Part shown: one piece after another, positions 1-64,000 of the stretch
Layout: every line of letters starts with the position of its first letter
Position numbering within the stretch: position 1 is the first letter of the stretch
NCBI GenBank assembly: GCA_019359155.1
Contig: JAHHHV010000076.1
Span: forward strand, 1 to 64,000
Direction: 5' to 3'
DNA length: 64,000 nucleotides
From: Pegethrix bostrychoides GSE-TBD4-15B
Lineage (GTDB): Bacteria; Cyanobacteriota; Cyanobacteriia; Elainellales; Elainellaceae
Made by a program: the position numbers and the translations under genes
The notes under the pieces: model-generated
Told to the model about the DNA's origin: nothing
The model's input: the letters and a program-made list of their open reading frames with translations, nothing else
The model's database searches: none

Positions 1-123
1 TCCTGTGAGGCTATTGAGGATGCGGGGTTTGTGCTGGACTAGGGCATAGCTGAGCATGGCAGGCTCCCAGAATCTGAGCGTCTTCTCTGATGAACATCTT
101 ACCTCTATTACAGATTAAGTCTA

Positions 124-279
124 ATGCCTTCAGAGCAAGCATTCTACGTTCTGCGGGGCGGTTCTTGGGGCGACGATCCTCGGGACTGCCGCTCTGCCTC
201 TCGCATCAACACTGATTCGGGATCCCGCGACAACCTCGACGGTTTTCGGGTTGTTTGTTCGGCATCGAGGCTCTCCTGA
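124..279 (+). pseudogene. FGE/SUMF1-type C-terminal fragment, DGR variable-region-like
   Basis: A 51-codon reading frame ends at TGA 277-279 and encodes the end of a formylglycine-generating-enzyme (FGE-sulfatase) fold: the signatures VLRGGSW, CRSA and GFRVVC appear in the family order. The N-terminal part of the family is missing, since an in-frame stop lies at 91-93 and the only ATG is at 124. Between the fixed words, codons end mostly in C or T while their first two bases vary (GGC, GAC, GAT, ATC, AAC, ACT, TCC, CTC). That is the expected outcome of adenine mutagenesis of AAC/AAT codons in diversity-generating retroelement targets of this fold. It may instead be a plain decayed gene. No reverse transcriptase or template repeat is in the window. 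Confidence 0.55.
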
Positions 280-312
280 ACCCCGGCAAAAATAAACAGC
301 TAAAATGAAATC

Positions 313-2259
313 GTGATGGCAGTTCCGATAGGCTTAGCGCCAATGGTCGAATCTCAGACTGGTTTTTCTCAGGCCAACTTTCAAGACGAGTTTGATGTGA
401 TTGTGGTGGGCGGAGGTCATGCGGGCTGCGAAGCGGCGCTAGCTTCAGCGCGATTAGGCTGCCGCACCCTGCTGCTGACGCTCAACCTCGACAAAATTGC
501 TTGGCAGCCCTGCAATCCGGCGGTGGGCGGCCCCGCCAAGTCTCAGGTGACGCATGAAATTGATGCGCTGGGCGGCGAGCTGGGCAAAATGGCCGACCGC
601 ACCTATTTGCAAAAGCGCGTGCTCAACATCTCGCGCGGGCCAGCAGTTTGGGCGCTGCGAGCACAGACCGACAAGCGCGAATATACCTCGGTCATGAAAA
701 CAATCGTCGAAAACCAGCCCAACCTCTCCGTGCGCGAAGGCATGGTCGTCGATCTGGTGCTGAACAAAACAGGCGAAGTGGCCGGGGTAGAAACTTACTT
801 TGGCGTAGCCTTTGGCTGCAAGGCCGTGATTTTGACCACTGGCACGTTTTTGGGCGGGCGGATTTGGGTGGGGGATCGCTCAATGGCCGCAGGCCGCGCT
901 GGAGAGTTTGCCGCCGAAGGACTGACCCAGACGTTGACCCGACTCGGCTTTGAAACCGGACGGCTAAAAACCGGCACGCCCGCCCGCGTTGATCGCCGCT
1001 CGGTAGACTACAGCCAGCTTGAGCCGCAGCCCGGAGATGCCGAAGTTCGCTGGTTTAGCTATGACCCAGCAGCTTGGGTGGAGCGCGAGCAGATCCCTTG
1101 CTACCTTACCCGCACCACCCCAGAGACGCATCAGCTAATTCGAGAGAACCTGCATCTCTCGCCCGTCTACGGTGGCTGGGTGGATGCCAAAGGGCCGCGC
1201 TATTGCCCCAGCATCGAAGACAAAATCGTCCGGTTTGCCGACAAAGACTCGCACCAGATCTTTATTGAACCCGAAGGCCGCGACAGCCCCGAACTCTATA
1301 TTCAGGGATTTTCAACTGGCCTACCCGAAACGCTCCAGCTCCAAATGCTGCGGTCGCTGCCCGGTCTAGAAAACTGCGTCATGCTGCGACCCGCCTATGC
1401 GGTGGAATATGACTATCTGCCCGCCACACAGTGCTACCCGACCCTGATGACCAAAAAGATCGCAGGTCTATTTTGCGCGGGGCAGATCAACGGCACAACG
1501 GGCTACGAAGAAGCCGCCGCCCAGGGCTTGGTCGCAGGCATCAACGCCGCCAGACTGGTGCAAAACCAGCCGATGATCATTCTGCCGCGCGAGCAGAGCT
1601 ATATTGGCACGCTGCTGGATGACCTCTGCACCAAAGACCTGCGCGAGCCGTATCGGATGCTCACCTCGCGCTCAGAATATCGGCTGCTGCTGCGCTCAGA
1701 CAACGCCGATCAGCGGCTCACGCCGCTAGGCCGCGAGCTAGGGCTAATTGACGACCGCCGCTGGGGGCTATTTGAGCGCAAGCAGGCCAATATTACTGCT
1801 GAAAAAGAGCGGCTGCACGGCACCAGAATTAAAGAGCATGAGCCATTGGGGCAGCAGATTTTGGCTGAAATGCGAGAGGCGATCAAAGGCTCAATTACGC
1901 TGGCAGATCTGCTGCGTCGTCCAGGGTTTCACATGGCGGATCTAGATCGCTACGGTCTGGGAAATGCAGCTCTGTCGCAGGCAGAACGCGAAGGAGCTGA
2001 AATTGAGATCAAATATGCGGGCTATTTGCAGCGCCAGCAGAACCAGATTGATCAAGTTGCCCGCCAGACCAATCGGCCTCTGCCTGCGGATTTGGACTAC
2101 GAGGCAATCAGCACACTCTCGAAGGAATCACGCGAGAAGCTATCAAAGCTCAAGCCGCTGACGGTTGGCCAAGCGGCTCGCATCGGCGGCGTAAATCCGG
2201 CAGATATCAACGCGCTGCTGCTCCACTTAGAAGTGCAGGCGCGGATGGTGAGCGTCTAG
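313..2259 (+). CDS. mnmG: tRNA uridine-5-carboxymethylaminomethyl modification enzyme MnmG (GidA)
   Basis: FAD-dependent partner of MnmE; together they install the carboxymethylaminomethyl group on U34 of tRNAs reading NNA/NNG codons. The Rossmann glycine motif [12 protein letters not shown] lies near residue 32, followed by the family blocks [12 protein letters not shown] and [19 protein letters not shown], the latter carrying a conserved Cys near the flavin. The C-terminal helical MnmE/tRNA-binding region is complete, ending near [13 protein letters not shown]. Length 648 aa is normal. The start is uncertain: GTG 313 and ATG 316 are adjacent and an in-frame ATG at 343 would remove only a variable leader. 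It is convergent with ilvB, with 23 bp between stops and no clear hairpin. Confidence 0.97.
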
Positions 2260-2282
2260 ATAGGATCTGGTCTATAGCCTCT

Positions 2283-4163
2283 CTACAGCTTCGTGCCGCA
2301 CTCCGGGCAGAACTTGTTTTGGGGCATATTTTCAGCGCCGCAGCTGCCGCAGGCCACTGGCTCAGAGGATAGCTGCTCTGGCTGCTGAGGGAGTCCCACC
2401 ATTTGGGCATTGCTCTTGCCGGGAGCCACCATCGGGTAGCAGTTTTCATCCCGCTTTACTCGCACGTCGAGCAGCACGGGGCCGCTGTGCGCCAGCATTT
2501 CGGCAATCGCGCCCTCCAGCTCGTCGCGCGCCTCGACAATCATTCCCTTCACCCCAAAGGCTTGCGCCAGCATCACAAAGTCTGGCATTCCTGGCTCCAT
2601 GTTGGAGGAAGAGTAGCGCTCGCCGTAGAAGGCTTCCTGCCACTGCCGCACCATGCCCTGCCAGCCGTTGTTGACAATCACGGTTTTGACCGCAATGCCG
2701 TATTGCCCCAGCGTTCCCAGCTCTTGGCAGTTCATCTGAAAGCTGGCATCGCCGCTAATGCAAACTACCTGTTCATTGGGCATGGCCACCTTTGCGCCCA
2801 TCGCGGCGGGCATCCCGAAGCCCATGGTTCCCAGTCCGGCGCTAGAGAGCCAGCGACGCGGCCCCATCTTCAAAAACTGCGCCGCCCACATCTGATGCTG
2901 CCCAACATCGGTGCTAAAAAAGGCGTTGGGAGCCTGACGACCCACCTCGGCAATTACTTCTTGCGGCGAAATCTGGTCAGGGTAGCTCGGAGCCAGCAAC
3001 GGGTAGTCTTTGCGCCAGCGGTCGATGCGTTGCAGCCAGCTCCGCGTCTGGTCGGGATTCACGGGCTTGCTGTCTTCTGCATCGCGCTGGAGCAGGTCAA
3101 TTAGCACCTGCCGCACATCGCCCACAATCGGCACCTCCGGGACACGGTTTTTGCCAACTTCTGCCGGGTCAATGTCGATATGGATCACCTTGGCGCGCGC
3201 CGCAAACTCGTCGAGCTTGCCCGTCACTCGGTCATCAAATCTGGCTCCTACCGCAATCAGCAAATCGCAGTCGGTGACGGCAAAGTTGGCATAGGCCGTA
3301 CCGTGCATCCCCAGCATTCCAACCGAGAGCGGGTGGTGCTCGTCAAAGATGCCCAGCCCCATCAGCGTCGTAGTTACGGGCAGGCTGTAGCGCTCGGCCA
3401 GCTCTTGCACCTCGGCATGGGCATTGGCCGAAATCGCGCCGCCACCCACATAGAGCAGCGGGCGCTCGGCTTCGCGGATCAGCTTCAGCGCCTGGATGAT
3501 CTGGCGTGGATTGCCTTTAACCGTAGGACGATAGCCGGGAAGCCGCACCTGATCTGGCTCAACCGGCAGATAGTCAAATTCCTCAACCCCGACATCTTTG
3601 GGGATGTCAATCAAGACGGGCCCCGGACGACCAGTTGCCGCAATGTGAAATGCGTCAGCCACCGTCTGCGCCATCTGACGCGGGTCGCGAACCACATAGG
3701 AATGCTTGACAATTGGCAGCGTGATCCCGTAGATGTCGGTTTCTTGAAAAGCATCACTGCCAATTGCCGGACGCGGCACCTGACCTGTGATAATCACCAT
3801 CGGGATCGAGTCCATCTGAGCGGTGGCTATCCCGGTGACCAAATTCGTCGCGCCGGGGCCAGAGGTGCCAAAGCAAACTCCGACCTTCCCGGTTGCTCGC
3901 GCATAGCCGTCGGCCGCATGAGCCGCGCCCTGTTCGTGTCGCACCAAGATGTGCCGCACATGGCCTGCTGCTTCGCTGCGGTACAGCTCGTCATAGATGG
4001 GTAGAATTGCGCCGCCGGGATAGCCAAAAATATGCTCGACCCCGTGCCGTCTGAGGCTGTCCATTAGCGCGAAAGCCCCCGTAGCGCGAGTCGGGGTGAC
4101 TTGAGGCAGGACAACCGGAGCGATCACAGGTGTTTGCAGCGGGGAGGGAAGGACTTTACGCAT
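2283..4163 (-). CDS. ilvB: Acetolactate synthase large subunit with C-terminal zinc ribbon
   Basis: Thiamine-diphosphate enzyme that condenses two pyruvates, or pyruvate with 2-ketobutyrate, in the first common step of branched-chain amino acid synthesis. The three domains are in order: N-terminal ThDP domain with the catalytic Glu in [18 protein letters not shown], central FAD-binding domain, and C-terminal ThDP domain with GDASFQMN and the downstream Asn motif for the diphosphate-Mg. At 626 aa it exceeds the usual 570-600 because about 22 residues at the C-terminus form a Cys4 ribbon (CGSCG, then CPEC). The small subunit ilvN is not in the window. An 11-bp tandem duplication sits in its leader at 4181-4202. 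Confidence 0.95.
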
Positions 4164-4482
4164 ACTTTTAGGTCAACCTAATTCTGTATCTATTCTGTAT
4201 CTGCTGATGCACAAGCGTTGCGGATATTGTTCAGTCTAAGTCTGAGATGGGCTTCCTGTCGAGACTCTAAATTTGCAGCCGTTAGCCTTTATTCTAGAGC
4301 CTCAAACGAGTTCAGCGCGGTGGGTTTGAAGGGGCTGAGCCGATCGTTTTTAGTCATAAGCTGTGTCGCGCCTGTCAGGGTTTCATGATGCGGCTCAGCG
4401 ATCTTCTTAGCGATCTTCTTACAGTCCGCTCGATGGCCGCCAGCGCCGCATAATCCCCCAGGAATGGGAGCAGAAACGCCAG
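4164..4482. other. Spacer upstream of ilvB
   Basis: No gene is visible here. The segment holds the ilvB leader, with two adjacent copies of ATTCTGTATCT at 4181-4202, and a 12-bp duplication, AGCGATCTTCTT, near 4397-4420. Short open frames on both strands have no recognisable content. No convincing terminator hairpin was seen for the HRI1-like gene that ends at 4483. Confidence 0.5.
4181..4202. repeat. 11-bp tandem duplication in ilvB leader
   Basis: Two exact adjacent copies of ATTCTGTATCT begin 18 bp upstream of the ilvB ATG. One of several leader duplications in the window. Confidence 0.85.
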
Positions 4483-5310
4483 CTAGGCTTGGAACGCTCT
4501 GCCCGTCCCCCATTCTCGAATTTCCCAGACTCGAACCGGACAGGCTCCCCGCTGATCTGCCTGAGGTACAGTTTGCAGAACTCGCTGCTGCACCAGATCA
4601 ACCGTCAGGTCTGAAGGCGACCAGAGGGCAGTGCTTTCTCGCCAGGGCAGCGTCGAGCGCTGAATTTCCCACGGCTCTCGACCGGCTTGACATCGGCCAA
4701 ACGAGATTTCGCAGCCGAGATAGGTTTGCTGGTCTTGCAGCGTAGTCGCAGTCGCCAAACAGTCGCTCAAAGCATTTGCAGCAGGCAGGGCAACCGGACG
4801 ATTTTGGCTATAGATAAAATAGTCTCCAGCAATCACCAGACTGGCCTGCCAGGTGACATCTTCTGCACCTTCTGCCCAGACCAGTGCCGTGTAGTCGCCA
4901 GCGCCATCGTCAACTTTGCGCCACTGCTCGCGGTAGACCTGATCTACGCCGTCTTCAATCAAGATATCGTCCTGCCAGTACAGCAAGCCTAGATCTCGAT
5001 CGGGCTGCGACGGCTGATAGTCAATGTATCTCAGCCATTCACACTGGCCTTGCTTAAACTGGTCTTGCTTAAACTGAGCAATGCCTGCAAAACCCTGCTG
5101 CTGCGCCAAAGCCAGAGCCTCTTCGGAAGTGAGTGAGGCAAAGCTAGCCTGTCTGAGGTCAGGACGGTCGATCGGCAGACGCAGATCGCCAAAGCAGGCA
5201 GAGGTTTGCAGGTAAAAGACCTGCGTTTGGCTGCCAATCTGTCCATCTGCGGTTTCGATGGAAATTCGCTTCCACAGCCCTCTCAGCCAGTCAGGGACAG
5301 AACTCGTCAT
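4483..5310 (-). CDS. HRI1-like conserved protein
   Basis: A 275-aa soluble protein with no signal peptide or membrane segment. Tandem beta-rich halves, a Trp-Lys-Arg start (WKRISIE) and the block YLQTSACFGDLRLPIDRP near residues 33-50 resemble the family that includes yeast HRI1, a two-barrel lipocalin-like protein of unknown biochemical role. This family assignment comes from motif memory and is tentative; a CpcT/CpeT-type bilin lyase was considered but the expected motifs are absent. The gene carries an in-frame 15-bp duplication at 5043-5072 encoding QFKQD/QFKQG. A 15-bp unit repeated 3.5 times lies directly upstream of its ATG. It may share a transcript with the TPR gene upstream. Confidence 0.6.
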   Translation of the reverse strand: MTSSVPDWLRGLWKRISIETADGQIGSQTQVFYLQTSACFGDLRLPIDRPDLRQASFASLTSEEALALAQQQGFAGIAQFKQDQFKQGQCEWLRYIDYQPSQPDRDLGLLYWQDDILIEDGVDQVYREQWRKVDDGAGDYTALVWAEGAEDVTWQASLVIAGDYFIYSQNRPVALPAANALSDCLATATTLQDQQTYLGCEISFGRCQAGREPWEIQRSTLPWRESTALWSPSDLTVDLVQQRVLQTVPQADQRGACPVRVWEIREWGTGRAFQA

Positions 5311-5319
5311 GATTGCCTC

Positions 5320-5372
5320 GCCTCATTGGGTCTTGCCTCATTGGGTCTCGCCTCATTGGGTCTCGCCTCATT
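5320..5372. repeat. 15-bp tandem repeat, 3.5 copies, at a start codon
   Basis: The unit GCCTCATTGGGTCTC occurs at 5320, 5335 and 5350 with a partial copy from 5365. It fills most of the 76-bp spacer between the TPR gene and the HRI1-like gene and ends 9 bp from the latter's ATG. Confidence 0.92.
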
Positions 5373-5386
5373 CCTGAGCAGGCTGA

Positions 5387-6787
5387 TTACTGAGTAGCTT
5401 GCTGGATCTGAGCGTCAAAATACTCGACTCGGTACTTCAACTGCTGAGCAATCTGTAGCCCTTGCTGAAATGCCGCCACCGCCTGCGCCCGTTCACCCTC
5501 TAGCTGATAGAGCTGCCCAATCTGGTCATAGGTGTTCATCATGCCAAACGAGTTGTAAGACTGGCGGTTCACATCTAGCAAGAGCTGATAGACGACCAGC
5601 GCATCCGCAGGGCGATTCAGCGTCTGATAGAGCTGGGCGAGCCGCTGGAGCGCATCAGCGGCATAGGCATATTGCTGCACCGAGCGAGCGACCGCAAAAG
5701 CCTCTTGATAACTGGTTGCAGCCATGTCCGGTCGATTCAACTGGGCATGGCTGTCCCCCATTGCCAGCTTAATCGCCGGAATCGGGACAAAATTATTTTG
5801 CTTTTGGTAAAGTTCGACGAGCTGTTGCTGCGCGGCAATCGCCTGCTCCGGCTGACTGTTTTCCTGGTAGATCTCCGCGAGCTGAGTCAGCGCCTCGACT
5901 TCCTGCTGGCGATTGTCGGTAGCGCGAGCGAGCGTTAGCAGCTCTTCGTAGGTGAGTGCCGCATTCGGATAGTCAAACCAGGCCAGCTGAATCTCGGCTA
6001 GCGCCAGCAAAATCTGCTGCTGCTGAGCCGTATCCTGCCGCCGCTTAGCGCGCTCAAACAGCGTTGAATAGAGCGCTACTGCCTGATTGCGAGCCCGAAC
6101 TTGCTGATAGGCCTGGGCAATTTCCAGCAGCAGGTCATAGTCGATCTCGGCGGGCGGCTGGGTGGGCGGCTGGCCTGGAGCATCATCAGGTGCGGCATCA
6201 GGCGCAGCATCAGGCGCAGGCTGGTTCCCCGGCAGTCCAGGCAGGCCAAGCGGCAGTCCGGCCTCCTGCTGAATCTGCTCCAGACGCAGCGTGATGAACC
6301 GCAGCTCAACGCTCTGGCTCTCGCGCCAAGCCACGGCTCCGACTCGCGCCAGTGCTGCAACCTCTTCACGCGGACTCAGATAGCGCCGCAGCCGCAGATC
6401 GCGGTTGAACAGCTCCCAGGCTCCCGGCAGATCTCCCGCCGCTAGCTTTGCCTCTGCCTGCGCTTGCAGTTCGGCCAGAGCCGCCCGCAACAGGTCTTTC
6501 TCCTGCGGACTCAGCGGCCGATCCACCACCAGTTCGGGCAGCAGCGGGTCGGGCTGTGGCTCCAGCGGATTGATCGTCGGGTCAAGCGCAGGCGGGGAGG
6601 CTGCCGGATCTGTGGCATCTGGGCTGGTAGGCGGGTTTGGATCTGCCGCCGGGTCGAGTTCCTGAGCCAAAGCTGGAGTCAAGATTGGGCTAACCCCAAT
6701 CGACCAGCCGAGGCTGAGCGCGCAGAAAGCCAGCAGCAGTGAATTACGGGGTCGTAGCGGGAAGAGTCTGAAGCAGAGTTGTCGCAT
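5387..6787 (-). CDS. Exported tetratricopeptide-repeat protein
   Basis: The preferred start at 6787 gives 466 aa; the longer frame would overlap purD and adds a non-conserved leader. The N-terminus, MRQLCFRLFPLRPRNS followed by a hydrophobic stretch and ALAQ, is a signal peptide. A Pro/Asp/Ala-rich linker follows (about residues 40-95), then a charged helical section, another Pro/Asp linker containing repeated APDA units, and at least five TPR-like helical pairs to the C-terminus. TPRs are protein-protein docking modules, so the product probably acts as an envelope or periplasmic scaffold. Specific partners cannot be named. It is divergent from purD. Confidence 0.8.
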   Translation of the reverse strand: MRQLCFRLFPLRPRNSLLLAFCALSLGWSIGVSPILTPALAQELDPAADPNPPTSPDATDPAASPPALDPTINPLEPQPDPLLPELVVDRPLSPQEKDLLRAALAELQAQAEAKLAAGDLPGAWELFNRDLRLRRYLSPREEVAALARVGAVAWRESQSVELRFITLRLEQIQQEAGLPLGLPGLPGNQPAPDAAPDAAPDDAPGQPPTQPPAEIDYDLLLEIAQAYQQVRARNQAVALYSTLFERAKRRQDTAQQQQILLALAEIQLAWFDYPNAALTYEELLTLARATDNRQQEVEALTQLAEIYQENSQPEQAIAAQQQLVELYQKQNNFVPIPAIKLAMGDSHAQLNRPDMAATSYQEAFAVARSVQQYAYAADALQRLAQLYQTLNRPADALVVYQLLLDVNRQSYNSFGMMNTYDQIGQLYQLEGERAQAVAAFQQGLQIAQQLKYRVEYFDAQIQQATQ

Positions 6788-6903
6788 AAAATTTGCAGCG
6801 TCATGCGTTGAGCATGAATCAAAGCGCCATCTCGATGGTATGACATAATCTTGGTACGACATCTTGTTACAGCAGTTTAGTTCCGCCTGAGCAATCAAGA
6901 ATT

Positions 6904-6962
6904 TGCCAAAATTTGCTAGAACCCAGTGCCAAAATTTGCCAAAATCCAGAACTCTGCCAAAA
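6904..6962. promoter_or_regulatory. Four TGCCAAAA boxes upstream of purD
   Basis: TGCCAAAA occurs at 6904, 6927, 6937 and 6955 in the spacer shared by the TPR gene and purD. Two boxes sit inside the longer word AAATTTGCCAAAAT. The clustering just before the purD GTG suggests a regulator site or a degenerate repeat; no known cyanobacterial regulator is matched. Confidence 0.4.
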
Positions 6963-7012
6963 CATGAAAATCTCGAACAGTTTTTCAGATATCTGCCAGT
7001 GAGGGGGAGCTT

Positions 7013-8293
7013 GTGAAAGTCATGGTAATCGGCAGCGGTGGGCGCGAACATGCGCTGGCCTGGAAACTGCTTCAGTCTGAGGCTGTGCAGGAGGTGTTTT
7101 GCATTCCAGGCAATGGCGGCACGGCTCTGCTGCCTCGCTGTCGCAATCTAGCTATGACCCTAGATGACTATGAAGGCATTAGTCGGCTGGCGCTAGTGAA
7201 CAATATTGGGCTGATTGTGATTGGCCCAGAAGTGCCGCTGGCAGACGGCATCACCGACCATCTGCTGGCTCAGAACCTGACTGTATTTGGCCCCACTCAG
7301 GCCGGTGCCCAAATCGAAGCCAGCAAAGCCTGGGCAAAGGCGCTGATGACCGAAGCCCAAATCCCAACTGCGGCAGCCCAAACCTTCGAGGCTGTGGCTG
7401 CGGCCATCAACTACGTGACGGCGCAAAAGCTGCCGATTGTCATCAAGGCAGATGGTCTAGCTGCGGGCAAAGGCGTGACGGTAGCAGCGACGCTGGATGA
7501 GGCGATTGAGGCGATTGAGCGCTGCTTTAGCGGCCAGTTTGGCGCAGCTGGAGCCCGCGTTGTGATTGAAGACTGTTTGCTCGGTCAAGAAGCCTCGCTG
7601 CTGGCTGTCACTGACGGAGTGACGATTCGCCCCCTGCTGCCCGCTCAAGACCACAAGCGGATTGGCGAGGGCGACAGCGGCGCCAATACAGGCGGTATGG
7701 GAGCCTACGCCCCAGCTCCGATTGTCACGCCTGAGCTGATGCAAAAAATTCAGCAGCAGGTGCTAGAGCCAGCCCTAGCTGCCCTCCAACGACGGGGGAT
7801 TGACTACCGAGGGGTGCTCTATGCGGGGCTGATGATTTCGCCAGAGGGCCAACTTAACGTGATTGAATTCAACTGTCGGTTTGGCGATCCTGAAACCCAA
7901 GTCGTGCTGCCCCTGCTCGAAACACCGTTAGCGGCTTTGCTGTTGGCCTGCGCTCAGCAGCGGCTCGCTCAGTTTCCACCGCTCAAATGGCGCTCAGAGG
8001 TGGCAGTCTGCGTCGTGGCGGCAGCTCCGGGCTACCCGGATCAGTATCCCAAAGGCGCGGTGATTACCGGGTTAGAAGCTGCTGCTGCCGCTGGAGCCAC
8101 CGTGTTTCATGCGGGTACCCGGCTGAAGCAAGCCCTAGTGACGGACGGCGGGCGGGTGCTGGGCGTGACGGCAACCGGGGCAGATCTGGAGGCAGCGCTG
8201 CAAAAAGTTTATCTGGCCATGCAGGAAATTCGGTTTGAGGGCATGTATTACCGCAAAGACATTGGACATCTGGCGCTGAAAGCCGAAGCCTAG
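7013..8293 (+). CDS. purD: Phosphoribosylamine-glycine ligase (GAR synthetase)
   Basis: ATP-dependent ligation of glycine to 5-phosphoribosylamine, the second step of purine synthesis. The 426-aa protein has the N-terminal Rossmann-like domain (MVIGSGGREHALAWKL), the ATP-grasp domain with IVIKADGLAAGKGV, the signature NTGGMGAYAP and the metal-binding FNCRFGDPE, and a small C-terminal domain. Length and domain order are normal. The start is GTG at 7013, which places the conserved MKVMVIGSGG at the N-terminus. It is transcribed away from the TPR gene and stands alone, as purine genes usually do in cyanobacteria. Confidence 0.97.
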   Translation: MKVMVIGSGGREHALAWKLLQSEAVQEVFCIPGNGGTALLPRCRNLAMTLDDYEGISRLALVNNIGLIVIGPEVPLADGITDHLLAQNLTVFGPTQAGAQIEASKAWAKALMTEAQIPTAAAQTFEAVAAAINYVTAQKLPIVIKADGLAAGKGVTVAATLDEAIEAIERCFSGQFGAAGARVVIEDCLLGQEASLLAVTDGVTIRPLLPAQDHKRIGEGDSGANTGGMGAYAPAPIVTPELMQKIQQQVLEPALAALQRRGIDYRGVLYAGLMISPEGQLNVIEFNCRFGDPETQVVLPLLETPLAALLLACAQQRLAQFPPLKWRSEVAVCVVAAAPGYPDQYPKGAVITGLEAAAAAGATVFHAGTRLKQALVTDGGRVLGVTATGADLEAALQKVYLAMQEIRFEGMYYRKDIGHLALKAEA

Positions 8294-8386
8294 AGCCGCC
8301 ACGAGGCCCTGTATGTGAAGCTGGCGCAGGCGGAGTTCTATGGTGCTCTGTTCAACTCCTAATTCTTGATTTGGCAACTGCTGGAG

Positions 8387-9496
8387 ATGAACCTATTTGT
8401 TCTATCAGAACTAAAAGCTGGCTACACGCAGGTGGGCTGGACAATTAATCGAAGTTTCGAGTCGGCTCTAGCTGAGCTATTTAAGCCAACTTTCATTTAT
8501 CCAGTCGGCAACCCTCTAGCGCAGCAGGCTCGGATCATTGGCCGAACGCTGGGCTTTCGGCCTGAGCGAGTTGAGTTTTTGGAGCGCTGTGCCCATCGGC
8601 TGAAGCCGCACTACAGCATCCCAGAGCTGCCGATTCTGCCTCAGGGACAGGGGCCAAATCTGCTGCTCGTGGTGGGGCTGCTGCCCGAATTCTTGTTCGC
8701 GATCCAGACCCTAGAGCCGCTGCTGAGCCAGTTTGACCTACGGCTTGCCTATCTGCTAGACAGCTTTGCTCCCAGCTGGCTCACGCCATCTCTGCTGCCG
8801 CAGTTTGATCATTTGTTTGTGATGAGCAGCGAGCTGGCTGATGCCGTCCAGCCACTCGGTATTTCTACCTCTTTTTTGCCGCTGGGGATTAAAACAGATG
8901 GCTTCAAGGTGCATGATCCCCGCTGGATAGATGTGATCAACTACGGCAGAAGCAATCCCGCCATGCATCAGCAGTTACAGAGCCAGTTCAACCAGCCGGA
9001 CAGCTCGCGTCTTTATTTTCATTCGACCTTTAGCTGCGCTGAAGTGTTTGACCAGCGAGAGCACGACATGCTGATGGGCAAGCTGTTGAGTCAGTCTAAA
9101 ATTAGCCTCTGCTTTGAAGCCAGTCAGCTCCGCAGATTTTGGGGCAGCTCGCCGCTGCTCTATCGCTGGCTAGAAGCCTGGGCAGCGGGCTGCACTATAG
9201 TCGGGAAAAAGCCGTTTGGGGCGGGAGTGGCCGAGCTGATGGACTGGCCAAATAGCGCCATCGATCTGCCTGAAGCACCTGCCGACTGGCTACCGATGAT
9301 TGAAATGCTGCTGGATGATACCGCTTTGCTTGCCCAAAACGCTCAGCGCAACCGCCAGGAATGCCTGCTGCGTCACGACTGGCGCTACCGCATCAAAACA
9401 ATGCTGGAGACAGTTGATCTGCCGATTCCAGAGGCGCTGAGCGGGCAAATTGCTGACTTACAGATACAGTCATCCAGATCCAGTCATCTGGGCTAA
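8387..9496 (+). CDS. Glycosyltransferase-like protein (GT-B, group 1 type)
   Basis: The ATG at 8387, preceded directly by GGAG, gives 369 aa; a TTG at 8366 would add seven residues. The N-terminal half alternates hydrophobic strands and helices as in a GT-B Rossmann domain. The C-terminal half has YRWLEAWAAGCTIVGKKPFG and a following acidic loop, which resembles the nucleotide-sugar binding end of group 1 glycosyltransferases. No signal peptide is present, so it would act in the cytosol or at the membrane surface. Donor and acceptor are unknown. It follows purD in the same direction by 93 bp and converges with fghA, 7 bp away. Confidence 0.65.
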   Translation: MNLFVLSELKAGYTQVGWTINRSFESALAELFKPTFIYPVGNPLAQQARIIGRTLGFRPERVEFLERCAHRLKPHYSIPELPILPQGQGPNLLLVVGLLPEFLFAIQTLEPLLSQFDLRLAYLLDSFAPSWLTPSLLPQFDHLFVMSSELADAVQPLGISTSFLPLGIKTDGFKVHDPRWIDVINYGRSNPAMHQQLQSQFNQPDSSRLYFHSTFSCAEVFDQREHDMLMGKLLSQSKISLCFEASQLRRFWGSSPLLYRWLEAWAAGCTIVGKKPFGAGVAELMDWPNSAIDLPEAPADWLPMIEMLLDDTALLAQNAQRNRQECLLRHDWRYRIKTMLETVDLPIPEALSGQIADLQIQSSRSSHLG

Positions 9497-9503
9497 ATCT
9501 CGG

Positions 9504-10355
9504 CTAGCTGCGCCACAGCCGCTCTGCATGATGCCGCATGTGATCAGCCATGAAGCTGGCGATAAAGTAGTAGCTGTGGTCGTAGTCGGGCTGGATTCGC
9601 AGCTCTAGCGACTGATTCACTTGAGCGCAGGCTTGCTGAAATAGCTCTGGCTTCAGCTGCGGCTCTAAAAACGGGTCAGCGCTGCCTTGATCAATCAAAA
9701 TCAGGTGGTCTAGCTGCTGACTCAGCACAAGCTCGCTAGCATCGTAGGCTTTCCAGCTCTGCGGGTCTGCACCCAAATAGTGACTGAAAGCCTTTTGCCC
9801 CCAAGGACAGCGCATTGGAGCCGCGATGGGGGCAAACGCCGACACTGAGACATATTGGCTAGGCTGCTTGAGCGCAGAGATTAGCGCCCCATGCCCGCCC
9901 ATTGAATGGCCAAAGATGCCCTGTCGCTCAGGCCGCACAGCAAAATGCTGGCGGATCAAGTGGGGCAGCTCGCAGGTGACGTAGCTGTACAGGCTGTAGT
10001 GGTTTGACCAAGGGGACTGGGTGGCATCAACGTAAAACCCAGCGCCGCTGCCCAGATCCCAGCTGTCGGCTTCACCGGGCGTGGCGTTGTTGCGTGGGCT
10101 GGTGTCGGGGGCAACCAGCATCAGGCCATGCTGAGCGGCGAGGCGCTGTGCCCCGGCTTTGGACATAAAGTTTTCTTCGGTGCAGGTGAGTCCTGAGAGA
10201 TAGTAGAGCACTGGCACTGACTCAGAGGCGGCCTGGGGCGGCAGATAGACCGAAAACCGCATCTCGGTGCGGCAGGTGGAAGAGGCATGTTTGTAAAATT
10301 CCTGCTGGCCGCCAAAGCAGCGGGTTTGGCTGACGCGCTCTAGTGCAGATGCCAT
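9504..10355 (-). CDS. fghA: S-formylglutathione hydrolase
   Basis: Serine esterase that releases formate and glutathione from S-formylglutathione, the second step of glutathione-dependent formaldehyde oxidation. The 283-aa protein shows the esterase D family blocks: YYLSGLTCTEENF for the oxyanion hole, the nucleophile in GHSMGGHGA, the acid in IDQGSADPFL, and the terminal His in DYDHSYYFIASF. It follows adhC with a 47-bp gap on the same strand, which supports a two-gene operon and the assignment. Confidence 0.96.
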   Translation of the reverse strand: MASALERVSQTRCFGGQQEFYKHASSTCRTEMRFSVYLPPQAASESVPVLYYLSGLTCTEENFMSKAGAQRLAAQHGLMLVAPDTSPRNNATPGEADSWDLGSGAGFYVDATQSPWSNHYSLYSYVTCELPHLIRQHFAVRPERQGIFGHSMGGHGALISALKQPSQYVSVSAFAPIAAPMRCPWGQKAFSHYLGADPQSWKAYDASELVLSQQLDHLILIDQGSADPFLEPQLKPELFQQACAQVNQSLELRIQPDYDHSYYFIASFMADHMRHHAERLWRS

Positions 10356-10402
10356 AGATTCTCCTCAAGATTTCTTCTCAACCTCTGTTCTCGAAGCCCT
10401 CC

Positions 10403-11551
<1,149 letters not shown>

Positions 11552-11554
11552 CTA

Positions 11555-11576
11555 GTTGGCTATAGGTTGGCTATAG
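11555..11576. repeat. 11-bp tandem duplication in frmA leader
   Basis: GTTGGCTATAG is repeated twice without a gap, and a partial third copy (GTTGGCTA) precedes it at 11547. It starts 42 bp upstream of the frmA ATG. Confidence 0.85.
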
Positions 11577-11688
11577 GCTTGCTGACTATCGCACATTTAC
11601 GAGGCTGTTTCTACTCGTTTATCTGATATTTATCAAAGATCAAAACAAAAGTACAGAGAATTCACGACTGATATTATTGAAGATTTGC

Positions 11689-11704
11689 AGTGAGACAGAT
11701 CACA
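11689..11704. promoter_or_regulatory. Candidate cAMP-receptor (CRP/SyCRP1) site
   Basis: AGTGA-N6-TCACA matches the CRP consensus TGTGA-N6-TCACA at 9 of 10 fixed positions, with the GTGA/TCAC core intact. It lies 177 bp upstream of the frmA start and 308 bp upstream of the CAP/RTX start. A cyclase gene at 42136 shows that this organism probably makes cAMP. Function is inferred from the motif alone. Confidence 0.4.
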
Positions 11705-12011
11705 TGAATCACCTAAACAAAAGATTTAGAATGCCTATAGTGATTCTACGGAGCCAGCTTGCTCGGATATAGATTACCGATTTAATACTCATAAAATTAT
11801 TTCTGATCAGAAAGATTAGTTAAAAGACAGGTATATAGAAAATACTGAAAATACATCCGGAGGGCGAATTTAGGTAGCGTATTTTGGATTAGCGTTCTCA
11901 ACGCGATTTGTACAGAGTTGTGCATTCAAAGGTGCAGATTGCTGTGCAGATCACTCGTTCGTAAGACTCTATCCACTCTGCTATCCATTCGCTTTTTAGG
12001 AGCAGCTATCT

Positions 12012-13001
12012 ATGGCGACCAACTCCGCCTTTGTTGATCAAGTTCTCGTTTTGACCAATCAATTCCGTGCCCAAAACGGTCTAGCGCCGCTCAAAGCCAA
12101 CTTGGAGCTAAATGCGGCGGCTCAAGCCCATTCTGCTGATATGGCAAATCAGGACTACTTCGACCATATTGGCAAGAATGGCTCTAAGCCTTGGGATCGG
12201 GCCAAGCTAATCGGCTACGAAGCCCGATCAATGGGCGAAAATATTGCGGCTGGCCAGACCACCCCCGAATCGGTCGTACAGGGCTGGATCAATAGCCCCG
12301 GACACCGCGCCAACCTGCTCAACGCCAGCTTTACCGAACTGGGCGTTGGCTACGAATACCTGGCCAACGACACGGGTTCGGTCAACTACAACCGCTACTG
12401 GACGCAGCTATTTGGCAGCGGCGACACCAACCCAGCCTCCAATCTGCCCGCCTCTACCCCAACCCCTAGCCCCACTCCTGCCCCAGCTCCTACGCCTAGC
12501 CCCACTCCCGTTGCTCCAGCCAGCGACGACCTCACCGGAACTGCCGCCAATGACCAGCTTTTGGGAACTGCGGCCAACAATCGGATTTCGGGGCTGGGCG
12601 GCAACGATTTGCTCAACGGCAGAGCAGGCAACGATACGCTGACGGGTGGCGCAGGCCAAGACTCCTTTTTGTTCAGCTCGGATCGGGTGTTTGCCAGCGG
12701 CGATTTTGGCCTGGATCAAATCACAGATTTCCAGCGCGGCACTGACAAAATTCTGCTGGATAAAACCAGCTTTGGCAATATTTCTAGCAGCCAAATTGCC
12801 ATCGTTAGCCAGGATTCTCTCGCCGCCCGCAACAGCCGGAAAATTGTCTACAGCCGGGGCACAGGCCGACTGTTTTTTAACGCGAATGGTTCGAGCAATG
12901 GCTTAGGACAAGGCAGTGCCTTCGCAATCATTGATAGTGACGGCAATGCTTCTACCGCAGCACCGGCCCTGACCCGCAGTGACTTTCAATTCGTGCTGTA
13001 G
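12012..13001 (+). CDS. CAP-domain (SCP/PR-1-like) protein with RTX calcium-binding repeats
   Basis: The 329-aa product starts with a CAP domain of about 130 residues: the conserved His in AQAHSADMA, the Glu of MGENIAAG, and the HRANLL and YWTQLF blocks. A Pro/Thr/Ser linker (PTPSPTPAPAPTPSPTP) separates it from RTX nonapeptides (GLGGNDLLNGRAGNDTL, GGAGQDSF) and a C-terminal segment of the type found in T1SS-exported RTX proteins. There is no N-terminal signal peptide, consistent with type I export. Likely an extracellular, calcium-stabilised protein; the ligand or hydrolytic role of bacterial CAP domains is poorly known. Confidence 0.85.
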   Translation: MATNSAFVDQVLVLTNQFRAQNGLAPLKANLELNAAAQAHSADMANQDYFDHIGKNGSKPWDRAKLIGYEARSMGENIAAGQTTPESVVQGWINSPGHRANLLNASFTELGVGYEYLANDTGSVNYNRYWTQLFGSGDTNPASNLPASTPTPSPTPAPAPTPSPTPVAPASDDLTGTAANDQLLGTAANNRISGLGGNDLLNGRAGNDTLTGGAGQDSFLFSSDRVFASGDFGLDQITDFQRGTDKILLDKTSFGNISSSQIAIVSQDSLAARNSRKIVYSRGTGRLFFNANGSSNGLGQGSAFAIIDSDGNASTAAPALTRSDFQFVL

Positions 13002-13005
13002 AGAA

Positions 13006-13377
13006 TCAAGCCCTAGCTACCTCAGTGAGTTCAATCACGTTACCGTCTGGATCTTGGACGAACAGCGCGGCTCGCCCCGAAGCGCTGAGCTGGAGTTTGC
13101 AGCCCTGTGCCGTCAGATGAGTTTTGACGGCCTCCAGGTTTTCGACAGCCAGCGCCAGATGCGGGTTGCGTCCCCATTTTGCGGCATCTTGCAGCTGAGG
13201 CGCGTAGCTTTTGTCCTCAATTAAGTGAAGCTGAAGCTTGCCTAGCTCATACCAGACACCCGGATAGCTCAGCGTCCGGGTGATTTTGTTGAGTCTCAAT
13301 ATGCCGCCATAGAACTGCTCGGCCAACGCCAGATCGGAAACCAGAATTGCGGTGTGCAAGTAGTGAGTAATGTTCAT
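13006..13377 (-). CDS. VOC/glyoxalase-fold protein
   Basis: The start at 13377 (MNITHYLHTAILVSDL) gives 123 aa; a longer upstream frame reads into non-conserved, repeat-rich DNA. The protein is one vicinal-oxygen-chelate module: an N-terminal beta strand with His, EQFYGGILRL, a central YELGKLQLHLIE with metal-type His and Glu, and a terminal VQDPDGNVIELTE. These mark the glyoxalase I/fosfomycin/bleomycin-resistance superfamily. The substrate is unknown. It is transcribed divergently from the peroxiredoxin-like gene. Confidence 0.85.
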   Translation of the reverse strand: MNITHYLHTAILVSDLALAEQFYGGILRLNKITRTLSYPGVWYELGKLQLHLIEDKSYAPQLQDAAKWGRNPHLALAVENLEAVKTHLTAQGCKLQLSASGRAALFVQDPDGNVIELTEVARA

Positions 13378-13447
13378 AGAAGATCGTGAAGCCTGCGGGA
13401 TTTCCCCATAATAGAAGCAGAATGGAAGCAATGCTTTCTGGCTCCAC

Positions 13448-13483
13448 CCCAACCTATCGCCCAACCTATCGCCCAACCTATCG
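13448..13483. repeat. 12-bp tandem repeat, 3 copies, before a start codon
   Basis: CCCAACCTATCG is repeated at 13448, 13460 and 13472 and stops 12 bp upstream of the ATG at 13496. Confidence 0.92.
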
Positions 13484-13495
13484 CCAGACCCGACC

Positions 13496-14029
13496 ATGCA
13501 GACTTCGCCGGATCGCCTTCTCAATCGCCGCTTCGCTGAGAATTTTCTGCCCGTTCCCGCCACCCACTGCGCACCGCTGGGCAGAGTCGCGCCGCCGTTT
13601 GAGCTACTGAACGTGGCAACTGGCGAAAAGCTGCGGCTGGCCGACTATCAGGGGCAGCCTGTGTTGCTGGCCTTCACGCGCATTTTCACCGAACAGCACT
13701 ACTGCCCGTTTTGCTTTCCGCATCTGCTGGCGCTGAACGAGGCTTACGAGCAGTTCCAGCAGCGCGGAGCCGAAGTGCTGCTAATCAGCAGCACCGATCC
13801 AACGCAAAGTCAGGCGGTGCGGCAAGATCTGGGGCTAAAAATGCCGCTGCTCAGCGATCCAAGCTGCCGTAGCTTCCGGCTCTATCAGACGGGGCAGGCT
13901 TTAGGCGCACCGCTGCCGGCTCAGTTTTTACTTGACGCGACAGGCCGCATCCGGTTTCGGCATCTATTTTCGTTTATTGACCCGAATGCCAGCATCCCGC
14001 GATTGCTCTCGGCTTTGTTAAGGATCTGA
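13496..14029 (+). CDS. Peroxiredoxin-like protein (AhpC/TSA family)
   Basis: A 177-aa thioredoxin-fold protein. Residues 30-60 hold the typical N-terminal strand (APPFELLNVATGEKLRLADY), and the active-site region reads YCPFCFPHLL, a CxxC where classical peroxiredoxins have PxxxTxxC. The later FLLDATGRIRFRH is the conserved strand before the C-terminal helix. It therefore belongs to the redoxin group, closer to the peroxiredoxin-like (PRX_like2/AhpC-TSA) branch than to BCP/PrxQ. It probably reduces peroxides or acts as a disulphide reductase. No signal peptide. The leader carries a 12-bp triplicate. Confidence 0.8.
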   Translation: MQTSPDRLLNRRFAENFLPVPATHCAPLGRVAPPFELLNVATGEKLRLADYQGQPVLLAFTRIFTEQHYCPFCFPHLLALNEAYEQFQQRGAEVLLISSTDPTQSQAVRQDLGLKMPLLSDPSCRSFRLYQTGQALGAPLPAQFLLDATGRIRFRHLFSFIDPNASIPRLLSALLRI

Positions 14030-14037
14030 AGGTACGA

Positions 14038-17000
14038 CTATTGCGTATTGACGCTGTTGATCATGACTTCGCCCTTCAGCATCCGATTCGCCGCATCCAG
14101 CAAGACTTCTTCGAGATAGGGCTTCGTGAAATAGCCTTTGGCTCCGAGCTGAACGGCCATCTGTCGATGTCGGTCAGCGCCGCGTGAGGTTAGCATCGCA
14201 ATCGGCAGGTGACTGAGGTTTGGATCTTTTTGAATGCGGGAGAGCAGTTCCAAACCGTCCATACGCGGCATTTCAATGTCGCAGAAGACGAGATCACAGG
14301 GCAGGCCAGAGCGCAGCTTTTCCCAGGCTTCTTGGCCGTCGCGAGCCTGCTCCACCCGATAGCCAACTTTGTTGAACGTCATGGAAAGCAGTTCGCGCAC
14401 CGTAATCGAGTCGTCCACAATCAGCACGGTTGGCTCAGTCTTCTGAATCTGCTCAGGCGGCTGTATAGCCTCGCCCATATCCCAGAGCGAGGTGGTACCA
14501 GACTCGCGGCGGATGCGTCCCTCCCAGAGATCGATCAGCTCCAGCACGTCGGCAATCGGCATGATGCGGCCATCGCCCAGCACGGTTGCGCCTGCAACTC
14601 CTAGCGGCTTAGGCACGGGGCCTTCAAGCTGTTTGATCACGATTTCTTGCTCGCCCAGCACCTGATCGACTTGCAGCGCCAGAAAGTTGCTGCTGCTCCG
14701 CAAGATCACCAACGAAATCATGTCTTCTTCTTGGTTGCCGCCATAGACGCTGCCGCGCCCCAGCACCCGGTTGTAGCGCAGCAGATCGGAGAGCGTCTGG
14801 AAGGGCAGCAGCTCATCACGCCACTGAATGCAGGGTCGCTCCTGATCGTCGATGATCACCCGCTCTCGCGGCACGTCAATCATATCTTCTACGCCATCCA
14901 TTGGGAAGGCGATGCGGGCGCGGTTACTGATGCAGCAGAGGGCTTTGGAAATGCTCAGCGTCAGCGGCAGACGAATCGTAAAGGTCGTGCCTTTGCCGAT
15001 GGTTGAGTCAATGTTGATGGTGCCACGAATTTCGTTGAGGTTGTTGCGTACCACGTCGAGACCCACGCCGCGTCCCCGCAGATCGTCAACTTGGTCGGCC
15101 GTGCTGAAGCCGTGATGGAATAGCAGGTCGTAGGTATCGAGTCGCGTCATGTCGCGAGCCTGGGTAGCCGTAATCAGCTTCTTAGCTAGCGCTTTAGCTC
15201 GCACAGCCTCAGGGTTGATACCTGCGCCGTCATCGCCCACCGAAATCACCGTCTGGTTACCCTGATGAAAGGCTCGAATCGTGATCCGTCCGGTGGGGGG
15301 CTTGCCTGCGGCGATCCGCTCTTCTGGGGTTTCGATGCCGTGCGCCACCGCATTGTTGACCAAGTGCGTCATTGGGTCATAGAGCAGCTCGACGATCATT
15401 TTGTCGATCAGCGTGTCTCTGCCTTCGATCAGCAGCTCAGCCTGCTTGCCATACTTGAGCGAGTTGTCGCGCACGCCTCGCGTCAGGCGGTCGGCAGTCT
15501 GGGCAAAGGGCACCATCCGCGAGCGGGTTAGCCCTTCCTGGAGCTGTGTTGTGATCTGCCGGAAGTTGCGCGTCACCTGGTCAGTTTCTTCCACCACGAA
15601 GTCGATGTCAGAGGCTGACTCACGCACCCGCACAATCAGCTCAATCATCTCCTGAGAGAGCGTATGAAAGCCCGTGAAGCGATCCATTTCCAGCGCGTCA
15701 AAGCTGGCTCCGGTGACGTGATTGGGCTGGGATGAACCAAAGCCGCTAACGGGCAGCATGGGCATGCCGCGTCGTCCTGAGAGCAGCGAACTCTCTAGCA
15801 GCGAGCGCTCATAGAGATCGCGCATCCGCTGCCCTACATCGCTGAGCTGCTGCACCTGATAGAGCAGATTGTCGAGAAACTGCCGCAGCCGCTCTTCGGC
15901 CTGTTCTAAGGTGTTGCGGTTGACGACCATCTCACCCACCAGATTGTTGAGATTGTCGAGATGCTTGACCGAGACCCGCATGTTTTGCTCGTTGATGCCG
16001 CCTCGACGATTGGGGCGACGATTGGTGTTCGACTGAGATTTGCGGGCAGGCGAGTTGCTGCCGCCTAGCGCTTGATCTGCATCTTGAAGCATGGCTTCGA
16101 GGTCGCCAAACTCATCGTCGGGAGCAGCTTCGGCTGGCTGGACAGGCTGGGCTGGCTGTTTGAGTCGAGCAGGCTGAGTGGCTGCAGGTAGCTCTGGAGC
16201 ATCGCCAATTAGGGCTTCTAGATCAGAAAAGTCCTCCGCGAAGCTATCGCCTGCAAAACTGTTTTCTGTAATATTCTCCTCTGACTCATGGATCGCCGTG
16301 ATGGGCGAGGAGTCTTCAGCCAGCATGGCGGCTAGATCATCGAACTCGGCTGGTTCTGCAATCGCTTGGTTTGAGTTGCCATCGGCCAGCATTAGGTCAA
16401 AATCGGCTGCTACTGAGTCTATAGATGCTGAGTCCATAGATTCTGCATCGTCAGATGAATGACCGTCTGAATGACCTAGATCTAAATCGCCCAAATCTAA
16501 ATCGCCCAAATCTAGATCGCCTAAAGCAGCCGTCGAGTCTGGGAAATCGATCAGATTGGGCAGATCGGCGCTCGATGAATCAGCGCTAGACGCATCGCTG
16601 TCAAAAAAACCATCTAGCGATATTTGATCAGCCAGCTGATCGGACTGCTCGGTTGGGGCATCAGCAAACAGATCATTAGATAGTTCCAGAGATTGCTCAG
16701 AGTTGGAGTCTTCAAACGCCAAATCTAAGCCTGCATCCAGATCGATATCTGTATCTGTCGTCTCCACCAGGCTAAAATCATCCCCTAGTCCAAAATCATC
16801 GTCAAAGTTCAGCGCATCGTCTGACTCTGGAGTTGATTCATCTAGAGCCGCCTCATCCGGAGCCGATTCGCCACTGAGCGCCAGCCCTGCCGCACCCAGC
16901 CCCGTTGCACTCAGCCCCGTTGCACTCAGCCCTGCTGCAATACTTGTGCCCAGTAGATCAAACGTGCCGTCATCTGCGGCTTCGTCCAATGATCCTGTTG

Positions 17001-20000
17001 GCTCCACTGCCTGATCTAGCGTTAGTGGATCTAAATCTAAGTCCAGATCGAGATTTTCAGCGTCGTCTAGCTCACCGAAGTCCAGCACTGGTTCGCTGAT
17101 TGAGCGATCTGCTTCAGCGTCCAGCAATCCCAAATTTGCTGCCTCATCTGCGCTTGCTCCTAGCTCAAAGTCTGTGCCAAATAGTTCCGGGGTCAAGTCA
17201 TCTAGCCCGCTGTCATCTAGCCCGCTGTCATCTAGCCCATCCACTTCGGCTTCGGTTGAAGCAGTCCCTGACGAGTCTTCGCCAAAATCAAACTCGCTAA
17301 AATCGAGATCCTTTAGCTCAGAGGATGCCGATTCAGCGCTATCGAAGTTAAGCGGCTCGTCTGGAGCCAGATCATCTGGACTTTCAATATTCTCAGTCGG
17401 CGCATCTATCTTCAAACTACTGAAGTCCAGAGCAGACTCAGGTTCTACTGGCTCAGCATCAAAATCAAAGCTGAAGCCATCATCCGACTCAGAGAGATTC
17501 AGCGACTCCAGGCCACTCAGCTCCTCGTCTTCCGCTGCTGCGCCTTCAGAAGATAAGTTGAAAAAATCTAGCTCATCGCCATCCTTCGAGGATTCCACAG
17601 CTGTTTCTGGATCAAATTCCAGATCGTCGGTTGAGAGATCCAGCGCATCTAATCCATCTGCTTCAGGCAATTCATCTGCTGATGCAGTGTCAATCAGCAT
17701 CTCTGAAGGATCTTCAGCTGGACTGGCTGGCAATGCTTCTAGCCCAGATTCCTCAAACCAAGCTGAGTCCTCTTCAGCCGTAGCTTCAAGCGCAGCAAAT
17801 GGATTGTCGGTTTCGGATTCTGGCTCTAAAGCTTCTAAGCCGATAGCCTCTAAGTCAATGCCTGGATCGGATGAGAGATTTTCTAGTGCCAAGCTTTCAG
17901 CATCCGGCAGCTCAAATTCGGTTAGCTCAGGCGATTCTAGATCGATGGCTTCGAGTCCGGGCAGCTCGGCTTCTAGATGCAAGTCCACTGCACCGAGATC
18001 CAGCGCAAACGGATTGTCGAGTTCGGTTGCTGAATCAGGCTCAGAGTCAGCATCGGAGTCAACATCAGAATCAAAGTCAAGCTCAAACACGTCATCTTGC
18101 GCCAAATCTTCTAAACCTGCTGCCGAAGCCGCTTCAGAGGTTATCTCAGCAGCTGTTTCGGTCGTTTCAGTTGTTTCAAAAGCAAGCTCTGCGACCGGAT
18201 CTGCGAAATCTGCCAGATTCAAATCACCTAATTCAAGATCAGCATTGGATGCAAAGGCATCAAACTCTAGATCTGGACTCTCTAGATCTGGACTCTCTAG
18301 ACTATCCAAATTATCCAGACTTTCTAGATCCGGAGCAGCAGTCGGCGACTGATCAAATAGGTCAATTGACAGGTCATCTGCACCTGGATCATCTAAGTCC
18401 AGCTCATCTGCACCCAATTCAAACGGTGATTCCAATGCTGTCTCTGTTGGGGGACTTGAATCAAACAGCTCGGATCCAGGCAGCGAGTCAAAGCTTAAAT
18501 CAGTCTCTAAAGACAGTTCTCCGAATGGATCGGCTAGATCGGTCGAGTTAGCTTGATCTACATCGGCTGTATCGGCTGTATCGGTCGGGTTCATCAGATC
18601 AGCTGGATCATCATCTAGCACAAAGGCATTCTCCGGTATCTCCTCTGAAATAGAGAACAGATCGTCTAAGTTCTGCAAGCTGTCAGTTCCCGACTGGGTG
18701 ATGTCTAGCTTGATTTCCGAAGTTGGCTCGATATCTAGAGACAGCTCGGCTTCTGGCTCCAGCGAGATCGCAAGCTCGTCATCTGTCAAATCAAAGTCTT
18801 CTAGTGCAAACAGGTTCTCTGCTGCGGCTAAATCTGCTAATGGCTCGGCCTCGGGTGGCGGATCTGATAAGTCCTCCGCAGGCAAGCCCGTAGGCGCATC
18901 GCTGTTGAAGCTTGCATCAAACTCGCTGAAGTCAAATTCTGATGCTGGAGCAGGTGCAGCGCTGCTGCTCAGCAAATCTGACCAGTCAGACTCAAGTTCT
19001 CCTGTCGAGGAGGTTTCGAGAGCTATTGCATCAGACTGGGACTCTGCTGAGCCACTCGACTCGCTCAACAGATCGGAAAAGTCGTCGTTAAAGTCATTAG
19101 CCGTCTCTAGCTCTAGCTCTGGCTCAGCACCGTTGATGCCATCCATCACCTCTTCTTGCCAGTTCAGCTCCAGGCCAGAGTCTTCGCCCTCAAACAGATC
19201 GGCCAGACTGTTCAACTCTGAGCTGCCCACCTCTGGCCCCATCTCTGGCCCCACCTGGAGACTACCTAGCCCAAGCTCAGGCGCATTTAGGGTTTCAGAA
19301 GTGCCAAAGGCTGCCTCGAACGCATCCAGCTCGCCCAGCTCTAGGTCAGAAGCCACATCCATTGCTGGCTGACTGCTGCCAAAAAAGTCGTCAAAATCGC
19401 TGTTCCCTGTCGGGGGTGCAGACAGAGCCGCAGACAGCTCTGGAGAGAGAGCTGGAGCGTCATCTGGATTGTCAGACAGCTCAGACAGATCCGAGCTGCC
19501 TGAATCAACGCCAAACAGGTCAAAGTCGCCGTCATCTAGACCGACATCTGCACCCAGCAGATTGGCTAGATCGGCGTCCGACACGCCATCGTCGGCAAAC
19601 GAGTCTAGCTCTGGAGGCAGTAGATCGAGTAAGTCATCGCTAGCAGACACATCTAGAGAGTTGCCTGCCAAGATCTGCTCTTGAGCATGTTTGATATCTT
19701 TAATCACAATCGGAGCCAAGGTCCGATAGGTGTTGTCAGCGTTGAGGATGACTTGTTCGGCGCTACCAACCAGGTCGCACCATTCAGGCAGATCGAACTG
19801 TTCGCCAGCCTGCGCCAGCGTCTGGCAAATCACCTGAAGCTGCTGGCGGCTGGCATCTGAGTCAGGCTGCTTAAAGAGTTGCAGCATTTCGCGCAGTCGG
19901 GCAGGCACGTCATTTTGGAAGACAAACCGCAGGGCGCTTTCTTCGCTGACTGCCGGGACTGGCTGCGCTCGAACCGCTGGCGCGGCGGCTGTAGCTGCTG

Positions 20001-20472
20001 GCGCTGTTACAAAGCTGACATCTTCGGGAGGTTGCATTCCCGACTGGCTGACAAGCTGCTCAAGGTGCTGATTCAGCGCCACAAAAACTGGCTCAACAGC
20101 AGTCATCGCCTCCTCAGCCTTGTCGTCTGTGAGGCCAAAGGGTCCCTGTAGCTGCTCAACAAGCTCTTGGAGCGTGTCATAAACCCGCAGCAGCATAGTT
20201 TCTAGCTTTTGATCAACTTGCAGAGCACATTCTTTAAGAACTTTAAAATAGTCTTCGAGTCGATGTGCTGTATGTTGAATACTGGTCAAACCCAACATGG
20301 CGGCACCGCCTTTGACAGAGTGTGCCGCCCGGAAAACTTCGTTGGCCATCTCTGAGTCTTCGAGGGTGGGCTTCAAATTGAGCAGCGCTTGCTCAATCGT
20401 GCTGAGGTGATCCTTTGCCTCCTCAATGAAGTAGCCCATGATCCGCTGTTGTTGTTCCGACAGCATATGCAT
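14038..20472 (-). CDS. CheA-type hybrid histidine kinase with giant acidic linker
   Basis: The product has 2,144 aa. An HPt domain is at the N-terminus, with the phospho-His in RAAHSVKGGAAMLG (about His51). A poorly conserved helical segment runs to about residue 280. An Asp/Glu/Ser/Leu-rich, apparently disordered region of about 1,200 residues follows. Then come a dimerisation segment from about residue 1,496, the HATPase core (VNNAVAHGIETPEER, DDGAGINPEAV, GRGVGLDVV), a CheW-like domain and a C-terminal receiver (IVDDSITVRELL, CDIEMPRMDG, TKPYL). This matches PilL/TaxAY-type kinases of cyanobacterial motility and phototaxis systems. No CheW, MCP or PatA-type genes adjoin it. The linker contains several in-frame 15-bp duplications. 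Confidence 0.92.
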   Translation of the reverse strand: MHMLSEQQQRIMGYFIEEAKDHLSTIEQALLNLKPTLEDSEMANEVFRAAHSVKGGAAMLGLTSIQHTAHRLEDYFKVLKECALQVDQKLETMLLRVYDTLQELVEQLQGPFGLTDDKAEEAMTAVEPVFVALNQHLEQLVSQSGMQPPEDVSFVTAPAATAAAPAVRAQPVPAVSEESALRFVFQNDVPARLREMLQLFKQPDSDASRQQLQVICQTLAQAGEQFDLPEWCDLVGSAEQVILNADNTYRTLAPIVIKDIKHAQEQILAGNSLDVSASDDLLDLLPPELDSFADDGVSDADLANLLGADVGLDDGDFDLFGVDSGSSDLSELSDNPDDAPALSPELSAALSAPPTGNSDFDDFFGSSQPAMDVASDLELGELDAFEAAFGTSETLNAPELGLGSLQVGPEMGPEVGSSELNSLADLFEGEDSGLELNWQEEVMDGINGAEPELELETANDFNDDFSDLLSESSGSAESQSDAIALETSSTGELESDWSDLLSSSAAPAPASEFDFSEFDASFNSDAPTGLPAEDLSDPPPEAEPLADLAAAENLFALEDFDLTDDELAISLEPEAELSLDIEPTSEIKLDITQSGTDSLQNLDDLFSISEEIPENAFVLDDDPADLMNPTDTADTADVDQANSTDLADPFGELSLETDLSFDSLPGSELFDSSPPTETALESPFELGADELDLDDPGADDLSIDLFDQSPTAAPDLESLDNLDSLESPDLESPDLEFDAFASNADLELGDLNLADFADPVAELAFETTETTETAAEITSEAASAAGLEDLAQDDVFELDFDSDVDSDADSEPDSATELDNPFALDLGAVDLHLEAELPGLEAIDLESPELTEFELPDAESLALENLSSDPGIDLEAIGLEALEPESETDNPFAALEATAEEDSAWFEESGLEALPASPAEDPSEMLIDTASADELPEADGLDALDLSTDDLEFDPETAVESSKDGDELDFFNLSSEGAAAEDEELSGLESLNLSESDDGFSFDFDAEPVEPESALDFSSLKIDAPTENIESPDDLAPDEPLNFDSAESASSELKDLDFSEFDFGEDSSGTASTEAEVDGLDDSGLDDSGLDDLTPELFGTDFELGASADEAANLGLLDAEADRSISEPVLDFGELDDAENLDLDLDLDPLTLDQAVEPTGSLDEAADDGTFDLLGTSIAAGLSATGLSATGLGAAGLALSGESAPDEAALDESTPESDDALNFDDDFGLGDDFSLVETTDTDIDLDAGLDLAFEDSNSEQSLELSNDLFADAPTEQSDQLADQISLDGFFDSDASSADSSSADLPNLIDFPDSTAALGDLDLGDLDLGDLDLGHSDGHSSDDAESMDSASIDSVAADFDLMLADGNSNQAIAEPAEFDDLAAMLAEDSSPITAIHESEENITENSFAGDSFAEDFSDLEALIGDAPELPAATQPARLKQPAQPVQPAEAAPDDEFGDLEAMLQDADQALGGSNSPARKSQSNTNRRPNRRGGINEQNMRVSVKHLDNLNNLVGEMVVNRNTLEQAEERLRQFLDNLLYQVQQLSDVGQRMRDLYERSLLESSLLSGRRGMPMLPVSGFGSSQPNHVTGASFDALEMDRFTGFHTLSQEMIELIVRVRESASDIDFVVEETDQVTRNFRQITTQLQEGLTRSRMVPFAQTADRLTRGVRDNSLKYGKQAELLIEGRDTLIDKMIVELLYDPMTHLVNNAVAHGIETPEERIAAGKPPTGRITIRAFHQGNQTVISVGDDGAGINPEAVRAKALAKKLITATQARDMTRLDTYDLLFHHGFSTADQVDDLRGRGVGLDVVRNNLNEIRGTINIDSTIGKGTTFTIRLPLTLSISKALCCISNRARIAFPMDGVEDMIDVPRERVIIDDQERPCIQWRDELLPFQTLSDLLRYNRVLGRGSVYGGNQEEDMISLVILRSSSNFLALQVDQVLGEQEIVIKQLEGPVPKPLGVAGATVLGDGRIMPIADVLELIDLWEGRIRRESGTTSLWDMGEAIQPPEQIQKTEPTVLIVDDSITVRELLSMTFNKVGYRVEQARDGQEAWEKLRSGLPCDLVFCDIEMPRMDGLELLSRIQKDPNLSHLPIAMLTSRGADRHRQMAVQLGAKGYFTKPYLEEVLLDAANRMLKGEVMINSVNTQ

Positions 20473-20765
20473 TTTCCTCTAAAACGTTGGGCAAAGACCC
20501 AAGACAGAACTGACAGCGCTGCTAGCCTAGCGCAATCGAGATGTAATGAATCAGGTTATATCTGTTGAGAACCGACTCCACAGACTCATCTCAAAACTTG
20601 ACGATCTGTAATGGATTCAATGTACCCGATTCCTTCTAGAACGGCATCAACCCCGGCCATAAACTCTAGCGGAATCTACTAAAAATCCGTCAAATATACG
20701 GATGTATTTCTGTTTCTCTAAGCCAGCTTTTTAGGCTGCTGAAAATTTTTTGGGCAAGCTCTGAG

Positions 20766-21137
20766 CTACGGCAATACTTGCCAGTCTGGACAGCTATCTG
20801 TTTCAACGCCGTGAGGATGCATGGCGCAGACCAAGAGATTGCCACCGTAAGTCTGGCCGTGATAGTGGCAGCAACCCTGACAGGCCGCCGGAACAGTTGG
20901 CGTTTCAGCAAGGCGTTCGCGGTTAATCTGGCGTAAAAATTCGAGATAGGCTTCAGCATCAGCAACCCGGTTTTTTTGTTGCCGACTGCGAGTCAGCAAC
21001 AGCGTAGTAGTGCTGTAGCCCATCAGTCCAGCACCAACGACTGAAGCCGTCGCTTGCACAGTCGGGTTTTGGGCGCGTACTGCAATCAGCAGGCTCAGCC
21101 CCGCCAAAATGCTGCCAAATACTGTTTTCGCTGTCAT
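20766..21137 (-). CDS. Small membrane protein with C-terminal Cys/His cluster
   Basis: A 123-aa protein. Two hydrophobic helices (about residues 5-20 and 30-50) are followed by a basic turn and a soluble tail containing CQGCCHYHG, CAMHPHG and CPDW. Five Cys and several His could bind a metal or Fe-S cofactor. I recognise this as a conserved cyanobacterial hypothetical, without a known role. The other open frame across the region (20690-20965) is a shadow. It lies between the CheA gene and the DUF2079 gene on the same strand, with spacers too wide to claim an operon. Confidence 0.7.
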   Translation of the reverse strand: MTAKTVFGSILAGLSLLIAVRAQNPTVQATASVVGAGLMGYSTTTLLLTRSRQQKNRVADAEAYLEFLRQINRERLAETPTVPAACQGCCHYHGQTYGGNLLVCAMHPHGVETDSCPDWQVLP

Positions 21138-21249
21138 GGCCTCAGAACCGATTGGGCAACGAACTCCTTCCTAGACTAACCAACCTGCCGCCTAAAAAGC
21201 TACGCCAAAGACCTGAAATCTTGCTTTAGATTGAGCAGCGCGCCCCTGA

Positions 21250-22923
21250 TCAAGCAGCGTCTAGGCTGGGCGGTAGCTGCTGAAGGTAGCTAGACCAAGC
21301 CGCCAAAGCACTTGGACTAGATTCAGCTTTGAATTGCAGCAGGGCAACGCCATCTTGGAAGTCAATTATCCCATAGCGCTTGGTCAGCAGGTCAGAAACG
21401 CGCTCGACGGTTTGCTTCAGGCTCTTGCGGTAGTCGGCAAAGGCTGGCTCATACTGTTGAAGATACCAGAGGTCAGCAATGGCATACGTGACTCGTAGCG
21501 TTTGGGCATTGTCGTCGCGTAGCCGCAGCATCGGGAACCGCAGCACCTCTCGCCGATTGGAGAGATGCGCCACGATATGGTCGGTTGCCGTGACGCTGGC
21601 CTGATCTGGGATTTGCGCCAGCAGCGACCGAATCGCTTGGCTGTGCTCGGCCTGCCGCATAGGCGAAACATAGACCCAGGGCTGGATCGAATCAGGAATG
21701 ATAAACGACAGAGCGCGGTTAGGGTTGGCCGTCACGGTGAGCAGTAGCGACAGGGCAATGCAGCCTGCCCAGAACTGCCGAAACCGCCGCCGCTGAAACA
21801 GGGCTGGATGGGCTGTCCACCAGAGAATTGCCCCGTAGAAGAGGCCGGGTACGAGCGTCATCGCATAGCGCAGGTGCAGCGACAGCGAGGTGATCACCTC
21901 TTGCTGAATCAGAATTTTCAGCATGGGAAATCCAGCCAGCAGCCAAGCGCTGGGAGAGATCACGGTGACAAACGCCAGCGGCAGCCATTGTCCCAGCAGA
22001 TAGCGCAGCGTCGGGTCGAAGGGTGTGAACAGCTCTTTAATCAGCCGAATTGGGTTGCTGAGAATGCCCCACAGGACTTGCAGCGTCGAGGCCTCAGGGC
22101 TGTCTACAAACTGCCCAAACTGCTCAATCATAAACCGCTGTGAAATATCGGCAGAGAACAGCGGCATGACCAGATTGGTCAGCAGCAACATATAGGCCAA
22201 ACTCAGCCCGCAGAGCGTTCCGCCTAGCCGCACCTGCCGCCGACTGGCCAAAAAATAAAAGCCTACCCCAAACAGCACTACGCCGCTGTCTTCCCGCACC
22301 AGCAGCGTCAGCAGCGCCAGCAGCCAAACCCCTGGCCAAAACCGCTTTTCGTAAGCTAGCAGCAGCCCAAAAATAAACAGCGGGATCTGGCAAATATCGT
22401 GAAAGTTGGCGACTGTAGGACTAATCACCGCAATTGCCGCGTAGAAGCTGACCGCAATCCAGGCCGCAAGCTGTGGCGGATGATCATGACGCGCTAGGGC
22501 ATAGAGCACCAGTCCAGCCATCGTCACCAGCGTCACTTGCAGCACTGACAGCCCAGCTGGGGAGGGAAACAGCGCATAGAATGGCAGCCAGAGCAGCAGC
22601 GCGGGCGTGAAATGCTGACCCAGACGGCGGTAAGCCACGTCCGGCAGTTCGCCCTGCATGACCAGGCTCGATTCGGTGGAGGAGAGCGAACTTTCAAACA
22701 GCCGACCGTGCAGGCTATTCCAGAACACCTGATTGAAAATGCCTTGATCAAACGAAACGTAGGTGGGATAAAAGCTGTAGTAGCGTTGCAGTACCAGCAG
22801 GACACAAATCGTCCAAAATAGGGCGGCAGCGAGTAGCACTGACGATGGCACGGGTGTGGCTTTTGGCAATCGAAACTTGGGCATCCAGAAGCGCAGAATC
22901 AGGACAGAAGTAGCTTCAAACAA
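21250..22923 (-). CDS. DUF2079 polytopic membrane protein
   Basis: A 557-aa integral membrane protein with roughly ten hydrophobic segments. The family hallmark is the block just after the first helix: SFDQGIFNQVFWNSLHG, then the His of RLGQHFTPALLLWLPFY. The C-terminal third is soluble-looking (SQAIRSLLAQIPDQASV onward) and resembles the exported domain of GT-C-type membrane glycosyltransferases. That suggests a lipid-linked sugar transferase, but no enzyme activity is established for the family. The start at 22923 could be 22884 instead. Confidence 0.85.
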   Translation of the reverse strand: MFEATSVLILRFWMPKFRLPKATPVPSSVLLAAALFWTICVLLVLQRYYSFYPTYVSFDQGIFNQVFWNSLHGRLFESSLSSTESSLVMQGELPDVAYRRLGQHFTPALLLWLPFYALFPSPAGLSVLQVTLVTMAGLVLYALARHDHPPQLAAWIAVSFYAAIAVISPTVANFHDICQIPLFIFGLLLAYEKRFWPGVWLLALLTLLVREDSGVVLFGVGFYFLASRRQVRLGGTLCGLSLAYMLLLTNLVMPLFSADISQRFMIEQFGQFVDSPEASTLQVLWGILSNPIRLIKELFTPFDPTLRYLLGQWLPLAFVTVISPSAWLLAGFPMLKILIQQEVITSLSLHLRYAMTLVPGLFYGAILWWTAHPALFQRRRFRQFWAGCIALSLLLTVTANPNRALSFIIPDSIQPWVYVSPMRQAEHSQAIRSLLAQIPDQASVTATDHIVAHLSNRREVLRFPMLRLRDDNAQTLRVTYAIADLWYLQQYEPAFADYRKSLKQTVERVSDLLTKRYGIIDFQDGVALLQFKAESSPSALAAWSSYLQQLPPSLDAA

Positions 22924-22943
22924 TACTTCAAAAACAAAATTCA

Positions 22944-22972
22944 GACAATAAAAGACGCGGCTCAGCGCGTCT
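22944..22972 (-). terminator. Rho-independent terminator of psaX
   Basis: On the minus strand the stem AGACGCG-CTGAGC-CGCGTCT is followed by TTTATTGT. It starts 32 bp after the psaX stop and before the DUF2079 gene, so psaX is probably a monocistronic transcript. Confidence 0.75.
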
Positions 22973-23004
22973 CTATGAATCCAAACATCAAACCGAATCT
23001 CTAG

Positions 23005-23124
23005 CTATTTGAGAATGCCGAAATAGAAGGCTGCAACCAAAAAGTTGCCTGCCAATAGCACCAATGCCCAGAAAGTGCGGAATGTATAAGGGGGCTTAGC
23101 GGTCGGGGAAGCTTTAGAAGTCAT
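23005..23124 (-). CDS. psaX: Photosystem I subunit PsaX
   Basis: A 39-aa frame encodes a short polar N-terminus (MTSKASPTAKPP), then YTFRTFWALVLL and a single membrane helix ending AAFYFGILK. This closely matches the PsaX subunit of thermophilic Thermosynechococcus photosystem I as I remember it, including the FRTFWA and YFGILK ends. A strong ribosome-binding site, AAGGAG, lies 9 bp before the ATG and a terminator follows. PsaX is a peripheral one-helix PSI subunit present in only some cyanobacteria. It is easily missed because of its size. Confidence 0.88.
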   Translation of the reverse strand: MTSKASPTAKPPYTFRTFWALVLLAGNFLVAAFYFGILK

Positions 23125-23298
23125 GACTTACTCTCCTTGCGTTAAAACATAAACTAAGTTCAGATCAAGACAGACGACTGGCTTAATTATTTTTTAATTA
23201 TCAACCAGTACGGACTCAATGTTGGCATCTAGTGCAAAAAAAATGCTGTAGCTCCAGGCTGATTTCTGCTGCCGCTGGCTCTCAACTCCCGCCAATCT

Positions 23299-24267
23299 CT
23301 ACGACTCTGCCTCTCCAGCGTGATACGAGCTTCGCACCAATGGCCCAGAGCGCACCTGCGAAAAGCCCATCTGACGAGCGACTTGCCCAAACTGCTCAAA
23401 TTCGGCAGGTGTCCAGTATTTTTGCACTGGCAGATGCGCCAGCGATGGCCGCATATATTGCCCCAGCGTCAGCCGATCGCAGCCCACGCTGCGCAAGTCT
23501 TGCAGCGTTTCGATCACCTCGGCCTCAGTTTCGCCATGTCCCAGCATCAGACCAGATTTGGTTGGAATGGCTGGATCGATTTGCTTGACTAGCTCCAACA
23601 CCCGCAGCGAGCGCTCGTACTTTGCGCCGCGCCGCACCACGCCTTGCAGCCGCCGCACGGTTTCAATGTTGTGGTTATAACAGGTGGGCTGCGCTGCCAC
23701 AACCGTCGCAATTCGCTGCTGCTGGCTATTGGCCTGATGTTCAGCGTCACTCGTACCTCCCCAGAAGTCGGCAGTCAGCACCTCAATCTGCGTAGCGGGA
23801 TTTTGGTGACGAATTGCCGTCATCGTCTGAACGAACCAGCCTGCACCCTGATCCGGCAGATCGTCTCTGGCCACTGAGGTGAGCACTACATAGCGCAAGC
23901 CCAGCAGACTCACGGCTTCCGCGACCTTCTGCGGCTCTTCGGGATCAAGCGGCATTGGCGCATGGCCTTTGTCCACCTGACAGAAAGCGCAAGAGCGGGT
24001 GCAGGTTGGCCCCATTAGCAAAAAGCTGGCCGTGCCCCGCGCGTAGCATTCGCCGCGATTTGGACAGCGACCTTCTTCGCAGATCGTATGAATCTGGCGC
24101 TGCTTGATGATCTGCTGCACGGTAGAAATCTCGCTGGCTTTGCCAATGGGTCGCCGCAGCCAGTCTGGCATTTCTAGCAGCGCAGGCCGAGGAGATTTCT
24201 GAGCAGAAGTTTGAGCAGAAGTTTGAGAATCAGAGAATATCTCGAACGGGATCACGATGGCTTCCAA
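23299..24267 (-). CDS. lipA: Lipoyl synthase
   Basis: Radical-SAM enzyme that inserts two sulphurs into protein-bound octanoyl groups. The auxiliary cluster ligands are in [12 protein letters not shown]; the SAM cluster is CTRSCAFC. Later blocks [22 protein letters not shown] and GQYMRPS follow in order, and the C-terminal RSSY Ser ligand is present. Length 322 aa is normal. The N-terminal 30 residues are variable and contain the duplication TSAQTSAQ from a 12-bp DNA repeat. A perfect 15-bp duplication ends 3 bp before the ATG. Whether a second lipA exists elsewhere cannot be seen here. Confidence 0.95.
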
Positions 24268-24270
24268 AAT

Positions 24271-24300
24271 TGCGAGTGGGGCAAGTGCGAGTGGGGCAAG
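24271..24300. repeat. 15-bp tandem duplication at lipA start
   Basis: TGCGAGTGGGGCAAG is repeated exactly at 24271-24285 and 24286-24300, directly upstream of the lipA ATG (24267 on the minus strand). Confidence 0.95.
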
Positions 24301-24432
24301 CAGGTCGCCAAGCAGGCAGCAGATAGAGAAACAAGCTCCGAAGGGGGCGAAGACGTTATCCTTGAGATTGGAGCGCTGTTCGCTTACTAGCTTAGGTTAA
24401 GTCTTGGGCTGATCACCTTTGAGATTCTCAGC

Positions 24433-25914
24433 ATGATTTTTTGGCTGCTCTTACTTGGAATCTTTACCTACTTTATCGTGCGTCGCAGCGTGGCGAATGT
24501 CACCAAAACGCCCGTTTGGCTGCTGTGGCTGGTGATGATGCTGCCTGCCTTCGTTTGGACGGGCTGGGCAATTTTCAACCCAGACGATCGCCAGATTCCG
24601 CTGCTGCTGCTGCTGCTGCCTTTTGTCTTCAGCTCTATTACCTATCTGGTGTTAGTACAGCGCGGGCGGATTACTCGGCCTACTGCTCAGACTGATCCGC
24701 CTTCTGCTCAGCTATCTGCACAGACTGCACCAGCCGCAAATCAACCGGCAATTCAGGCGATCAGCCGCGAAGAGGAAGCCCATCTGCAAAACTGCTTTCC
24801 CTGGTCAGTTTACTATTTGCAAAACATTGAGCATAAGCCGCAGGCTTTGATCTGCAAGGGGCAGCTTCGCACTTCGCCCGATCTGGCCTACAAAACGATT
24901 GCTGAGAACGTCAAAGGCTATTTTGCCGATCGGTTTTTGGTGGTGTTTCAAGAAGGGCTGAGCGGCAAGCCGTTTTTTGCGCTGGTGCCCAATCCGCAGG
25001 CAAAGGCAGTCGATAACTCAGCTAAGCAGTCTGCTGTGACTCGTCCGCTGCTGGCGCTAGGGCTGCTGGTTGCGACCTTGCTAACAACCAGCTTGGCAGG
25101 CGTGCTGATGGCTAACCCCAGCCTAGACAAGCCCAATTTAGCGCTCTTGCCCAGCGGCTTGCCCTATGCGCTGGCGCTGCTGGCAATCTTGGGGACTCAC
25201 GAGCTGGGACATTATTTAGCGGCTCGCCACTACCGCATTCAGGCAACGCTGCCCTACTTTATTCCGGTGCCGCCGCTGCTGGCCTTTCCATTCGGCACAT
25301 TTGGGGCATTTATCCAGATCCGCTCGCATATCCCCAACCGTAAGGCGCTGTTTGACGTAGGGTTAGCAGGGCCGCTATCTGGCTTTATCATGACGCTGCC
25401 GATTTTGGTCTGGGGACTGGCGCACTCTACGCCCGTGCCGCTGAGTGGAGAATCGGGATTGCTCAACTTCGAGTCGTTTAAGCCAACGGCTTCGCTGCTG
25501 CTAGCGCTCTTGAGCAAGCTGTCGCTGGGGGCTGGGCTGGGTGCGGAAACGGCGCTGAGGCTACATCCAGTGGCCATTGCGGGCTGTCTAGGGCTGGTGA
25601 TTACGGCGCTAAATTTGATGCCGGTAGGGCAGCTCGATGGCGGCCATATTGTGCACGCCATGTTTGGGCAGCGGCGCGGTGCCAACATTGGTCAGGTGGC
25701 GCGGCTGCTGCTGCTGCTGCTGGCCTGGGCTGTGCAGTACGAGTTTCGGTTCTGGGCGATTCTGCTGCTGTTTATGCCGGTGTACGACGAGCCAGCCTTG
25801 AATGATGTCAGCGAACTTGACAATGGCCGTGACGTTCTAGGATTGCTAGCGCTGGCTGTGCTGGTGATGATTATTTTGCCTGCTCCAAGCACCGTGACGC
25901 GGTTTTTGTTTTAG
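24433..25914 (+). CDS. Site-2 protease family metallopeptidase (M50)
   Basis: A 493-aa multi-pass membrane protein. Two N-terminal helices are followed by a Gln/Thr/Ala linker and a soluble domain (about residues 110-190). The M50 core then has the zinc motif HELGH (in GTHELGHYLAARHY) and the third ligand in NLMPVGQLDGGHIVHAMFG. Eight or more hydrophobic segments flank these. The arrangement resembles cyanobacterial and plastid EGY-type proteases, which cleave membrane-bound regulators or act in thylakoid development. The substrate is unknown. The stop codon lies inside a 15-bp duplication, so a second copy of the stop follows at once. Confidence 0.9.
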   Translation: MIFWLLLLGIFTYFIVRRSVANVTKTPVWLLWLVMMLPAFVWTGWAIFNPDDRQIPLLLLLLPFVFSSITYLVLVQRGRITRPTAQTDPPSAQLSAQTAPAANQPAIQAISREEEAHLQNCFPWSVYYLQNIEHKPQALICKGQLRTSPDLAYKTIAENVKGYFADRFLVVFQEGLSGKPFFALVPNPQAKAVDNSAKQSAVTRPLLALGLLVATLLTTSLAGVLMANPSLDKPNLALLPSGLPYALALLAILGTHELGHYLAARHYRIQATLPYFIPVPPLLAFPFGTFGAFIQIRSHIPNRKALFDVGLAGPLSGFIMTLPILVWGLAHSTPVPLSGESGLLNFESFKPTASLLLALLSKLSLGAGLGAETALRLHPVAIAGCLGLVITALNLMPVGQLDGGHIVHAMFGQRRGANIGQVARLLLLLLAWAVQYEFRFWAILLLFMPVYDEPALNDVSELDNGRDVLGLLALAVLVMIILPAPSTVTRFLF

Positions 25915-25933
25915 ACTCTTTTGTTTTAGACTG
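25904..25933. repeat. 15-bp tandem duplication across a stop codon
   Basis: TTTTGTTTTAGACTC at 25904-25918 is repeated with one change at 25919-25933. The first copy contains the TAG that ends the M50 gene. Confidence 0.9.
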
Positions 25934-25997
25934 CTGAGATAGCTGTCGTTTGTGAATTCAGCCCTACCACTAGAGAGCATCGGCGAGAGGAAAACTG

Positions 25998-26588
25998 ATG
26001 ACCCAGGATATTCGGCAATGGCTCGCAGAAATTAAGGGGCTTCAGCAAAAGCTGGTTGAGGTGCAGCAGGAGCGCGACCAGGCTTACAGCAGCGCCACCA
26101 ACTGGCGCAATCTCTACGAAACTGAGGCCAAACAGAGGCGCACTGAGCTGCAAATGGCTCGCGAAACAATCGATGCGCTCAGAATCGAGCTGGAAACCTT
26201 GCAGCAGCCCAGCCCAGACGCAATCACCTACGATGAGTTTCTCTATCAGCAGGTTGAGCAGTGGCAGCAGCCGGAAGAGCTGAAGGCGCAGTTGCTACAA
26301 GCCTTGCTAGAGCGAGATCGACTGAGTCAGTCGTTAGAAGAAGAACAGCAGGCGCATCGGCAAACCCGCCAAGACCTGACGACGGCGCTGGGCGACACAA
26401 TGGATCTGCTGACTAAAACCAAGCAGGCAACCCAAGCCAACTTGGCGCTCGATCCCAATCAGCCGCTGCCCGATAACGTGGTGCTGCTGCGTCAGCCAGC
26501 CGTCAGCCAGCCTGACCAGCCCGAAAGCAATTCTAAAAGCCCATCACCTGAGCGACCGCAGCCTGATTTGCCTCAATTCCAGTCTTGA
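25998..26588 (+). CDS. Coiled-coil protein of unknown function
   Basis: The 196-aa product starts [19 protein letters not shown] and is strongly heptad-patterned for residues 1-70 and 85-140, separated by [12 protein letters not shown]. The C-terminal 50 residues are Pro/Gln/Ser-rich and look disordered. No signal peptide or membrane segment. I recognise this only as a conserved cyanobacterial hypothetical. It is codirectional with the M50 gene (83-bp gap). Its last 56 bases overlap the end of thrC on the other strand. Confidence 0.7.
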
Positions 26589-27681
26589 ACTGATTTTGGC
26601 AATGCTTGATCGCAATATCTGGATCTTTGAGGCCGTTGCCTGTCAAGACGCAAACCACCTTGCTGCCAGTCGGCACTTGGTCTTTGACCTTCAGTAGTCC
26701 GGCGACTGAGGCAGCGCTAGCAGGCTCGCAGAAAATCCCTTCCTGAGCCGCCAACATTCGGTAAGCATCTAAGATTTCTGCGTCGGTGACGGCATTGAAC
26801 TGGCCTCGGCTGGCTTCTTTGACGGCAATTGCCTTGTCCCAGCTGGCCGGGTTGCCAATCCGAATCGCGGTGGCTAGCGTTTCCGGGGTTGCCACCGGAT
26901 GCCCCGAAACCAGCGGCGCTGCCCCTGCCGCCTGAAAGCCCATCATCTGAGGCAGACGGTCACTGCGGCCTTCTTGGTGATATTGACAGAAGCCCATCCA
27001 GTAGGCCGAAATGTTGCCTGCATTGCCGACCGGGATGCAGAGCCAGTCGGGTGCGGTTCCCATCGCATCTACGATTTCAAAGGCGGCGGTCTTCTGGCCT
27101 TCGAGTCGATAGGGGTTCACCGAATTCACCAGCGTCACCGGATAGTGCTCGGACATCTGCCGCACGATTTCCAGCGCCTGATCGAAGTTACCCTGCACTG
27201 CCAAAACCTCGGCTCCGTAGAGCAACGCCTGCGCCAGCTTGCCCAGCGCCACATAGCCATCGGGAATCAGCACATAAGCCCGCATTCCGGCACGTTTGGC
27301 ATAGGCGGCGGCTGAGGCTGAGGTATTGCCCGTGCTGGCACAAATCACCACTTCGGCTCCGGCTTCTTTGGCTTTGGATACCGCCATCGTCATGCCCCGG
27401 TCTTTGAAGCTGCCGGTTGGGTTGAGGCCGTCATATTTCACCCAAACCTGTACCTCTCGGCCAATGGCGGCGGCAATCGAAGGCACTGGAATTAGCGGTG
27501 TATTGCCCTCATGCAGCGTCACGACGGGCGTTTGATCCGTCACGGGCAGATAGCGGCGATAGGTTTGAATCAGCCCTTGCCAGCCCCGCGTCGGGGCGAA
27601 GTGAGCCGAGCTAGCAGCTTGATTGATCGAGCTACCAAAATTCACAGATGCCGAATTTATAGATGAAAGACTTGCGGTCAC
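26533..27681 (-). CDS. thrC: Threonine synthase
   Basis: PLP enzyme converting O-phosphohomoserine to threonine. The PLP lysine is in [11 protein letters not shown], the phosphate-contacting loop is [16 protein letters not shown], and [15 protein letters not shown] and the terminal [10 protein letters not shown] follow. The 382-aa size fits the short, cyanobacterial/actinobacterial class. The first 30 residues are variable. The stop (26533-26535) lies inside the convergent coiled-coil gene, so the two 3' ends overlap by 56 bp. Confidence 0.96.
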
Positions 27682-27772
27682 AGCGTTCCTAACCCACTCG
27701 ACTTAGACAGAATGCCCAAGAGACGATTCAAGGCATCTTACCAGTGTATCGCGATTGGATTACTTAGTCCGA

Positions 27773-28024
27773 TCACTTAATGCGGCGAGTTTGCGGCGAG
27801 TCGGTTGGGATCGAGGAAATCTCCATCGCGTCAGGCTCAGCATCCCGCATCAAGCGAGGATAGAGCAGCAAAAAGAAACCCATCCAGGCCAAAATCGGCA
27901 CCGCCACTAGTCCTGTCACCCAGATTCGATGCAGCAGCAGCCAGCTGCCGCCAATGATCACTAGGCCAGTCAGCAGGATTGACCAAGGCTTACACCACCA
28001 GGGCTTATAGTCCCAGACGCTCAT
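27773..28024 (-). CDS. Small two-helix membrane protein (DUF6737-like)
   Basis: The 83-aa protein starts MSVWDYKPWWCKPWSILLTG, then has two hydrophobic segments separated by a short turn (HRIWVTG), and ends in a polar tail. The WxYKPWWCxPWSI start matches a conserved cyanobacterial family I know as DUF6737; that label is from memory. Its ATG overlaps the stop of the upstream methyltransferase (ATGA), which implies translational coupling. Role unknown. Confidence 0.75.
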   Translation of the reverse strand: MSVWDYKPWWCKPWSILLTGLVIIGGSWLLLHRIWVTGLVAVPILAWMGFFLLLYPRLMRDAEPDAMEISSIPTDSPQTRRIK

Positions 28025-28932
28025 GCCCGCGCTCCCGCCCAGACCCGATCGCCCAGTGCGTCAGGTCGGCTAAATTCCACTTTGCGATAGGGCAGCGGCT
28101 TCACGCCTCGCGTCACTTGGTTTACCCACCAGACCTCGTGCGTTGCCACATTGCCAAAACCTGCCGTGCTCATCCAGTTATTCAAGTCACCCGCCGCATA
28201 GTCTTTCATGTAAGGCTCTTCAAAGATCTGCGTCAGCCAGTCGCTTTGGCGCAGCGTCGCCTGATTGCCGTCTAAAATCAGCACCTCGCCACCGGGCTTC
28301 AGCAGGCGGAAGGCTTCTTGCAAAATATTGCAGGCGACCAACGGCGGCGTTTCGTGAAACAGCAGCGAGGCCGTGACCAGATCGAAGCTGGCATCGGGAA
28401 AGCCCGTTTGCTCAGCGTTGCCATGTTTAACTTGGATATCAAGACCAGCTTCCGCAGCTTTGTCGGCGGCTACCAACAGCATGTAGGGCGAGAGATCTAG
28501 GCCAATCACCTCAGCTTGCGGAAAAGATTTCTTGAGCAGAAGCGTGGTGGAACCCGTGCCGCAGCCCAAATCTAAGACCCGACGCGGCTGGCAGCGGACA
28601 CGCTCAATCAAGCCGCGACGCACCCAGTCTTCATGCGGCGGCAGCAGATATTGCGTCACCGGATCATAGGTGATGGCTGCATTGACGCTGAGATAGCCAC
28701 CCTGGATGCCGTGAAAATTTTGATCGTAGTAGGCTGGGTAAGCAAGACTCGGCTGACGCAACTGCTCACTGTCGGCCTCCCAATCCCGGCTCTCGTAGTA
28801 GCGCCGCAGCGCCTCGCGGTCGATCAAAAGGTTGAACATTGGAGCTAGAAACCGTTCAAACAGAGTATCTGACTGGGTATCTTGCTGAGTGGCCATGGGC
28901 GGTGAATTTAGGGGCGATCCAGAGCTTTCCAT
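28021..28932 (-). CDS. SAM-dependent methyltransferase (class I)
   Basis: A 303-aa protein. After about 115 variable residues comes the SAM-binding core: VLDLGCGTGSTTLLLKK (motif I), VIGLDLSPYML (motif II acid), GNAEQTGFPDASFDLVTASLLFHETP (motifs for the adenine and catalytic loop), and LLKPGGEVLILDG. These fit the Methyltransf_11/25 group. The substrate is unknown. A start at 28896 (MATQQD) is an equally good alternative to 28932. It forms an overlapping pair with the DUF6737-like membrane gene downstream. Confidence 0.88.
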   Translation of the reverse strand: MESSGSPLNSPPMATQQDTQSDTLFERFLAPMFNLLIDREALRRYYESRDWEADSEQLRQPSLAYPAYYDQNFHGIQGGYLSVNAAITYDPVTQYLLPPHEDWVRRGLIERVRCQPRRVLDLGCGTGSTTLLLKKSFPQAEVIGLDLSPYMLLVAADKAAEAGLDIQVKHGNAEQTGFPDASFDLVTASLLFHETPPLVACNILQEAFRLLKPGGEVLILDGNQATLRQSDWLTQIFEEPYMKDYAAGDLNNWMSTAGFGNVATHEVWWVNQVTRGVKPLPYRKVEFSRPDALGDRVWAGARA

Positions 28933-28996
28933 TCAAGAGTGTAGTGAATTTCCACGAAAACCGCAGAATCAGCGCTTGACGAATGAAATGTCAAAC

Positions 28997-29036
28997 ACTA
29001 CAAATGTAGTATAACACCAAGCTAGGGGAATCCCCT
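28997..29036. promoter_or_regulatory. Palindromes upstream of rtcB
   Basis: ACTAC-AAAT-GTAGT (28997-29010) is followed by AGGGG-AAT-CCCCT (about 29023-29036) in the divergent spacer between the methyltransferase and rtcB. A further TGTAGT half-site lies near 28940. The first palindrome is operator-like; the regulator is unknown. Confidence 0.35.
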
Positions 29037-29188
29037 GGGTGAGAGAACGAAAGTTGGCCGTAACGCCTCTTCAGCAGCCGGATTAAGTGGGGCAAGCTGG
29101 CGTTGGCTTCAGGGAAAAGGCTCTGGCTATTCTGGGTGCAGTAGAGACAACTAGAAACAACAGCGCCGAACATTAGGACGCAGGTAAC

Positions 29189-30370
29189 ATGACTTACGAA
29201 CAGCTCAACCTCGCGGCTCCCAAGCCAGTCTTCTCCTGGGCAAACCACCCGCTCGGAAAAGACGAAACCCAGATGGCCAAAAATGTGGCCTCACTGCCCT
29301 TTGTGTTCAAGCACGTAGCGCTCATGCCGGACGTGCATTTGGGCAAAGGGGCGCTGGTCGGGTCGGTGCTGGCGACCCAAGATGCAATTCTGCCCGCTGC
29401 GGTTGGTGTGGATATTGGCTGCGGCATGAGCGCCATCAAGCTGCCGTTTCGGGCGCAGCAGCTCGACGGCAAGCTGAAGCAAATCCGACGCGACATCGAG
29501 GCCGCAATTCCGGTCGGCTTCAATGACAATAGCGAAATCGAAAAGTCGGTGACTAACTGGCAGGGCTGGCGCGATTTCAAAGATCTGCATCCCGGCGTGC
29601 AGGAGCTGGAGGCAAAAGCAGCCAGGCAGCTCGGATCGCTGGGTGGTGGCAACCACTTTCTGGAAGTTTGTCTGGACAGCGAAGACCAGGTTTGGCTGAT
29701 GCTGCATTCGGGATCGCGCCACATTGGCAACATGCTGGCGCAGCGCCATATCCAGACGGCCAAAGATCTGATGAAGCTGAGCGAAATCAAGCTGCCAGAC
29801 CCGGAGCTAGCCTATTTTGTGCAAAACACGCCAGAGTTTGCCGCCTACTGGCACGATCTGCAATGGGCGCAGAACTACGCCAAGTTCAACCGCGACGTAA
29901 TGATGGCGCGCTTCCAGAAAATTCTGGAGCAGCATCTAGCGGGCGGGCGACCGACGCAGCCGCTGCTCCAAGTCAACTGCCACCACAACTACGCCGAAAA
30001 AGAGCAGCACTACGGCGAGTCAGTTTACGTCACCCGCAAGGGAGCTGTGCGTGCCCGCGAAACAGACTACGGCATCATTCCTGGCTCGATGGGCGCAAAG
30101 TCGTTCATTGTCAGAGGCAAAGGCAACGCCATTAGCTATTGCTCTTGCTCACATGGCGCAGGGCGGCTGATGTCGCGCAACAAGGCCAAGAAAACCTACA
30201 GCCTGGACGACTTAGTGCAGCAAACCGCCGGCATTGAATGTCGCAAAGACGAGGGCGTCATCGATGAGATTCCAGCCGCCTATAAGCCTATCGAGCAAGT
30301 CATGGCTAACCAGGCCGATCTCGTCGAAGTGGTGGCGACGCTGAAGCAGGTGGTCTGCGTCAAGGGTTAA
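29189..30370 (+). CDS. rtcB: RNA-splicing ligase RtcB
   Basis: GTP- and Mn-dependent ligase joining 2',3'-cyclic phosphate or 3'-phosphate RNA ends to 5'-OH ends. Manganese ligands are in MPDVHLGKG, DIGCGM, GGGNHF, HSGSRHIG and CHHNYAE; the guanylylated His is in CSHGAGRLMSRNKA. Length 393 aa corresponds to the compact bacterial form. No archease or RtcA gene adjoins it. The spacer upstream contains operator-like palindromes, and a strong terminator follows the stop. Confidence 0.95.
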   Translation: MTYEQLNLAAPKPVFSWANHPLGKDETQMAKNVASLPFVFKHVALMPDVHLGKGALVGSVLATQDAILPAAVGVDIGCGMSAIKLPFRAQQLDGKLKQIRRDIEAAIPVGFNDNSEIEKSVTNWQGWRDFKDLHPGVQELEAKAARQLGSLGGGNHFLEVCLDSEDQVWLMLHSGSRHIGNMLAQRHIQTAKDLMKLSEIKLPDPELAYFVQNTPEFAAYWHDLQWAQNYAKFNRDVMMARFQKILEQHLAGGRPTQPLLQVNCHHNYAEKEQHYGESVYVTRKGAVRARETDYGIIPGSMGAKSFIVRGKGNAISYCSCSHGAGRLMSRNKAKKTYSLDDLVQQTAGIECRKDEGVIDEIPAAYKPIEQVMANQADLVEVVATLKQVVCVKG

Positions 30371-30385
30371 ACGCGAGATAGAAAA

Positions 30386-30425
30386 TTCGGCTTAGAGGCT
30401 GCTGTGCTTCTAGGCCGATTTTTTT
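30386..30425 (+). terminator. Rho-independent terminator after rtcB
   Basis: Stem TCGGCTTAGA / TCTAGGCCGA (one G-U pair) with a 12-nt loop is followed by seven T. It starts 16 bp after the rtcB stop and separates rtcB from the convergent acetyltransferase gene. Confidence 0.88.
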
Positions 30426-30460
30426 GGATATGTTCCAGATGTTCCAGATCAGAATTTGCG

Positions 30461-30979
30461 CTAGTCCGGGTACCAGAACATCCCTTTGATCCCTTCTGGA
30501 TCAGACATGAAGCCCAGCGTCCGGTAGAACTCCACCACCTGCGGGTCAGCAAACAGCGTGATATTGCTGATATCTTCGCTGCGGAGTCGCTTGATCATCT
30601 GCCGCATCAGCGCCTTGCCCAAGCCATTGCCCTGAAAGTCAGGATGCACCACGACATCCCAAATCGTGGCGTTAAACGCATGGTCAGAGGTGGCTCGCGA
30701 GAAGCCGACCAGCCGCCGCTGTGTGCCCCGCTGCTCCCACATTGACACCACTAGAAAGCTGTGCTGGATGGCCTTTTTTACCTTCCGCAAAGGCCGCCGC
30801 GACCAGCCCACCGCATCGCACAATTCCTCTAGCTCATAGAGATCAATCTCTCGGTCGGTGCTGAAAAAAACGCGGGAGTTGCCGACCGTCATCATTGGAG
30901 TGGTGTAGCGTTCGGATTCTGCGGGCTTTGTGCCGGCAGTTGCCTCAGAGGCACTAAATAAGCTCTTCCAAAAGCCCAT
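30461..30979 (-). CDS. GNAT acetyltransferase (Ycf52/NSI-like)
   Basis: A 172-aa GNAT-fold protein. A short variable N-terminus is followed by [23 protein letters not shown], then motif A ([17 protein letters not shown]) with the acetyl-CoA pyrophosphate loop Q-x-x-G-x-G, and motif B ([15 protein letters not shown]). The layout matches the plastid-encoded Ycf52 and its plant relative NSI/GNAT2, a chloroplast lysine and serotonin acetyltransferase. The link to photosynthetic regulation here is inference from homology. Confidence 0.8.
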
Positions 30980-31255
30980 GCTGGTCGCTCAGGTAGTACA
31001 GAGTTAAATCACAGTAATAGTAAGTATAGAGCGGATCTCTCGTATGATTCTGACATCGCCGATTTGCGCCGATGAAAGCCGCAGATTGGCAGGATCTGCC
31101 GTGAAAGATTCTTGGCTAGAGCGGGCTTTATAGATTTAAGTCTTTAATATTGGGTATTCACTGCTCTCTATCATTTGTTCTCTATTATTTCATCGTCATC
31201 AGGCCGCCGCAGGTTTGCAACGCTCATCACCTCAGGTTAAATCTCTCTCCAGCTT

Positions 31256-31984
31256 ATGGCTTCAGGGCTGAAATCGTCTACGCTAGATTTGCTCAAACGC
31301 TTTAACCGAGCGTTTCCGCAGTTTTATGAGCAGTTTGTGGGCAGCGAGATCCAGCTGCAAAACTTGAAGCTGGCCTATCAGCTTTACAAAACTCGTCAGG
31401 CTGTGATTGAGCTGACCTCTGAAGGCAGCAAGAGCGCCCTGCACTTCGCCTATCGCAACCAGTCGTTTTTGCTCAGCGATATTTTTGGGGTGCTGGCCGC
31501 CTATGGCCTGACCATCCATACGCTCAGCCTCTACGGGCAGATTGAGCCGCCGATGCTGGTGTTTGTAAAGCTGGTGGTCTCGCGCGGCGGCAAGGCGCTC
31601 AGCCCTAAGACTTCTGAAAACGTCTGTCGGGCAATCCGGGAGGCGCTGGCGGGGCGCTTTGAAGTGGAAGAAATGCTGGCGGTGGAGTTTAATCTGGACG
31701 CGGGCTTGGAGCAAGTAGAAACCGATTTTTACGTCGATCCGGTGTTTCACCTGCCCGCCCTGCTGATCGAAGCGGACAACCAGCCAGGACTGTTCTACAA
31801 AGTCATGTACGCGATCTGGCAAGAAGATCTGCTGATTGTCAACGCGAATCTGCTGGTCTGGCGCGGTCGGACTCGCCTGATTCTCTATTTGCTCGGCCCC
31901 AACGAAAATCTGATTCCCGAATATCTGGGTCAGAAGATTGCCGAGGGCCTGCGACAGCGGCTCTTAGGCCGAGCAAATGTTTGA
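31256..31984 (+). CDS. ACT-domain protein
   Basis: The 242-aa protein has two ACT-like alpha-beta modules. The first spans about residues 55-110 (FLLSDIFGVLAAYGLTIHTLSLYGQ) and the second about 160-230 (ALLIEADNQPGLFYKVMYAIWQEDLLIVNANL). ACT modules bind small ligands such as amino acids and occur in GlnD and in stand-alone regulators. No catalytic domain is present, so a regulatory role is likely. It is convergent with the universal stress gene, with 12 bp between stops. Confidence 0.75.
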   Translation: MASGLKSSTLDLLKRFNRAFPQFYEQFVGSEIQLQNLKLAYQLYKTRQAVIELTSEGSKSALHFAYRNQSFLLSDIFGVLAAYGLTIHTLSLYGQIEPPMLVFVKLVVSRGGKALSPKTSENVCRAIREALAGRFEVEEMLAVEFNLDAGLEQVETDFYVDPVFHLPALLIEADNQPGLFYKVMYAIWQEDLLIVNANLLVWRGRTRLILYLLGPNENLIPEYLGQKIAEGLRQRLLGRANV

Positions 31985-31996
31985 GAGGTTGCAGAT

Positions 31997-32653
31997 TTAG
32001 TCAGCCTCCAGCTCAGTTGGAATGCCCAGAATCGGGCAGGTGAGGCAAGGCCGGAGCTGCTGCACCAGCGCGTGGTTGACATCGCTACAGCCAACAAACA
32101 GCAGATCAGCCGCCTGCGCCTGCGCCACCTGAAGGAGTTCAGTCGCCACCGCCCCAAACCGCAGATGCGCCTCCACCGCGCCCCGCCATTCGCCCGAAAG
32201 ACAGCGCGCCTGCCACAGAATCCGATCAACCTGGTCGAGCATATTCGGCTGAAGGTGCATCGGCAGCTGACGTTCGGCCACCTGCGTACCGCCCCGCTGC
32301 GGCTGCAATAAGGCATCGCTGTCACACCGGAAGCCAAACTGCTCGCTCGCAGATCGCAGGCAGGTCGCCGCATCTGGCTGAACGGCGAGATCGAGCGAGT
32401 TATAGCAATCCATCACATAGACGACATGCACAAGCACCTGCTTGCCCGTCGCCTGCCGCGTCTGATGCGCCATCCAGAGCACAAAGTCCAGCGCAGTTTG
32501 GCTGTTGGGCGAGCCATTGTAGCCAATCACAAAATTGCCCGTCGCCTCTGGGGTTTTGTGAGCGTTAACGCCGGGATAGAGCAGCATTTGCTCACCTAAA
32601 TTATCCTGTCCAAGCGCGCCTTGAAGACGCAGCAGCATCGGTTTAATGTTCAT
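31997..32653 (-). CDS. Universal stress protein family
   Basis: A 218-aa protein. The core matches the UspA fold: FVIGYNGSPNSQTALDFVLWMAHQ as first strand and helix, a second strand VLVHVVYVMD, and a late ADLLFVGCSDVNHALVQQL block. The usual ATP-binding G-2x-G-9x-G(S/T) motif is degenerate (VGCSDVN), so nucleotide binding is uncertain. An insertion of about 60 residues separates the halves. Likely a stress-linked cytosolic protein. Confidence 0.75.
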   Translation of the reverse strand: MNIKPMLLRLQGALGQDNLGEQMLLYPGVNAHKTPEATGNFVIGYNGSPNSQTALDFVLWMAHQTRQATGKQVLVHVVYVMDCYNSLDLAVQPDAATCLRSASEQFGFRCDSDALLQPQRGGTQVAERQLPMHLQPNMLDQVDRILWQARCLSGEWRGAVEAHLRFGAVATELLQVAQAQAADLLFVGCSDVNHALVQQLRPCLTCPILGIPTELEAD

Positions 32654-33439
32654 AGCGTAAGTGCGAGGAGAACTCGGAAAATAGCTCGAATTAGGAGTAA
32701 GTTCAAACGGAATTGGCTCTACAGAGGGAGCATCGCATCAGAACTCCCGCTCCAGATTTTGCTCATCTCAAAAGACGAACCAGTGAGCGCTGCCGAACTA
32801 TCCATGCTAAGCCGCTCTGACTGCGCTCAGCGTGACAGGCCAATATTGCTCAATCTCATTTCAGTTAGTTTCTAGTCAGGTTCTAGTCGATTTTTGAGTC
32901 AGGCACCGACCTTAGTTAGCCCGGTTCCGTTCAATCCAGTGACGCATATCATCAGTCTCCTCAAAAGTTAACAACCAGTACAACAATCGGTCTTTCGCTG
33001 ATTGGACGGTCGGTTGGAGATGCTGACGAGAGCAGGAAAATTCTGTCTCTTCGATCTCCCCTCACTGCCGACGAAGTTAGCTGACGGGCTAGGGCTGAGA
33101 GGTGCCCCTTCTAGCTTGTCGCTCTAGAATACGCCCCAGATATGGTTCCTCCGCTTCAGCTATGTTCCTTCAAAATTAGGAAACAGCTGGATTAGGCTGG
33201 GTTATTTAGACGTTGATTACGCTCCATCTTTGACAATGTAACACCGCCTCAGGAAAGCGTCAATCCACAGACCCGCAATCTGGCTGTATCCCTGATGTTG
33301 CCTGAGTTTCAAGCAAGATTTGTATACAGTATTTTGTCTGCATGGATGCCACGATTCAAGACCAACCCTTGATTGCGAGCTGCTGAGCGCTAGCTTGAGC
33401 ACTTTAGGTTTCCTAGCGACTCGTGCAGCAACACTAAGA
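32654..33439. other. 786-bp spacer with one possible gene remnant
   Basis: No intact gene was found. A minus-strand frame at 32912-33061 looks protein-like. The 61-codon frame at 33217-33402 has no recognisable motif. The rest contains no clear repeat, terminator or promoter. The size is unusual for this gene-dense window and suggests decay. Confidence 0.5.
32912..33061 (-). pseudogene. Possible C-terminal remnant of a decayed gene
   Basis: On the minus strand, 49 open codons run from a TGA (33062-33064) to TAA (32912-32914). The translation contains KDRLLYWLLTFEETDDMRHW and ends IERNRAN, with a composition like a real helical tail. There is no start codon except a late ATG. The family was not recognised. 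It may be the end of a gene lost by deletion, or chance. Confidence 0.3.
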
Positions 33440-34066
33440 CTACAGCACGCTATCTGTAGCAGTAGCCCGCAGGTTTTGGCAGCGCAATAGTTCAGTAACG
33501 CTCAGACTGCGCTGTTCGATTTCAGCCACCGCCTCGATGGCCGCAATCAGCGCTTCTGTGGCCTCAGCTTTCTTGTAGCCACGCCGCTGAGCCACCTGTA
33601 TCGCTTTTTCATCAACGATCATTTCCGCTTCACTGCTGCGGTTTTTACGCCAGATTTGAGCCACGGCCAGCGTTGTTAAGCCGCTAAAGGTCACAATGCC
33701 TGCTGCATTGCCTAGCAGTACTTCTAATAGAGTGAAGGCGGCCCCTGCGGCTGCAAGTCCCTGATAGAGTTCGGGCTTAAACCACTGGATTGAGGTGAGG
33801 CGACTCGCAGCCCGCAACAGCAGCAAATCGCGCTGCGGCAGGCTGAGCTTTTGCCAGAGATCGAAATTGATCCGAATCGGGCGGCTGTCTTGGTCAGGGC
33901 GCGGTAGCCGGGTAAAAATGACCGTAGGCTGGTTTGGATCGCTGATAATTTTGCAGTACATCCGCCCGGAAGCTGGCATTAGCTCGACAAGACGGTTAAT
34001 TTCAGCGCCAAACTCACTGACAGATGTAGTGCTAGCAGCGCTAGATTCAAGGCTCGATTCAGACAT
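33440..34066 (-). CDS. DUF3318 protein
   Basis: The 208-aa protein (start chosen at MSESSLE, 34066) has the cyanobacterial DUF3318 signatures: LVELMPASGRMYCKI, INFDLWQKLSLPQRDLLLLR, WFKPELYQG, a hydrophobic hairpin (about residues 110-135), QIWRKNRS, and a C-terminal helix ending TELLRCQNLRA. Two membrane segments anchor the middle. Function is unknown; the family is confined largely to cyanobacteria. It lies 23 bp downstream of the M20 peptidase gene, so a shared transcript is likely. Confidence 0.88.
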   Translation of the reverse strand: MSESSLESSAASTTSVSEFGAEINRLVELMPASGRMYCKIISDPNQPTVIFTRLPRPDQDSRPIRINFDLWQKLSLPQRDLLLLRAASRLTSIQWFKPELYQGLAAAGAAFTLLEVLLGNAAGIVTFSGLTTLAVAQIWRKNRSSEAEMIVDEKAIQVAQRRGYKKAEATEALIAAIEAVAEIEQRSLSVTELLRCQNLRATATDSVL

Positions 34067-34089
34067 AGATCCAGTCCTCACGGGTACTC

Positions 34090-35307
34090 TTACTGGGAGC
34101 TACTGCAAAACCGCTCAACGCAGCGCACAAATAGCTCAACGCCAACTCCCAGTGCCGTTTCGTCGAAGTCAAATCGGGGGTGGTGGTGCGGATAGGTTAG
34201 CCCTTTATTTAAATTGGCTGACCCCAAAAAGAAATAGCAGCCCGGTACAGCCTGTAAAAAGAACGACATATCTTCGCCGCCCATCGTCTGACAGTTGGGG
34301 ACAATTCCGGCTGGGGTTTCAATCACAGTTTCGGCGACCGAACGCACCAGATTCACAACCTCGCGGTGGTTGATCACGGGCGGATAGAATGCCCGATAGT
34401 CGAGGCTGTAGGTCGCACCGTGACTCTGACAGATGCCGCCAATAATTTGCTCCATCTGCCGCTGAAAAAATCCTGCCAGCGCCGGGTCAAAATAGCGCAC
34501 CGTACCGCTGAGCTGGGCGCTGTCGGCAATCACGTTATGGGTGTGACCTGCCTGAAATTTCCCCACCGTCACCACGCCAGCTTGCAGCGGGTCAAGATTG
34601 CGCGCCACAATCGCCTGCAAGGCACTGACAATCTGTGCCCCCACCAGGATTGAATCCACCGTCTGATGCGGCATTGCGCCATGTCCACCTTTGCCTTGCA
34701 GAGTCAGCTCAAATCCCTCAACTGCCGCCATCAGCGCTCCTTCGCGCAGCCCAATACTGCCCAGCGGCAGGTTATTCCAGAGGTGTAGGCCAATAATTGC
34801 ATCTACGTCAGGCTGTCGCAAAACGCCCGCTTCAATCATCGGCTTTGCGCCTCCTGGCCCTTCTTCAGCAGGCTGGAAAATAATCTTTACCTGCCCTGTA
34901 AATAGCTCAGGATGCCGCGATAGATAGTAGGCTGTGCCCAGCGCGATGGCCGTATGTCCGTCGTGGCCGCAGGCATGCATTCGCCCTGGATGCTGCGAGC
35001 GATAGGGAACTGGATTTTCTTCCTGGATAGGCAGCGCGTCCATATCGGCTCGAATGGCCAGCACTGGCCCTGGAGCCTGCCCTGGCAGCAAGGCCACAAT
35101 TCCGGTTCCGGCAATGCTAGTCTGATGCTCAATCCCCCAGTCTTGCAGCTTTTTCTGGATCAGCGCAGCGGTCAAATGTTCTTGAAAGCCCAGCTCTGGC
35201 TGCTGATGTAGTCTGCGTCTCCAGTCGCTAAGCTGTGGCTGCAAGCTCTGAATTTCTGTCCGGATGCGGGAGGAGTCGATTGAAACAGGAGCTAAAGCTG
35301 AAATCAT
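34090..35307 (-). CDS. M20-family amidohydrolase (N-acyl-amino-acid/hippurate hydrolase type)
   Basis: The 405-aa protein starts at MISALAPV (35307); a start 12 bp further upstream is possible. Metal ligands of the M20D group are seen in MHACGHDGHTA, the catalytic Glu pair in FQPAEEGPGGA, and the later His in GLHLWNNLPLG, with SFFLQAVPGCYFFLG near the end. The lid domain lies around residues 190-310. Enzymes of this group remove acyl groups from amino acids or hydrolyse auxin-like conjugates; the substrate here is not known. It is divergent from the membrane-inserted GNAT gene. Confidence 0.9.
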   Translation of the reverse strand: MISALAPVSIDSSRIRTEIQSLQPQLSDWRRRLHQQPELGFQEHLTAALIQKKLQDWGIEHQTSIAGTGIVALLPGQAPGPVLAIRADMDALPIQEENPVPYRSQHPGRMHACGHDGHTAIALGTAYYLSRHPELFTGQVKIIFQPAEEGPGGAKPMIEAGVLRQPDVDAIIGLHLWNNLPLGSIGLREGALMAAVEGFELTLQGKGGHGAMPHQTVDSILVGAQIVSALQAIVARNLDPLQAGVVTVGKFQAGHTHNVIADSAQLSGTVRYFDPALAGFFQRQMEQIIGGICQSHGATYSLDYRAFYPPVINHREVVNLVRSVAETVIETPAGIVPNCQTMGGEDMSFFLQAVPGCYFFLGSANLNKGLTYPHHHPRFDFDETALGVGVELFVRCVERFCSSSQ

Positions 35308-35386
35308 AGTGCCGCTCACGGAGCTGATATGCGTCTCATGCAGTTAATCTTAGTCTGTTCATCTGGCCTTGGCTATCTGGTTCAAT

Positions 35387-36040
35387 ATGACTGAGCCATT
35401 CCACCTCTTTCCAGCTCATCTGCAAGCCCCTCTGCCTCAAGCGCATCCATCTCAGGCGCAGATGCAGGTGCGGCTAGCGCTACCGCAGGATCGGCGGCAA
35501 ATTCGGCTGCTGCTGCGAGACTACTGTCACCCCAACTATCACCAAACCAGCCGTTCAAGAACCTGGGCGTATTTCGGTCTGGGGCTAGCTCTGTCCGTGG
35601 TGCTGCATGGGCTGCTGCTGACAGGTAGCCTTCAGCTTCTGTGCTTGGGTCTGCTGGGATTGGGGGGGCTGGTGCTGATTAGCTGGCTGAGACTGCGGCT
35701 GTTTGCAGACTGGCAGCACTACTGGGTGATGGAGCGAGAGCAGCGGCTCATAGCCTGCTCCCGACTCACCTGCCATCACACCTATGCCGTGCTCTCGGAT
35801 GTGGTTGTGGCCGCAGACTGGCGACAGCTTGGCGTTGGCTCTCAGCTTTTGTCAGGCATTACGCTGCCGTCAGACCGACCGATTTACCTAGCCTGCCGCT
35901 CGGAGCTAGTTGAGTTCTATCAGCGCTTTGGCTTTCAGCCGTTCTGTCCCAAAGCGCTAACGGCCTATTTGAGACGCGAGCTAGGTCTGCAAGACCGACA
36001 GTTAAACGTACTTTGCCGCGCTCTATCACCTAAATCTTGA
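35387..36040 (+). CDS. GNAT acetyltransferase with embedded transmembrane hairpin
   Basis: From ATG 35387 the protein has 217 aa. Residues 26-46 form the first GNAT strand and helix (VRLALPQDRRQIRLLL). Two adjacent hydrophobic helices (about 60-80 and 82-104) then interrupt the fold. The GNAT core resumes at about residue 112 and has the acetyl-CoA loop RQLGVGSQLL, followed by ACRSELVEFYQRFGFQP as motif B. Such a hairpin would tether the enzyme to the membrane. The acyl acceptor is unknown. A terminator follows about 40 bp after the stop. Confidence 0.75.
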   Translation: MTEPFHLFPAHLQAPLPQAHPSQAQMQVRLALPQDRRQIRLLLRDYCHPNYHQTSRSRTWAYFGLGLALSVVLHGLLLTGSLQLLCLGLLGLGGLVLISWLRLRLFADWQHYWVMEREQRLIACSRLTCHHTYAVLSDVVVAADWRQLGVGSQLLSGITLPSDRPIYLACRSELVEFYQRFGFQPFCPKALTAYLRRELGLQDRQLNVLCRALSPKS

Positions 36041-36081
36041 GTTGAACTGGAAAAAATTTAAATTAAAAACTTTAAAAAGAA

Positions 36082-36127
36082 AAAAGCTCTTGGGCGTCTT
36101 TCCGTGTTTCGACTCCAAGAGCTTTTT
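36082..36127. terminator. Bidirectional terminator between GNAT gene and bioD
   Basis: The 12-bp stem AAAAGCTCTTGG / CCAAGAGCTTTT encloses a 21-nt loop. T runs follow on both strands, so it can end both the membrane GNAT gene (+) and bioD (-). Confidence 0.85.
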
Positions 36128-36135
36128 CTTACTTT

Positions 36136-36146
36136 ACTCCTCACAC
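36136..36146 (+). ncRNA. Yfr1-like CU-rich motif (possible sRNA)
   Basis: ACTCCTCACAC, the conserved unpaired motif of the cyanobacterial small RNA Yfr1, occurs exactly here, 8 bp after a strong hairpin (36082-36127). Yfr1 normally has hairpin, motif, then a second terminator hairpin. No convincing second hairpin is seen after 36146, so the RNA call is weak. Only the motif is marked. Confidence 0.3.
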
Positions 36147-36251
36147 TCCATCTAACATACCACAGATTCTCCAGAGCGCCATAGGTTTTTCAAACAATTT
36201 TTGGCAGGAGCGTCATAGGCTTGCCATCTGCACGACATATAGCCCGAATGC

Positions 36252-37004
36252 CTAAGCGCTTGAGCGCAGGAGTTCTAACCCTGGCAAAATTTGCTCTAGC
36301 GCTAGACCAGCCGCCGCTCGCGTCAATTGGGGCAGACTGTTGGGGTCAAGCCGGGGAATGTAGCCCAAAACAGGTTTGCGGGTCAAGGACTGGATCAGCT
36401 CGATGGAGTCCTGTAAATCCTCCTGCAAATCCCGGTCTGCCTGGTTGTCTGGATCAGCGCGGGCTGTGCGGGGCAGCTCGTTGAGGATGATGCCTTTAAG
36501 GTGCAGCCGCGACTGATTGGCGAGTGCAACATTGGTGACTGCATCGGCCACTAGATTGGGCTGCACGGGGACAACCAAAACGGTCGGAATTCGCCAATCC
36601 CAGGCCAAGTCTGCCATCGTAGTTTCAAAGGTAAGCGGTGTCCCCAAGCCGCCAAATGCCTCTAGCAAGACTAGCTCGTGCCGCTGCTGGGATTGCTGCA
36701 AGGTTTGCCAGAGCTGCTCGAAATCAATAGGGTCGCCTGTGGTGGCCTCTATCGGCGGCAATACCGCAGAACGCAGCAGAACTGGCGTAATTTCGCGGAC
36801 AGGCTGAGCCAGATTAAACAGGCGCTTGAACCGCTCACAGTCTAGTTCGGCTGGCTCCGACCGCTGGCTGAGCCGCTCAAAGTCAAGCGGTTTGATAACG
36901 CCAGCTGAGCTTGTTTTGTAGCGCTGCCAGTAAGCCATCAGAGCCGATAAAACGACTGTTTTTCCAACCTGAGCGCTGGTTCCGGCAATGAGTAATGTCT
37001 GCAA
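36252..37004 (-). CDS. bioD: Dethiobiotin synthase
   Basis: ATP-dependent closure of the ureido ring of dethiobiotin from 7,8-diaminopelargonic acid and CO2. The 250-aa protein starts MQTLLIAGTSAQVGKTVV, a P-loop (G-x6-GKT) with the GTDTxVGKT pattern modified to GTSAQVGKT. ILLEAFGGLGTPL-type residues near 110-125 and VPVQPNLVADAV and GIILNELP follow. The substitution of Asp by Ala/Gln in the loop is seen in some cyanobacterial BioD proteins. No other bio genes are nearby. A 13-bp leader duplication is present at 37025. Confidence 0.85.
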   Translation of the reverse strand: MQTLLIAGTSAQVGKTVVLSALMAYWQRYKTSSAGVIKPLDFERLSQRSEPAELDCERFKRLFNLAQPVREITPVLLRSAVLPPIEATTGDPIDFEQLWQTLQQSQQRHELVLLEAFGGLGTPLTFETTMADLAWDWRIPTVLVVPVQPNLVADAVTNVALANQSRLHLKGIILNELPRTARADPDNQADRDLQEDLQDSIELIQSLTRKPVLGYIPRLDPNSLPQLTRAAAGLALEQILPGLELLRSSA

Positions 37005-37024
37005 AAATCACTCCTAAATGTCAA

Positions 37025-37050
37025 TGAGCCTGAGCGTTGAGCCTGAGCAT
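37025..37050. repeat. 13-bp tandem duplication in bioD leader
   Basis: TGAGCCTGAGCGT and TGAGCCTGAGCAT are adjacent, 20 bp upstream of the bioD ATG. Confidence 0.85.
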
Positions 37051-37212
37051 AAAGTAGTTTTAGCTCGCTGCGAGCCTTAAAGTCTGAAAACCAGACACTA
37101 AAAAATCAAAGTGACGAATCAGCCGCTTGCAGTTAGTATGAGTGAGGGCAGATATTACTCTAGCTCATCAGATAGCTCGTTAGACATTGATTAGATCGAC
37201 GAGATCACGCAT

Positions 37213-37286
37213 CGGGATGTAGCGCAGCTTGGTAGCGCGCCTGCTTTGGGAGCAGGATGCCGCAGGTTCGAATCCTGTCATCCCGA
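37213..37286 (+). tRNA. tRNA-Pro (anticodon UGG)
   Basis: A 74-nt cloverleaf. The acceptor stem CGGGATG pairs with CATCCCG (37279-37285) with discriminator A. The anticodon stem CCTGC/GCAGG encloses TTTGGGA, giving UGG at 37247-37249. The T loop is TTCGAAT. CCA is not encoded. It reads CCA and, by wobble, other proline codons. Mobile-element debris begins about 350 bp downstream. Confidence 0.96.
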
Positions 37287-37604
37287 CTAGTTTCAGAGAT
37301 CGAATAGGGCGAAGTCCCTAAACAGTCTCTAGAAACCGTCTACAACGAATACCTCTACCCAGAGAGTTTGATGCCAATCAGCGCTTTGGTGGCCGTCAGA
37401 AAAGAGAGATCTGAGCGATAGTTTTGCAATCTGTGAGACCTACTAAATAAGCTGAAACGTATGTCTAGTAAGTGTCACATAATCCTGTAGGGCTGCTTTG
37501 CGGTATTTAGGTGTAAGCTCAGTCGGCTCGTATAATCAGAGTCTGAGGCGGTGAGCTTTACTCTAAGGCAAACCAAAACAATAACTACATAACTCTGTCG
37601 GGAT
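37287..37604. other. Spacer after tRNA-Pro
   Basis: No gene is visible. A long imperfect hairpin at 37290-37336 pairs GTTTCAGAGA with TCTCTAGAAAC around an inner AGGG/CCCT stem. It could be a processing or termination structure for the tRNA; there is no T run. The remainder shows no recognisable feature. Confidence 0.45.
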
Positions 37605-37640
37605 ATGCGGTTATATCATAGGTATGGTCGAGCTATGGAC

Positions 37641-38115
37641 TGGCACTTCGGTAGTGCCCTAAAGGGCAGGATGAATGGAGGGGAGGTTTTGAGCAGGATT
37701 GTGCTGATAGCGAAGCATTCATGTCCGAGTTGTGGACGACAAGAGATTAGTCGCAATAGTCACCCCCGTCATGGCCAGCAAAATTACAAATGTCGCAATT
37801 GCGGTCGCCAATTTGTCCTTGATCCACTGTGGAAATCTATCACCCCAGAACAATATGGTCTAATTAAGCGGATATTGCTGGAGCGCATCTCTTTAGCCGG
37901 AATGGCTCGCGTTCTACAAATCTCTGAGGACTAGGTGCCGGACAAAAGCTTGCAAAAGGATGCCAGGAAGGGGTTTCATGAGAATTACCACATTCAAAAC
38001 ATGAGACCTGGAGGTTTCCGATGTAGCCATTCTCGCTTGACACAAACTACTTTACAAACCCTCATCTTCTCCTTTAACTCCTACTCTCCCTGCCCTTCAG
38101 GGCACTACCGTGCCA
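37641..38115. mobile_element. Inverted-repeat-bounded remnant containing IS1-type fragment
   Basis: The 30-nt end at 37641-37670 and the 27-nt end at 38089-38115 are inverted copies of each other with one 3-nt gap and one substitution. Each end also folds on itself, for example GGCAC-TACC-GTGCC and GCCCT-TCA-GGGC. They enclose 475 bp with a transposase fragment. Target-site duplications were not seen. It could be a decayed insertion sequence or a MITE-like derivative. Confidence 0.5.
37671..37934 (+). pseudogene. Truncated IS1-type transposase (InsA-like zinc-ribbon part)
   Basis: From ATG 37671 the frame gives a zinc-ribbon with CPSCG and CRNCGRQFV, the block HPRHGQQNYK, then LLLERISLAGMARVLQISED. 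This is the N-terminal half of IS1-family transposases. The frame ends at a TAG exactly where the family continues, usually with Trp, so a nonsense change from TGG is plausible. No catalytic DDE domain follows. The element cannot encode an active transposase. Confidence 0.8.
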
Positions 38116-38155
38116 ACAATTTGAAAGCACACCAAGAGCTAAAGCGCCTTTATGT

Positions 38156-38302
38156 ACCTCTATTGTGGTAGATGCAAGCTTTTTCCCGTCTGCTTCTGCG
38201 ATCAATCCCACCTTGACCCTCGTTGCCAATGCCCTGCGCGTTGCTGATCACCTGAAGCAGCGGCTAGGTGCTGAAGAATCACGCTTCACGGCTGCGGTCT
38301 AA
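38156..38302 (+). pseudogene. C-terminal remnant of a GMC oxidoreductase
   Basis: The frame ending at TAA 38300-38302 encodes VVDASFFPSASAINPTLTL, then VANALRVADHLKQRL. This is the conserved C-terminal block of GMC flavoenzymes, where the NP of the NPTLT block belongs to the active-site region. The preceding family residues NLYV are recognisable in another frame (RLYV at about 38148-38157), so a small indel broke the gene. The rest is missing upstream, replaced by the inverted-repeat element ending at 38115. Confidence 0.65.
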
Positions 38303-38319
38303 AACTGGGCTTCGGCCAA

Positions 38320-39465
38320 TTAACAGCCTGCTAGCTCTCTCAGACGCTCGACTGTCAGGATATTATTATCTGCTTGGGTTTGAGTCTGTGCCTGATCAAG
38401 TTGCATAAACCGCTCGATTTGCGCCTCAGTATACTGCCGCATATCAGATTCGTGCTGATATGCCTTTGTCCAATCCACGATCCAGTGCAGCGTGGTTTTG
38501 ATATCGAGCTTTGGCATCCAGCCCAGGATGGCGCGGGCTTTGGTGCAGTCCAGCTTCAGATAGGTGTTTTCATGGGCTTTCGGCGGCCCGTCCTGCTGCC
38601 AGTTCAAGCCGTCACCCCACTGTTCATACAGCGCATCTGCAATCCAGGAAACAGGCTTAACGTTGATGTCATCGGGGCCAAAGTTCCAGCCTTCGCCATA
38701 GGCTGCACCATCGCTGTAGAGCCGCTCGGCCAGCATCAAGTAGCCGTGCAGTGGCTCCAGCACATGCTGCCAGGGACGGGTGGCATGAGGGCTGCGAATC
38801 AGCACCGACTCGCGCCGCATCATCGCCTGCAAAATATCTGGAATTAATCGATCTGCCGCCCAGTCGCCGCCGCCAATCACGTTGCCAGCGCGCACGGTGG
38901 CCAGCGCTACGCCATGCTCAGCGTATTGGGCTGGATTAAAAAACGAATTGCGGTAGGAGGCAGCCACCAACTCGGCGCAGGCTTTGCTGCTGCTGTAGGG
39001 GTCGTAGCCGCCCAGCCTGTCTGATTCCCGGTAGCCCCAGACCCACTCGCGGTTTTCGTAGCATTTGTCAGAGGTAATATCGACCACGGCCTTGACGCTA
39101 GCGGTCTGACGCACCGCTTCCAGCAGATGTACCGTGCCCAGTACGTTGGTGGAGTAGGTTTCGACAGGTGCCTGATAGGAGCGACGCACCAGCGGCTGAG
39201 CAGCCAGGTGAAACACAATTTCGGGCTGGAACTCTGTCATGGCCTGCTGAAGCGCTGCCAGATCGCGCAGATCCCCTTCAACTGAGGTCATGCCTTCTGC
39301 GACATGCGCCAGCTCAAACAGGCTCGGATTGGTGGGTGGCTGTAGCGCGAACCCGGCAATCTCAGCCCCTAAGCTTTGCAGCCAGAGCGAGAGCCAGCTA
39401 CCCTTAAAGCCGGTGTGCCCGGTGATAAAAACTCTTTTGCCGTTCCAAAACTCACGATCAATCAT
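38320..39465 (-). CDS. rfbG: CDP-glucose 4,6-dehydratase
   Basis: NAD-dependent short-chain dehydrogenase of the extended type that converts CDP-glucose to CDP-4-keto-6-deoxyglucose, precursor of dideoxy sugars. The 381-aa protein has the nucleotide loop ITGHTGFKGSWLSLWL, the HLAAQPLVRRSY block, the catalytic DITSDKCYEN and the YDPYSSSKA tyrosine-lysine pair, followed by RAGNVIGGGDWA and RPWQHVLEPL. The partner genes rfbF and rfbH are not adjacent. A 14-bp duplication lies in the leader. Confidence 0.92.
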   Translation of the reverse strand: MIDREFWNGKRVFITGHTGFKGSWLSLWLQSLGAEIAGFALQPPTNPSLFELAHVAEGMTSVEGDLRDLAALQQAMTEFQPEIVFHLAAQPLVRRSYQAPVETYSTNVLGTVHLLEAVRQTASVKAVVDITSDKCYENREWVWGYRESDRLGGYDPYSSSKACAELVAASYRNSFFNPAQYAEHGVALATVRAGNVIGGGDWAADRLIPDILQAMMRRESVLIRSPHATRPWQHVLEPLHGYLMLAERLYSDGAAYGEGWNFGPDDINVKPVSWIADALYEQWGDGLNWQQDGPPKAHENTYLKLDCTKARAILGWMPKLDIKTTLHWIVDWTKAYQHESDMRQYTEAQIERFMQLDQAQTQTQADNNILTVERLRELAGC

Positions 39466-39479
39466 AGATAGCTCTCCTT

Positions 39480-39507
39480 AAACTAGTGGCCAGAAACTAG
39501 TGCCCAG
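39480..39507. repeat. 14-bp tandem duplication in rfbG leader
   Basis: AAACTAGTGGCCAG and AAACTAGTGCCCAG are adjacent, 15 bp upstream of the rfbG ATG. Confidence 0.88.
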
Positions 39508-39600
39508 ACAGGCGGCATTCCTAGCTCGCTGACCAGCTGCGCTCGTCTCATAGCTCTAATCTGACAGCTGGGAATGAAATCTCGATGAAATCGCTCAGGC

Positions 39601-40983
39601 TTAGATTGGCTTTGCCTTTGAGAGAGGTAGCAAAATGGTAAACAGACTGCCTTTACCCGGTTCGCTCTCTAAGCTGAGACGACCCTGATGCTGCCGGACA
39701 ATCGCCTGAGTAATCGCCAGCCCCAGTCCCGATCCGCCCTGCTGCTGCGATCGGCCTTGATCAGTCCGGTAAAACCGATCAAAGATCCGGCTCTGTTCAT
39801 CTGGCAGAATTCCAATACCTGTGTCTTCGACCTGAATCACAGCATGGCTGGCGCTGCGGCTGAGTCGAATGGTCACCTTACCCTGAGCTGACGTATAGCG
39901 AAGAGCGTTGCTGAGCAGGTTGGAGATAGCTCGATAAATCTGCTCTGGGTCGGCAGTAATCTCAACTGGATTGTCAAAGCCCAGAAATTTTAGCTGGATC
40001 TGAGCGGCCATTGCCAGCGCTGCAAACTCATCTTCTAGGTCTTGCAGCAAGCTGTTGAGGCAGCAGGGTGCTAAGGTTCGACTGCCAGCCGACTGATCGA
40101 GCTGCGACAAGATGAGCAAATCCTGTACGAGCTTCGAGAGGCGATAGTTTTGGCGATTCAGAATTTGAAAGGCTGCTTTGGCCTCTTCTAGCGTCAGGTC
40201 GCTAGAGCGCAGCGCGGTCTGCACAATCGCCTGCAAAGCGGCCAAGGGCGTGCGTAGCTCATGCGCTGCATCTGCCGTAAACTGCTGCATCTGTTGATAG
40301 GACTGCTTAGCCGGACGCAGCGCCAGCCCTGCCAGCCACCAGCTCGCCAGCCCCACCGCTCCAATTCCCAGCAGCACTAGCACCACCAGCGCCAGCTCGA
40401 CCCACATCAGATACAGATCGAGACTGTTCAGCGAATGGGCGATCTGGATCATGCCCCAGTTTTCGCCCGCACCGTTGAAGAGCGGAAAGATCTGATTGTG
40501 GTAGTATTTGCCGCGACTATCTTTGAAGCTGCGCCAAAGCTGCGGCTCCTGGCAGGCAAAGTTTGTCGCGGGCAGCTGTAAGGAGGCCAAGACTTGCCTA
40601 GAGCCATTGATGAACCGAATGCAGTAGTCTTGCCCTTCTAGATTTCGCAGCAGCCTCACCTCGATCGGATCGGGAGCTGAGAGCTGAGTCGCCTGCTCCA
40701 AGATCTGCGAGCAATCTGAGGCCTGCAAACATAGATTGGGCAAGAGTCGCTGCGCCATCGGATCAAGCTGACCGGGCTGCTGAAGCGCCGGACGAATCTG
40801 GTTGCTGAGCCGACTGGCCAGTTGCTGCATTTCTCGCACCAGATTCAGCCAGCGAGCATGGACAACCAGCCGATGAATCGCCAGCCCGCAGATTAGCAAA
40901 ATCAGCGCCATGATTCCCGTATACCAGGCAGCTAGTCTGCGCCGAGACAGGCGAAAGGGCTTGTGGGAGGGCGGGTTGGACAT
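39601..40983 (-). CDS. rppB: Sensor histidine kinase, RppB-type
   Basis: A 460-aa membrane kinase. One helix near residues 20-38 and a second near 205-230 bracket a periplasmic sensor domain with Cys pairs (NLCLQASDC, YCIRF, FACQEP). Then come HisKA with DAAHELRTPLAAL (phospho-His near 241), HATPase boxes (NLLSNALRYT, VEDTGIGI, GGSGLGLAIT) and a short tail. The sensor layout resembles RppB/NrsS of Synechocystis, which responds to redox or nickel. It lies 14 bp downstream of rppA in one transcript. No metal-efflux genes adjoin it, so the signal is unassigned. Confidence 0.85.
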   Translation of the reverse strand: MSNPPSHKPFRLSRRRLAAWYTGIMALILLICGLAIHRLVVHARWLNLVREMQQLASRLSNQIRPALQQPGQLDPMAQRLLPNLCLQASDCSQILEQATQLSAPDPIEVRLLRNLEGQDYCIRFINGSRQVLASLQLPATNFACQEPQLWRSFKDSRGKYYHNQIFPLFNGAGENWGMIQIAHSLNSLDLYLMWVELALVVLVLLGIGAVGLASWWLAGLALRPAKQSYQQMQQFTADAAHELRTPLAALQAIVQTALRSSDLTLEEAKAAFQILNRQNYRLSKLVQDLLILSQLDQSAGSRTLAPCCLNSLLQDLEDEFAALAMAAQIQLKFLGFDNPVEITADPEQIYRAISNLLSNALRYTSAQGKVTIRLSRSASHAVIQVEDTGIGILPDEQSRIFDRFYRTDQGRSQQQGGSGLGLAITQAIVRQHQGRLSLESEPGKGSLFTILLPLSKAKPI

Positions 40984-40997
40984 GAGCTATTGGCGCA

Positions 40998-41693
40998 TTA
41001 GCAGTAGTCAGGATTGAGGCGATAGCCCATGCTGGGCAATGTTTCGATGAGATCGGAGCAGCCCTGTTCAGCCAGCTTGCGCCGCAGCAGCCGCACCTGC
41101 GCCGCTACCACATTGCTGCCCACATCAGATCCCGATTCCCAGAGCTGAGCCAGCAGCTGATCTTTGGTAACAGTCTGACGGGGATGGCTCATGAAATATT
41201 CCAACAGCTGAAATTCTTTATGGGTCAGCGAGATCAGAACTTGTCGCTCGCCCTGCTGACAGTAGACCTGTCGCTCAGTGTAGTTGAGCAGAATTGAGCC
41301 GAACTGAATCTGCTGGGTTTGCAGGTCGGGAGAACGGCGTTGGAGCGCCCGCAGCCGCGCCAGCAACTCTTCCATCTCGAAAGGTTTAACTAAGTAGTCA
41401 TCAGCTCCAGCATCAAGTCCGGCAATCCGGTCTTGGAGTCGATCGCGGGCGGTCAGCATCAAGACGGGCAGCCGATTCTGGCGCAGCCGCAGCCGCTGAC
41501 AGAGTTCGATCCCCATGACGTTGGGCAGCATCCAGTCAAAAATCGCCAGACTGTACTGGAGATCTGGACTTTGCAAAAATTCCCAGGCTTCGCGACCGTC
41601 CTGCGCCCAGTCCACTATATATCGTTCCTGTTTGAGCGCCCATTTAATAGCAGTGCCTAAATCGGGTTCATCTTCGACGAGCAGAATTCTCAT
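40998..41693 (-). CDS. rppA: OmpR-family response regulator, RppA-type
   Basis: The start at 41693 (MRILLVEDEPDLG) gives 231 aa; the longer frame adds a non-conserved leader. The receiver has the acidic pair in VEDEPD, the phospho-Asp in IFDWMLPNVMG and Lys in YLVKPFEMEELLAR. A winged-helix output domain follows with LTHKEFQLLEYFMSHPRQ and SNVVAAQVRLLRRKL. The gene leads the rppA-rppB unit. DNA targets cannot be read from the sequence. Confidence 0.88.
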   Translation of the reverse strand: MRILLVEDEPDLGTAIKWALKQERYIVDWAQDGREAWEFLQSPDLQYSLAIFDWMLPNVMGIELCQRLRLRQNRLPVLMLTARDRLQDRIAGLDAGADDYLVKPFEMEELLARLRALQRRSPDLQTQQIQFGSILLNYTERQVYCQQGERQVLISLTHKEFQLLEYFMSHPRQTVTKDQLLAQLWESGSDVGSNVVAAQVRLLRRKLAEQGCSDLIETLPSMGYRLNPDYC

Positions 41694-42135
41694 GGCTGGG
41701 TCTTGGTGCAGGGTCTTTAGTATTTGTTTCTGTGTATTGGTTTCTAGGATAGAGCGTGCAATTAAGCTGAATGGATTGCCCTGCCTCAATTGTGACCAGA
41801 TTTCTGGCCAGCTCTGCCTAAACCTGAGCCGAACTTACGCAGCCTTAATTTCTCTGAACGCCAAATAGACACATAGATGCTAGCTTCGTCAAGAAGGTGG
41901 GAACCCTTGATTTGACCTTTGAACTGCCCAGACAGGTGGCTCGTAGAATCTCCCAAAGTTCGGCAAAATAGGGGGTATATTCCCTCTATACCAGAGATCT
42001 AAATTGTGATCTGGAATACTAATCGGGGTGAATTGAAGCCGACTGGAAAATTTGTAAAGTCTCTGGCTAGCGAGATTCAGGGTTTGGGATGTTTTTGATC
42101 TGGAAGCTCAGCACCTCAGCACTACCTAAGCATCT
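41694..42135. other. Divergent spacer between rppA and cyclase gene
   Basis: No gene is visible. The segment must contain both outward promoters. The clearest element is GGTATA-TTCCCTC-TATACC at 41974-41992, 144 bp upstream of the cyclase ATG. It is followed at once by CCAGAGATC and GATCTGG arms (about 41992-42013). Confidence 0.55.
41974..41992. promoter_or_regulatory. Operator-like inverted repeat upstream of cyclase
   Basis: The perfect 6-bp arms GGTATA and TATACC are separated by 7 bp. Spacing of about two helical turns suits a dimeric regulator, possibly RppA or an unknown factor. Confidence 0.35.
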
Positions 42136-44799
42136 ATGACAGCTTCAATTTTTCCATTGCCCCCTCAAGATCACTCGGCTCATAGCGTTCCTGATAGCGC
42201 TCTGGGTCTAACTGCCATAAACGTGACGGCCATGAACGCCATCTCAGAGCCGGCCCTACTGCAAACAGTTGGAGAAAGGCCGCATCAGCTGAGCGCACCA
42301 ATCAGCAGCCTGACACCCGCCAAAAAAGCCTTCTCTAGCTTCCTAGCGCCTTTGACTCAAGACACCTTTAAGCAGGTGGTCACAGACGTGGAGCAGCGGC
42401 TGCGGGTGGTTAACCAGACCCTTTCGATTTTGGATGATGTGCTGGAGTCGCAGGGCTTTGATGCCATTCTCAACGAAATGCTGCGCTCGATCACGCTAAA
42501 AACGGGCGAGCTGCTGAACGCCGACCGCACCACAATTTTTCTGCTGGACGAAGAGCAAGACGAGCTGTGGTCGATTGTCGCTAAAGATGAGACGGGCGCA
42601 AATCTGGAGCTGCGCTTCCCCAAGAACGTCGGGATTGCCGGAGAGGTGGCCACTCGCCGCGAGGTTGTGAATATTCCCTACGATTTTTATCAAGATCATC
42701 GCTCGGCGGCAGCACAGGAATTTGACCGCAAAAACAGCTACCGGACTTATTCAATGCTGGCGCTGCCGCTGCTGGATGAGCAGGGCGATCTGGTCGCTGT
42801 GGTGCAGCTGATCAACAAGCTGAAGCCTGTACATGACCCGCTGGCTGCTTTAGACGAAAAAATTGATGCCGCTGGATTCACGGCGAAAGACGAGCAGGTG
42901 TTCCGCGATTTTGCGCCCTCGATTCGGCTGATTTTGGAGTCTTCGCGCTCGTTTTATAAGGCCACACAGCAGCAACGCGCCGCCTCAGCCTTGATGAAGG
43001 CTACCAAAGCCCTCAGCCAGAGTAGCCTTGACCTAGAAGAGACGCTGGCAAAGGTGATGGAAGAGGCCAAAGAGCTGATGCAGGCTGACCGCAGTACGCT
43101 CTGGCTGCTAGACACCGAACGGCATCAGCTCTGGACGAAGCTGCCGATTGACGGCCAGATGCAGGAGATCCGCATCCCGATTGGCGCAGGCTTTGCTGGA
43201 CAGGTGGCCACCACGGGTGAACCGCTCTTGATCCCGTTTGATCTCTATGACCATCCCAATGCCGACATTGCTAAAGAAACCGACGACAGAACAGGCTACC
43301 GGACTTGCAGTATGCTCTGCATGCCCGTCTTCAACGCCGACGGCGAGCTAATTGCCGTGACGCAGTTGATTAACAAGCGCAAGCCGGGTGACTTCCCTGA
43401 CTACGACCCCAGCTGCTATCCCGAAGCACCAGACTGCTGGCGAGCCAGCTTTAACCGGGGTGATCAGGAATTCATGAAAGCCTTTAACATCCAAGCGGGG
43501 GTAGCGCTGCAAAACGCCAAGCTGTTTGACACTGTGAAGCAGCAGGAGCAGATGCAGCGCGATATTCTGCGTTCGCTCTCGAATGCCGTGATTTCCACCG
43601 ACCGCACCGGACGGATCATTGCCGCCAACGAAAGCGCCAGAAGGCTGCTGGGCTTGGGCGAGCATGAGTCTTTGCAGGATCGGCAAGTGGTGGATCTGGT
43701 TCAGCTTGAGCAGGGGGACTTTCCGCACTGGTTTGCCGCCGCGCTCAGCCCCACCGCCGAAAAGAGTCGCCAGCAGTATTATCCCGATCAAACCCTGCTG
43801 CCCGTCACCGGACAGGAACAGCACAGCGTGCATCTGTCGATCAACACAATTGCTGACGCGAACGATCCGGGGCGAGTCTCCGGGGCGCTGGTGGTGATGG
43901 ACGACATTAGCGACGAAAAGCGGCTGAAAAGCACAATGTACCGCTACATGACCCAAGAGCTAGCTGAACAGCTGCTCAGCAGCGGCGATGCCAAGCTAGG
44001 CGGCGATCGCAAAGAGGTGTCGGTGCTGTTTTCGGACATTCGCAGCTACACCAGCCTCACCGAGAGCATGGAGGCCGAAGCGGTGGTTGCCATGCTGAAC
44101 GAATATTTTGAGACAATGGTAGATGCCGTGTTTGCACATAAAGGCACGCTCGATAAGTACATTGGCGATGCGATCATGGCAGTGTTTGGTTCGCCGCTAC
44201 CGCTGGAAGATCATGCCTGGATGGCGGTACAGACGGCTTTAGAAATGCGGAGCCGCCTGACGGTATTTAACACCGAGCGCCCTACCCATCGCAAAATCAA
44301 AATTGGCATGGGCATTAACTCGGACTCGGTGATTAGCGGCAACATTGGCTCCAGCAAGCGGATGGAGTTTACAGCGATTGGGGATGGGGTGAATCTCGGC
44401 TCGCGGCTGGAAGGAGCCAGCAAGCAGTACGGCTGCGATATTGTGATTAGTGAGAGCACTTATCTGCCCTGCGCTGATCGGGTTTGGGCGAGAGAGCTAG
44501 ATCGGATCTGTGTCAAAGGCAAGAGCCAGCCGGTCAGCATCTATGAGTTGGTTGAGTTGCGCTCTCAACCGCTAGATGCGCGCAAGCAGCAGGCGATTGA
44601 GCTATATCACGAAGGGCGGCAGCATTATCTCAACCGCAATTTTGTGCGGGCCATGGGCGCATTTGGCACGATTTTGCAGGAGATCGACCACCAGGATAAA
44701 GCGGCTCAACTACATTTGGAGCGCTGTAATCACTGGTTGACAAAACCGCCAACTGACGCGGAATGGAGCGAAGGGGTCTGGACGCTGAAGGAAAAGTAG
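42136..44799 (+). CDS. GAF-GAF-PAS class III adenylate cyclase (CyaB1-like)
   Basis: An 887-aa cytosolic signalling protein. A variable N-terminus of about 70 residues is followed by GAF-A (about 95-270) and GAF-B (about 295-455); both have the NKxFD-like cyclic-nucleotide-GAF context. A PAS domain follows (about 480-600), then a class III catalytic domain from about 625 and a C-terminal helical tail. The metal Asp lie in VLFSDIRSYTS and YIGDAIMAVFG. The purine-specifying Lys is in LDKYIG, and Thr replaces Asp in EFTAIGDGVN. This Lys/Thr pair and domain order match Anabaena CyaB1, which is activated by cAMP binding to its GAF domain. ATP is the expected substrate. Confidence 0.9.
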   Translation: MTASIFPLPPQDHSAHSVPDSALGLTAINVTAMNAISEPALLQTVGERPHQLSAPISSLTPAKKAFSSFLAPLTQDTFKQVVTDVEQRLRVVNQTLSILDDVLESQGFDAILNEMLRSITLKTGELLNADRTTIFLLDEEQDELWSIVAKDETGANLELRFPKNVGIAGEVATRREVVNIPYDFYQDHRSAAAQEFDRKNSYRTYSMLALPLLDEQGDLVAVVQLINKLKPVHDPLAALDEKIDAAGFTAKDEQVFRDFAPSIRLILESSRSFYKATQQQRAASALMKATKALSQSSLDLEETLAKVMEEAKELMQADRSTLWLLDTERHQLWTKLPIDGQMQEIRIPIGAGFAGQVATTGEPLLIPFDLYDHPNADIAKETDDRTGYRTCSMLCMPVFNADGELIAVTQLINKRKPGDFPDYDPSCYPEAPDCWRASFNRGDQEFMKAFNIQAGVALQNAKLFDTVKQQEQMQRDILRSLSNAVISTDRTGRIIAANESARRLLGLGEHESLQDRQVVDLVQLEQGDFPHWFAAALSPTAEKSRQQYYPDQTLLPVTGQEQHSVHLSINTIADANDPGRVSGALVVMDDISDEKRLKSTMYRYMTQELAEQLLSSGDAKLGGDRKEVSVLFSDIRSYTSLTESMEAEAVVAMLNEYFETMVDAVFAHKGTLDKYIGDAIMAVFGSPLPLEDHAWMAVQTALEMRSRLTVFNTERPTHRKIKIGMGINSDSVISGNIGSSKRMEFTAIGDGVNLGSRLEGASKQYGCDIVISESTYLPCADRVWARELDRICVKGKSQPVSIYELVELRSQPLDARKQQAIELYHEGRQHYLNRNFVRAMGAFGTILQEIDHQDKAAQLHLERCNHWLTKPPTDAEWSEGVWTLKEK

Positions 44800-44816
44800 G
44801 CTGCTAGTTCAATGGG

Positions 44817-44846
44817 CAGATCTTAAACAGCCAGATCTCAAACAGC
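44817..44846. repeat. 15-bp tandem duplication at a gene end
   Basis: CAGATCTTAAACAGC and CAGATCTCAAACAGC are adjacent. The second copy includes the stop codon of the small gene at 44838. Confidence 0.85.
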
Positions 44847-45056
44847 CAAGTCGTCGTGACTTTGCTCAAGCTGCTGCCAAAGCGTTTGAATCCGCTCAAA
44901 CGACTCGGCAGCAGACAGCTTGCCGTTTGTTTGCAAGCCGCTAATTACGCTGACGCGCTGTGAAAACTCTTGCAGATTCGCATTAAACAGTAGAGTCTGA
45001 GGACGCAGATCGCCGTGGTAGCGGCTGCGAGGAAACAAAAAGTTTGATGTATTCAC
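44838..45056 (-). CDS. DUF7219-like small protein
   Basis: The 72-aa protein starts MNTSNFLFPRSRYHGDLRPQ, then has LFNANLQEFSQRVSVISGLQT and GKLSAAESFERIQTLWQQL. The FLxPRSRYxG start and the FNANLQEFAQRV block match a conserved cyanobacterial family I know as DUF7219 (label from memory). Soluble and helical, role unknown. The stop lies inside a 15-bp duplication. Confidence 0.75.
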   Translation of the reverse strand: MNTSNFLFPRSRYHGDLRPQTLLFNANLQEFSQRVSVISGLQTNGKLSAAESFERIQTLWQQLEQSHDDLAV

Positions 45057-45228
45057 GGCGTTTAACTCCTAATACCTGATTCAATCTTGCAAACTCGCTC
45101 CTACAAGCTCATTAGGTGAAGGGAACGGTGTTTGATAATCTTTTCTTAATCTGATTTTAACCAAATCGTTTGGCTCTGCCTATATCGTTTGATGTAGTTT
45201 TGTGCTGTGAATTGGTTGCCGCAGAGCG

Positions 45229-45639
45229 CTAATCCTGCTTGGCTCGGCCTGACAGTAGCGCTTGCAGCTCCTGCCTCAGCTCGTATTCTTCTTGGTGCAG
45301 CGCCTCTAGTCGCGCCAGCACTTCGGACAAGCGGTTCGCTGGCGGCGGCTTAGAGGCAGGCAAAAACGGACGCAGCAGCCGCCAGCTCATCCACCAAATG
45401 CCCTCCGCCAGCAGAATCGGCAGCTTGAGCAGCAGTAGCCAGAAGCGCTCGGTTAAGCCCGCCACAGCTCGCAGCAGTCCTGCAAACAAAAACAGGGCCA
45501 GCAGAACTGCTGCCAGCAGCCAGAGCGGATGCGCCAGCAGCCAAGCCGCGAGCGGATGCTGAGCGATCCAGTCTTGCAGCAGGGCAGTTAGCGATTTCCA
45601 AAGGTTATCCAGCAGGGATTGGCCGCTCCAGTCAAACAT
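45229..45639 (-). CDS. Membrane protein of unknown function with C-terminal coiled coil
   Basis: A 136-aa protein. A Leu/Trp/Ala-rich hydrophobic block spans about residues 28-90 and probably forms two or three membrane helices. A charged amphipathic helix follows, about 100-130 (LSEVLARLEALHQEEYELRQE). Its ATG overlaps the TAA of the upstream gene by one base (TAATG), so the two are translationally coupled. No family was recognised. Confidence 0.65.
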   Translation of the reverse strand: MFDWSGQSLLDNLWKSLTALLQDWIAQHPLAAWLLAHPLWLLAAVLLALFLFAGLLRAVAGLTERFWLLLLKLPILLAEGIWWMSWRLLRPFLPASKPPPANRLSEVLARLEALHQEEYELRQELQALLSGRAKQD

Positions 45640-46172
45640 TACACCCCTAGCGCTCGCTGCATCTGCTGATCAATCACCTGCCGCTGCTCCGCGTCATAGC
45701 CCCAGCGCTGCAAAAACGTCGCGTATTCGCCGCTACCGGTGGCTATGCTCTCGCGGAGCTGGATCGCCTGCTCCCGAACCTCAGCCATCTGGACTTGCTG
45801 CATCAGATGGGCTGTGCGCGCCTGCACTTGGTCTGAGCCTTGCGCCATCGCCTCGTTTTGGTTGCGCCGATGCGCCACCGCCATCGCGGAGGACATCGCC
45901 AGATTCTTGACCAGCAGCTCTGGCCCGTTCGGCGCCGAACGCAGGGCGCGAATCACGGCTGCGGAGGGCTGATCTGCTAGCGGACAGTCGTCAGTCAGGT
46001 ACGTGACAAAAAAGCCACGTGCGCCGTTGGCGCTGCTCAGCAGGTCAGTGAGCGTGGCCTCTAGATCAGCCTCCGAGATCTGAGCTGCCTGCATTTGAGT
46101 CATCAAAGACTGGGTGAAGGCAATCGCCTGCTCAAACGTGATTGCCTCTGGAACCGAAATTGTATCTGTCAT
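45639..46172 (-). CDS. Conserved hypothetical protein, coupled to membrane gene
   Basis: The 177-aa soluble, alpha-helical protein starts MTDTISVPEAITFEQAIAFTQ. It contains LLSSANGARGFFVTYLTDDCPLAD and a C-terminal block on residues about 120-175. No catalytic motif is evident. I recognise it only as a cyanobacterial-type hypothetical. Overlap with the downstream membrane gene suggests that the products act together, for example as a membrane-recruited complex; this is inference. Confidence 0.65.
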   Translation of the reverse strand: MTDTISVPEAITFEQAIAFTQSLMTQMQAAQISEADLEATLTDLLSSANGARGFFVTYLTDDCPLADQPSAAVIRALRSAPNGPELLVKNLAMSSAMAVAHRRNQNEAMAQGSDQVQARTAHLMQQVQMAEVREQAIQLRESIATGSGEYATFLQRWGYDAEQRQVIDQQMQRALGV

Positions 46173-46266
46173 GTTTGCTCTAGACCCCGCTAATTAACGT
46201 TAGAATCGACGGATGGGGTAGTCCAACTGTACTGCCTGCGGAGATCAGCTTGGCGCAGCATCAACT

Positions 46267-47469
46267 ATGGCAATTATTTCTTCTCGGCCACAACCCTCTG
46301 ATTCAAATTCTAAAGCTTTAGATTCTAAAGCAGAATCTCTGGCGGAATCTCGGGTTGCTCAGAGCCAGCGTCAGCCAACCTCGACCTATAACTGGAAGAA
46401 CGAACGGCTGGCCAAGCTGGATGCCAAGTCGGCTGACTCATCAGAAGTGGATGAAACGCTGCTGGAAGCTGTGGCCAAACCTGATGAGCTGGGCAAGCAG
46501 GAGGAAAAAATTCGTCCGCAGCGGCTCCAAGAATATATCGGCCAGAAAGCGCTCAAAGAAGTGTTGGATATTGCGATTCGAGCCGCTCAGTCGCGCCAGG
46601 AAACGTTGGATCACCTGCTGCTCTATGGCCCTCCCGGTCTAGGTAAAACCACAATGGCGCTGATTCTGGCCACCGAAATGGGGGTCAACTGCAAAATTAC
46701 CACCGCTCCAGCCCTAGAGCGTCCGCGCGATATTGCGGGGCTGCTGGTTAGCTTGCAGGCGGGCGACGTACTGTTTATCGACGAGATTCACCGCCTGCCT
46801 CGAATCACTGAAGAAATTCTCTATCCGGCAATGGAAGACTTCCGGCTAGACATCACGATTGGCAAAGGCCAGAGTGCCAAAACCCGCAGCGTGCCGCTCC
46901 AGCGCTTTACACTAGTTGGGGCGACCACCCGCGTTGGGGCGCTGACTTCACCGTTGCGCGATCGGTTTGGCCTGGTGCAGCGGCTGCGGTTTTACGAACT
47001 CGATGAGCTAACCCAAATCGTGCTACGAACTGGCGATATCCTCTCCACACCAATCACCGCAGCCGGAGCTGCCGAGGTGGCCCGTCGCGCTAGAGGCACA
47101 CCCCGGATTGCCAACCGGCTGCTGCGGCGAGTGCGAGACTTTGTGGAGGTGCGCGCGACGGGCGCTGAAATTACCGCAACGCTGGCAGCTGAGGCGCTAG
47201 AGCTGTTCAACGTTGATCCCTGCGGCCTAGACTGGACAGATCGGCGGATGCTGACCTTTATGATCGAAAACTTCAACGGGCGACCGGTTGGCCTCGATAC
47301 GCTGGCAGCGGCAACGGGCGAAGATGCCCAAACTATCGAGGAGGTCTACGAGCCGTACCTGCTGCAAATTGGCTACTTGCAGCGCACCCCTAGAGGCCGC
47401 ATCCCTACGCCTGCCGCCTGGAAACATCTAGGCTATCAGCCGCCGGAGAGTCAGCTCACGTTGATCTAG
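46267..47469 (+). CDS. ruvB: Holliday junction branch-migration ATPase RuvB
   Basis: AAA+ motor that drives branch migration with RuvA. The 400-aa protein has an N-terminal extension of about 65 residues, rich in Ser/Ala/Lys, before the conserved core [11 protein letters not shown]. Walker A is GPPGLGKTT, Walker B is [10 protein letters not shown], sensor 1 is GATTRVG and the arginine finger region is [11 protein letters not shown]. The C-terminal winged helix ends [16 protein letters not shown]. The extension contains internal duplications of Ser-Lys-Ala and Ala-Glu-Ser words. Confidence 0.97.
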
Positions 47470-47475
47470 CTGCTA

Positions 47476-48102
47476 TCACCCTGCCAACACCTGCTCAGCC
47501 GTCAAACTCAGCTCTGGAAAGAGGCTAGAGCGAATTTGGCTGCTGCCTTGAAACGCTTGCAGTTCGTACTCTCCATCAATCAGGCTGCAAACGGTGACGG
47601 TGGGCTGCTTGGGGTTGCCGATGAAGCGTCGCCCGCCGAAGGCCGCGTAGTCTACGATCCAGTATTCGGCGATGCCGAGGGATTCGTAATCGGTTAGCTT
47701 GAGCGAGTAATCGGTCTGCCAGTTGGTGCTGACCACTTCGACAATTAGCTTGATCGATTTGCCTAGCGTCAGGATTGAACCGCTTTCCCAGCGCGGCTCA
47801 TCGCTCAGGGCTGGTTCGTCTAAAACAATCAGGTCGGGTTCATAGCCTGATTCTGCTTCGGCTGAGCGGACGATGCAGTCTCTGGGGATGAAGTAGGGAA
47901 GCTGCAATCGCCGAATTTCCAGAAAGAGTTCACCATTGATGAACCCTGCAACTTTTGAATGTTGTCCGCGTGGTTTTGGCGTTTCTATAACTCTGCCGCG
48001 ATGCAGTTCGTAACGGTGCTCTGAAAATTCTGGGATTGCTGTAATAAAGTCATCGAAGCTAATAGGTGATTCTGAAAATTGCTCGCTCAGTTGTGCAGCC
48101 AT
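47476..48102 (-). CDS. Uma2 family protein (DUF820, PD-(D/E)xK nuclease fold)
   Basis: A 208-aa protein. The restriction-endonuclease-like core has YELHRGRVIETPKPRGQH near the N-terminus, the acidic catalytic-type strand EPDLIVLDEPAL, IKLIVEVVSTNWQTDY with Glu and a downstream Lys (SLKLTDYESLG), and EYWIVDY. These are the defining Uma2 blocks. The family is greatly expanded in cyanobacteria and its role is unclear; nuclease activity is predicted. The gene ends 6 bp from the convergent ruvB stop. A second Uma2 gene lies at 52738. Confidence 0.9.
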   Translation of the reverse strand: MAAQLSEQFSESPISFDDFITAIPEFSEHRYELHRGRVIETPKPRGQHSKVAGFINGELFLEIRRLQLPYFIPRDCIVRSAEAESGYEPDLIVLDEPALSDEPRWESGSILTLGKSIKLIVEVVSTNWQTDYSLKLTDYESLGIAEYWIVDYAAFGGRRFIGNPKQPTVTVCSLIDGEYELQAFQGSSQIRSSLFPELSLTAEQVLAG

Positions 48103-48147
48103 CTCATCACCTCTTGCAGCTACTTGTGAAATCTCTCAAGGATTGCG

Positions 48148-48411
48148 CTATTTACTTTTCTCTGGCTTGCTTTCTGATTTAGATAATTGCTCTTGCTGGA
48201 TGGCGTTCAAGCGCTCTTGGATCAGCCGCCGCAATTTTTGAGAGAGCGATAGCTCTTCCCACAGCGGGTTATCGGAATAGGCTGCCTCAATTTCGGCTCT
48301 CAAGCCTTCTATGTCTACCGTGACGCGATCTGCCACAAGCTCGATCTGCCTTTTGCAATGGTTCATTTCCAGCTTACCTTTACAGCTCTGCACCAAGTTG
48401 ATGTGATTCAA
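48148..48411 (-). CDS. Small basic helical protein (unknown)
   Basis: The 87-aa frame may really start at 48366 (MNHCKRQIELVADRVTVDIE), giving 72 aa. It contains RAEIEAAYSDNPLWEELSLSQKLRRLIQERL and a Ser/Lys-rich tail. The central part resembles small regulators or antitoxin-like proteins, but I could not name a family. It lies 45 bp upstream of the Uma2 gene on the same strand. Confidence 0.5.
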   Translation of the reverse strand: MNHINLVQSCKGKLEMNHCKRQIELVADRVTVDIEGLRAEIEAAYSDNPLWEELSLSQKLRRLIQERLNAIQQEQLSKSESKPEKSK

Positions 48412-48481
48412 TGTGATGCAATTGTATTTTACTGCATCATGATCTACAATTTGATGCAGAATTCAGATGGAGTAATGGACA

Positions 48482-48682
48482 ATGCCCCAGACCAAACTTG
48501 CTGAACTCTACCGCCCCTTTCTAATCGTGGCTGATTTTCCGGGTCAGTTGCCCAGAGCGATTGCTCGCACCTACAACCAGGAGGATGCCGAAGACCAGAT
48601 CCGATTTCTGAAGCGGCAGATTGTAAACGGCGCGTTCTATATTGTCTACGACCCAGAGCCGCTGCGGCTGCGGCCAGATTAG
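48482..48682 (+). CDS. Small protein of unknown function
   Basis: The 66-aa frame starts MPQTKLAELYRPFLIVADFPG and contains AIARTYNQEDAEDQIRFLKR and a terminal IVYDPEPL. The alternation of strands and an amphipathic helix looks like a real folded protein. No family was recognised. It lies among accessory genes and is divergent from the small gene at 48148. Confidence 0.5.
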   Translation: MPQTKLAELYRPFLIVADFPGQLPRAIARTYNQEDAEDQIRFLKRQIVNGAFYIVYDPEPLRLRPD

Positions 48683-48754
48683 CGAGCGCAGGGGTTGGTG
48701 CTCTTTGCATGAACGGCGATGCGCTGAGTAGGAAGGCTGGTGTAAAAAGCTTGA

Positions 48755-48850
48755 ACGCTAAATCTTTTTGCTTGGCGGTTGACTCTTTTTGCTCGGTCAT
48801 TGATGCTTTTTGCTTGGCGATTGCAGCTTTTGGCTTGAACGGCGATGCTC
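48755..48850. repeat. 21-bp degenerate tandem repeat (heptad-coding)
   Basis: Four units of about 21 bp share CTTTTTGCTTGGCGATTG-like words. Because 21 is a multiple of 3, all frames read as seven-residue repeats; the clearest is on the minus strand (48679-48867), with units like SINDRAK and RVNRQAK. Flanking words GGCGATGCKCTGAG recur at about 48716, 48841 and 48886. Whether it is translated is unknown. Confidence 0.7.
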
Positions 48851-48897
48851 TGAGGGTGAAGCGCCAAGCAAAAGAAATGGAGCGTGATGCTCTGAGG

Positions 48898-49158
48898 TCA
48901 ATCACTGGAGTTCTGAGCATCATCGTTGTCACTTTTGGCTTCACTCAACAGCCCAGCGGCTTTAGCGCTCAACATGCCGAAGACAGTCGTGATGCCCAAA
49001 TTCCAAGTGGTGTTGCAGGTTTCAAACACGCGGGCTTGTTCAGGTGTGAGGTTGCCTTTGTCAGAAAGCCAGAGGGAGCCTACGCCAGAGAGCAGCGTGA
49101 AACAGACGGCAGTGAAGAAGACTTGCTGGAAGGTGGAGGAGAGTTTGACAGGTTTCAT
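48898..49158 (-). CDS. Small membrane protein divergent from NACHT gene
   Basis: The 86-aa protein starts MKPVKLSSTFQQVFFTAVCF, the first membrane helix (about residues 10-32). A short segment with TPEQARVFETCNTTW follows, then a second hydrophobic helix (about 50-70) and an acidic tail. I recognise the KLSSTF start and the ETCxTTW block as a recurring cyanobacterial hypothetical. It is transcribed away from the NACHT gene across a 156-bp spacer that carries repeated TAGGCAA boxes. A joint role is inferred from this arrangement only. Confidence 0.65.
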   Translation of the reverse strand: MKPVKLSSTFQQVFFTAVCFTLLSGVGSLWLSDKGNLTPEQARVFETCNTTWNLGITTVFGMLSAKAAGLLSEAKSDNDDAQNSSD

Positions 49159-49221
49159 GGGGAATGCGTTTTGTTTTGACTGAATATATTCATGGTGGTT
49201 CTAAACGTCTGTAACTCTGTC

Positions 49222-49298
49222 TAGGCAATGTTTTAGGGCTGTAGAACTTTTGTCTACAATTTGCCTAACTTTTAATGGGGTGGCTTACCATAGGCAAT
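49222..49298. promoter_or_regulatory. TAGGCAA operator cluster in divergent NACHT promoter
   Basis: TAGGCAA occurs at 49222 (+), 49261 (reverse orientation, TTGCCTA) and 49291 (+). A separate palindrome TGTAGA-N7-TCTACA lies at 49240-49258 between the first two boxes. The third box ends 17 bp before the NACHT ATG. The NACHT protein begins with a helix-turn-helix, so autoregulation is plausible but unproven. Confidence 0.5.
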
Positions 49299-49314
49299 AA
49301 ATCCCTGTTTTGCA

Positions 49315-51582
49315 ATGGCAATTCAAGCGACTCCATCAGGATTAGAGCAAGCAAAGGCAGAATATGCTCGACGATTTACGAGCCATGAGACAGTTGCTCA
49401 TTTGGCAGGTGTCTCTCGATCGACTGTAAGCAAGTTTTTCAATAAAACGCCTATTCGGATTGACAATTTCCGAGCGATCTGCGAGGTTTTAGCGCTCAGT
49501 TGTGAGACTGTTGCTGGTTTGGATGCTCTTGCTGCCAATCCCAAAACGCTAGAGTCACGACAGCCACTTGATGTGGATGAACTTATCGCTCAACCCGAAG
49601 TGCCAGAACCGGATACACCAGAGATAGATCAGGTTACGGCTTTTCTTCAGGTAGTTCGCCAGCATTGCTTCGATACTGTTGAGCGTGATCATAGCCAGAT
49701 TCAACTGCTCAATCGGCGGCAAATTTCAGTTAGTCATCTCTACGTAGATGTTTATGTCTTGGAGGACTTATCCAGCGAAACCTATATCAATCCAAAACAA
49801 CTCTCGCCAGATTATGACTCACAAACTGATCGTCTCTGGTTGGGAGAACGTAAAGATCAGGAACCCAGAAGCGGTGTAGAGGTTGCAGTCAAGAAAGCGC
49901 GGCTGATGATTTTGGGTAAACCAGGATCAGGAAAATCTACATTTTTAAAGTATCTTGCAGAAGCTTGTCGGCAGGGCGAATTTTGTTCAGGCTATATTCC
50001 TATCTTGATCATATTGCGAGAGGTCGATGTTCAAGAATTTGATTTGCTGAAGCTAATTCAATCAGCATTTGATCTGGATTTAGTCAGTACCGAGCAAACA
50101 CAGCAAATCCTGAAGCTGGGTCAAGTTCTGATCTTGATAGATGGTTTAGATGAAGTTCCACAAGCGCTGCAACGCTCTGTGCTGAATCAGATTCGTGACT
50201 TTAGCCGTAGGTATAGTGCCAACAAATATATTCTGACCTGCCGGACTCAGACTGCTGACTACATGCTACCCAACTTTGATTATGTTGAAGTCGCTGAATT
50301 TGACGAACCTAAAGTCACTCAATTCGCCGAGAAGTGGTTTGCCGCATTTTCAAATGGCAATCCGGGTGCCAATCTAAGTGAGAATTTTCTGAAAAGGCTC
50401 CTCTCACCTGAGCAAGAAAGAACGGCAAGATTGGCAGTAACCCCCGTACTACTCAGCCTTGTCTGTTGGATCTATACCAGTTGCCAAGACTTACCAGCCA
50501 AGCGTTCAGAGCTGTACAAACACGGTATTGAGCTACTTCTGAAAGACTGGGATAGAAAGCAAGGAGTACAGCGAGATAGCAGTCATCCAATCGTGGATCA
50601 ACTCACGCCAACCGATAAACAAAATTTGCTGAGTCATCTGGCGCTTCGCAAACTGGAGCAACCTGATAATTTCACGCTATTTGAGCAAGATGAAATCTTG
50701 AAACTGATCGCTGATTATCTTGGAATTAGCCTTGATGACAGTGAGGCAGTTTTGCGGTCAATTGAATCTCATCATGGTTTGCTAGTTGAACGAGCAAATG
50801 GTTATTGGTCGTTCTCGCACCTGACGTTTCAAGAATATTTCGCCGCTCGCGAAATCGTAGAATCTCGCGATCTGGAAGTGCTGCCACGCTTTGCGAAAAA
50901 CCTCATAGAGCAACGGTGGCGAGAGGTGTTTTTGCTTGCTGTGGAGATGCTGTCTGAAGAAAGAGCTGATGAGCTAGTGTGGCTGATGCAGCGAGAGATT
51001 GATCAGTTGCTGGCAGGTGATGAGAAGATTCAGCAGTTCTTGCATTGGGTGCAGCAGAAGTCGAGTTCCGTTGATGTTCCTTGCAAGCCTGCTGCGGTAC
51101 GTTCTTTCTACCTCAACCTTGCCATCCACCCCGCCCACGACCCCGCCCACGACCCCGCCCATGACCTCAACCTCGACTCGGCCCTTGCCTTCTCTCTCAC
51201 CTACGTCTCTATCTATGCTCGCAACTTCTATTACGTCTTCGATTTCGCCCTCAACTGCGCTCTCGATCCAGAACTAGAGATCGAACTACAACAACTTAGA
51301 AATAAACTGCCTAACAGATCTAACGGCAATCGAGAAAGCTTCAAGCAATGGTCGCAAGAAAAAGGGCCAGACTGGCGCGAGCAATTACGCGCAGTGGTGA
51401 TTGAGCATCGTAATATTGGGCACGATTGGCAATTTAGCAAAGAGCAGGAACAGCTCTTGAGCCAGTGCTATGACGCAAACAAACTGCTGGTCGATTGCTT
51501 GAATTTGCCAGATATTTACGTCAGTCCGAGCGTGCGGGAGGAGATTGAAGCGACACTGCTGTTACCGTTGGTAGCCCCCTAA
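49315..51582 (+). CDS. NACHT NTPase with N-terminal HTH (bacterial NLR-like)
   Basis: A 755-aa STAND protein. Residues about 10-70 form an HTH (VAHLAGVSRSTVSKFFNK), then a linker with YVDVYVLEDL. The NACHT core has Walker A LGKPGSGKSTFLKYL and Walker B VLILIDGLDEVP, the TCRT sensor and a winged helix with SFSHLTFQEYFAAR. The tail has the helical NACHT-conflict type C-terminus around a low-complexity AHDP repeat. Bacterial NACHT proteins of this group include antiphage defence proteins. No enzymatic effector domain is fused, and there are no LRR or TPR sensors. The stop codon lies within a dispersed palindromic repeat. Confidence 0.9.
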   Translation: MAIQATPSGLEQAKAEYARRFTSHETVAHLAGVSRSTVSKFFNKTPIRIDNFRAICEVLALSCETVAGLDALAANPKTLESRQPLDVDELIAQPEVPEPDTPEIDQVTAFLQVVRQHCFDTVERDHSQIQLLNRRQISVSHLYVDVYVLEDLSSETYINPKQLSPDYDSQTDRLWLGERKDQEPRSGVEVAVKKARLMILGKPGSGKSTFLKYLAEACRQGEFCSGYIPILIILREVDVQEFDLLKLIQSAFDLDLVSTEQTQQILKLGQVLILIDGLDEVPQALQRSVLNQIRDFSRRYSANKYILTCRTQTADYMLPNFDYVEVAEFDEPKVTQFAEKWFAAFSNGNPGANLSENFLKRLLSPEQERTARLAVTPVLLSLVCWIYTSCQDLPAKRSELYKHGIELLLKDWDRKQGVQRDSSHPIVDQLTPTDKQNLLSHLALRKLEQPDNFTLFEQDEILKLIADYLGISLDDSEAVLRSIESHHGLLVERANGYWSFSHLTFQEYFAAREIVESRDLEVLPRFAKNLIEQRWREVFLLAVEMLSEERADELVWLMQREIDQLLAGDEKIQQFLHWVQQKSSSVDVPCKPAAVRSFYLNLAIHPAHDPAHDPAHDLNLDSALAFSLTYVSIYARNFYYVFDFALNCALDPELEIELQQLRNKLPNRSNGNRESFKQWSQEKGPDWREQLRAVVIEHRNIGHDWQFSKEQEQLLSQCYDANKLLVDCLNLPDIYVSPSVREEIEATLLLPLVAP
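51130..51165. repeat. 12-bp tandem repeat in NACHT gene
   Basis: CCCGCCCACGAC is present three times in frame (third with one change), encoding repeated AHDP. It is much more GC-rich than the surrounding gene. Confidence 0.9.
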
Positions 51583-51583
51583 A

Positions 51584-51601
51584 TCCCCCAATTCTGGGGG
51601 A
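51584..51601 (+). terminator. Palindromic repeat acting as NACHT terminator
   Basis: CCCCCA-ATTC-TGGGGG follows 2 bp after the NACHT stop and precedes a short T-rich stretch. The wider word GCCCCCTAAATCCCCCA resembles a dispersed cyanobacterial repeat and supplies the stop codon. Confidence 0.65.
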
Positions 51602-51621
51602 CTTTGAGTAGAAACTGTAAA

Positions 51622-51684
51622 AGAGGCAAATCCATAAAGAGTCTGAAAATCATCGTCGAGAAACATCCCGGCGGATACGTGTGA
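51622..51684 (+). pseudogene. HicB-antitoxin-like N-terminal remnant
   Basis: A short frame reads SLKIIVEKHPGGYV and then a stop (51682-51684). The IVEKHPxGYV word is the typical beginning of HicB-family antitoxins. Nothing resembling the rest of HicB or a HicA toxin follows. At 21 codons the match could be chance. Confidence 0.3.
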
Positions 51685-51742
51685 GACTTAGCGAAGTGAC
51701 ACTCCGAAGCTTGCTGTGATTTGGAAGTTCATTTTATAGATT

Positions 51743-52741
51743 TTATGTGATCTTCTCTGAGCCAGTGCAGTCAAACAGATGCAGGCCAAACTGCTGCGAG
51801 AGATCTTCGCAGACCTTCACGCCCCGGACGCTGTTGCCGCGTTCGTCTAGCGGCGGCGAAAATACTGCAATGCCCATCCGGTTTGGAACCACCACAATAA
51901 TGCCGCCGCAGACTCCGCTTTTGGCCGGAAGACCGACCAGATAAGCCCATTCGCCCGCAAAGTTATACATGCCGCAGGTATACATAACGCTGAGCATATC
52001 TCGCACGTATTCGGCAGGGACAGCCTGAATGCCAGTGAGCGGATTTTTGCCACGATTGGCTAAGGTGGCAGCCATCATGGCTAGGTCGCGACAGTCAACC
52101 ATCAGTGAACATTGCTGGAAATACAGATCGAGCGCCTCGTCTATATGCTCATCAATCATGCCAAAGTTGAGCATCAGGTGCGCCATCGCCCGGTTGCGGT
52201 GCCCGGTGCTGCGCTCAGAGGTAAAGGTGGGCATGTCGATATAGCTTTCGTGGCCGATGTAGCGCTCAAACATCGCCAGCATTCGATTCAGCCGATCAGT
52301 CGCTCCCTTACCTTTGATCAGGCTAGTGGTGGCAATCGCGCCAGCATTCACCATTGGGTTGTAGGGGCGTTTGGAACGCTCGTCTAGCACAATTGCATTA
52401 AATGCATCCCCAGTCGGCTCGACCCCAACTCGATCTAGCACGCGCTCGCGCCCATGATCTTCGAGCGCTAGCCCATGTACAAAAACTTTGGAAATCGACT
52501 GGATTGTGAAGAGCTGCTCGGTATCGCCCACCTCAAACCGTTGACCGTCAACGCCCATGATGCAAATGCCAAACCAGTCGGGGTTCGCCTTCGCCAGTTC
52601 GGGAATGTAGCTTGCAGGTTTGCCCTGATTGAGCGAACGATAGCGCGCATGTAACTCATTGAGCGTATGTTGCAGATGATCGGCTTGAATCAAGTTAGGT
52701 GACGGCTTCGGATATAGATTGATGGGGAGATCAGGGGTCAT
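51743..52741 (-). CDS. glsA: Glutaminase A
   Basis: Hydrolyses glutamine to glutamate and ammonia. The 332-aa protein has the serine-beta-lactamase-like fold: the catalytic SISKVF (S-x-x-K), [15 protein letters not shown], the Tyr in GSYxDxP-like [25 protein letters not shown] and the KSGVCGGI block. No fused STAS or cyclic-nucleotide domain is present. Its ATG overlaps the stop of the upstream Uma2 gene (ATGA), so the two are coupled. Confidence 0.95.
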
Positions 52742-53415
52742 GGGTTTGGGCTACCGGCATTGCTGCTCGCTTGAAAAGTTGTCAACAGCCAGCGGCTAAT
52801 GGCTCCGTCGTCCTCGGTTTGAGAACGCCTCAACGCTTCTTCTACCAAGGCAAGCGGCAAGTTGGGCAACACTCCAGAGGTGCGAATTGCAATCGCTTCC
52901 CCTGTGGATAGGGCAAATGCAGTCACCTGACTACTGCTCACGTTTGCCACCCAATATTCTTTGACGCCTAGCCGCTGATACAGCTTTTGCTTGCGGTTTA
53001 GATCATCTTGCAGCGAAGATGCGGAAATTTCAACGACGAGCGTGGGTGGAGTTAGATTATCTAAGTTGACTGGGGCATTGTTGTACGGTAGAGATCTGAA
53101 GCTTTCGCCAATATAAAACGCAATATCTGGCTGCGCTTCTTGAACCCTCGTTTTTCGGAAGGTGGTGTTAGTTAACTCTTTGATTGGAATCATCTTGATT
53201 GTTGCGTACAGAACAATCACGGTTGAAACAATCGAGTTATTGCTTCCATGTGCAATACCAAGTGGAGACATTTCAATCCTCATATCGCCTTGGTCGTAAT
53301 AAAACCTGCCGTTTACCAAAGTCGGATCGTCGGCAAAGGTGAGGAAATCTTCCCAGTCGGCCTTAACCCAGGTGTCAGTGGGGACGGTGGTAATCAAGAG
53401 CAGTGGGTTGACCAT
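52738..53415 (-). CDS. Uma2 family protein (DUF820)
   Basis: A 225-aa protein of the PD-(D/E)xK-like Uma2 family. Motifs in order: [30 protein letters not shown] with the catalytic-type Asp, [11 protein letters not shown] with Glu, the Lys in [20 protein letters not shown]. It is about 30% different in layout from the Uma2 gene at 47476 and is not a recent duplicate. Being translationally coupled to glsA is unusual; the reason is unknown. Confidence 0.9.
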
Positions 53416-53489
53416 TGGCTGGACTCCAATCAGGCGCTATCTTAATCTTAGGCGACCGTCGGCAGGCTGCACTCCTGTCATAACCCAGC

Positions 53490-53855
53490 TTGGTAAAGCC
53501 TGATCGCATTGGTCATCGTTTGGTGACAGTTTTGATCTTCAGGCTTGTGGGTTGCCCTAAGCAATCGCCTGCTAAAAACCTGCTCGACCGGTTACAGCAC
53601 CAAGCCCAAGTGTTGGCGTTTATGTATGACTTTCGAGTGCCGTTTGATAACAATCAGGCAGAGCGAGACTTACGCAAGATGAAACTGAAGCAGAAGATTT
53701 CAGGAGGATTCCGCTCCGTCGAGGGGACTCAAATGTTCAGTCGGATTCGCGGCTATATTTCAACCCTCAAGAAGCAAGGACTCAATGTTTTGGATGCCCT
53801 CAAGCAAGTCTTTTTGGGCAATCCAACCATACCGACTATGCTTCAACCTGAGTAG
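53490..53855 (+). pseudogene. IS66-family transposase C-terminal remnant
   Basis: The frame encodes the end of an IS66-type transposase: [45 protein letters not shown]-type residues, with the third catalytic acid in NNQAERDLR, then [15 protein letters not shown]. The N-terminal two thirds, the other catalytic acids and the accessory tnpA/tnpB genes are missing. The first 30 codons are unrelated. Not functional. Confidence 0.88.
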
Positions 53856-53866
53856 TTACGATTTAT

Positions 53867-54568
53867 CTATAAATCTTTTGCCCAATCGGCTACCACGCTA
53901 GGCGAGCCGTACCACAGCCTGCCTGCTTGTGGCGAATGCCAGACCTGCTCCAGCGTCAGGTTTTCAGCTCCTGCCAAATGCGCGGCCTCGATGGGCGTAA
54001 TCCCGTCACCCCAGCAGTTGCCCTGACCGCTAGTCATTTCGTAGCTGCTGTAGGTCAACCAGCTGCCCCAGATGCGCTGGCCGTAGGCTGCTTTGCCCGC
54101 CACGCAGCGATAGCGCAGTCCCGGCTGAAGGGCACAGTGCGTCTTCACAAAATCGAGGTTGCGCTTCGTCCAGCGCTCTTGGCTGACATGCGGCGTGCCC
54201 AGCGTCACCAAAGCTTTTACCTGAGGATGTGCTTTCCAGAGACAACCCTGCCCCGTATCGCTCGGGTGAATGTCATAGGGCACTTCGCCCAGATAAATCC
54301 GGCAGATCCAGCCACCGGCCGAATGCCCCACCAGATTGACGGCTGCACTGCCAGTTTGCTGCATCACCTGCTGCACGGTTTGGTCGAGCTGCTGCAAAAT
54401 TGGCCGCATGGAGCGTCCGCCCAGCGTCGGCAACCAGTCACGACGGCGCAGCGGCACAATCTGGACTGGATAGCCCAAAGCCTCCAAGCTCTGCGCCATT
54501 TCGCGGTAGGGCAAGGCGCTGGCGAGGTATCCAGGCAAAATAACCGTGGGCAGCAGGGGGCGGGGCAT
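53867..54568 (-). CDS. Alpha/beta hydrolase, PGAP1/lipase-like
   Basis: The start at 54568 (MPRPLLPTVILPGYLAS) gives 233 aa and forms a TAATG overlap with the upstream hydrolase; a start 21 bp further upstream is possible. Motifs: PTVILPGYLA (oxyanion region), VNLVGHSAGGWICRIYLG (nucleophile elbow) and VTLGTPH. The fold is like PGAP1-type or triacylglycerol lipases. Likely an esterase or lipase on membrane lipids. Confidence 0.82.
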   Translation of the reverse strand: MPRPLLPTVILPGYLASALPYREMAQSLEALGYPVQIVPLRRRDWLPTLGGRSMRPILQQLDQTVQQVMQQTGSAAVNLVGHSAGGWICRIYLGEVPYDIHPSDTGQGCLWKAHPQVKALVTLGTPHVSQERWTKRNLDFVKTHCALQPGLRYRCVAGKAAYGQRIWGSWLTYSSYEMTSGQGNCWGDGITPIEAAHLAGAENLTLEQVWHSPQAGRLWYGSPSVVADWAKDL

Positions 54569-55485
54569 TAGGCAAACTGGCTCAGCCACTGAATAATTTC
54601 GGCGTTCACGACTTCCGGACGCTCGTCATGCGGACAATGACCCGTATCAGGAATCGGCACAAATTTGACTTGCCCAGATTTGTCAGCCTCAGATTTGTCA
54701 GCCTCAGACTGGTCAGCCAGCTTCCGGTATAGCTGAGCGCCAGCAATTGGAGTCCAGGGATCTGCCTCGCCCCAGAGCACTAGCAAAGGCTGGGTCACTT
54801 GCGGCAGCAGCTCTTCCGGTCGGGGACCAGGTGGCGCGCTGAGAATCGCGGCAAACACCTTTTGAGCGCCCGGATCGCAGGAGGGCTGATAGAGCAGATC
54901 AATTAGCTCGTCGGTAACGGCGGTGCGGTTGCGGTAAACCTGGTGTAGTGTCCGGCGCAGGCGCGGCTTTTGGCGAATCCGGTTAAACAAAAAGGGGCCG
55001 ATCAAATCAGAGCTGACCAGCTTGCCAAAACCAGCCATGACTAAACGCAGCGGCAGGTTCAGCTCTTCGGGGCGGTGATTTAGGCCGCCTGCGGCATTGA
55101 GCAATACACCGCCTTTGGCCATTTCGGGATGGTGAGCCAGCATCGTCAGGCTGAGCAAAGCGCCAATTGAGTTGCCCACGAAGACCGCAGGCTGCTGCAC
55201 CAGCGCCGTCCAGAAGTCGGCCAACAGCTCCTGCCACAGCTCAATGCTGTAGTCGAGCAGCGGCTTGTCAGATTTGCCGAAGCCCAGCAGGTCAATCGCA
55301 AAAACCTGATATCCAGCCACCGCCAGCACGGGCAGATTCTGTCGCCAGTGGCCAATCGAAGCGCCAAAGCCGTGGATCAGAATTAGCGGGATGCCCTCAC
55401 CCTGAGCCGCGTAAGCGATACGGTAATCGCGCCAAGTCCAGAACTGGGTATTTATGGGGGCAGCAGGCAGAATTTGAGTTGTCAC
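54568..55485 (-). CDS. Alpha/beta fold hydrolase
   Basis: A 305-aa protein with LILIHGFGASIGHWRQN, the nucleophile elbow VFVGNSIGALLSL, the acid near LVLWGEADPWTP and the His in DTGHCPHDERP. This is the common epoxide-hydrolase/haloperoxidase-type layout; close cyanobacterial homologues are often annotated as hydrolases linked to plastid-type PPH or menaquinone enzymes, but the substrate is unknown. A 15-bp duplication at 54675-54719 encodes repeated SEADK. Confidence 0.88.
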   Translation of the reverse strand: MTTQILPAAPINTQFWTWRDYRIAYAAQGEGIPLILIHGFGASIGHWRQNLPVLAVAGYQVFAIDLLGFGKSDKPLLDYSIELWQELLADFWTALVQQPAVFVGNSIGALLSLTMLAHHPEMAKGGVLLNAAGGLNHRPEELNLPLRLVMAGFGKLVSSDLIGPFLFNRIRQKPRLRRTLHQVYRNRTAVTDELIDLLYQPSCDPGAQKVFAAILSAPPGPRPEELLPQVTQPLLVLWGEADPWTPIAGAQLYRKLADQSEADKSEADKSGQVKFVPIPDTGHCPHDERPEVVNAEIIQWLSQFA

Positions 55486-55569
55486 GAGAGCCGATTTTAA
55501 TTTACCTTTCTTAAACTATTCTAATAGATAGTCAGGTCAGCACTACTGGGTCGCTGCTGATGAGAACCT

Positions 55570-55617
55570 GTCTGGTGAGAAAACTGTCTGGTGAGAAAAC
55601 CGTCTGGTGAGAAAATA
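55570..55617. repeat. 16-bp tandem repeat, 3 copies, abutting ferredoxin ATG
   Basis: GTCTGGTGAGAAAAC plus one base is repeated at 55570, 55586 and 55602; the third copy runs into the ATG at 55617. Each unit contains GGTGAG, a weak ribosome-binding-site word, so the leader has three. Confidence 0.95.
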
Positions 55618-55844
55618 TGCCGCACACCATCGTAACGAACGTCTGTGAAGGGGTTGCCGATTGTGTAGATGCCTGCCCGGTCGCCTGCATCCACGAAGGT
55701 CCCAGCAAAAACCAGAAGGGCACAGACTGGTACTGGATTGATTTTGCCACCTGCATTGACTGCGGCATCTGTCTCCAAGTCTGTCCCGTCGAAGGGGCAA
55801 TTCTGCCAGAAGAACATCCCGAACTGCAAAATACGCCCAGCTAG
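55617..55844 (+). CDS. Bacterial-type ferredoxin (4Fe-4S/3Fe-4S)
   Basis: A 75-aa electron carrier. The first cluster motif is VCEGVADCVDACPVACIHEG (Cys with unusual first spacing, 5 residues). The second is CIDCGICLQVCPVEGAI, a classical CxxCxxCxxxCP. Spacing of the first motif suggests a 3Fe-4S or modified cluster. A close relative occurs in many cyanobacteria as a small ferredoxin of unassigned partner. It lies on the plus strand between two minus-strand units and has a 16-bp triplicated leader. Confidence 0.9.
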   Translation: MPHTIVTNVCEGVADCVDACPVACIHEGPSKNQKGTDWYWIDFATCIDCGICLQVCPVEGAILPEEHPELQNTPS

Positions 55845-55856
55845 TAGTCTATCAAT

Positions 55857-56915
55857 CTAATGCTGCCGCACCTGCTGGCGAATTAACCGCTGGACGCTGG
55901 TGACCGTTCGGTTCAGCTCGTGGCTCTGGCGTTCGGGATTTTGTAGATAGGCCTGTTGCTCTTCTTCAATCATCTGCACATCCTGCTGCACCAGACCATC
56001 TAAAATGCGCTGGGCTGAACCAAACAGCCGCGTTTTCAGGAATCGCCGGAAGCCAATGGGCAGCTTATGCAGCTTGTCAAAGGCGTTGAGCGAGGTGAAG
56101 TGAATCAGATAGGCGCGGGTCGCAGTTTCAGAAATGGGGCAGAGCAGGCAGCAAATTTTGAAGTCTTCGCCCAAGGTCGCCACCCAGTGCGGATAGATAT
56201 AGCTCACGTCTAGCGGCTCAGGGTGAAGCTGGCGCAGGGCTGGGAAAAACAGCTGGGAAATTGACCAAATCTTGTCAATTTTGTAGTAGCTCTGCGCCTG
56301 ATAGTGAGCATCCACGCGCTCAGGCGACTCCTCAAGATCTTGCAAAACCGGATCCGCCCAAGCCTGATAGTCCTGATGCAGATGCCCGTGATACATGTCC
56401 ATCAGGTTTTCCATCAAAAATGAATAGTGCGCCTTGCAATCAATCAGCGAGACGGTAGCGATGTAGTTGAGGTGATCCCATTCGGGCAGACCCAGCAGCG
56501 GTACGGAGTCAGACAGAGATGGCTCGCCCGGAAACAGCCAGACAAAGCCATCTTGCTCGCGCACCGGATAGCCTTTCAGCTGCGCACTAGGCAGCTTTTG
56601 GCACTCGCTGAGGTAGGGAACTGCCACGCAGGCTCCGCTGCCGTTAAAGCACCAGCCGTGATAGCTACATTCAAGCTGGTCGCCCACCACCTTGCCGTGG
56701 CTCAGCTTCACCTGCCGATGCAAACAGCGATCTTCAATTGCCTGGATCTGCCCTGCCTGATCTCGAAACAGCACAATTGCCTGATGCCAGAGCGTCAAGC
56801 CCAGCGGCGCAGATTTGACTTCCGAGCTGCGGGCGACCACATACCAGTGGTTGAGATTGATCCCCCAGCGCTCGGACTTGCGGAGCTGGGCTGGGGCTGG
56901 AGTAAACTGCTGCAT
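55857..56915 (-). CDS. Rieske non-haem iron oxygenase (PaO/Tic55-like)
   Basis: A 352-aa protein. The Rieske ligands are CLHRQVKLSHG and CSYHGWCFNGSG (C-x-H, C-x2-H). The mononuclear iron site is in ENLMDMYHGHLHQ. The layout matches chlorophyll-catabolism type oxygenases (pheophorbide a oxygenase, Tic55) and other aromatic-ring hydroxylases. The substrate is unknown; a pigment or lipid is plausible. The electron donor could be the adjacent ferredoxin, which lies 12 bp away in a convergent direction; this is inference. A 9-bp tandem duplication abuts its ATG. Confidence 0.9.
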   Translation of the reverse strand: MQQFTPAPAQLRKSERWGINLNHWYVVARSSEVKSAPLGLTLWHQAIVLFRDQAGQIQAIEDRCLHRQVKLSHGKVVGDQLECSYHGWCFNGSGACVAVPYLSECQKLPSAQLKGYPVREQDGFVWLFPGEPSLSDSVPLLGLPEWDHLNYIATVSLIDCKAHYSFLMENLMDMYHGHLHQDYQAWADPVLQDLEESPERVDAHYQAQSYYKIDKIWSISQLFFPALRQLHPEPLDVSYIYPHWVATLGEDFKICCLLCPISETATRAYLIHFTSLNAFDKLHKLPIGFRRFLKTRLFGSAQRILDGLVQQDVQMIEEEQQAYLQNPERQSHELNRTVTSVQRLIRQQVRQH

Positions 56916-56917
56916 CC

Positions 56918-56935
56918 AAACTTTCCAAACTTTCC
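56918..56935. repeat. 9-bp tandem duplication at Rieske gene start
   Basis: AAACTTTCC occurs twice in a row, 2 bp from the ATG of the minus-strand Rieske gene. Confidence 0.8.
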
Positions 56936-57083
56936 TAGATCGCTTTTAGCTAGTCTAATCGCCCAGATGTGAGGTCTGCGCGTGATTCCCTGCAAAATGA
57001 TAGATAGAACTCCGGAAATTGTGAATAAAAGTAAAGACAACGGCTCAGCAACTAACGTGCTCTGATGCAGCCGCAAATCAAGA

Positions 57084-57170
57084 ACCCCGCTGCAAGCAGA
57101 CGGGGTATGAACAGCCACAACTCTTGTAGGATTACACTTATGCCCGAAGGGGCGGGGAATCGACCCGTGA
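57084..57170. repeat. Compound hairpin repeat, possible IS200/IS605-type end
   Basis: A strong hairpin, ACCCCG-CTGC-AA-GCAG-A-CGGGGT (57084-57106), is followed by CCCGAAGGGG (57143-57152) and CGGG-N7-CCCG (about 57153-57167). Such GC-rich hairpins mark the ends of IS200/IS605 elements, but no transposase or TnpB is present. The origin is inferred. Confidence 0.35.
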
Positions 57171-57193
57171 CCGGATTGAAAACTGACAGACCA

Positions 57194-57742
57194 CTAAGAT
57201 GAAGCTTGCAGTTCGTCTAATTTGGCCAAGACTTCTTTGCTGTGCAGATTGGGGCGAACACCCAGAAAAATGGCCGAGAGCTTGCCCGCTGGATTAACAA
57301 TGTAGGTATGTCTGAGCGAGCTGTAGCCCAGCCAGGAGCCGTAGGCTTTGCTCACTGCACCATCGACATCGGCCAAGAGCGGAAACTTTAGCCCTTCCGA
57401 ATCACAAAACTCAGCGTGAGAGGCCACATCATCGACGCTAACGCCCAAAACCTGCGTGTTTCTGGCCATATACTGCGGCAAATCCTGCTGGAAGCGACGA
57501 GCCTCGATTGTGCAGCCCGGCGTAAAGTCCTTGGGATAAAAATAAACCACCACCCACTGACCGCGATAGTCAGCTAGAGAAATATCGCCTTCGCCGCTGT
57601 TGGACGGCAGCGTAAATGTCGGGGCAGCTTGACCTAGCTCAGGCTGGGTGCCCCCCATGGCCACAGCAGGCGAAGCGCTGAGCAGCACAGCCACAGGGCT
57701 GGCCAGCAAGGCTTTCAAAAGGACGCGACGTGAGGATTGCAT
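57194..57742 (-). CDS. Peroxiredoxin Q/BCP, exported (thylakoid lumen type)
   Basis: A 182-aa protein. MQSSRRVLLKALLASPVAVLLSASPAVA is an export signal with adjacent Arg residues, so Tat export is possible. The mature part has FTLPSNSGEGDISLADY, KDFTPGCTIEA with the peroxidatic Cys, and EFCDSEGLKFPLL with a second Cys. PrxQ/BCP enzymes reduce hydroperoxides using thioredoxin. The signal suggests action in the lumen or periplasm. Confidence 0.9.
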   Translation of the reverse strand: MQSSRRVLLKALLASPVAVLLSASPAVAMGGTQPELGQAAPTFTLPSNSGEGDISLADYRGQWVVVYFYPKDFTPGCTIEARRFQQDLPQYMARNTQVLGVSVDDVASHAEFCDSEGLKFPLLADVDGAVSKAYGSWLGYSSLRHTYIVNPAGKLSAIFLGVRPNLHSKEVLAKLDELQASS

Positions 57743-57862
57743 AGGGTTAGAACGGACTCTGATAGCGATTCTAATAAAAGTTTACATAAGTTTGCGTTGT
57801 TTGCTGCCAGCTGCTCTAAAAACCTGATCAAAAAACTAATCAAAAAACAAACCAAAAAACAA

Positions 57863-57890
57863 ACCAAAAAAGGCGCAGATTGGCTGCGCC
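57863..57890 (-). terminator. Terminator of fasciclin gene
   Basis: On the minus strand the stem GGCGCAG-CCAAT-CTGCGCC is followed by TTTTTTGGTTTG. The T-rich region beyond is a 12-bp repeat, AAACCAAAAAAC on the plus strand, and lies at the 5' side of the PrxQ gene. Confidence 0.82.
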
Positions 57891-57928
57891 CTCAGTCAAA
57901 CTTTCGATTTAGAGATGCTGGTCTACCT

Positions 57929-58765
57929 CTAGCGGTCAGGCGGCAGCATCACGCTGTCGATGGCGTGAATCACCCCGTTGGTGGCCGTAATGTCCGGCTG
58001 AATCACGTTCGCTTCGTTCACCTTCATTTCGTCACCCGTACCGCTGACCGTGATTGGCGAGCCTTCTGCCGATGTCAAGTCGCCCGCCTCTAGATCGCCA
58101 GAAGGATAGGCTCCAGCCACGACGTGATACTTGAGCAACTGCACGAGCAGGGCGCGGTTTTCGGGCTTCATCAGCTCATCTACCGTCCCGGCAGGCAGCG
58201 CCTCGAATGCGGCATCGGTGGGAGCAAACACCGTGAACGGGCCTTGACCTTGCAGCACTTCGGTTAGCTCGGCTTCGTTCAAGGCTGCAACCAACGTCGT
58301 GAAGGTATCGCTGGCGGCAGCGACATCAGCAATTGTGCCCGTGGTGGCCGCAGTTTGGGGAGCCGTGGGGGAAGCCGGAGTCTGGGCTTCAGGCTTGGCG
58401 GGAGTCATGGGTTCGGTGACCTCCGGCGCTGTCGTGCCCGGTGTTGTGGCACCCGGTGTTGTAGCACCCGGTGTCGTCACGCTGGGTGCGGTAATGCTAG
58501 GCGGAGTGATACTGGGCGCGGTGATGTCGGGCGCAGTCGGCGCGGTGGGAGTCGTCGGCGCAGTGGGAGCCGGACTAGATGTGCCCGGAGTTTGCGCGAT
58601 GGGAGCAACAGGGTTCTCGATCGACTGAGCGCCAGATGGCTGTGAGTTGGAGATCTGCGGGTTTGCAAGAGCCGACCAAGTGGTGACGCTCAGGGCTGCA
58701 CCAGCAGTCAAGCCGATCAGTCCTAGCCTGCGCCGCATTAGTCTCGTCTGGTTAAGTGAAGTCAT
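57929..58765 (-). CDS. Fasciclin (FAS1) domain protein with Pro/Thr linker
   Basis: The start at 58765 (MTSLNQ) gives 278 aa. An N-terminal hydrophobic segment (LGLIGLTAGAALSVTTWSALA) is a signal peptide. A Pro/Thr/Ala-rich linker of about 90 residues contains repeated TTPGA units from a 15-bp DNA repeat (58437-58481). One FAS1 domain follows (about 145-278): FTTLVAALNEAEL, GPFTVFAPTDAAFEALP, LLKYHVVAGAY, VIQPDITATNGVIHAIDSVMLP. FAS1 domains mediate adhesion or matrix contacts. Exported to periplasm, thylakoid lumen or outside. Confidence 0.92.
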   Translation of the reverse strand: MTSLNQTRLMRRRLGLIGLTAGAALSVTTWSALANPQISNSQPSGAQSIENPVAPIAQTPGTSSPAPTAPTTPTAPTAPDITAPSITPPSITAPSVTTPGATTPGATTPGTTAPEVTEPMTPAKPEAQTPASPTAPQTAATTGTIADVAAASDTFTTLVAALNEAELTEVLQGQGPFTVFAPTDAAFEALPAGTVDELMKPENRALLVQLLKYHVVAGAYPSGDLEAGDLTSAEGSPITVSGTGDEMKVNEANVIQPDITATNGVIHAIDSVMLPPDR

Positions 58766-59165
58766 GAAGGCTGTCCTCTGTCTTAATTGCACCGTGAATT
58801 ACAAGCTGAATCACAAGTTGCTTGAAGCATGTGAAGCAATTGCAAAGTTGCTTTCCAGTTGATGACGGTTCGGTTAAGGTTCGGTTCCTGAACTTGACAT
58901 TTGAAGTTTTGATGACTATCAGCAGAATTGCCACAAACTCTGAACAGTTAGCCCATAATCTCTGCTAAAAGACAGAGGTGCAAGCAGCCAAATTCCGGTT
59001 GCCGCGCCTCAGCTGCACCTAAAGTAAGCAGCAATTCAGCGGTACTGCTTCAGGCTGTCTCCTATGAGGCTATGGTTCTCCAGCAATCTGCTGTAACGTA
59101 AATAGGCGACGAGCCAGGGACTTGCCTGCATTTTTTTAGGAGCCTGTATTTTTTAGGAGACCGTT
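58766..59165. other. Divergent spacer between FAS1 gene and GST
   Basis: No gene is visible. It contains the 11-bp duplication GGTTCGGTTAA/GGTTCGGTTCC at 58867-58888, 100 bp upstream of the FAS1 start, and the duplicated ribosome-binding-site leader of the GST at 59132-59165. Promoters for both outward genes must lie here but no consensus stood out. Confidence 0.55.
59132..59165 (+). promoter_or_regulatory. Duplicated Shine-Dalgarno leader of GST gene
   Basis: Two 17-bp units each contain TTTTTTAGGAG (59132-59148 and 59149-59165). AGGAG is at 59138 and 59155; only the second is at normal spacing (6 bp) from the ATG. Confidence 0.75.
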
Positions 59166-59966
59166 ATGCTGGAGCTACATCAATTTGAGTTGTCGCACTA
59201 CTGCGAGAAAATTCGCCTGATCTTAGACTACAAAGGCTTGCCGTACCGCAAGGTTGAAGTCACGCCTGGAGTTGGGCAAATAGACCTTTACAAACTCTCT
59301 GGGCAGCGTCAGGTGCCAGTCCTCAAAGATGGCGCAGAGGTGATTGCCGACTCCACCGCCATCGCCAAATATCTTGAGCAGCGCTATCCAGAGCGACCTA
59401 TTCTGCCCAGTGACCCCAAGCAGCGCGCCCTCTGTTTGATATTGGAAGAATGGGCTGACGAATCAATCGGCCTCAACGCGCGCAAGGCAATGGTGGGGGC
59501 ATTCAACCAAAATCCTGCCTTCCGCAAGGCGCTGCTGCCAAGCTCAACCCCCGATTTTCTTAAAAATCTTGTCGAGGCATTGCCGCGTGAGGCACTCGAT
59601 GTGCTGAGTGTTGGGACAGGCTTTGGCCCAGATGCCGTCAAAGCAGCGCGGCAGGCAATGCAGCAGAACCTAGAATCGCTCTCGGTATTGCTGCAAGACA
59701 ACTCCTACCTGCTGGGGGATGAGCCGACTCTGGCTGATTTTGCAGTTGCTGGCACCTCTATGTACATCAAGTTCCCTGCTGGTAACTATCTCAACATTCC
59801 AGGGGCGCTGAAGGATATGGGCGTTCCAGGACTGGCCGACAACCCTGCCTATGCGCTGTTCTGGGCATGGCGCGATCGGATCTACGCCACCTATCGCAAA
59901 GTCGGGATTCCCAGCGAACCCGCTTCAACTCCCGGCTCTCGGCCAACTTCAATTAATATTGACTAG
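59166..59966 (+). CDS. Glutathione S-transferase family protein
   Basis: The 266-aa protein has an N-terminal thioredoxin-like GST domain: LHQFELSHYCEKIRLILDYK with Ser-x-x-Cys at the active site, GQRQVPVLKDGAEVIADSTAIAKYLEQ (cis-Pro and the glutathione-binding Asp-Ser). A helical C-terminal domain has DEPTLADFAVAGTS. The substrate is unknown. No link to neighbouring genes is evident except that the next gene is codirectional, 64 bp on. Confidence 0.9.
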   Translation: MLELHQFELSHYCEKIRLILDYKGLPYRKVEVTPGVGQIDLYKLSGQRQVPVLKDGAEVIADSTAIAKYLEQRYPERPILPSDPKQRALCLILEEWADESIGLNARKAMVGAFNQNPAFRKALLPSSTPDFLKNLVEALPREALDVLSVGTGFGPDAVKAARQAMQQNLESLSVLLQDNSYLLGDEPTLADFAVAGTSMYIKFPAGNYLNIPGALKDMGVPGLADNPAYALFWAWRDRIYATYRKVGIPSEPASTPGSRPTSINID

Positions 59967-59997
59967 CTCTTGACTCGCCTGTTCACAACTCAAGCAG

Positions 59998-60027
59998 GCC
60001 AACTACCAGGCAGCCAACTACCAGGCA
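59998..60027. repeat. 15-bp tandem duplication at transporter start
   Basis: GCCAACTACCAGGCA is present twice without change and ends 3 bp before the ATG at 60031. Confidence 0.95.
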
Positions 60028-60030
60028 AAA

Positions 60031-60960
60031 ATGGCATTTCGTGGCGAATGGGCAGCGCTGACAGCCGCTCTATTGTGGGCAATTGCCTCATTCCTCTACG
60101 CTAGATTGGGCAAGCAGATGCCAGCCATCTGGCTCAACTGGATCAAGAGCAGCATTGCAGTGGGTCTGATTGGCCTGACGCTGCTGCTGCGTCCAGATGC
60201 CCCTCCTCAGATTGGCTTTGGCCTGCTGGGGCTGCTGGGGCTGAGCGGTGCGATTGGGATTGGGCTGGGAGACTCGCTGTTCTTTGCTGCGCTGCGCGAT
60301 TTAGGCGCAAGGCGGGCACTGCTGCTGGAGGCCATTTCGCCACCGCTGGCCGCAGTTCTGGCGCTGCTGTTTTTGCAAGAACGGCTGGCGCTAGCGGCTT
60401 GGGTTGGAATTTTTCTGACGGTGGGCGGTGTAGCTTGGGTGATTGCCGAACGCCAAGCTGATCAGGCTGAAATGCGACTGCGGCGCGGCGTGGGGCTGGG
60501 GCTGCTGGCGGCGCTGGCTCAGGCGATTGGAGCAGTTTTGTCGCGAGCTGCTCTGCTCGAAACATCAGTCAGCCCCTTGTGGAGCAGCTTGATTCGGCTG
60601 ACGGCAGGGGCGCTGCTGCTGCTGCCTTACCTGCTGGTTAAACTCGCTAAAGGGCCAGTGCCCCCACAGAGTAGCTCGATTAATCAGAGTAGCCTGTTCA
60701 GCCTGCTGCGCTCTGGCCAGTTTCTGCTGAGGCTGGGCGTAGCGTCGGTGCTGGGGACTTATCTGGGTATCTGGCTTCAGCAGACGGCTTTGAAATTTAC
60801 CGCAACGGGCATTGCTCAAGCGCTGATTGCCACGAGTCCGCTGTTTAGCCTGCCGATTGCCGTCATGATGGGTGAACGGGTAAGTGGGCGGGCGGTGTTA
60901 GGGGCAGTGGTAGCGTTGGCAGGAGTCTGGCTCCTGTTTGCGGCTGGATCAGGCCAATGA
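60031..60960 (+). CDS. EamA/DMT family transporter
   Basis: A 309-aa protein with ten predicted membrane helices in two EamA repeats. The first is GEWAALTAALLWAIASFLYARLG to about residue 140, with the conserved LFLQERLALAAWVGIFLTVGGV. The second ends MMGERVSGRAVLGAVVALAGVWLL. These are metabolite or drug permeases of the drug/metabolite superfamily; the substrate cannot be inferred. A 15-bp duplication precedes the start. Confidence 0.92.
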   Translation: MAFRGEWAALTAALLWAIASFLYARLGKQMPAIWLNWIKSSIAVGLIGLTLLLRPDAPPQIGFGLLGLLGLSGAIGIGLGDSLFFAALRDLGARRALLLEAISPPLAAVLALLFLQERLALAAWVGIFLTVGGVAWVIAERQADQAEMRLRRGVGLGLLAALAQAIGAVLSRAALLETSVSPLWSSLIRLTAGALLLLPYLLVKLAKGPVPPQSSSINQSSLFSLLRSGQFLLRLGVASVLGTYLGIWLQQTALKFTATGIAQALIATSPLFSLPIAVMMGERVSGRAVLGAVVALAGVWLLFAAGSGQ

Positions 60961-60973
60961 AAAAGCCAATAAA

Positions 60974-60996
60974 AAAGTAGGGAGATCCCCTACTTT
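60974..60996. terminator. Shared terminator between transporter gene and psaD
   Basis: The stem AAAGTAGGG-AGATC-CCCTACTTT is 13 bp after the transporter stop and 90 bp after the psaD stop. On the psaD (minus) side it is followed by TTTATTGG, giving the stronger terminator. Confidence 0.75.
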
Positions 60997-61086
60997 CTCA
61001 AGATTCTCAGCTAGTAGCCTCTTTGTTGTCCTGTTGTTCTCCTAGACTTGGCTAGACTTCGAAACTAGGCTTTGAGGCTCTCAGGC

Positions 61087-61515
61087 TTAAGGATCGGTCG
61101 TCTTTTTGCCTGTGAACTTGACGGTCGCAGGCTGCGGATTTTGACCGATGCTGCGCGGTACGCTGTTGACTGCCGTGCGCCCCTCGTTCACCTTTTCCGG
61201 GAAAACGCCATCTGCTGGGTGCAGATATTGGGTTTCGCCGCTGGGATAAACCCGATAGATTTTGAAGTCTTCAATTTTGGGCTTGAACTTGGTGCGGAAC
61301 TGAGCGCCCAACGCTAGACACTGCTCTTTGCGCGCAAGATACAGCAGGTTTTCGCCTGACCGCATCGTGGCCGCGCCACCTGTCGGCATTTCAAACACCT
61401 GTTCTTTAGGACTTGTCCAGGTGATTGCGTACTTTTCTTCTTCTTCTGCCTTGCTCAGCAGACCGCCGGTGCTGCCGCCGAAAATAGGAGTCTGACCCGT
61501 AAGAGTTTCTGCCAT
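61087..61515 (-). CDS. psaD: Photosystem I subunit II (PsaD)
   Basis: The start at 61515 ([20 protein letters not shown]) gives 142 aa, the normal size; the longer frame adds a non-conserved leader. The sequence has [26 protein letters not shown]-type core, [14 protein letters not shown] and [24 protein letters not shown]. PsaD is the stromal subunit that docks ferredoxin and holds PsaC in place. A perfect palindrome lies 83 bp upstream of the start. Confidence 0.98.
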
Positions 61516-61597
61516 AAATCGTTCTCTGAATTCGCTCTTGTGAACGTTTTCCTGGAATCCTATCACCGCCTTTGTACCCAAACTGATCTTTAGCGGT

Positions 61598-61612
61598 GAA
61601 CTGTAACAGTTC
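61598..61612. promoter_or_regulatory. Palindrome upstream of psaD
   Basis: GAACTG-TAA-CAGTTC is a perfect palindrome with a 3-bp centre, 83 bp upstream of the psaD ATG. On the psaD strand it contains GTTACA, one half of an RpaB HLR1 site; a second half at proper spacing was not seen. Confidence 0.35.
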
Positions 61613-61645
61613 TTCAGGAAAGGCAGGCTTAGCGATTCGGCTCAG

Positions 61646-63340
61646 CTACTCAACATAGGGAATTAGCTGAAGAGAACCCAGCCCCAAATCTTGCTCCGTG
61701 ATGGCACGGGCTTCAAAGAGCGCCATCATATCGTTGAGCTGTGGGTTGCCGCGTGAAGCGCCCTTGAGACCTCTGGCAATCACCAACCCGCAGAAGCCCT
61801 TAGTTTTTTTGCAGCGCTGATCCCACTTTTTACGCGCCTGAATATGCACCGGATCTTGCTCATAAAACTCGCCAAATAGATGCAGCTCGCCGTCTTGGGT
61901 CTGCAAAATGCCCAGGTCGTACTGTTCTTCAGAGAGCGGATCTTCGCCCGGATTGAAGCAGATGGCCTGGAGTCCGCCCGCCGCCTGAATTTCGGCAATT
62001 AGCGCCTTGGCTTTGGGGCGCGAGGTTTGGATCAAAATCACCGGGAAGCCATCTGCGCCGCGCGTAAACTGATCGGGGCTAGGCTGGTGCGTCTCGACCA
62101 CCTGCCGCAGCACGTCAAAGGTGTCCCAGGGCATCGCGCCTAGGCTGTAGAAGGCATCATCCGGGATTAGATCATTGTGCAGCATCGGCATCCCTAGATC
62201 TAACTCGGACTCAGCATCAGAGTCGCCCATCGACATCTCAAACAGCTCAGCAGCTACCTCAGGCAAGGTTGAAACTGCGACGCTGACGGTTGGCTTCGAT
62301 TTGCTCAATTTGCTCGATTTATTTGAGCTGTCTGTTTGGGTCGAGCCACCAGGAGCAGGAATCCGATAGCGGCTGCTGAGAGCTGGAAACGTCTCAACGT
62401 CCAGCTTGGAGAGATGCTGCTGAAAGAATCGCTGCAATGCAGTCAGCGCCACCAGCAGCAGACGGGCTTCTTCTTCATAGAGCACAGGCCGCATTCCTTC
62501 GAGCGGATGTAGGTTGCCGAAGCTGGGTCGAACGCCAGTTTGGGCAAAGAGCTGGGTGATTGGATTATCTGGATCACTTGGATCATCTTCGGGTTCTAGA
62601 TCGAGATAGGGATCGAGCTGGTCAAAGGTGACAAACAGGCAGTCTTGCTCCAAGAAAGCTTCTTCGAGTGCCTGCGGCTGGTCGCTGGCGGCCATCACCT
62701 GTCGGCGGAATTTTTTGAGCGAATCGAGCGAGCGGTAAAGCAGCAGGCCATATTCCATGCCCAGCATCCCCAGCGTCGAGACATAGAGCGTTTCGACATC
62801 GCCGTAGTTCAGCTCCACGGCAATGATTTTCTCTTCATCGAGTACTACCCAGGGTTCGCTGTCCCAAATCTGGCGCGTCACCGTCAAAATCGGCTCAGCG
62901 TAGTTGGGCGGCAGTTCGGGTGGCTGATCGGCTCCAAGGCTCTGCATCCCCTGAAAAATCTCGTCGATCAGCGGCAGATCGGCCACGTAGTCTACCGTGA
63001 TGCCCAGCTCTTGCAGCACGCCGCGCAGGAAAAATTGCAGCTCCCGGTCGCGCACCAGGATCTTTTGTGGACGAGCAGGCATCCCGGCTCCCTGCGGCGA
63101 CTCCATGGCTTGCAGCAACGCTCTGACCACCGCCTCATGCCCCGCATCCGACGAGACGACATCCATAGCTCGCACCAGTCCTTCCATGCCGTCCACCCAG
63201 AGAATGCAGTCGCCCTGCCGCGAGTCGGTTTCGAGACTGCGAATCTGCCGATCTAGAACTCGCCGATCGCCTTCCCAAATGGCTGGAATTTGGCGGAGTT
63301 GCTGCAAGCGACGGCGAGTAGAACTGTTGAGAGCATTCAT
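61646..63340 (-). CDS. DUF6930-like conserved cyanobacterial protein
   Basis: A 564-aa soluble protein with no signal or membrane segment. It starts RRRLQQLRQIPAIWEGDRRVL and includes PWVVLDEEKIIAVELNYGDVETLYVSTLG-type residues, an acidic middle section (about 250-275), a Ser/Lys linker near 335-350, and a C-terminal block with QCxxTKGFCGLVIARG-like residues. I recognise this as a cyanobacterial family, tentatively DUF6930; no biochemical role is known. It lies upstream of psaD on the same strand, 130 bp before its start. A 13-bp duplication precedes its ATG. Confidence 0.7.
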   Translation of the reverse strand: MNALNSSTRRRLQQLRQIPAIWEGDRRVLDRQIRSLETDSRQGDCILWVDGMEGLVRAMDVVSSDAGHEAVVRALLQAMESPQGAGMPARPQKILVRDRELQFFLRGVLQELGITVDYVADLPLIDEIFQGMQSLGADQPPELPPNYAEPILTVTRQIWDSEPWVVLDEEKIIAVELNYGDVETLYVSTLGMLGMEYGLLLYRSLDSLKKFRRQVMAASDQPQALEEAFLEQDCLFVTFDQLDPYLDLEPEDDPSDPDNPITQLFAQTGVRPSFGNLHPLEGMRPVLYEEEARLLLVALTALQRFFQQHLSKLDVETFPALSSRYRIPAPGGSTQTDSSNKSSKLSKSKPTVSVAVSTLPEVAAELFEMSMGDSDAESELDLGMPMLHNDLIPDDAFYSLGAMPWDTFDVLRQVVETHQPSPDQFTRGADGFPVILIQTSRPKAKALIAEIQAAGGLQAICFNPGEDPLSEEQYDLGILQTQDGELHLFGEFYEQDPVHIQARKKWDQRCKKTKGFCGLVIARGLKGASRGNPQLNDMMALFEARAITEQDLGLGSLQLIPYVE

Positions 63341-63375
63341 AGCTGAAAATCGTAAAGGTGAATTGGCGATTGACG

Positions 63376-63401
63376 GCGGGTTAGGGGCGCGGGTTAGGGG
63401 C
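63376..63401. repeat. 13-bp tandem duplication in DUF6930-like leader
   Basis: GCGGGTTAGGGGC is repeated exactly, 36 bp upstream of the start at 63340 (minus strand). Confidence 0.9.
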
Positions 63402-63652
63402 GAGCTAGCAGGAGATTCCCAAAAATTGCGAACAGCTTTTGCAGAGGACAGGGAGAATCCGCTACCATCAAGCTAAAGATAGTCTACCGATTGCCAGCAG
63501 GTTTTAGGCTGCTCAGGCCTCGACTGGACGCTCTCGCTTAACTCTCGATCTAAAGCTAGCCGCTCCTCAGCTCTATTTGAACTGCATTGGGAGTATGCTA
63601 GCGATTCATTTGTTATTTAGCTCTAATCCAGCGCCGGAGAGTTTTAATCTCT

Positions 63653-64000
63653 ATGACTCAAGCAACTCAGCCTCAAACAACTCAGCCTCAAGCAACTCAG
63701 CCGACCCAACAGCCTTCACCGCCGCAGCGCGGCATCCTGATGTCAGAGGCTGCCCTGCGTCACGTTCTAGCCCTGCGCGCCAGTCAAGGTAAAGATTTAT
63801 GTTTGCGGGTCGGCGTGCGTCAGGGCGGCTGCTCTGGCATGTCTTACATGATGGACTTTGAAGATCCGGGCAATATTCGCGATAACGATGAAGTCTATGA
63901 CTACGACGGCTTCAAGGTTGTCTGCGACCCCAAAAGTATGCTCTACCTCTATGGCCTGATGCTGGACTACAGCGACGCTTTGATTGGCGGTGGCTTTCAG
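63653..64000 (+). CDS. sufA: HesB/IscA/SufA-type iron-sulfur carrier (partial, runs off right edge)
   Basis: From ATG 63653, 116 codons are present before the window ends. A Gln/Thr/Pro N-terminus of about 22 residues is encoded by a 15-bp repeat. The A-type carrier domain follows: ILMSEAALRHVLALRASQ, LRVGVRQGGCSGMSYMMDFE with the first Cys, and YLYGLMLDYSDALIGGGFQ. The C-terminal CxC lies outside. A-type carriers deliver Fe-S clusters to apoproteins. The divergent gene is the DUF6930-like one. Confidence 0.92.
   Translation, partial: MTQATQPQTTQPQATQPTQQPSPPQRGILMSEAALRHVLALRASQGKDLCLRVGVRQGGCSGMSYMMDFEDPGNIRDNDEVYDYDGFKVVCDPKSMLYLYGLMLDYSDALIGGGFQ

What the first reader, a model, noticed from the sequence alone, without database searches (positions are those of the whole stretch)
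124..279. Orphan FGE C-terminus resembling a DGR variable region
The fragment has the fixed words VLRGGSW, CRSA and GFRVVC. Codons between them keep C or T at position 3 while positions 1 and 2 vary, as expected if AAC/AAT codons in a template were changed at adenines. Cyanobacterial diversity-generating retroelements commonly target this fold. A template repeat and reverse transcriptase could lie just left of the window or elsewhere, with this as a remote target.
Basis: partly seen in the sequence, partly recalled or inferred. Interest (0 to 1): 0.6.

Follow-up and report, generated by a model that had tools for sequence, protein, structure and literature searches.

The report
Orphaned hypermutation target tail, transposon-cut
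The fragment is the broken-off tail of a sensor-like cyanobacterial gene that was once rewritten by a mutagenic retroelement (a DGR); a jumping gene has cut it, and the template that wrote it is no longer found in the genome, so it is a fossil of a known kind of system.

Summary
Window 125-279 is the last ~50 codons of an FGE-sulfatase/C-type-lectin-fold gene, with the stated motifs and NNC/NNT codons at all aligned variable sites. It is "orphan" because window 1-124 is the terminal part of a DDE_Tnp_4 (IS5-like) insertion sequence, whose inverted repeat ends at base 124; the ATG at 124 is a junction artefact.

The DGR reading is right in kind, with one correction. The genome has one intact DGR (contig C44: reverse transcriptase, bAvd, A-rich template, two FGE targets; all but one mismatch per target fall on template adenines). 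The window fragment is not a product of that template: it also differs at 19 of 90 non-adenine sites. Its silent "dialect" instead matches two remote caspase-FGE genes in the same genome (C64, C2), one in a congener, and, best of all templates examined, the template of an Oculatellaceae DGR (12/24 adenine versus 9/69 non-adenine mismatches).

No template of that dialect, and no second DGR reverse transcriptase, is in the 99.97%-complete assembly. It is most likely a dead target of a lost or unassembled DGR lineage. Remote and remnant targets, and transposon decay of DGRs, are published for cyanobacteria and other bacteria: a new member of a known kind.

The parts
1..124 (-). Terminal part of a DDE_Tnp_4 (IS5-like) insertion sequence: transposase N-terminus (ATG near 59, reading leftwards) and the terminal inverted repeat ending at 124; the contig starts inside this repeat
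   Evidence: 98% identical to the end of contig C33; the two flanks diverge after TCTAA(T); TIR TTAGACTTAATC matches the other IS end on C69; C69 transposase hits PF13359
125..279 (+). Truncated 3' end of an FGE-sulfatase (C-type-lectin fold) gene, stop TGA at 277-279; pseudogene remnant
   Evidence: PF03781 positions 210-254; no upstream half found in the assembly
151..270 (+). Former DGR variable region (VR), from CTG CGG GGC to the GFRVVCSASR region
   Evidence: aligns with template repeats of C44 and G013
169..240 (+). Mutable core: GGC GAC GAT .. GAC .. ATC AAC ACT GAT .. GAC AAC CTC GAC, where related templates carry AAC/AAT
   Evidence: codon alignment, third-base test
313..2259 (+). 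mnmG (gidA), the intact neighbour downstream; not part of the element, used for synteny
   Evidence: ORF; 86% DNA identity in the nearest congener, which has no FGE gene in front of mnmG

Best explanation
The fragment is the dead tail of an FGE/C-type-lectin sensor-type gene, probably of the caspase-FGE family still present intact at C64 and C2. Its 3' variable region was once rewritten by a DGR: template RNA was copied by an error-prone reverse transcriptase that misreads adenines, and the cDNA replaced the target's 3' segment, so AAC/AAT codons became NNC/NNT. The template that wrote it belonged to a lineage different from the one DGR that survives in this genome (C44) and is now lost or unassembled. 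After diversification stopped, silent changes accumulated. An IS5-like element then inserted at base 124/125 and separated the tail from the rest of its gene. Shown: the fold, the codon signature, the mismatch with the resident template, the shared template dialect with C64, C2, G003 and G013, and the IS boundary. Inferred: that the template and reverse transcriptase were lost rather than missed, the caspase-FGE parentage, and the order of events.
For: Resident DGR on C44 is classical: bAvd (72 bits, PF22296), RVT_1, RT motif GLPIGNLTSQ, and VRs with 16/30 and 17/30 adenine but 1/93 non-adenine mismatches. Window versus that TR: 15/28 A, 19/90 non-A. Of the N-rich template-like segments in the fetched loci, the G013 C425 TR is the best match for W (12/24 A, 9/69 non-A) and also for C64a, C2 and G003, and it sits beside a DGR RT. 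VR third-codon positions are conserved although the same genes diverged upstream: C64a-G003 4/36 versus 128/228 (P = 2e-7); W-C64a 6/36 and W-G003 9/36 against the same upstream rate (P = 7e-6, 4e-4). Non-DGR control FGE C49 shows no such effect (P = 0.22). Only two RTs in the genome, the other a group II intron maturase (347 bits). IS boundary.
Against: Third-base conservation for W alone against the G013 TR is modest once amino acids are fixed (11/14 same, expected 5.8, P = 0.003). The G013 template is the best of several dozen tested and lies in another genus. The assembly is a 92-contig draft, and short repeats such as TRs can be lost. The N-terminal part of the gene is not available.
Confidence: 0.8

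Rival explanations
1. Live remote target: a second DGR with a matching template exists in the cell but falls into assembly gaps, and still diversifies this locus.
For: Draft assembly of 92 contigs; DGR repeats and IS elements break assemblies; the C44 contig ends 0.7 kb after its TR. Trans-acting DGRs on remote targets are published (PMC10907252).
Against: No second DGR RT in a 99.97%-complete assembly. W, C64a and C2 disagree with each other at third codon positions (W-C64a 6, W-C2 12, C64a-C2 10 of 36 codons), so no single present template wrote all of them. The target gene is cut by an IS.
Confidence: 0.1
2. Ordinary FGE paralogue: the pattern is only the natural variability of a surface loop in the FGE fold, with no DGR ever involved.
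For: The fixed words are part of the FGE family consensus; the fragment is short; any FGE compared with a template shows some adenine bias because variable loop positions are coded AAY (C64b).
Against: Third bases at amino-acid-changing codons are kept (2/11, 2/15) against 66/92 in upstream FGE sequence and against 9/24 kept in the VR segment of a non-DGR FGE (C64a-C49: 15/24 differ); VR silent divergence is far below upstream silent divergence.
Confidence: 0.07
3. Old product of the resident C44 DGR whose template has since drifted.
For: The C44 TR is recognisably homologous (70% identity).
Against: The dialect matches the G013 template better than the C44 template for W, C64a, C2 and G003, a congener. 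The C44 TR still matches its own two targets at 92/93 non-adenine positions.
Confidence: 0.03

Closest known systems
Cyanobacterial DGR remote variable proteins, e.g. Nostoc PCC 7120 all3226 (Vallota-Eastman et al. 2020, PMC7517822)
   Same: C-type-lectin target gene away from any reverse transcriptase, with remnant template homology at its 3' end; transposases nearby
   Different: here the gene is truncated by an IS and the matching template is absent, while a different DGR is intact in the genome
Thiohalocapsa PB-PSB1 incomplete DGRs (Dore et al. 2024, PMC10907252)
   Same: FGE-type targets, transposon-mediated decay of DGR parts, targets without their own RT or template
   Different: several of those still match a template at all non-adenine sites; this one does not
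DGR of Oculatellaceae cyanobacterium Prado106 (G013 contig C425)
   Same: closest template dialect found for the window fragment
   Different: intact, in another genus; 9/69 non-adenine differences
TvpA, Treponema denticola DGR variable protein (PDB 2y3c)
   Same: C-terminal FGE/CLec variable segment aligns with the fragment's profile (E 1.2e-4)
   Different: a complete DGR variable protein of a spirochaete, very distant in sequence

Membership tests
DGR variable region (target) | 3'-terminal segment of a C-type-lectin/FGE-fold gene | tested here: met
   PF03781 C-terminal match; profile matches DGR protein TvpA
DGR variable region (target) | Mismatches to a template concentrated at template adenines | tested here: met
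   12/24 A versus 9/69 non-A against the G013 template; 15/28 versus 19/90 against the resident one
DGR variable region (target) | Identity at non-adenine positions with a template in the same genome (active or recent target) | tested here: not met
   19/90 non-A mismatches to the only intact own template; no other template of that dialect
DGR variable region (target) | DGR reverse transcriptase (SQ motif) and Avd in the genome | tested here: met
   C44 RT with IGNLTSQ and bAvd; it serves a different template
DGR variable region (target) | Initiation-of-mutagenic-homing element matching the template 3' end | tested here: not met
   GGTTTTCGGGTTGTTTGTTCGGCATCGAGG versus GGTTTTCGGGTTGTCTCTTCCGCCTCCAG in the own TR: several differences
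DGR variable region (target) | Observed hypervariation in a population | not testable with these tools
   one genome per species is held
IS5-like (DDE_Tnp_4) insertion sequence, window 1-124 | DDE transposase and terminal inverted repeats | tested here: met
   PF13359 on the C69 end; TIR TTAGACTTAATC on both ends
IS5-like (DDE_Tnp_4) insertion sequence, window 1-124 | Target-site duplication | tested here: inconclusive
   which right end pairs with this left end is not resolved in the draft

The most novel reading that the evidence does not exclude
The genome records DGR template turnover. At least three template lineages (C44 live; the C87 template fossil with the C64b target; the lost one behind window/C64a/C2) wrote FGE sensors one after another, and each loss froze its targets as fixed receptors, so third-codon 'dialects' can reconstruct extinct templates.
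Probability: 0.45. Interest if true: 0.5.

Novelty: new member of a known kind. Interest (0 to 1): 0.3.

Why it matters
It shows that a DGR-written segment can be recognised after its template and most of its gene are gone, by frozen third codon positions. That gives a way to count extinct diversity-generating systems in genomes and to ask whether cyanobacteria fix successful receptors by discarding the template. The fragment itself is dead and ordinary.

Tried and rejected
Looked for a near-identical A-rich copy in the own genome with the window DNA, the C44 template and the G013 template: only C44, C64, C2 and the C87 fossil appeared. Looked for the missing upstream half through all FGE domains: none truncated at the right point. 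Followed the IS to its other end on C69: the flank there is not FGE sequence, and neither the C69 nor the C33 flanking genes were found next to mnmG in relatives. The nearest congener has ygfZ and a thioesterase before mnmG; their homologues in this genome lie inside contig C17. The second RT (C56) was rejected as a DGR RT: group II intron maturase with a QGxxxSP motif. A raw adenine-bias test alone was judged insufficient, because FGE genes without a clear template also show it; third-base conservation against upstream sequence was used instead.

Full report
What is there. The window is the start of contig C78 of a 5.72-Mb cyanobacterial genome in 92 contigs. One genome placed in the same genus by the tool (G001) appears to be Elainella saxicola E1: contig LUGL01000238.1 has the same length, 37,942 bases. 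Bases 124-279 read as 51 residues with the stated motifs and match the last 45 positions of Pfam FGE-sulfatase. Bases 1-125 are 98% identical to the end of contig C33, and the two flanks diverge after TCTAA(T). C33 carries the N-terminus of a transposase, and contig C69 ends in the C-terminal part of a DDE_Tnp_4 transposase of the same kind. The IS ends share the inverted repeat TTAGACTTAATC, which puts the boundary at base 124. The fragment is therefore a gene tail cut by an insertion sequence, and the contig breaks there because the element is repeated.

Is there a DGR? Yes. Contig C44 holds a classical one: a 677-aa and a 286-aa FGE target, bAvd, a 370-aa reverse transcriptase with the SQ motif, and an A-rich template. 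Its targets differ from the template at 16/30 and 17/30 adenines and at one of 93 other positions. The neighbouring CHAT, AAA ATPase and VWA genes resemble the VMAP-type conflict systems described for such DGRs (PMC10907252). The only other RVT_1 gene is a group II intron maturase.

Is the fragment its target? Not a current one. It differs at 15/28 adenine and 19/90 other positions. Its silent sites match instead C64a (590 aa) and C2 (616 aa), which are caspase-FGE genes in the same genome, and C200 of congener G003. Among the N-rich template-like segments in the fetched loci, the template of G013 C425 is the closest to all four; G013 C425 has its own RT and two targets.

Does the signature mean a DGR? 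In codons where the amino acid differs, third bases differ in 0/13 (C64a-G003), 2/11 (W-C64a) and 2/15 (W-G003), compared with 66/92 in the upstream FGE sequence of C64a-G003. Silent divergence over the whole VR is 4/36 versus 128/228 upstream for C64a-G003. A canonical FGE, C49, shows no such effect. Protein-level selection does not explain changed first and second bases with frozen third bases, nor a VR silently younger than the rest of its gene; templated rewriting of AAY codons does. For W only ten codons upstream of the VR survive, so the comparison uses the upstream rate of its relatives. W compared with C2 is weaker (7/16, P = 0.06), consistent with age.

A second fossil. C87:15240-15341 is an A-rich, non-coding template remnant. 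It resembles the VR of the 1148-aa FGE gene C64b at 67 aligned positions, with 9/19 adenine and 6/48 other mismatches (P = 0.004). The genome thus seems to have held at least three template lineages, of which one remains whole.

Literature. Remote variable proteins, remnants without RT, and nearby transposases are described in cyanobacteria (PMC7517822). Transposon decay of DGRs and trans action are described in Thiohalocapsa (PMC10907252). The finding is a further case of these, with a truncated target and an absent template.

Noticed in passing
L096 (G000:C87) 3240-3345: A-rich, Asn-rich non-coding fragment that looks like a truncated DGR template, matching the variable region of the 1148-aa FGE gene on C64 (L021 1929-2045, minus); no RT nearby.
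   Followed up: partly
L017 (G000:C44) 4576-10140: Intact DGR: two FGE targets, bAvd, RT, template, with an HNH-endonuclease ORF (7119-7520) between the first target and Avd; CHAT, AAA and VWA genes upstream.
   Followed up: partly
L018 2739-4511 (C64) and L019 1635-3485 (C2): Two intact caspase-FGE genes with DGR-like variable regions and no matching template; the C2 copy lies about 1.5 kb from a Rubisco large-subunit-like gene.
   Followed up: partly
L022 (G000:C56) 308-2044: Group II intron reverse transcriptase/maturase.
   Followed up: yes
L110 2320-4284 (G030 contig C20): Four FGE variable-region-like segments in 2 kb, one A-rich and template-like but with its 3' part already equal to a target (NDYIGFRV), perhaps a partly overwritten template.
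   Followed up: no

Follow-up and report, generated by a model that had tools for sequence, protein, structure and literature searches.

Introduction

Tandem repeats in cyanobacterial spacers are familiar as STRR and LTRR sequences, which form dispersed families with shared units. In Escherichia coli, the topA allele R168C causes tandem duplications of 2-19 bp that are independent of existing repeats (PMC6954433). In the available text of that study, the duplication hotspots matched no known cleavage motif, boundaries with C at -4 are not reported, and the first formation of tandem repeats from non-repeating sequence is described as unknown. Cleavage by type IA topoisomerase I is known to favour C at -4, and the substitution R169A moves this preference from C to A while greatly lowering activity (PMC7587558). 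Large numbers of tandem repeats have been counted in the cyanobacteria Halomicronema hongdechloris (722; PMC6416890) and Leptolyngbya BL0902 (571; PMC11298460). A capped tandem-duplication process in cyanobacteria was not reported in any paper found by our literature search, whose coverage mostly excluded subscription papers.

Results

Tandem duplications in the window

The window, a stretch of 64,000 nucleotides, comes from Pegethrix bostrychoides (genome G000), and the original prediction listed short tandem duplications at or near thirteen of its start codons. Of these, nine are exact doublings and three are near-exact, whereas the FAS1 site is not supported as a gain because it carries a mismatch and the relative G004 aligns there without a gap. 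Most of the listed sites are indeed no more than 45 bp from a start codon (10 of 13, counting by hand the Rieske doubling, which touches its start codon); the lipA, bioD and FAS1 doublings lie 86-122 bp from the starts chosen by our gene caller, an own script rather than a standard tool. The list was incomplete, as the window holds 15 exact doublings with a period of at least 8 bp in non-coding DNA and 11 inside reading frames. The sites considered here, with "zero extension" denoting the lack of microhomology, are:

4181-4202: ilvB leader, exact doubling of period 11, zero extension; one copy in relatives G004 (flanks near-identical) and G001
4397-4421: ilvB spacer, 12-bp doubling, absent from the earlier list; allowed placements give one strand a C at -4 at each end
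5320-5372: HRI1-like gene, 15-bp unit in 3.5 copies with one mismatch (exact part 5335-5372), upstream of ORF 4483-5310 (-), which has no Pfam family
11545-11577: frmA, two overlapping exact doublings, period 8 at 11545-11562 and period 11 at 11555-11577, upstream of the zinc alcohol dehydrogenase gene 10403-11512 (-)
13448-13485: peroxiredoxin-like gene, period 12 in 3.2 exact copies, 10 bp upstream of the AhpC/TSA gene 13496-14029 (+)
16480-18584: five exact doublings of periods 15, 15, 15, 15 and 9, all divisible by three, within one 2144-aa ORF, 14038-20472 (-)
24200-24227: 12-bp doubling, absent from the earlier list, in the spacer between radical-SAM (lipA-like) and M50 peptidase genes
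24271-24300: lipA, exact doubling of period 15 with zero extension, its bottom strand having C at -4 at each end
30430-30449: 9-bp doubling in non-coding DNA, absent from the earlier list
37025-37050: bioD, doubling of period 13 with one mismatch, upstream of the AAA_26 (bioD-like) gene
39480-39508: rfbG, doubling of period 14 with one mismatch, 14 bp upstream of the GDP-mannose dehydratase-like gene
42107-42122: 8-bp doubling; G004 shorter at the site
54675-54708: 15-bp in-frame doubling in the alpha/beta hydrolase gene 54568-55485 (-); G001, G002 and G003 each have one copy
55568-55615: ferredoxin, 16-bp unit in three copies with one mismatch (exact part 55568-55600), directly upstream of the gene; single copy in G003
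56915-56935: Rieske, period 9 in 2.3 exact copies, at the start of the gene 55857-56915 (-)
57841-57871: 12-bp unit in 2.6 copies in non-coding DNA, absent from the earlier list; G004 shorter
58865-58886: FAS1, period 11 with one mismatch; not supported as a duplication event
59124-59159: GST, doubling of period 17 with an indel, 6 bp upstream of the gene, found by TRF only; G004 shorter
59998-60027: EamA, exact doubling of period 15, 3 bp upstream of the gene
63376-63402: DUF6930 gene, exact doubling of period 13, 35 bp upstream of the gene

A genome-wide mutational process

These repeats are the traces left by a mutational process that acts throughout the genome, duplicating stretches of up to about 16 bp head-to-tail. 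We sampled convenience stretches comprising 864 kb of the 5.72-Mb genome G000, 460 kb of G002, 480 kb of G011 and 20-100 kb from each of ten other genomes. In the 864 kb of G000 we found 191 exact doublings of periods 10-16; by comparison, E. coli had none (250 kb) and non-cyanobacterial DNA had 17 (980 kb). That such copies exceed chance, as had been proposed, was confirmed by shuffling: 20 dinucleotide shuffles per spacer gave no exact doubling with a period of at least 11, whereas the real spacers of the 864 kb contain 94. The units are also unrelated, since among 103 arrays with a period of at least 11 only two pairs share a 10-mer, one of them a pair of neighbours, and this identifies a process and not a repeat family. 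The copies survive where they are harmless, in non-coding DNA at any length and in genes mainly at multiples of three.

Some alignable relatives hold one copy where G000 holds two, so that some doublings must be recent gains; a single-copy state in relatives was seen for seven events. This sister comparison is thin, because few of the 244 doublings in G000 could be scored and the remainder had no match or were not spanned: four against G004 (one single copy and three doubled, all three inside genes), four against G003 (two single, two doubled), two against G001 (both single) and three against G002 (one single, one doubled, one ambiguous).

Doublings are not tied to leaders

The original prediction held that copy changes between promoter and start codon could alter expression. 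Taken further, the duplications would be selected regulatory or phase-variation repeats that tune expression from within leaders. The proximity of ten listed sites to their start codons favours this reading, as does a crude test across all intergenic DNA of G000, in which 45 of 140 doublings lay near starts against 29.0 expected (P = 0.001). The crude test showed no such excess in G002 (20 of 179, 35.2 expected) or G011 (15 of 113, 18.8 expected), and in G000 the excess vanished once each doubling was placed at random within its own spacer of up to 600 bp: 41 of 103 were within 60 bp of a start, compared with 43.5 expected. The corresponding counts were 17 of 96 in G002 (24.0 expected) and 11 of 52 in G011 (15.0 expected). 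Convergent spacers, which have no leader, carry 0.84 doublings per kb in G000 versus 1.08-1.34 elsewhere (p = 0.41), and in G002 their 3.74 per kb even lies above the 1.79-2.00 per kb of leader-bearing spacers (p = 0.003). According to the within-spacer and convergent-spacer results, leaders are largely no richer in doublings than other non-coding DNA, and genes carry doublings as well. Leader specificity is therefore rejected, and given also the single copies in some relatives, we regard selection for regulatory repeats as highly improbable.

Unit length is sharply capped

In the three large genome samples, which represent two genera, units reach a ceiling at about 16-19 bp, with upper limits of about 16 in G000, 17 in G011 and 19, with a small tail, in G002; below 8 bp, chance doublings mask the process. 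Extrapolating from periods 10-16 predicts 63.9, 81.2 and 315 doublings of periods 17-23 in G000, G011 and G002, respectively, whereas 2, 2 and 20 were seen. Near-exact copies (at most 12% mismatch) in the spacers of G000 likewise number 14 at period 16, one at period 17 and 11 in all at periods 17-23; in coding DNA there are 24 at period 15 and one at period 18.

Transposon excision, through its target-site duplications, and assembly artefacts can each leave adjacent short duplications. The lengths are spread broadly from 8 to 16 without a single size, copy numbers above two occur, the pattern recurs in the single-contig genome G011, and the PacBio-sequenced relative Halomicronema lists 722 tandem repeats with a median unit of 14 bp (PMC6416890), all of which makes either origin extremely improbable.

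Many events lack microhomology

Among events with fewer than 2.5 copies, 47% in G000, 39% in G002 and 45% in G011 have zero extension, against 55-56% expected if no homology were used at all. Extensions of at least 3 bp account for 19-27% of these events where about 6% are expected, 13-21 points above chance, so ordinary replication slippage between short direct repeats has a share and may have produced a minority of the doublings. Slippage would also fit the later growth to three or more copies, which 45 of 179 events in G002 have reached. As the main source it is disfavoured and in our view unlikely, because neither the frequency of zero extension nor the sharp cap nor a fixed C at -4 (see below) would be expected from it. 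Hairpins near the events were not enriched (8 of 140, 11 of 179 and 8 of 113, against 5.6-6.1% at random), and neither were same-strand complementary sequences (0.281 of 139 events in G000 versus 0.284 at random, with G002 and G011 alike).

Event boundaries favour C at -4

In the spacers of the three genomes pooled, C stood at -4, four nucleotides ahead of the boundary, in 101 of 252 boundary readings against a background of 24% (p = 5e-9), and in 90 of 230 after thinning to events at least 100 bp apart (p = 1e-7). This signal came from scanning 20 columns, and the motif hunt was exploratory, as the motif emerged on pooling after a first boundary logo of G000 alone (53 intergenic and 33 coding events) had shown none. 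By genome, the enrichment was strongest in G011 (41 of 76) and modest in both G000 (35 of 108, background 23%, p = 0.017) and G002 (25 of 70, p = 0.009). It was weak in each of two held-out sets, ten other genomes (21 of 58, p = 0.014) and named cyanobacteria (10 of 26, p = 0.049); non-cyanobacteria gave 11 of 36, which is not significant (p = 0.27). C at -4 is a preference and not a rule.

The preference extends to both ends of the same strand, which carried C at -4 in 50 of 126 zero-extension events (simulated null 13%, p = 6e-14) and in 32 of 60 events with one-base extension (null 25%, p = 3e-6). Weak similarity between flanks, seen in an analysis using four random starts for each null set and 20 for the real set, could explain part of this same-strand correlation, although the enrichment rises once similar flanks are removed. 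Of the three zero-extension examples tested in the window, one has the same-strand pair and ilvB does not. Inside genes, C at -4 was absent overall (66 zero-extension events), and by period the counts were 7 of 38 for period 9 (null 16%) and 7 of 20 for periods 12, 15 and 18 (null 16%, p = 0.03), the latter periods with one-base extension giving 6 of 12 (null 30%, p = 0.12).

A same-strand model gave the best log-likelihood gain (33.3 with two parameters), ahead of four independent sites (28.7, one parameter), sites on opposite strands (25.2, two parameters) and one 5' site (15.1, one parameter). This ordering bears on a topoisomerase-free origin, in which offset nicks on opposite strands would create 5' overhangs no longer than about 16 nt; filling these in and joining the ends would double the overhang. 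Such fill-in predicts exact doublings without microhomology as well as a length limit, and a plant route of this kind is cited in PMC6954433. The boundaries, however, fit same-strand sites better than opposite-strand ones, and a search for Ku found no match in any of 13 genomes while the B. subtilis control gave one. Units are AT-richer than their flanks in all three genomes; their GC content does not fall as length grows, contrary to the prediction of a melting limit, which rejects melting-limited overhangs. We consider the fill-in of offset nicks an improbable source.

Discussion

A proposed model based on TopA

The best reading of these data, to which we assign a probability of roughly 55%, is a nick by TopA followed by a short 3' extension and rejoining by TopA, whereby we infer which enzyme acts, that an extension takes place and why there is a cap. 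In this model the chromosomal enzyme TopA, a type IA topoisomerase, would cut one strand after C-N-N-N, with the 5' end staying on its tyrosine, and a polymerase would lengthen the freed 3' end by as many as about 16 nt while pushing aside the 5' strand bound to TopA. The enzyme would then rejoin the extended 3' end, preferably where C again stands at -4, and leave a looped-out duplicate that the next replication would fix. The cap would mark how long a displaced strand can become before TopA no longer bridges it. By the same steps, ordinary unmutated TopA could, as we tentatively propose, act as a natural duplication mutator in a clade of filamentous cyanobacteria.

The residues of the -4 pocket named in PMC7587558 (Arg169, Arg173 and Tyr177) are present in the main TopA of all 13 genomes (12 full, G004 partial). 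The lack of Ku matches and the AT-richness of the units relative to their flanks also speak for this reading. Against it, every main TopA (13 of 13; 12 full, one partial) and every paralogue seen (8 of 8) retains R168 and R35, the residues altered in E. coli mutators, so these do not account for the high duplication rate here. Aligning TopA from four high-rate and three low-rate genomes revealed a single separating column, 1177.

Three other candidate causes were rejected. The presence of a second type IA topoisomerase, whose residue at the position of E. coli Arg169 differs, does not track the rate, as it is absent in high-rate G011 and present in low-rate G001. Loss of MutS or of the 5' nuclease domain of Pol I does not fit either: MutS had matches in 12 of 13 genomes, with none in G004 (77% complete), and the Pol I domain in 13 of 13.

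Comparison with known systems

With hundreds of natural events, a sharp cap and a readable boundary signature, the birth of repeats becomes testable by sequence alone, and a laboratory topA mutator is linked to natural genome evolution. If the TopA model is true, it would explain physically how tandem repeats arise de novo in bacterial DNA that is not repetitive, and TopA would write repeats of up to about 16 bp throughout the genome, raw material for new linkers and regulatory spacing.

In contrast to STRR and LTRR, the units described here are unrelated to one another. Halomicronema and Leptolyngbya BL0902 resemble our genomes in their many tandem repeats, and the median unit of the former is 14 bp; in the available text on both, the repeats are counted, and length cap, origin and boundaries are not analysed (PMC6416890, PMC11298460). 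The de novo repeats in a Burkholderia beta-lactamase gene are likewise new short duplications made in one step, but they are tied to direct repeats or to same-strand complementary sequences, the latter not being enriched here (PMC4169377). As in E. coli topA R168C, duplication is head-to-tail and independent of existing repeats, here with a minority showing microhomology, and our length range fits its 2-19 bp. Unlike that laboratory allele, the cyanobacteria conserve R168, and the process is natural and has accumulated genome-wide (PMC6954433).

Doublings in the window and across genomes

Thirteen tandem duplications had originally been noticed at or near start codons in the window (among them those of ilvB, lipA and ferredoxin), and Tandem Repeats Finder together with an exact scan recovered all except that of FAS1, three of them only as near-exact copies. 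The FAS1 duplication is imperfect, and a relative aligns there without a gap. In 864 kb of the 5.72-Mb, 92-contig assembly that contains the window (G000), we counted 281 exact adjacent head-to-tail copies ("doublings") with periods of 8–24 bp, 159 intergenic and 122 in genes. The expectation that such copies do not arise by chance was borne out: the real spacers of these 864 kb hold 94 doublings with a period of at least 11, whereas shuffled spacers yielded none.

Exact doublings of period 10–16 occur at 22.1 per 100 kb in G000 (191 in 864 kb) and, among the other genomes compared, at 19.9 in G003, 16.7 in G026, 15.0 in G009 and G040, 11.7 in G017, 9.7 in G004, 7.0 in G006, 5.0 in G036 (one event in 20 kb) and 3.3 in G001 and G053. 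The larger samples gave summed rates of about 43 in G002, which belongs to the genus of G000, and about 24 in G011, a single-contig genome of a different genus. The duplication rate is therefore high across much of the family of G000 and in G040, a member of another family, and varies even inside one genus. A wider set of 80 named loci surrounding ilvB, of which 24 are cyanobacterial and 56 are not, gave 1.0 for ten picocyanobacterial loci, 3.6 for the 14 other cyanobacterial loci and 1.7 for the non-cyanobacterial loci; E. coli K-12 had none in 250 kb.

Arrays of at least three copies make up 45 of 179 events in G002 versus six of 140 in G000, an example from G002 being a 16-bp unit in about six copies (stretch L274, 12323-12422).

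Other elements were noted in the window. A stretch of about 34 bp at 51574-51608 recurs many times in G001, G003 and G004, its copies being 88–100% identical and scattered over both strands; it is likely a dispersed element of palindromic or terminator-like type. One ORF is a hot spot for protein-level repeats, and a congener search returned three conserved non-coding stretches:

14038-20472, minus strand, 2144-aa ORF holding four 15-bp and one 9-bp exact doubling, five in total
33051-33192, minus strand, c-di-AMP riboswitch
36078-36150, minus strand, Cyano-1 RNA
37213-37287, plus strand, tRNA-Pro

A sharp limit on unit length

Intergenic exact doublings in G000 number 20, 16, 26, 21, 8, 20 and 9 at periods 10 to 16, and 0, 0 and 2 at periods 17 to 19. 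With 12% mismatches allowed, counts drop from 14 at period 16 to one at period 17, with 10 further at periods 18–23. G011 has seven exact doublings at period 16, two at 17 and none at 18–23; its near-exact doublings fall from 16 at period 17 to two at 18. G002 has 24 at period 16, then 9, 4 and 6 at periods 17 to 19 and a thin tail beyond, which likely consists in part of multiples of shorter units. Ten other genomes pooled (587 kb) gave 63 doublings at periods 10–16 and three at 17–40. Slippage should instead produce a gradual fall with length. We consider a genome-wide, length-capped duplication process to be real, with a probability of about 95%.

Relatives were informative for the minority of events with alignable matching sequence. 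The ilvB unit is present once in G004, where its flanks are near-identical, and once in G001. A single-copy relative also exists for each of two other window doublings (54675 and 55568) and for each of four found in G002, G003 and G004, which makes seven events in total. Six doublings are common to a relative (four of period 9, one of 10, one of 11), three of them inside genes (window 7498, 26490 and 60223).

Start codons and reading frames

The proposed link to start codons did not hold: when each event was randomised within its own spacer, G000 showed no excess near starts, and in G002 and G011 events near starts were rarer than expected. A cruder genome-wide randomisation gave an excess only in G000. 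Doublings inside G000 genes are mostly in frame (696 kb of coding DNA), 62 having period 12, 15 or 18 and five having period 10, 11, 13, 14, 16, 17 or 19. This pattern is most simply read as mutation whose products are then filtered by selection.

A boundary signature

Among 127 intergenic doublings from G000, G002 and G011 without microhomology beyond the unit ("zero-extension"), C lies four bases before the boundary (C at -4) at 51 left ends (background 23%; column p 6.5e-5) and, on the opposite strand, at 50 right ends (background 23%; column p 2.9e-5), accompanied by T at both -5 and +3 and by G at +4. Moving the frame by 1–8 bases reduced the four C/G readings to 12–32%. By genome, C at -4 was found in 35/108 (G000, p 0.017), 25/70 (G002, p 0.0094) and 41/76 (G011, p 4e-8). 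Both ends of one strand carried it in 50 of 126 zero-extension events versus 13% of simulated doublings, and in 32 of 60 events with one-base extension, a class unused in motif discovery, versus 25% under the null; classes with 2–4-base extension did not differ significantly from the null in this same-strand pair. An orientation-aware model places T-C-(A/T)-N-N ahead of the left cut and C-A-N-N ahead of the right one; its gain is 167.9, compared with 66–107 in 20 null sets.

Held-out data from ten genomes (29 events) and named cyanobacteria (13 events) agreed in direction, with small numbers. The signature was indistinguishable from chance in non-cyanobacteria (18 events) and absent overall inside genes, being weakly present at in-gene periods 12, 15 and 18. 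Six of 13 window doublings checked have the same-strand pair in an allowed placement, two of these with too many allowed placements to mean much. The signature is strong in the three large samples together and modest elsewhere.

A possible role for TopA

C at -4 is a recorded preference of type IA topoisomerase I (PMC7587558). Main TopA retains Arg168, Arg169, Arg173 and Tyr177, and its known mutator residues are unchanged in these genomes, so they do not account for the high duplication rate. G000 encodes a second enzyme besides this standard TopA:

L327 1063-3294 (G000:C54), second type IA topoisomerase, about 743 aa

It also occurs in G001, G002, G003, G009, G017 and G026 (two copies in the last); G006, G011, G036, G040 and G053 have only one type IA match. 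The second enzyme of several genomes retains Arg168. Because it lacks Arg169, the C at -4 signature points to main TopA. Ku had no match among 13 genomes. Loss of MutS or of the Pol I nuclease domain does not account for the high rate either, as both had matches in each of the 12 genomes that are at least 90% complete.

We infer a scheme in which TopA would nick after C-N-N-N, the 3' end would be extended and TopA would rejoin it. Argued from one base preference and one laboratory mutant, the link to TopA seems slightly better than an even bet. In that mutant, E. coli topA R168C, a single substitution causes head-to-tail duplications of 2–19 bp which do not build on existing repeats (PMC6954433); a natural enzyme with the same chemistry would account for the length cap, the missing microhomology and the same-strand pair of sites, and would not require Ku.
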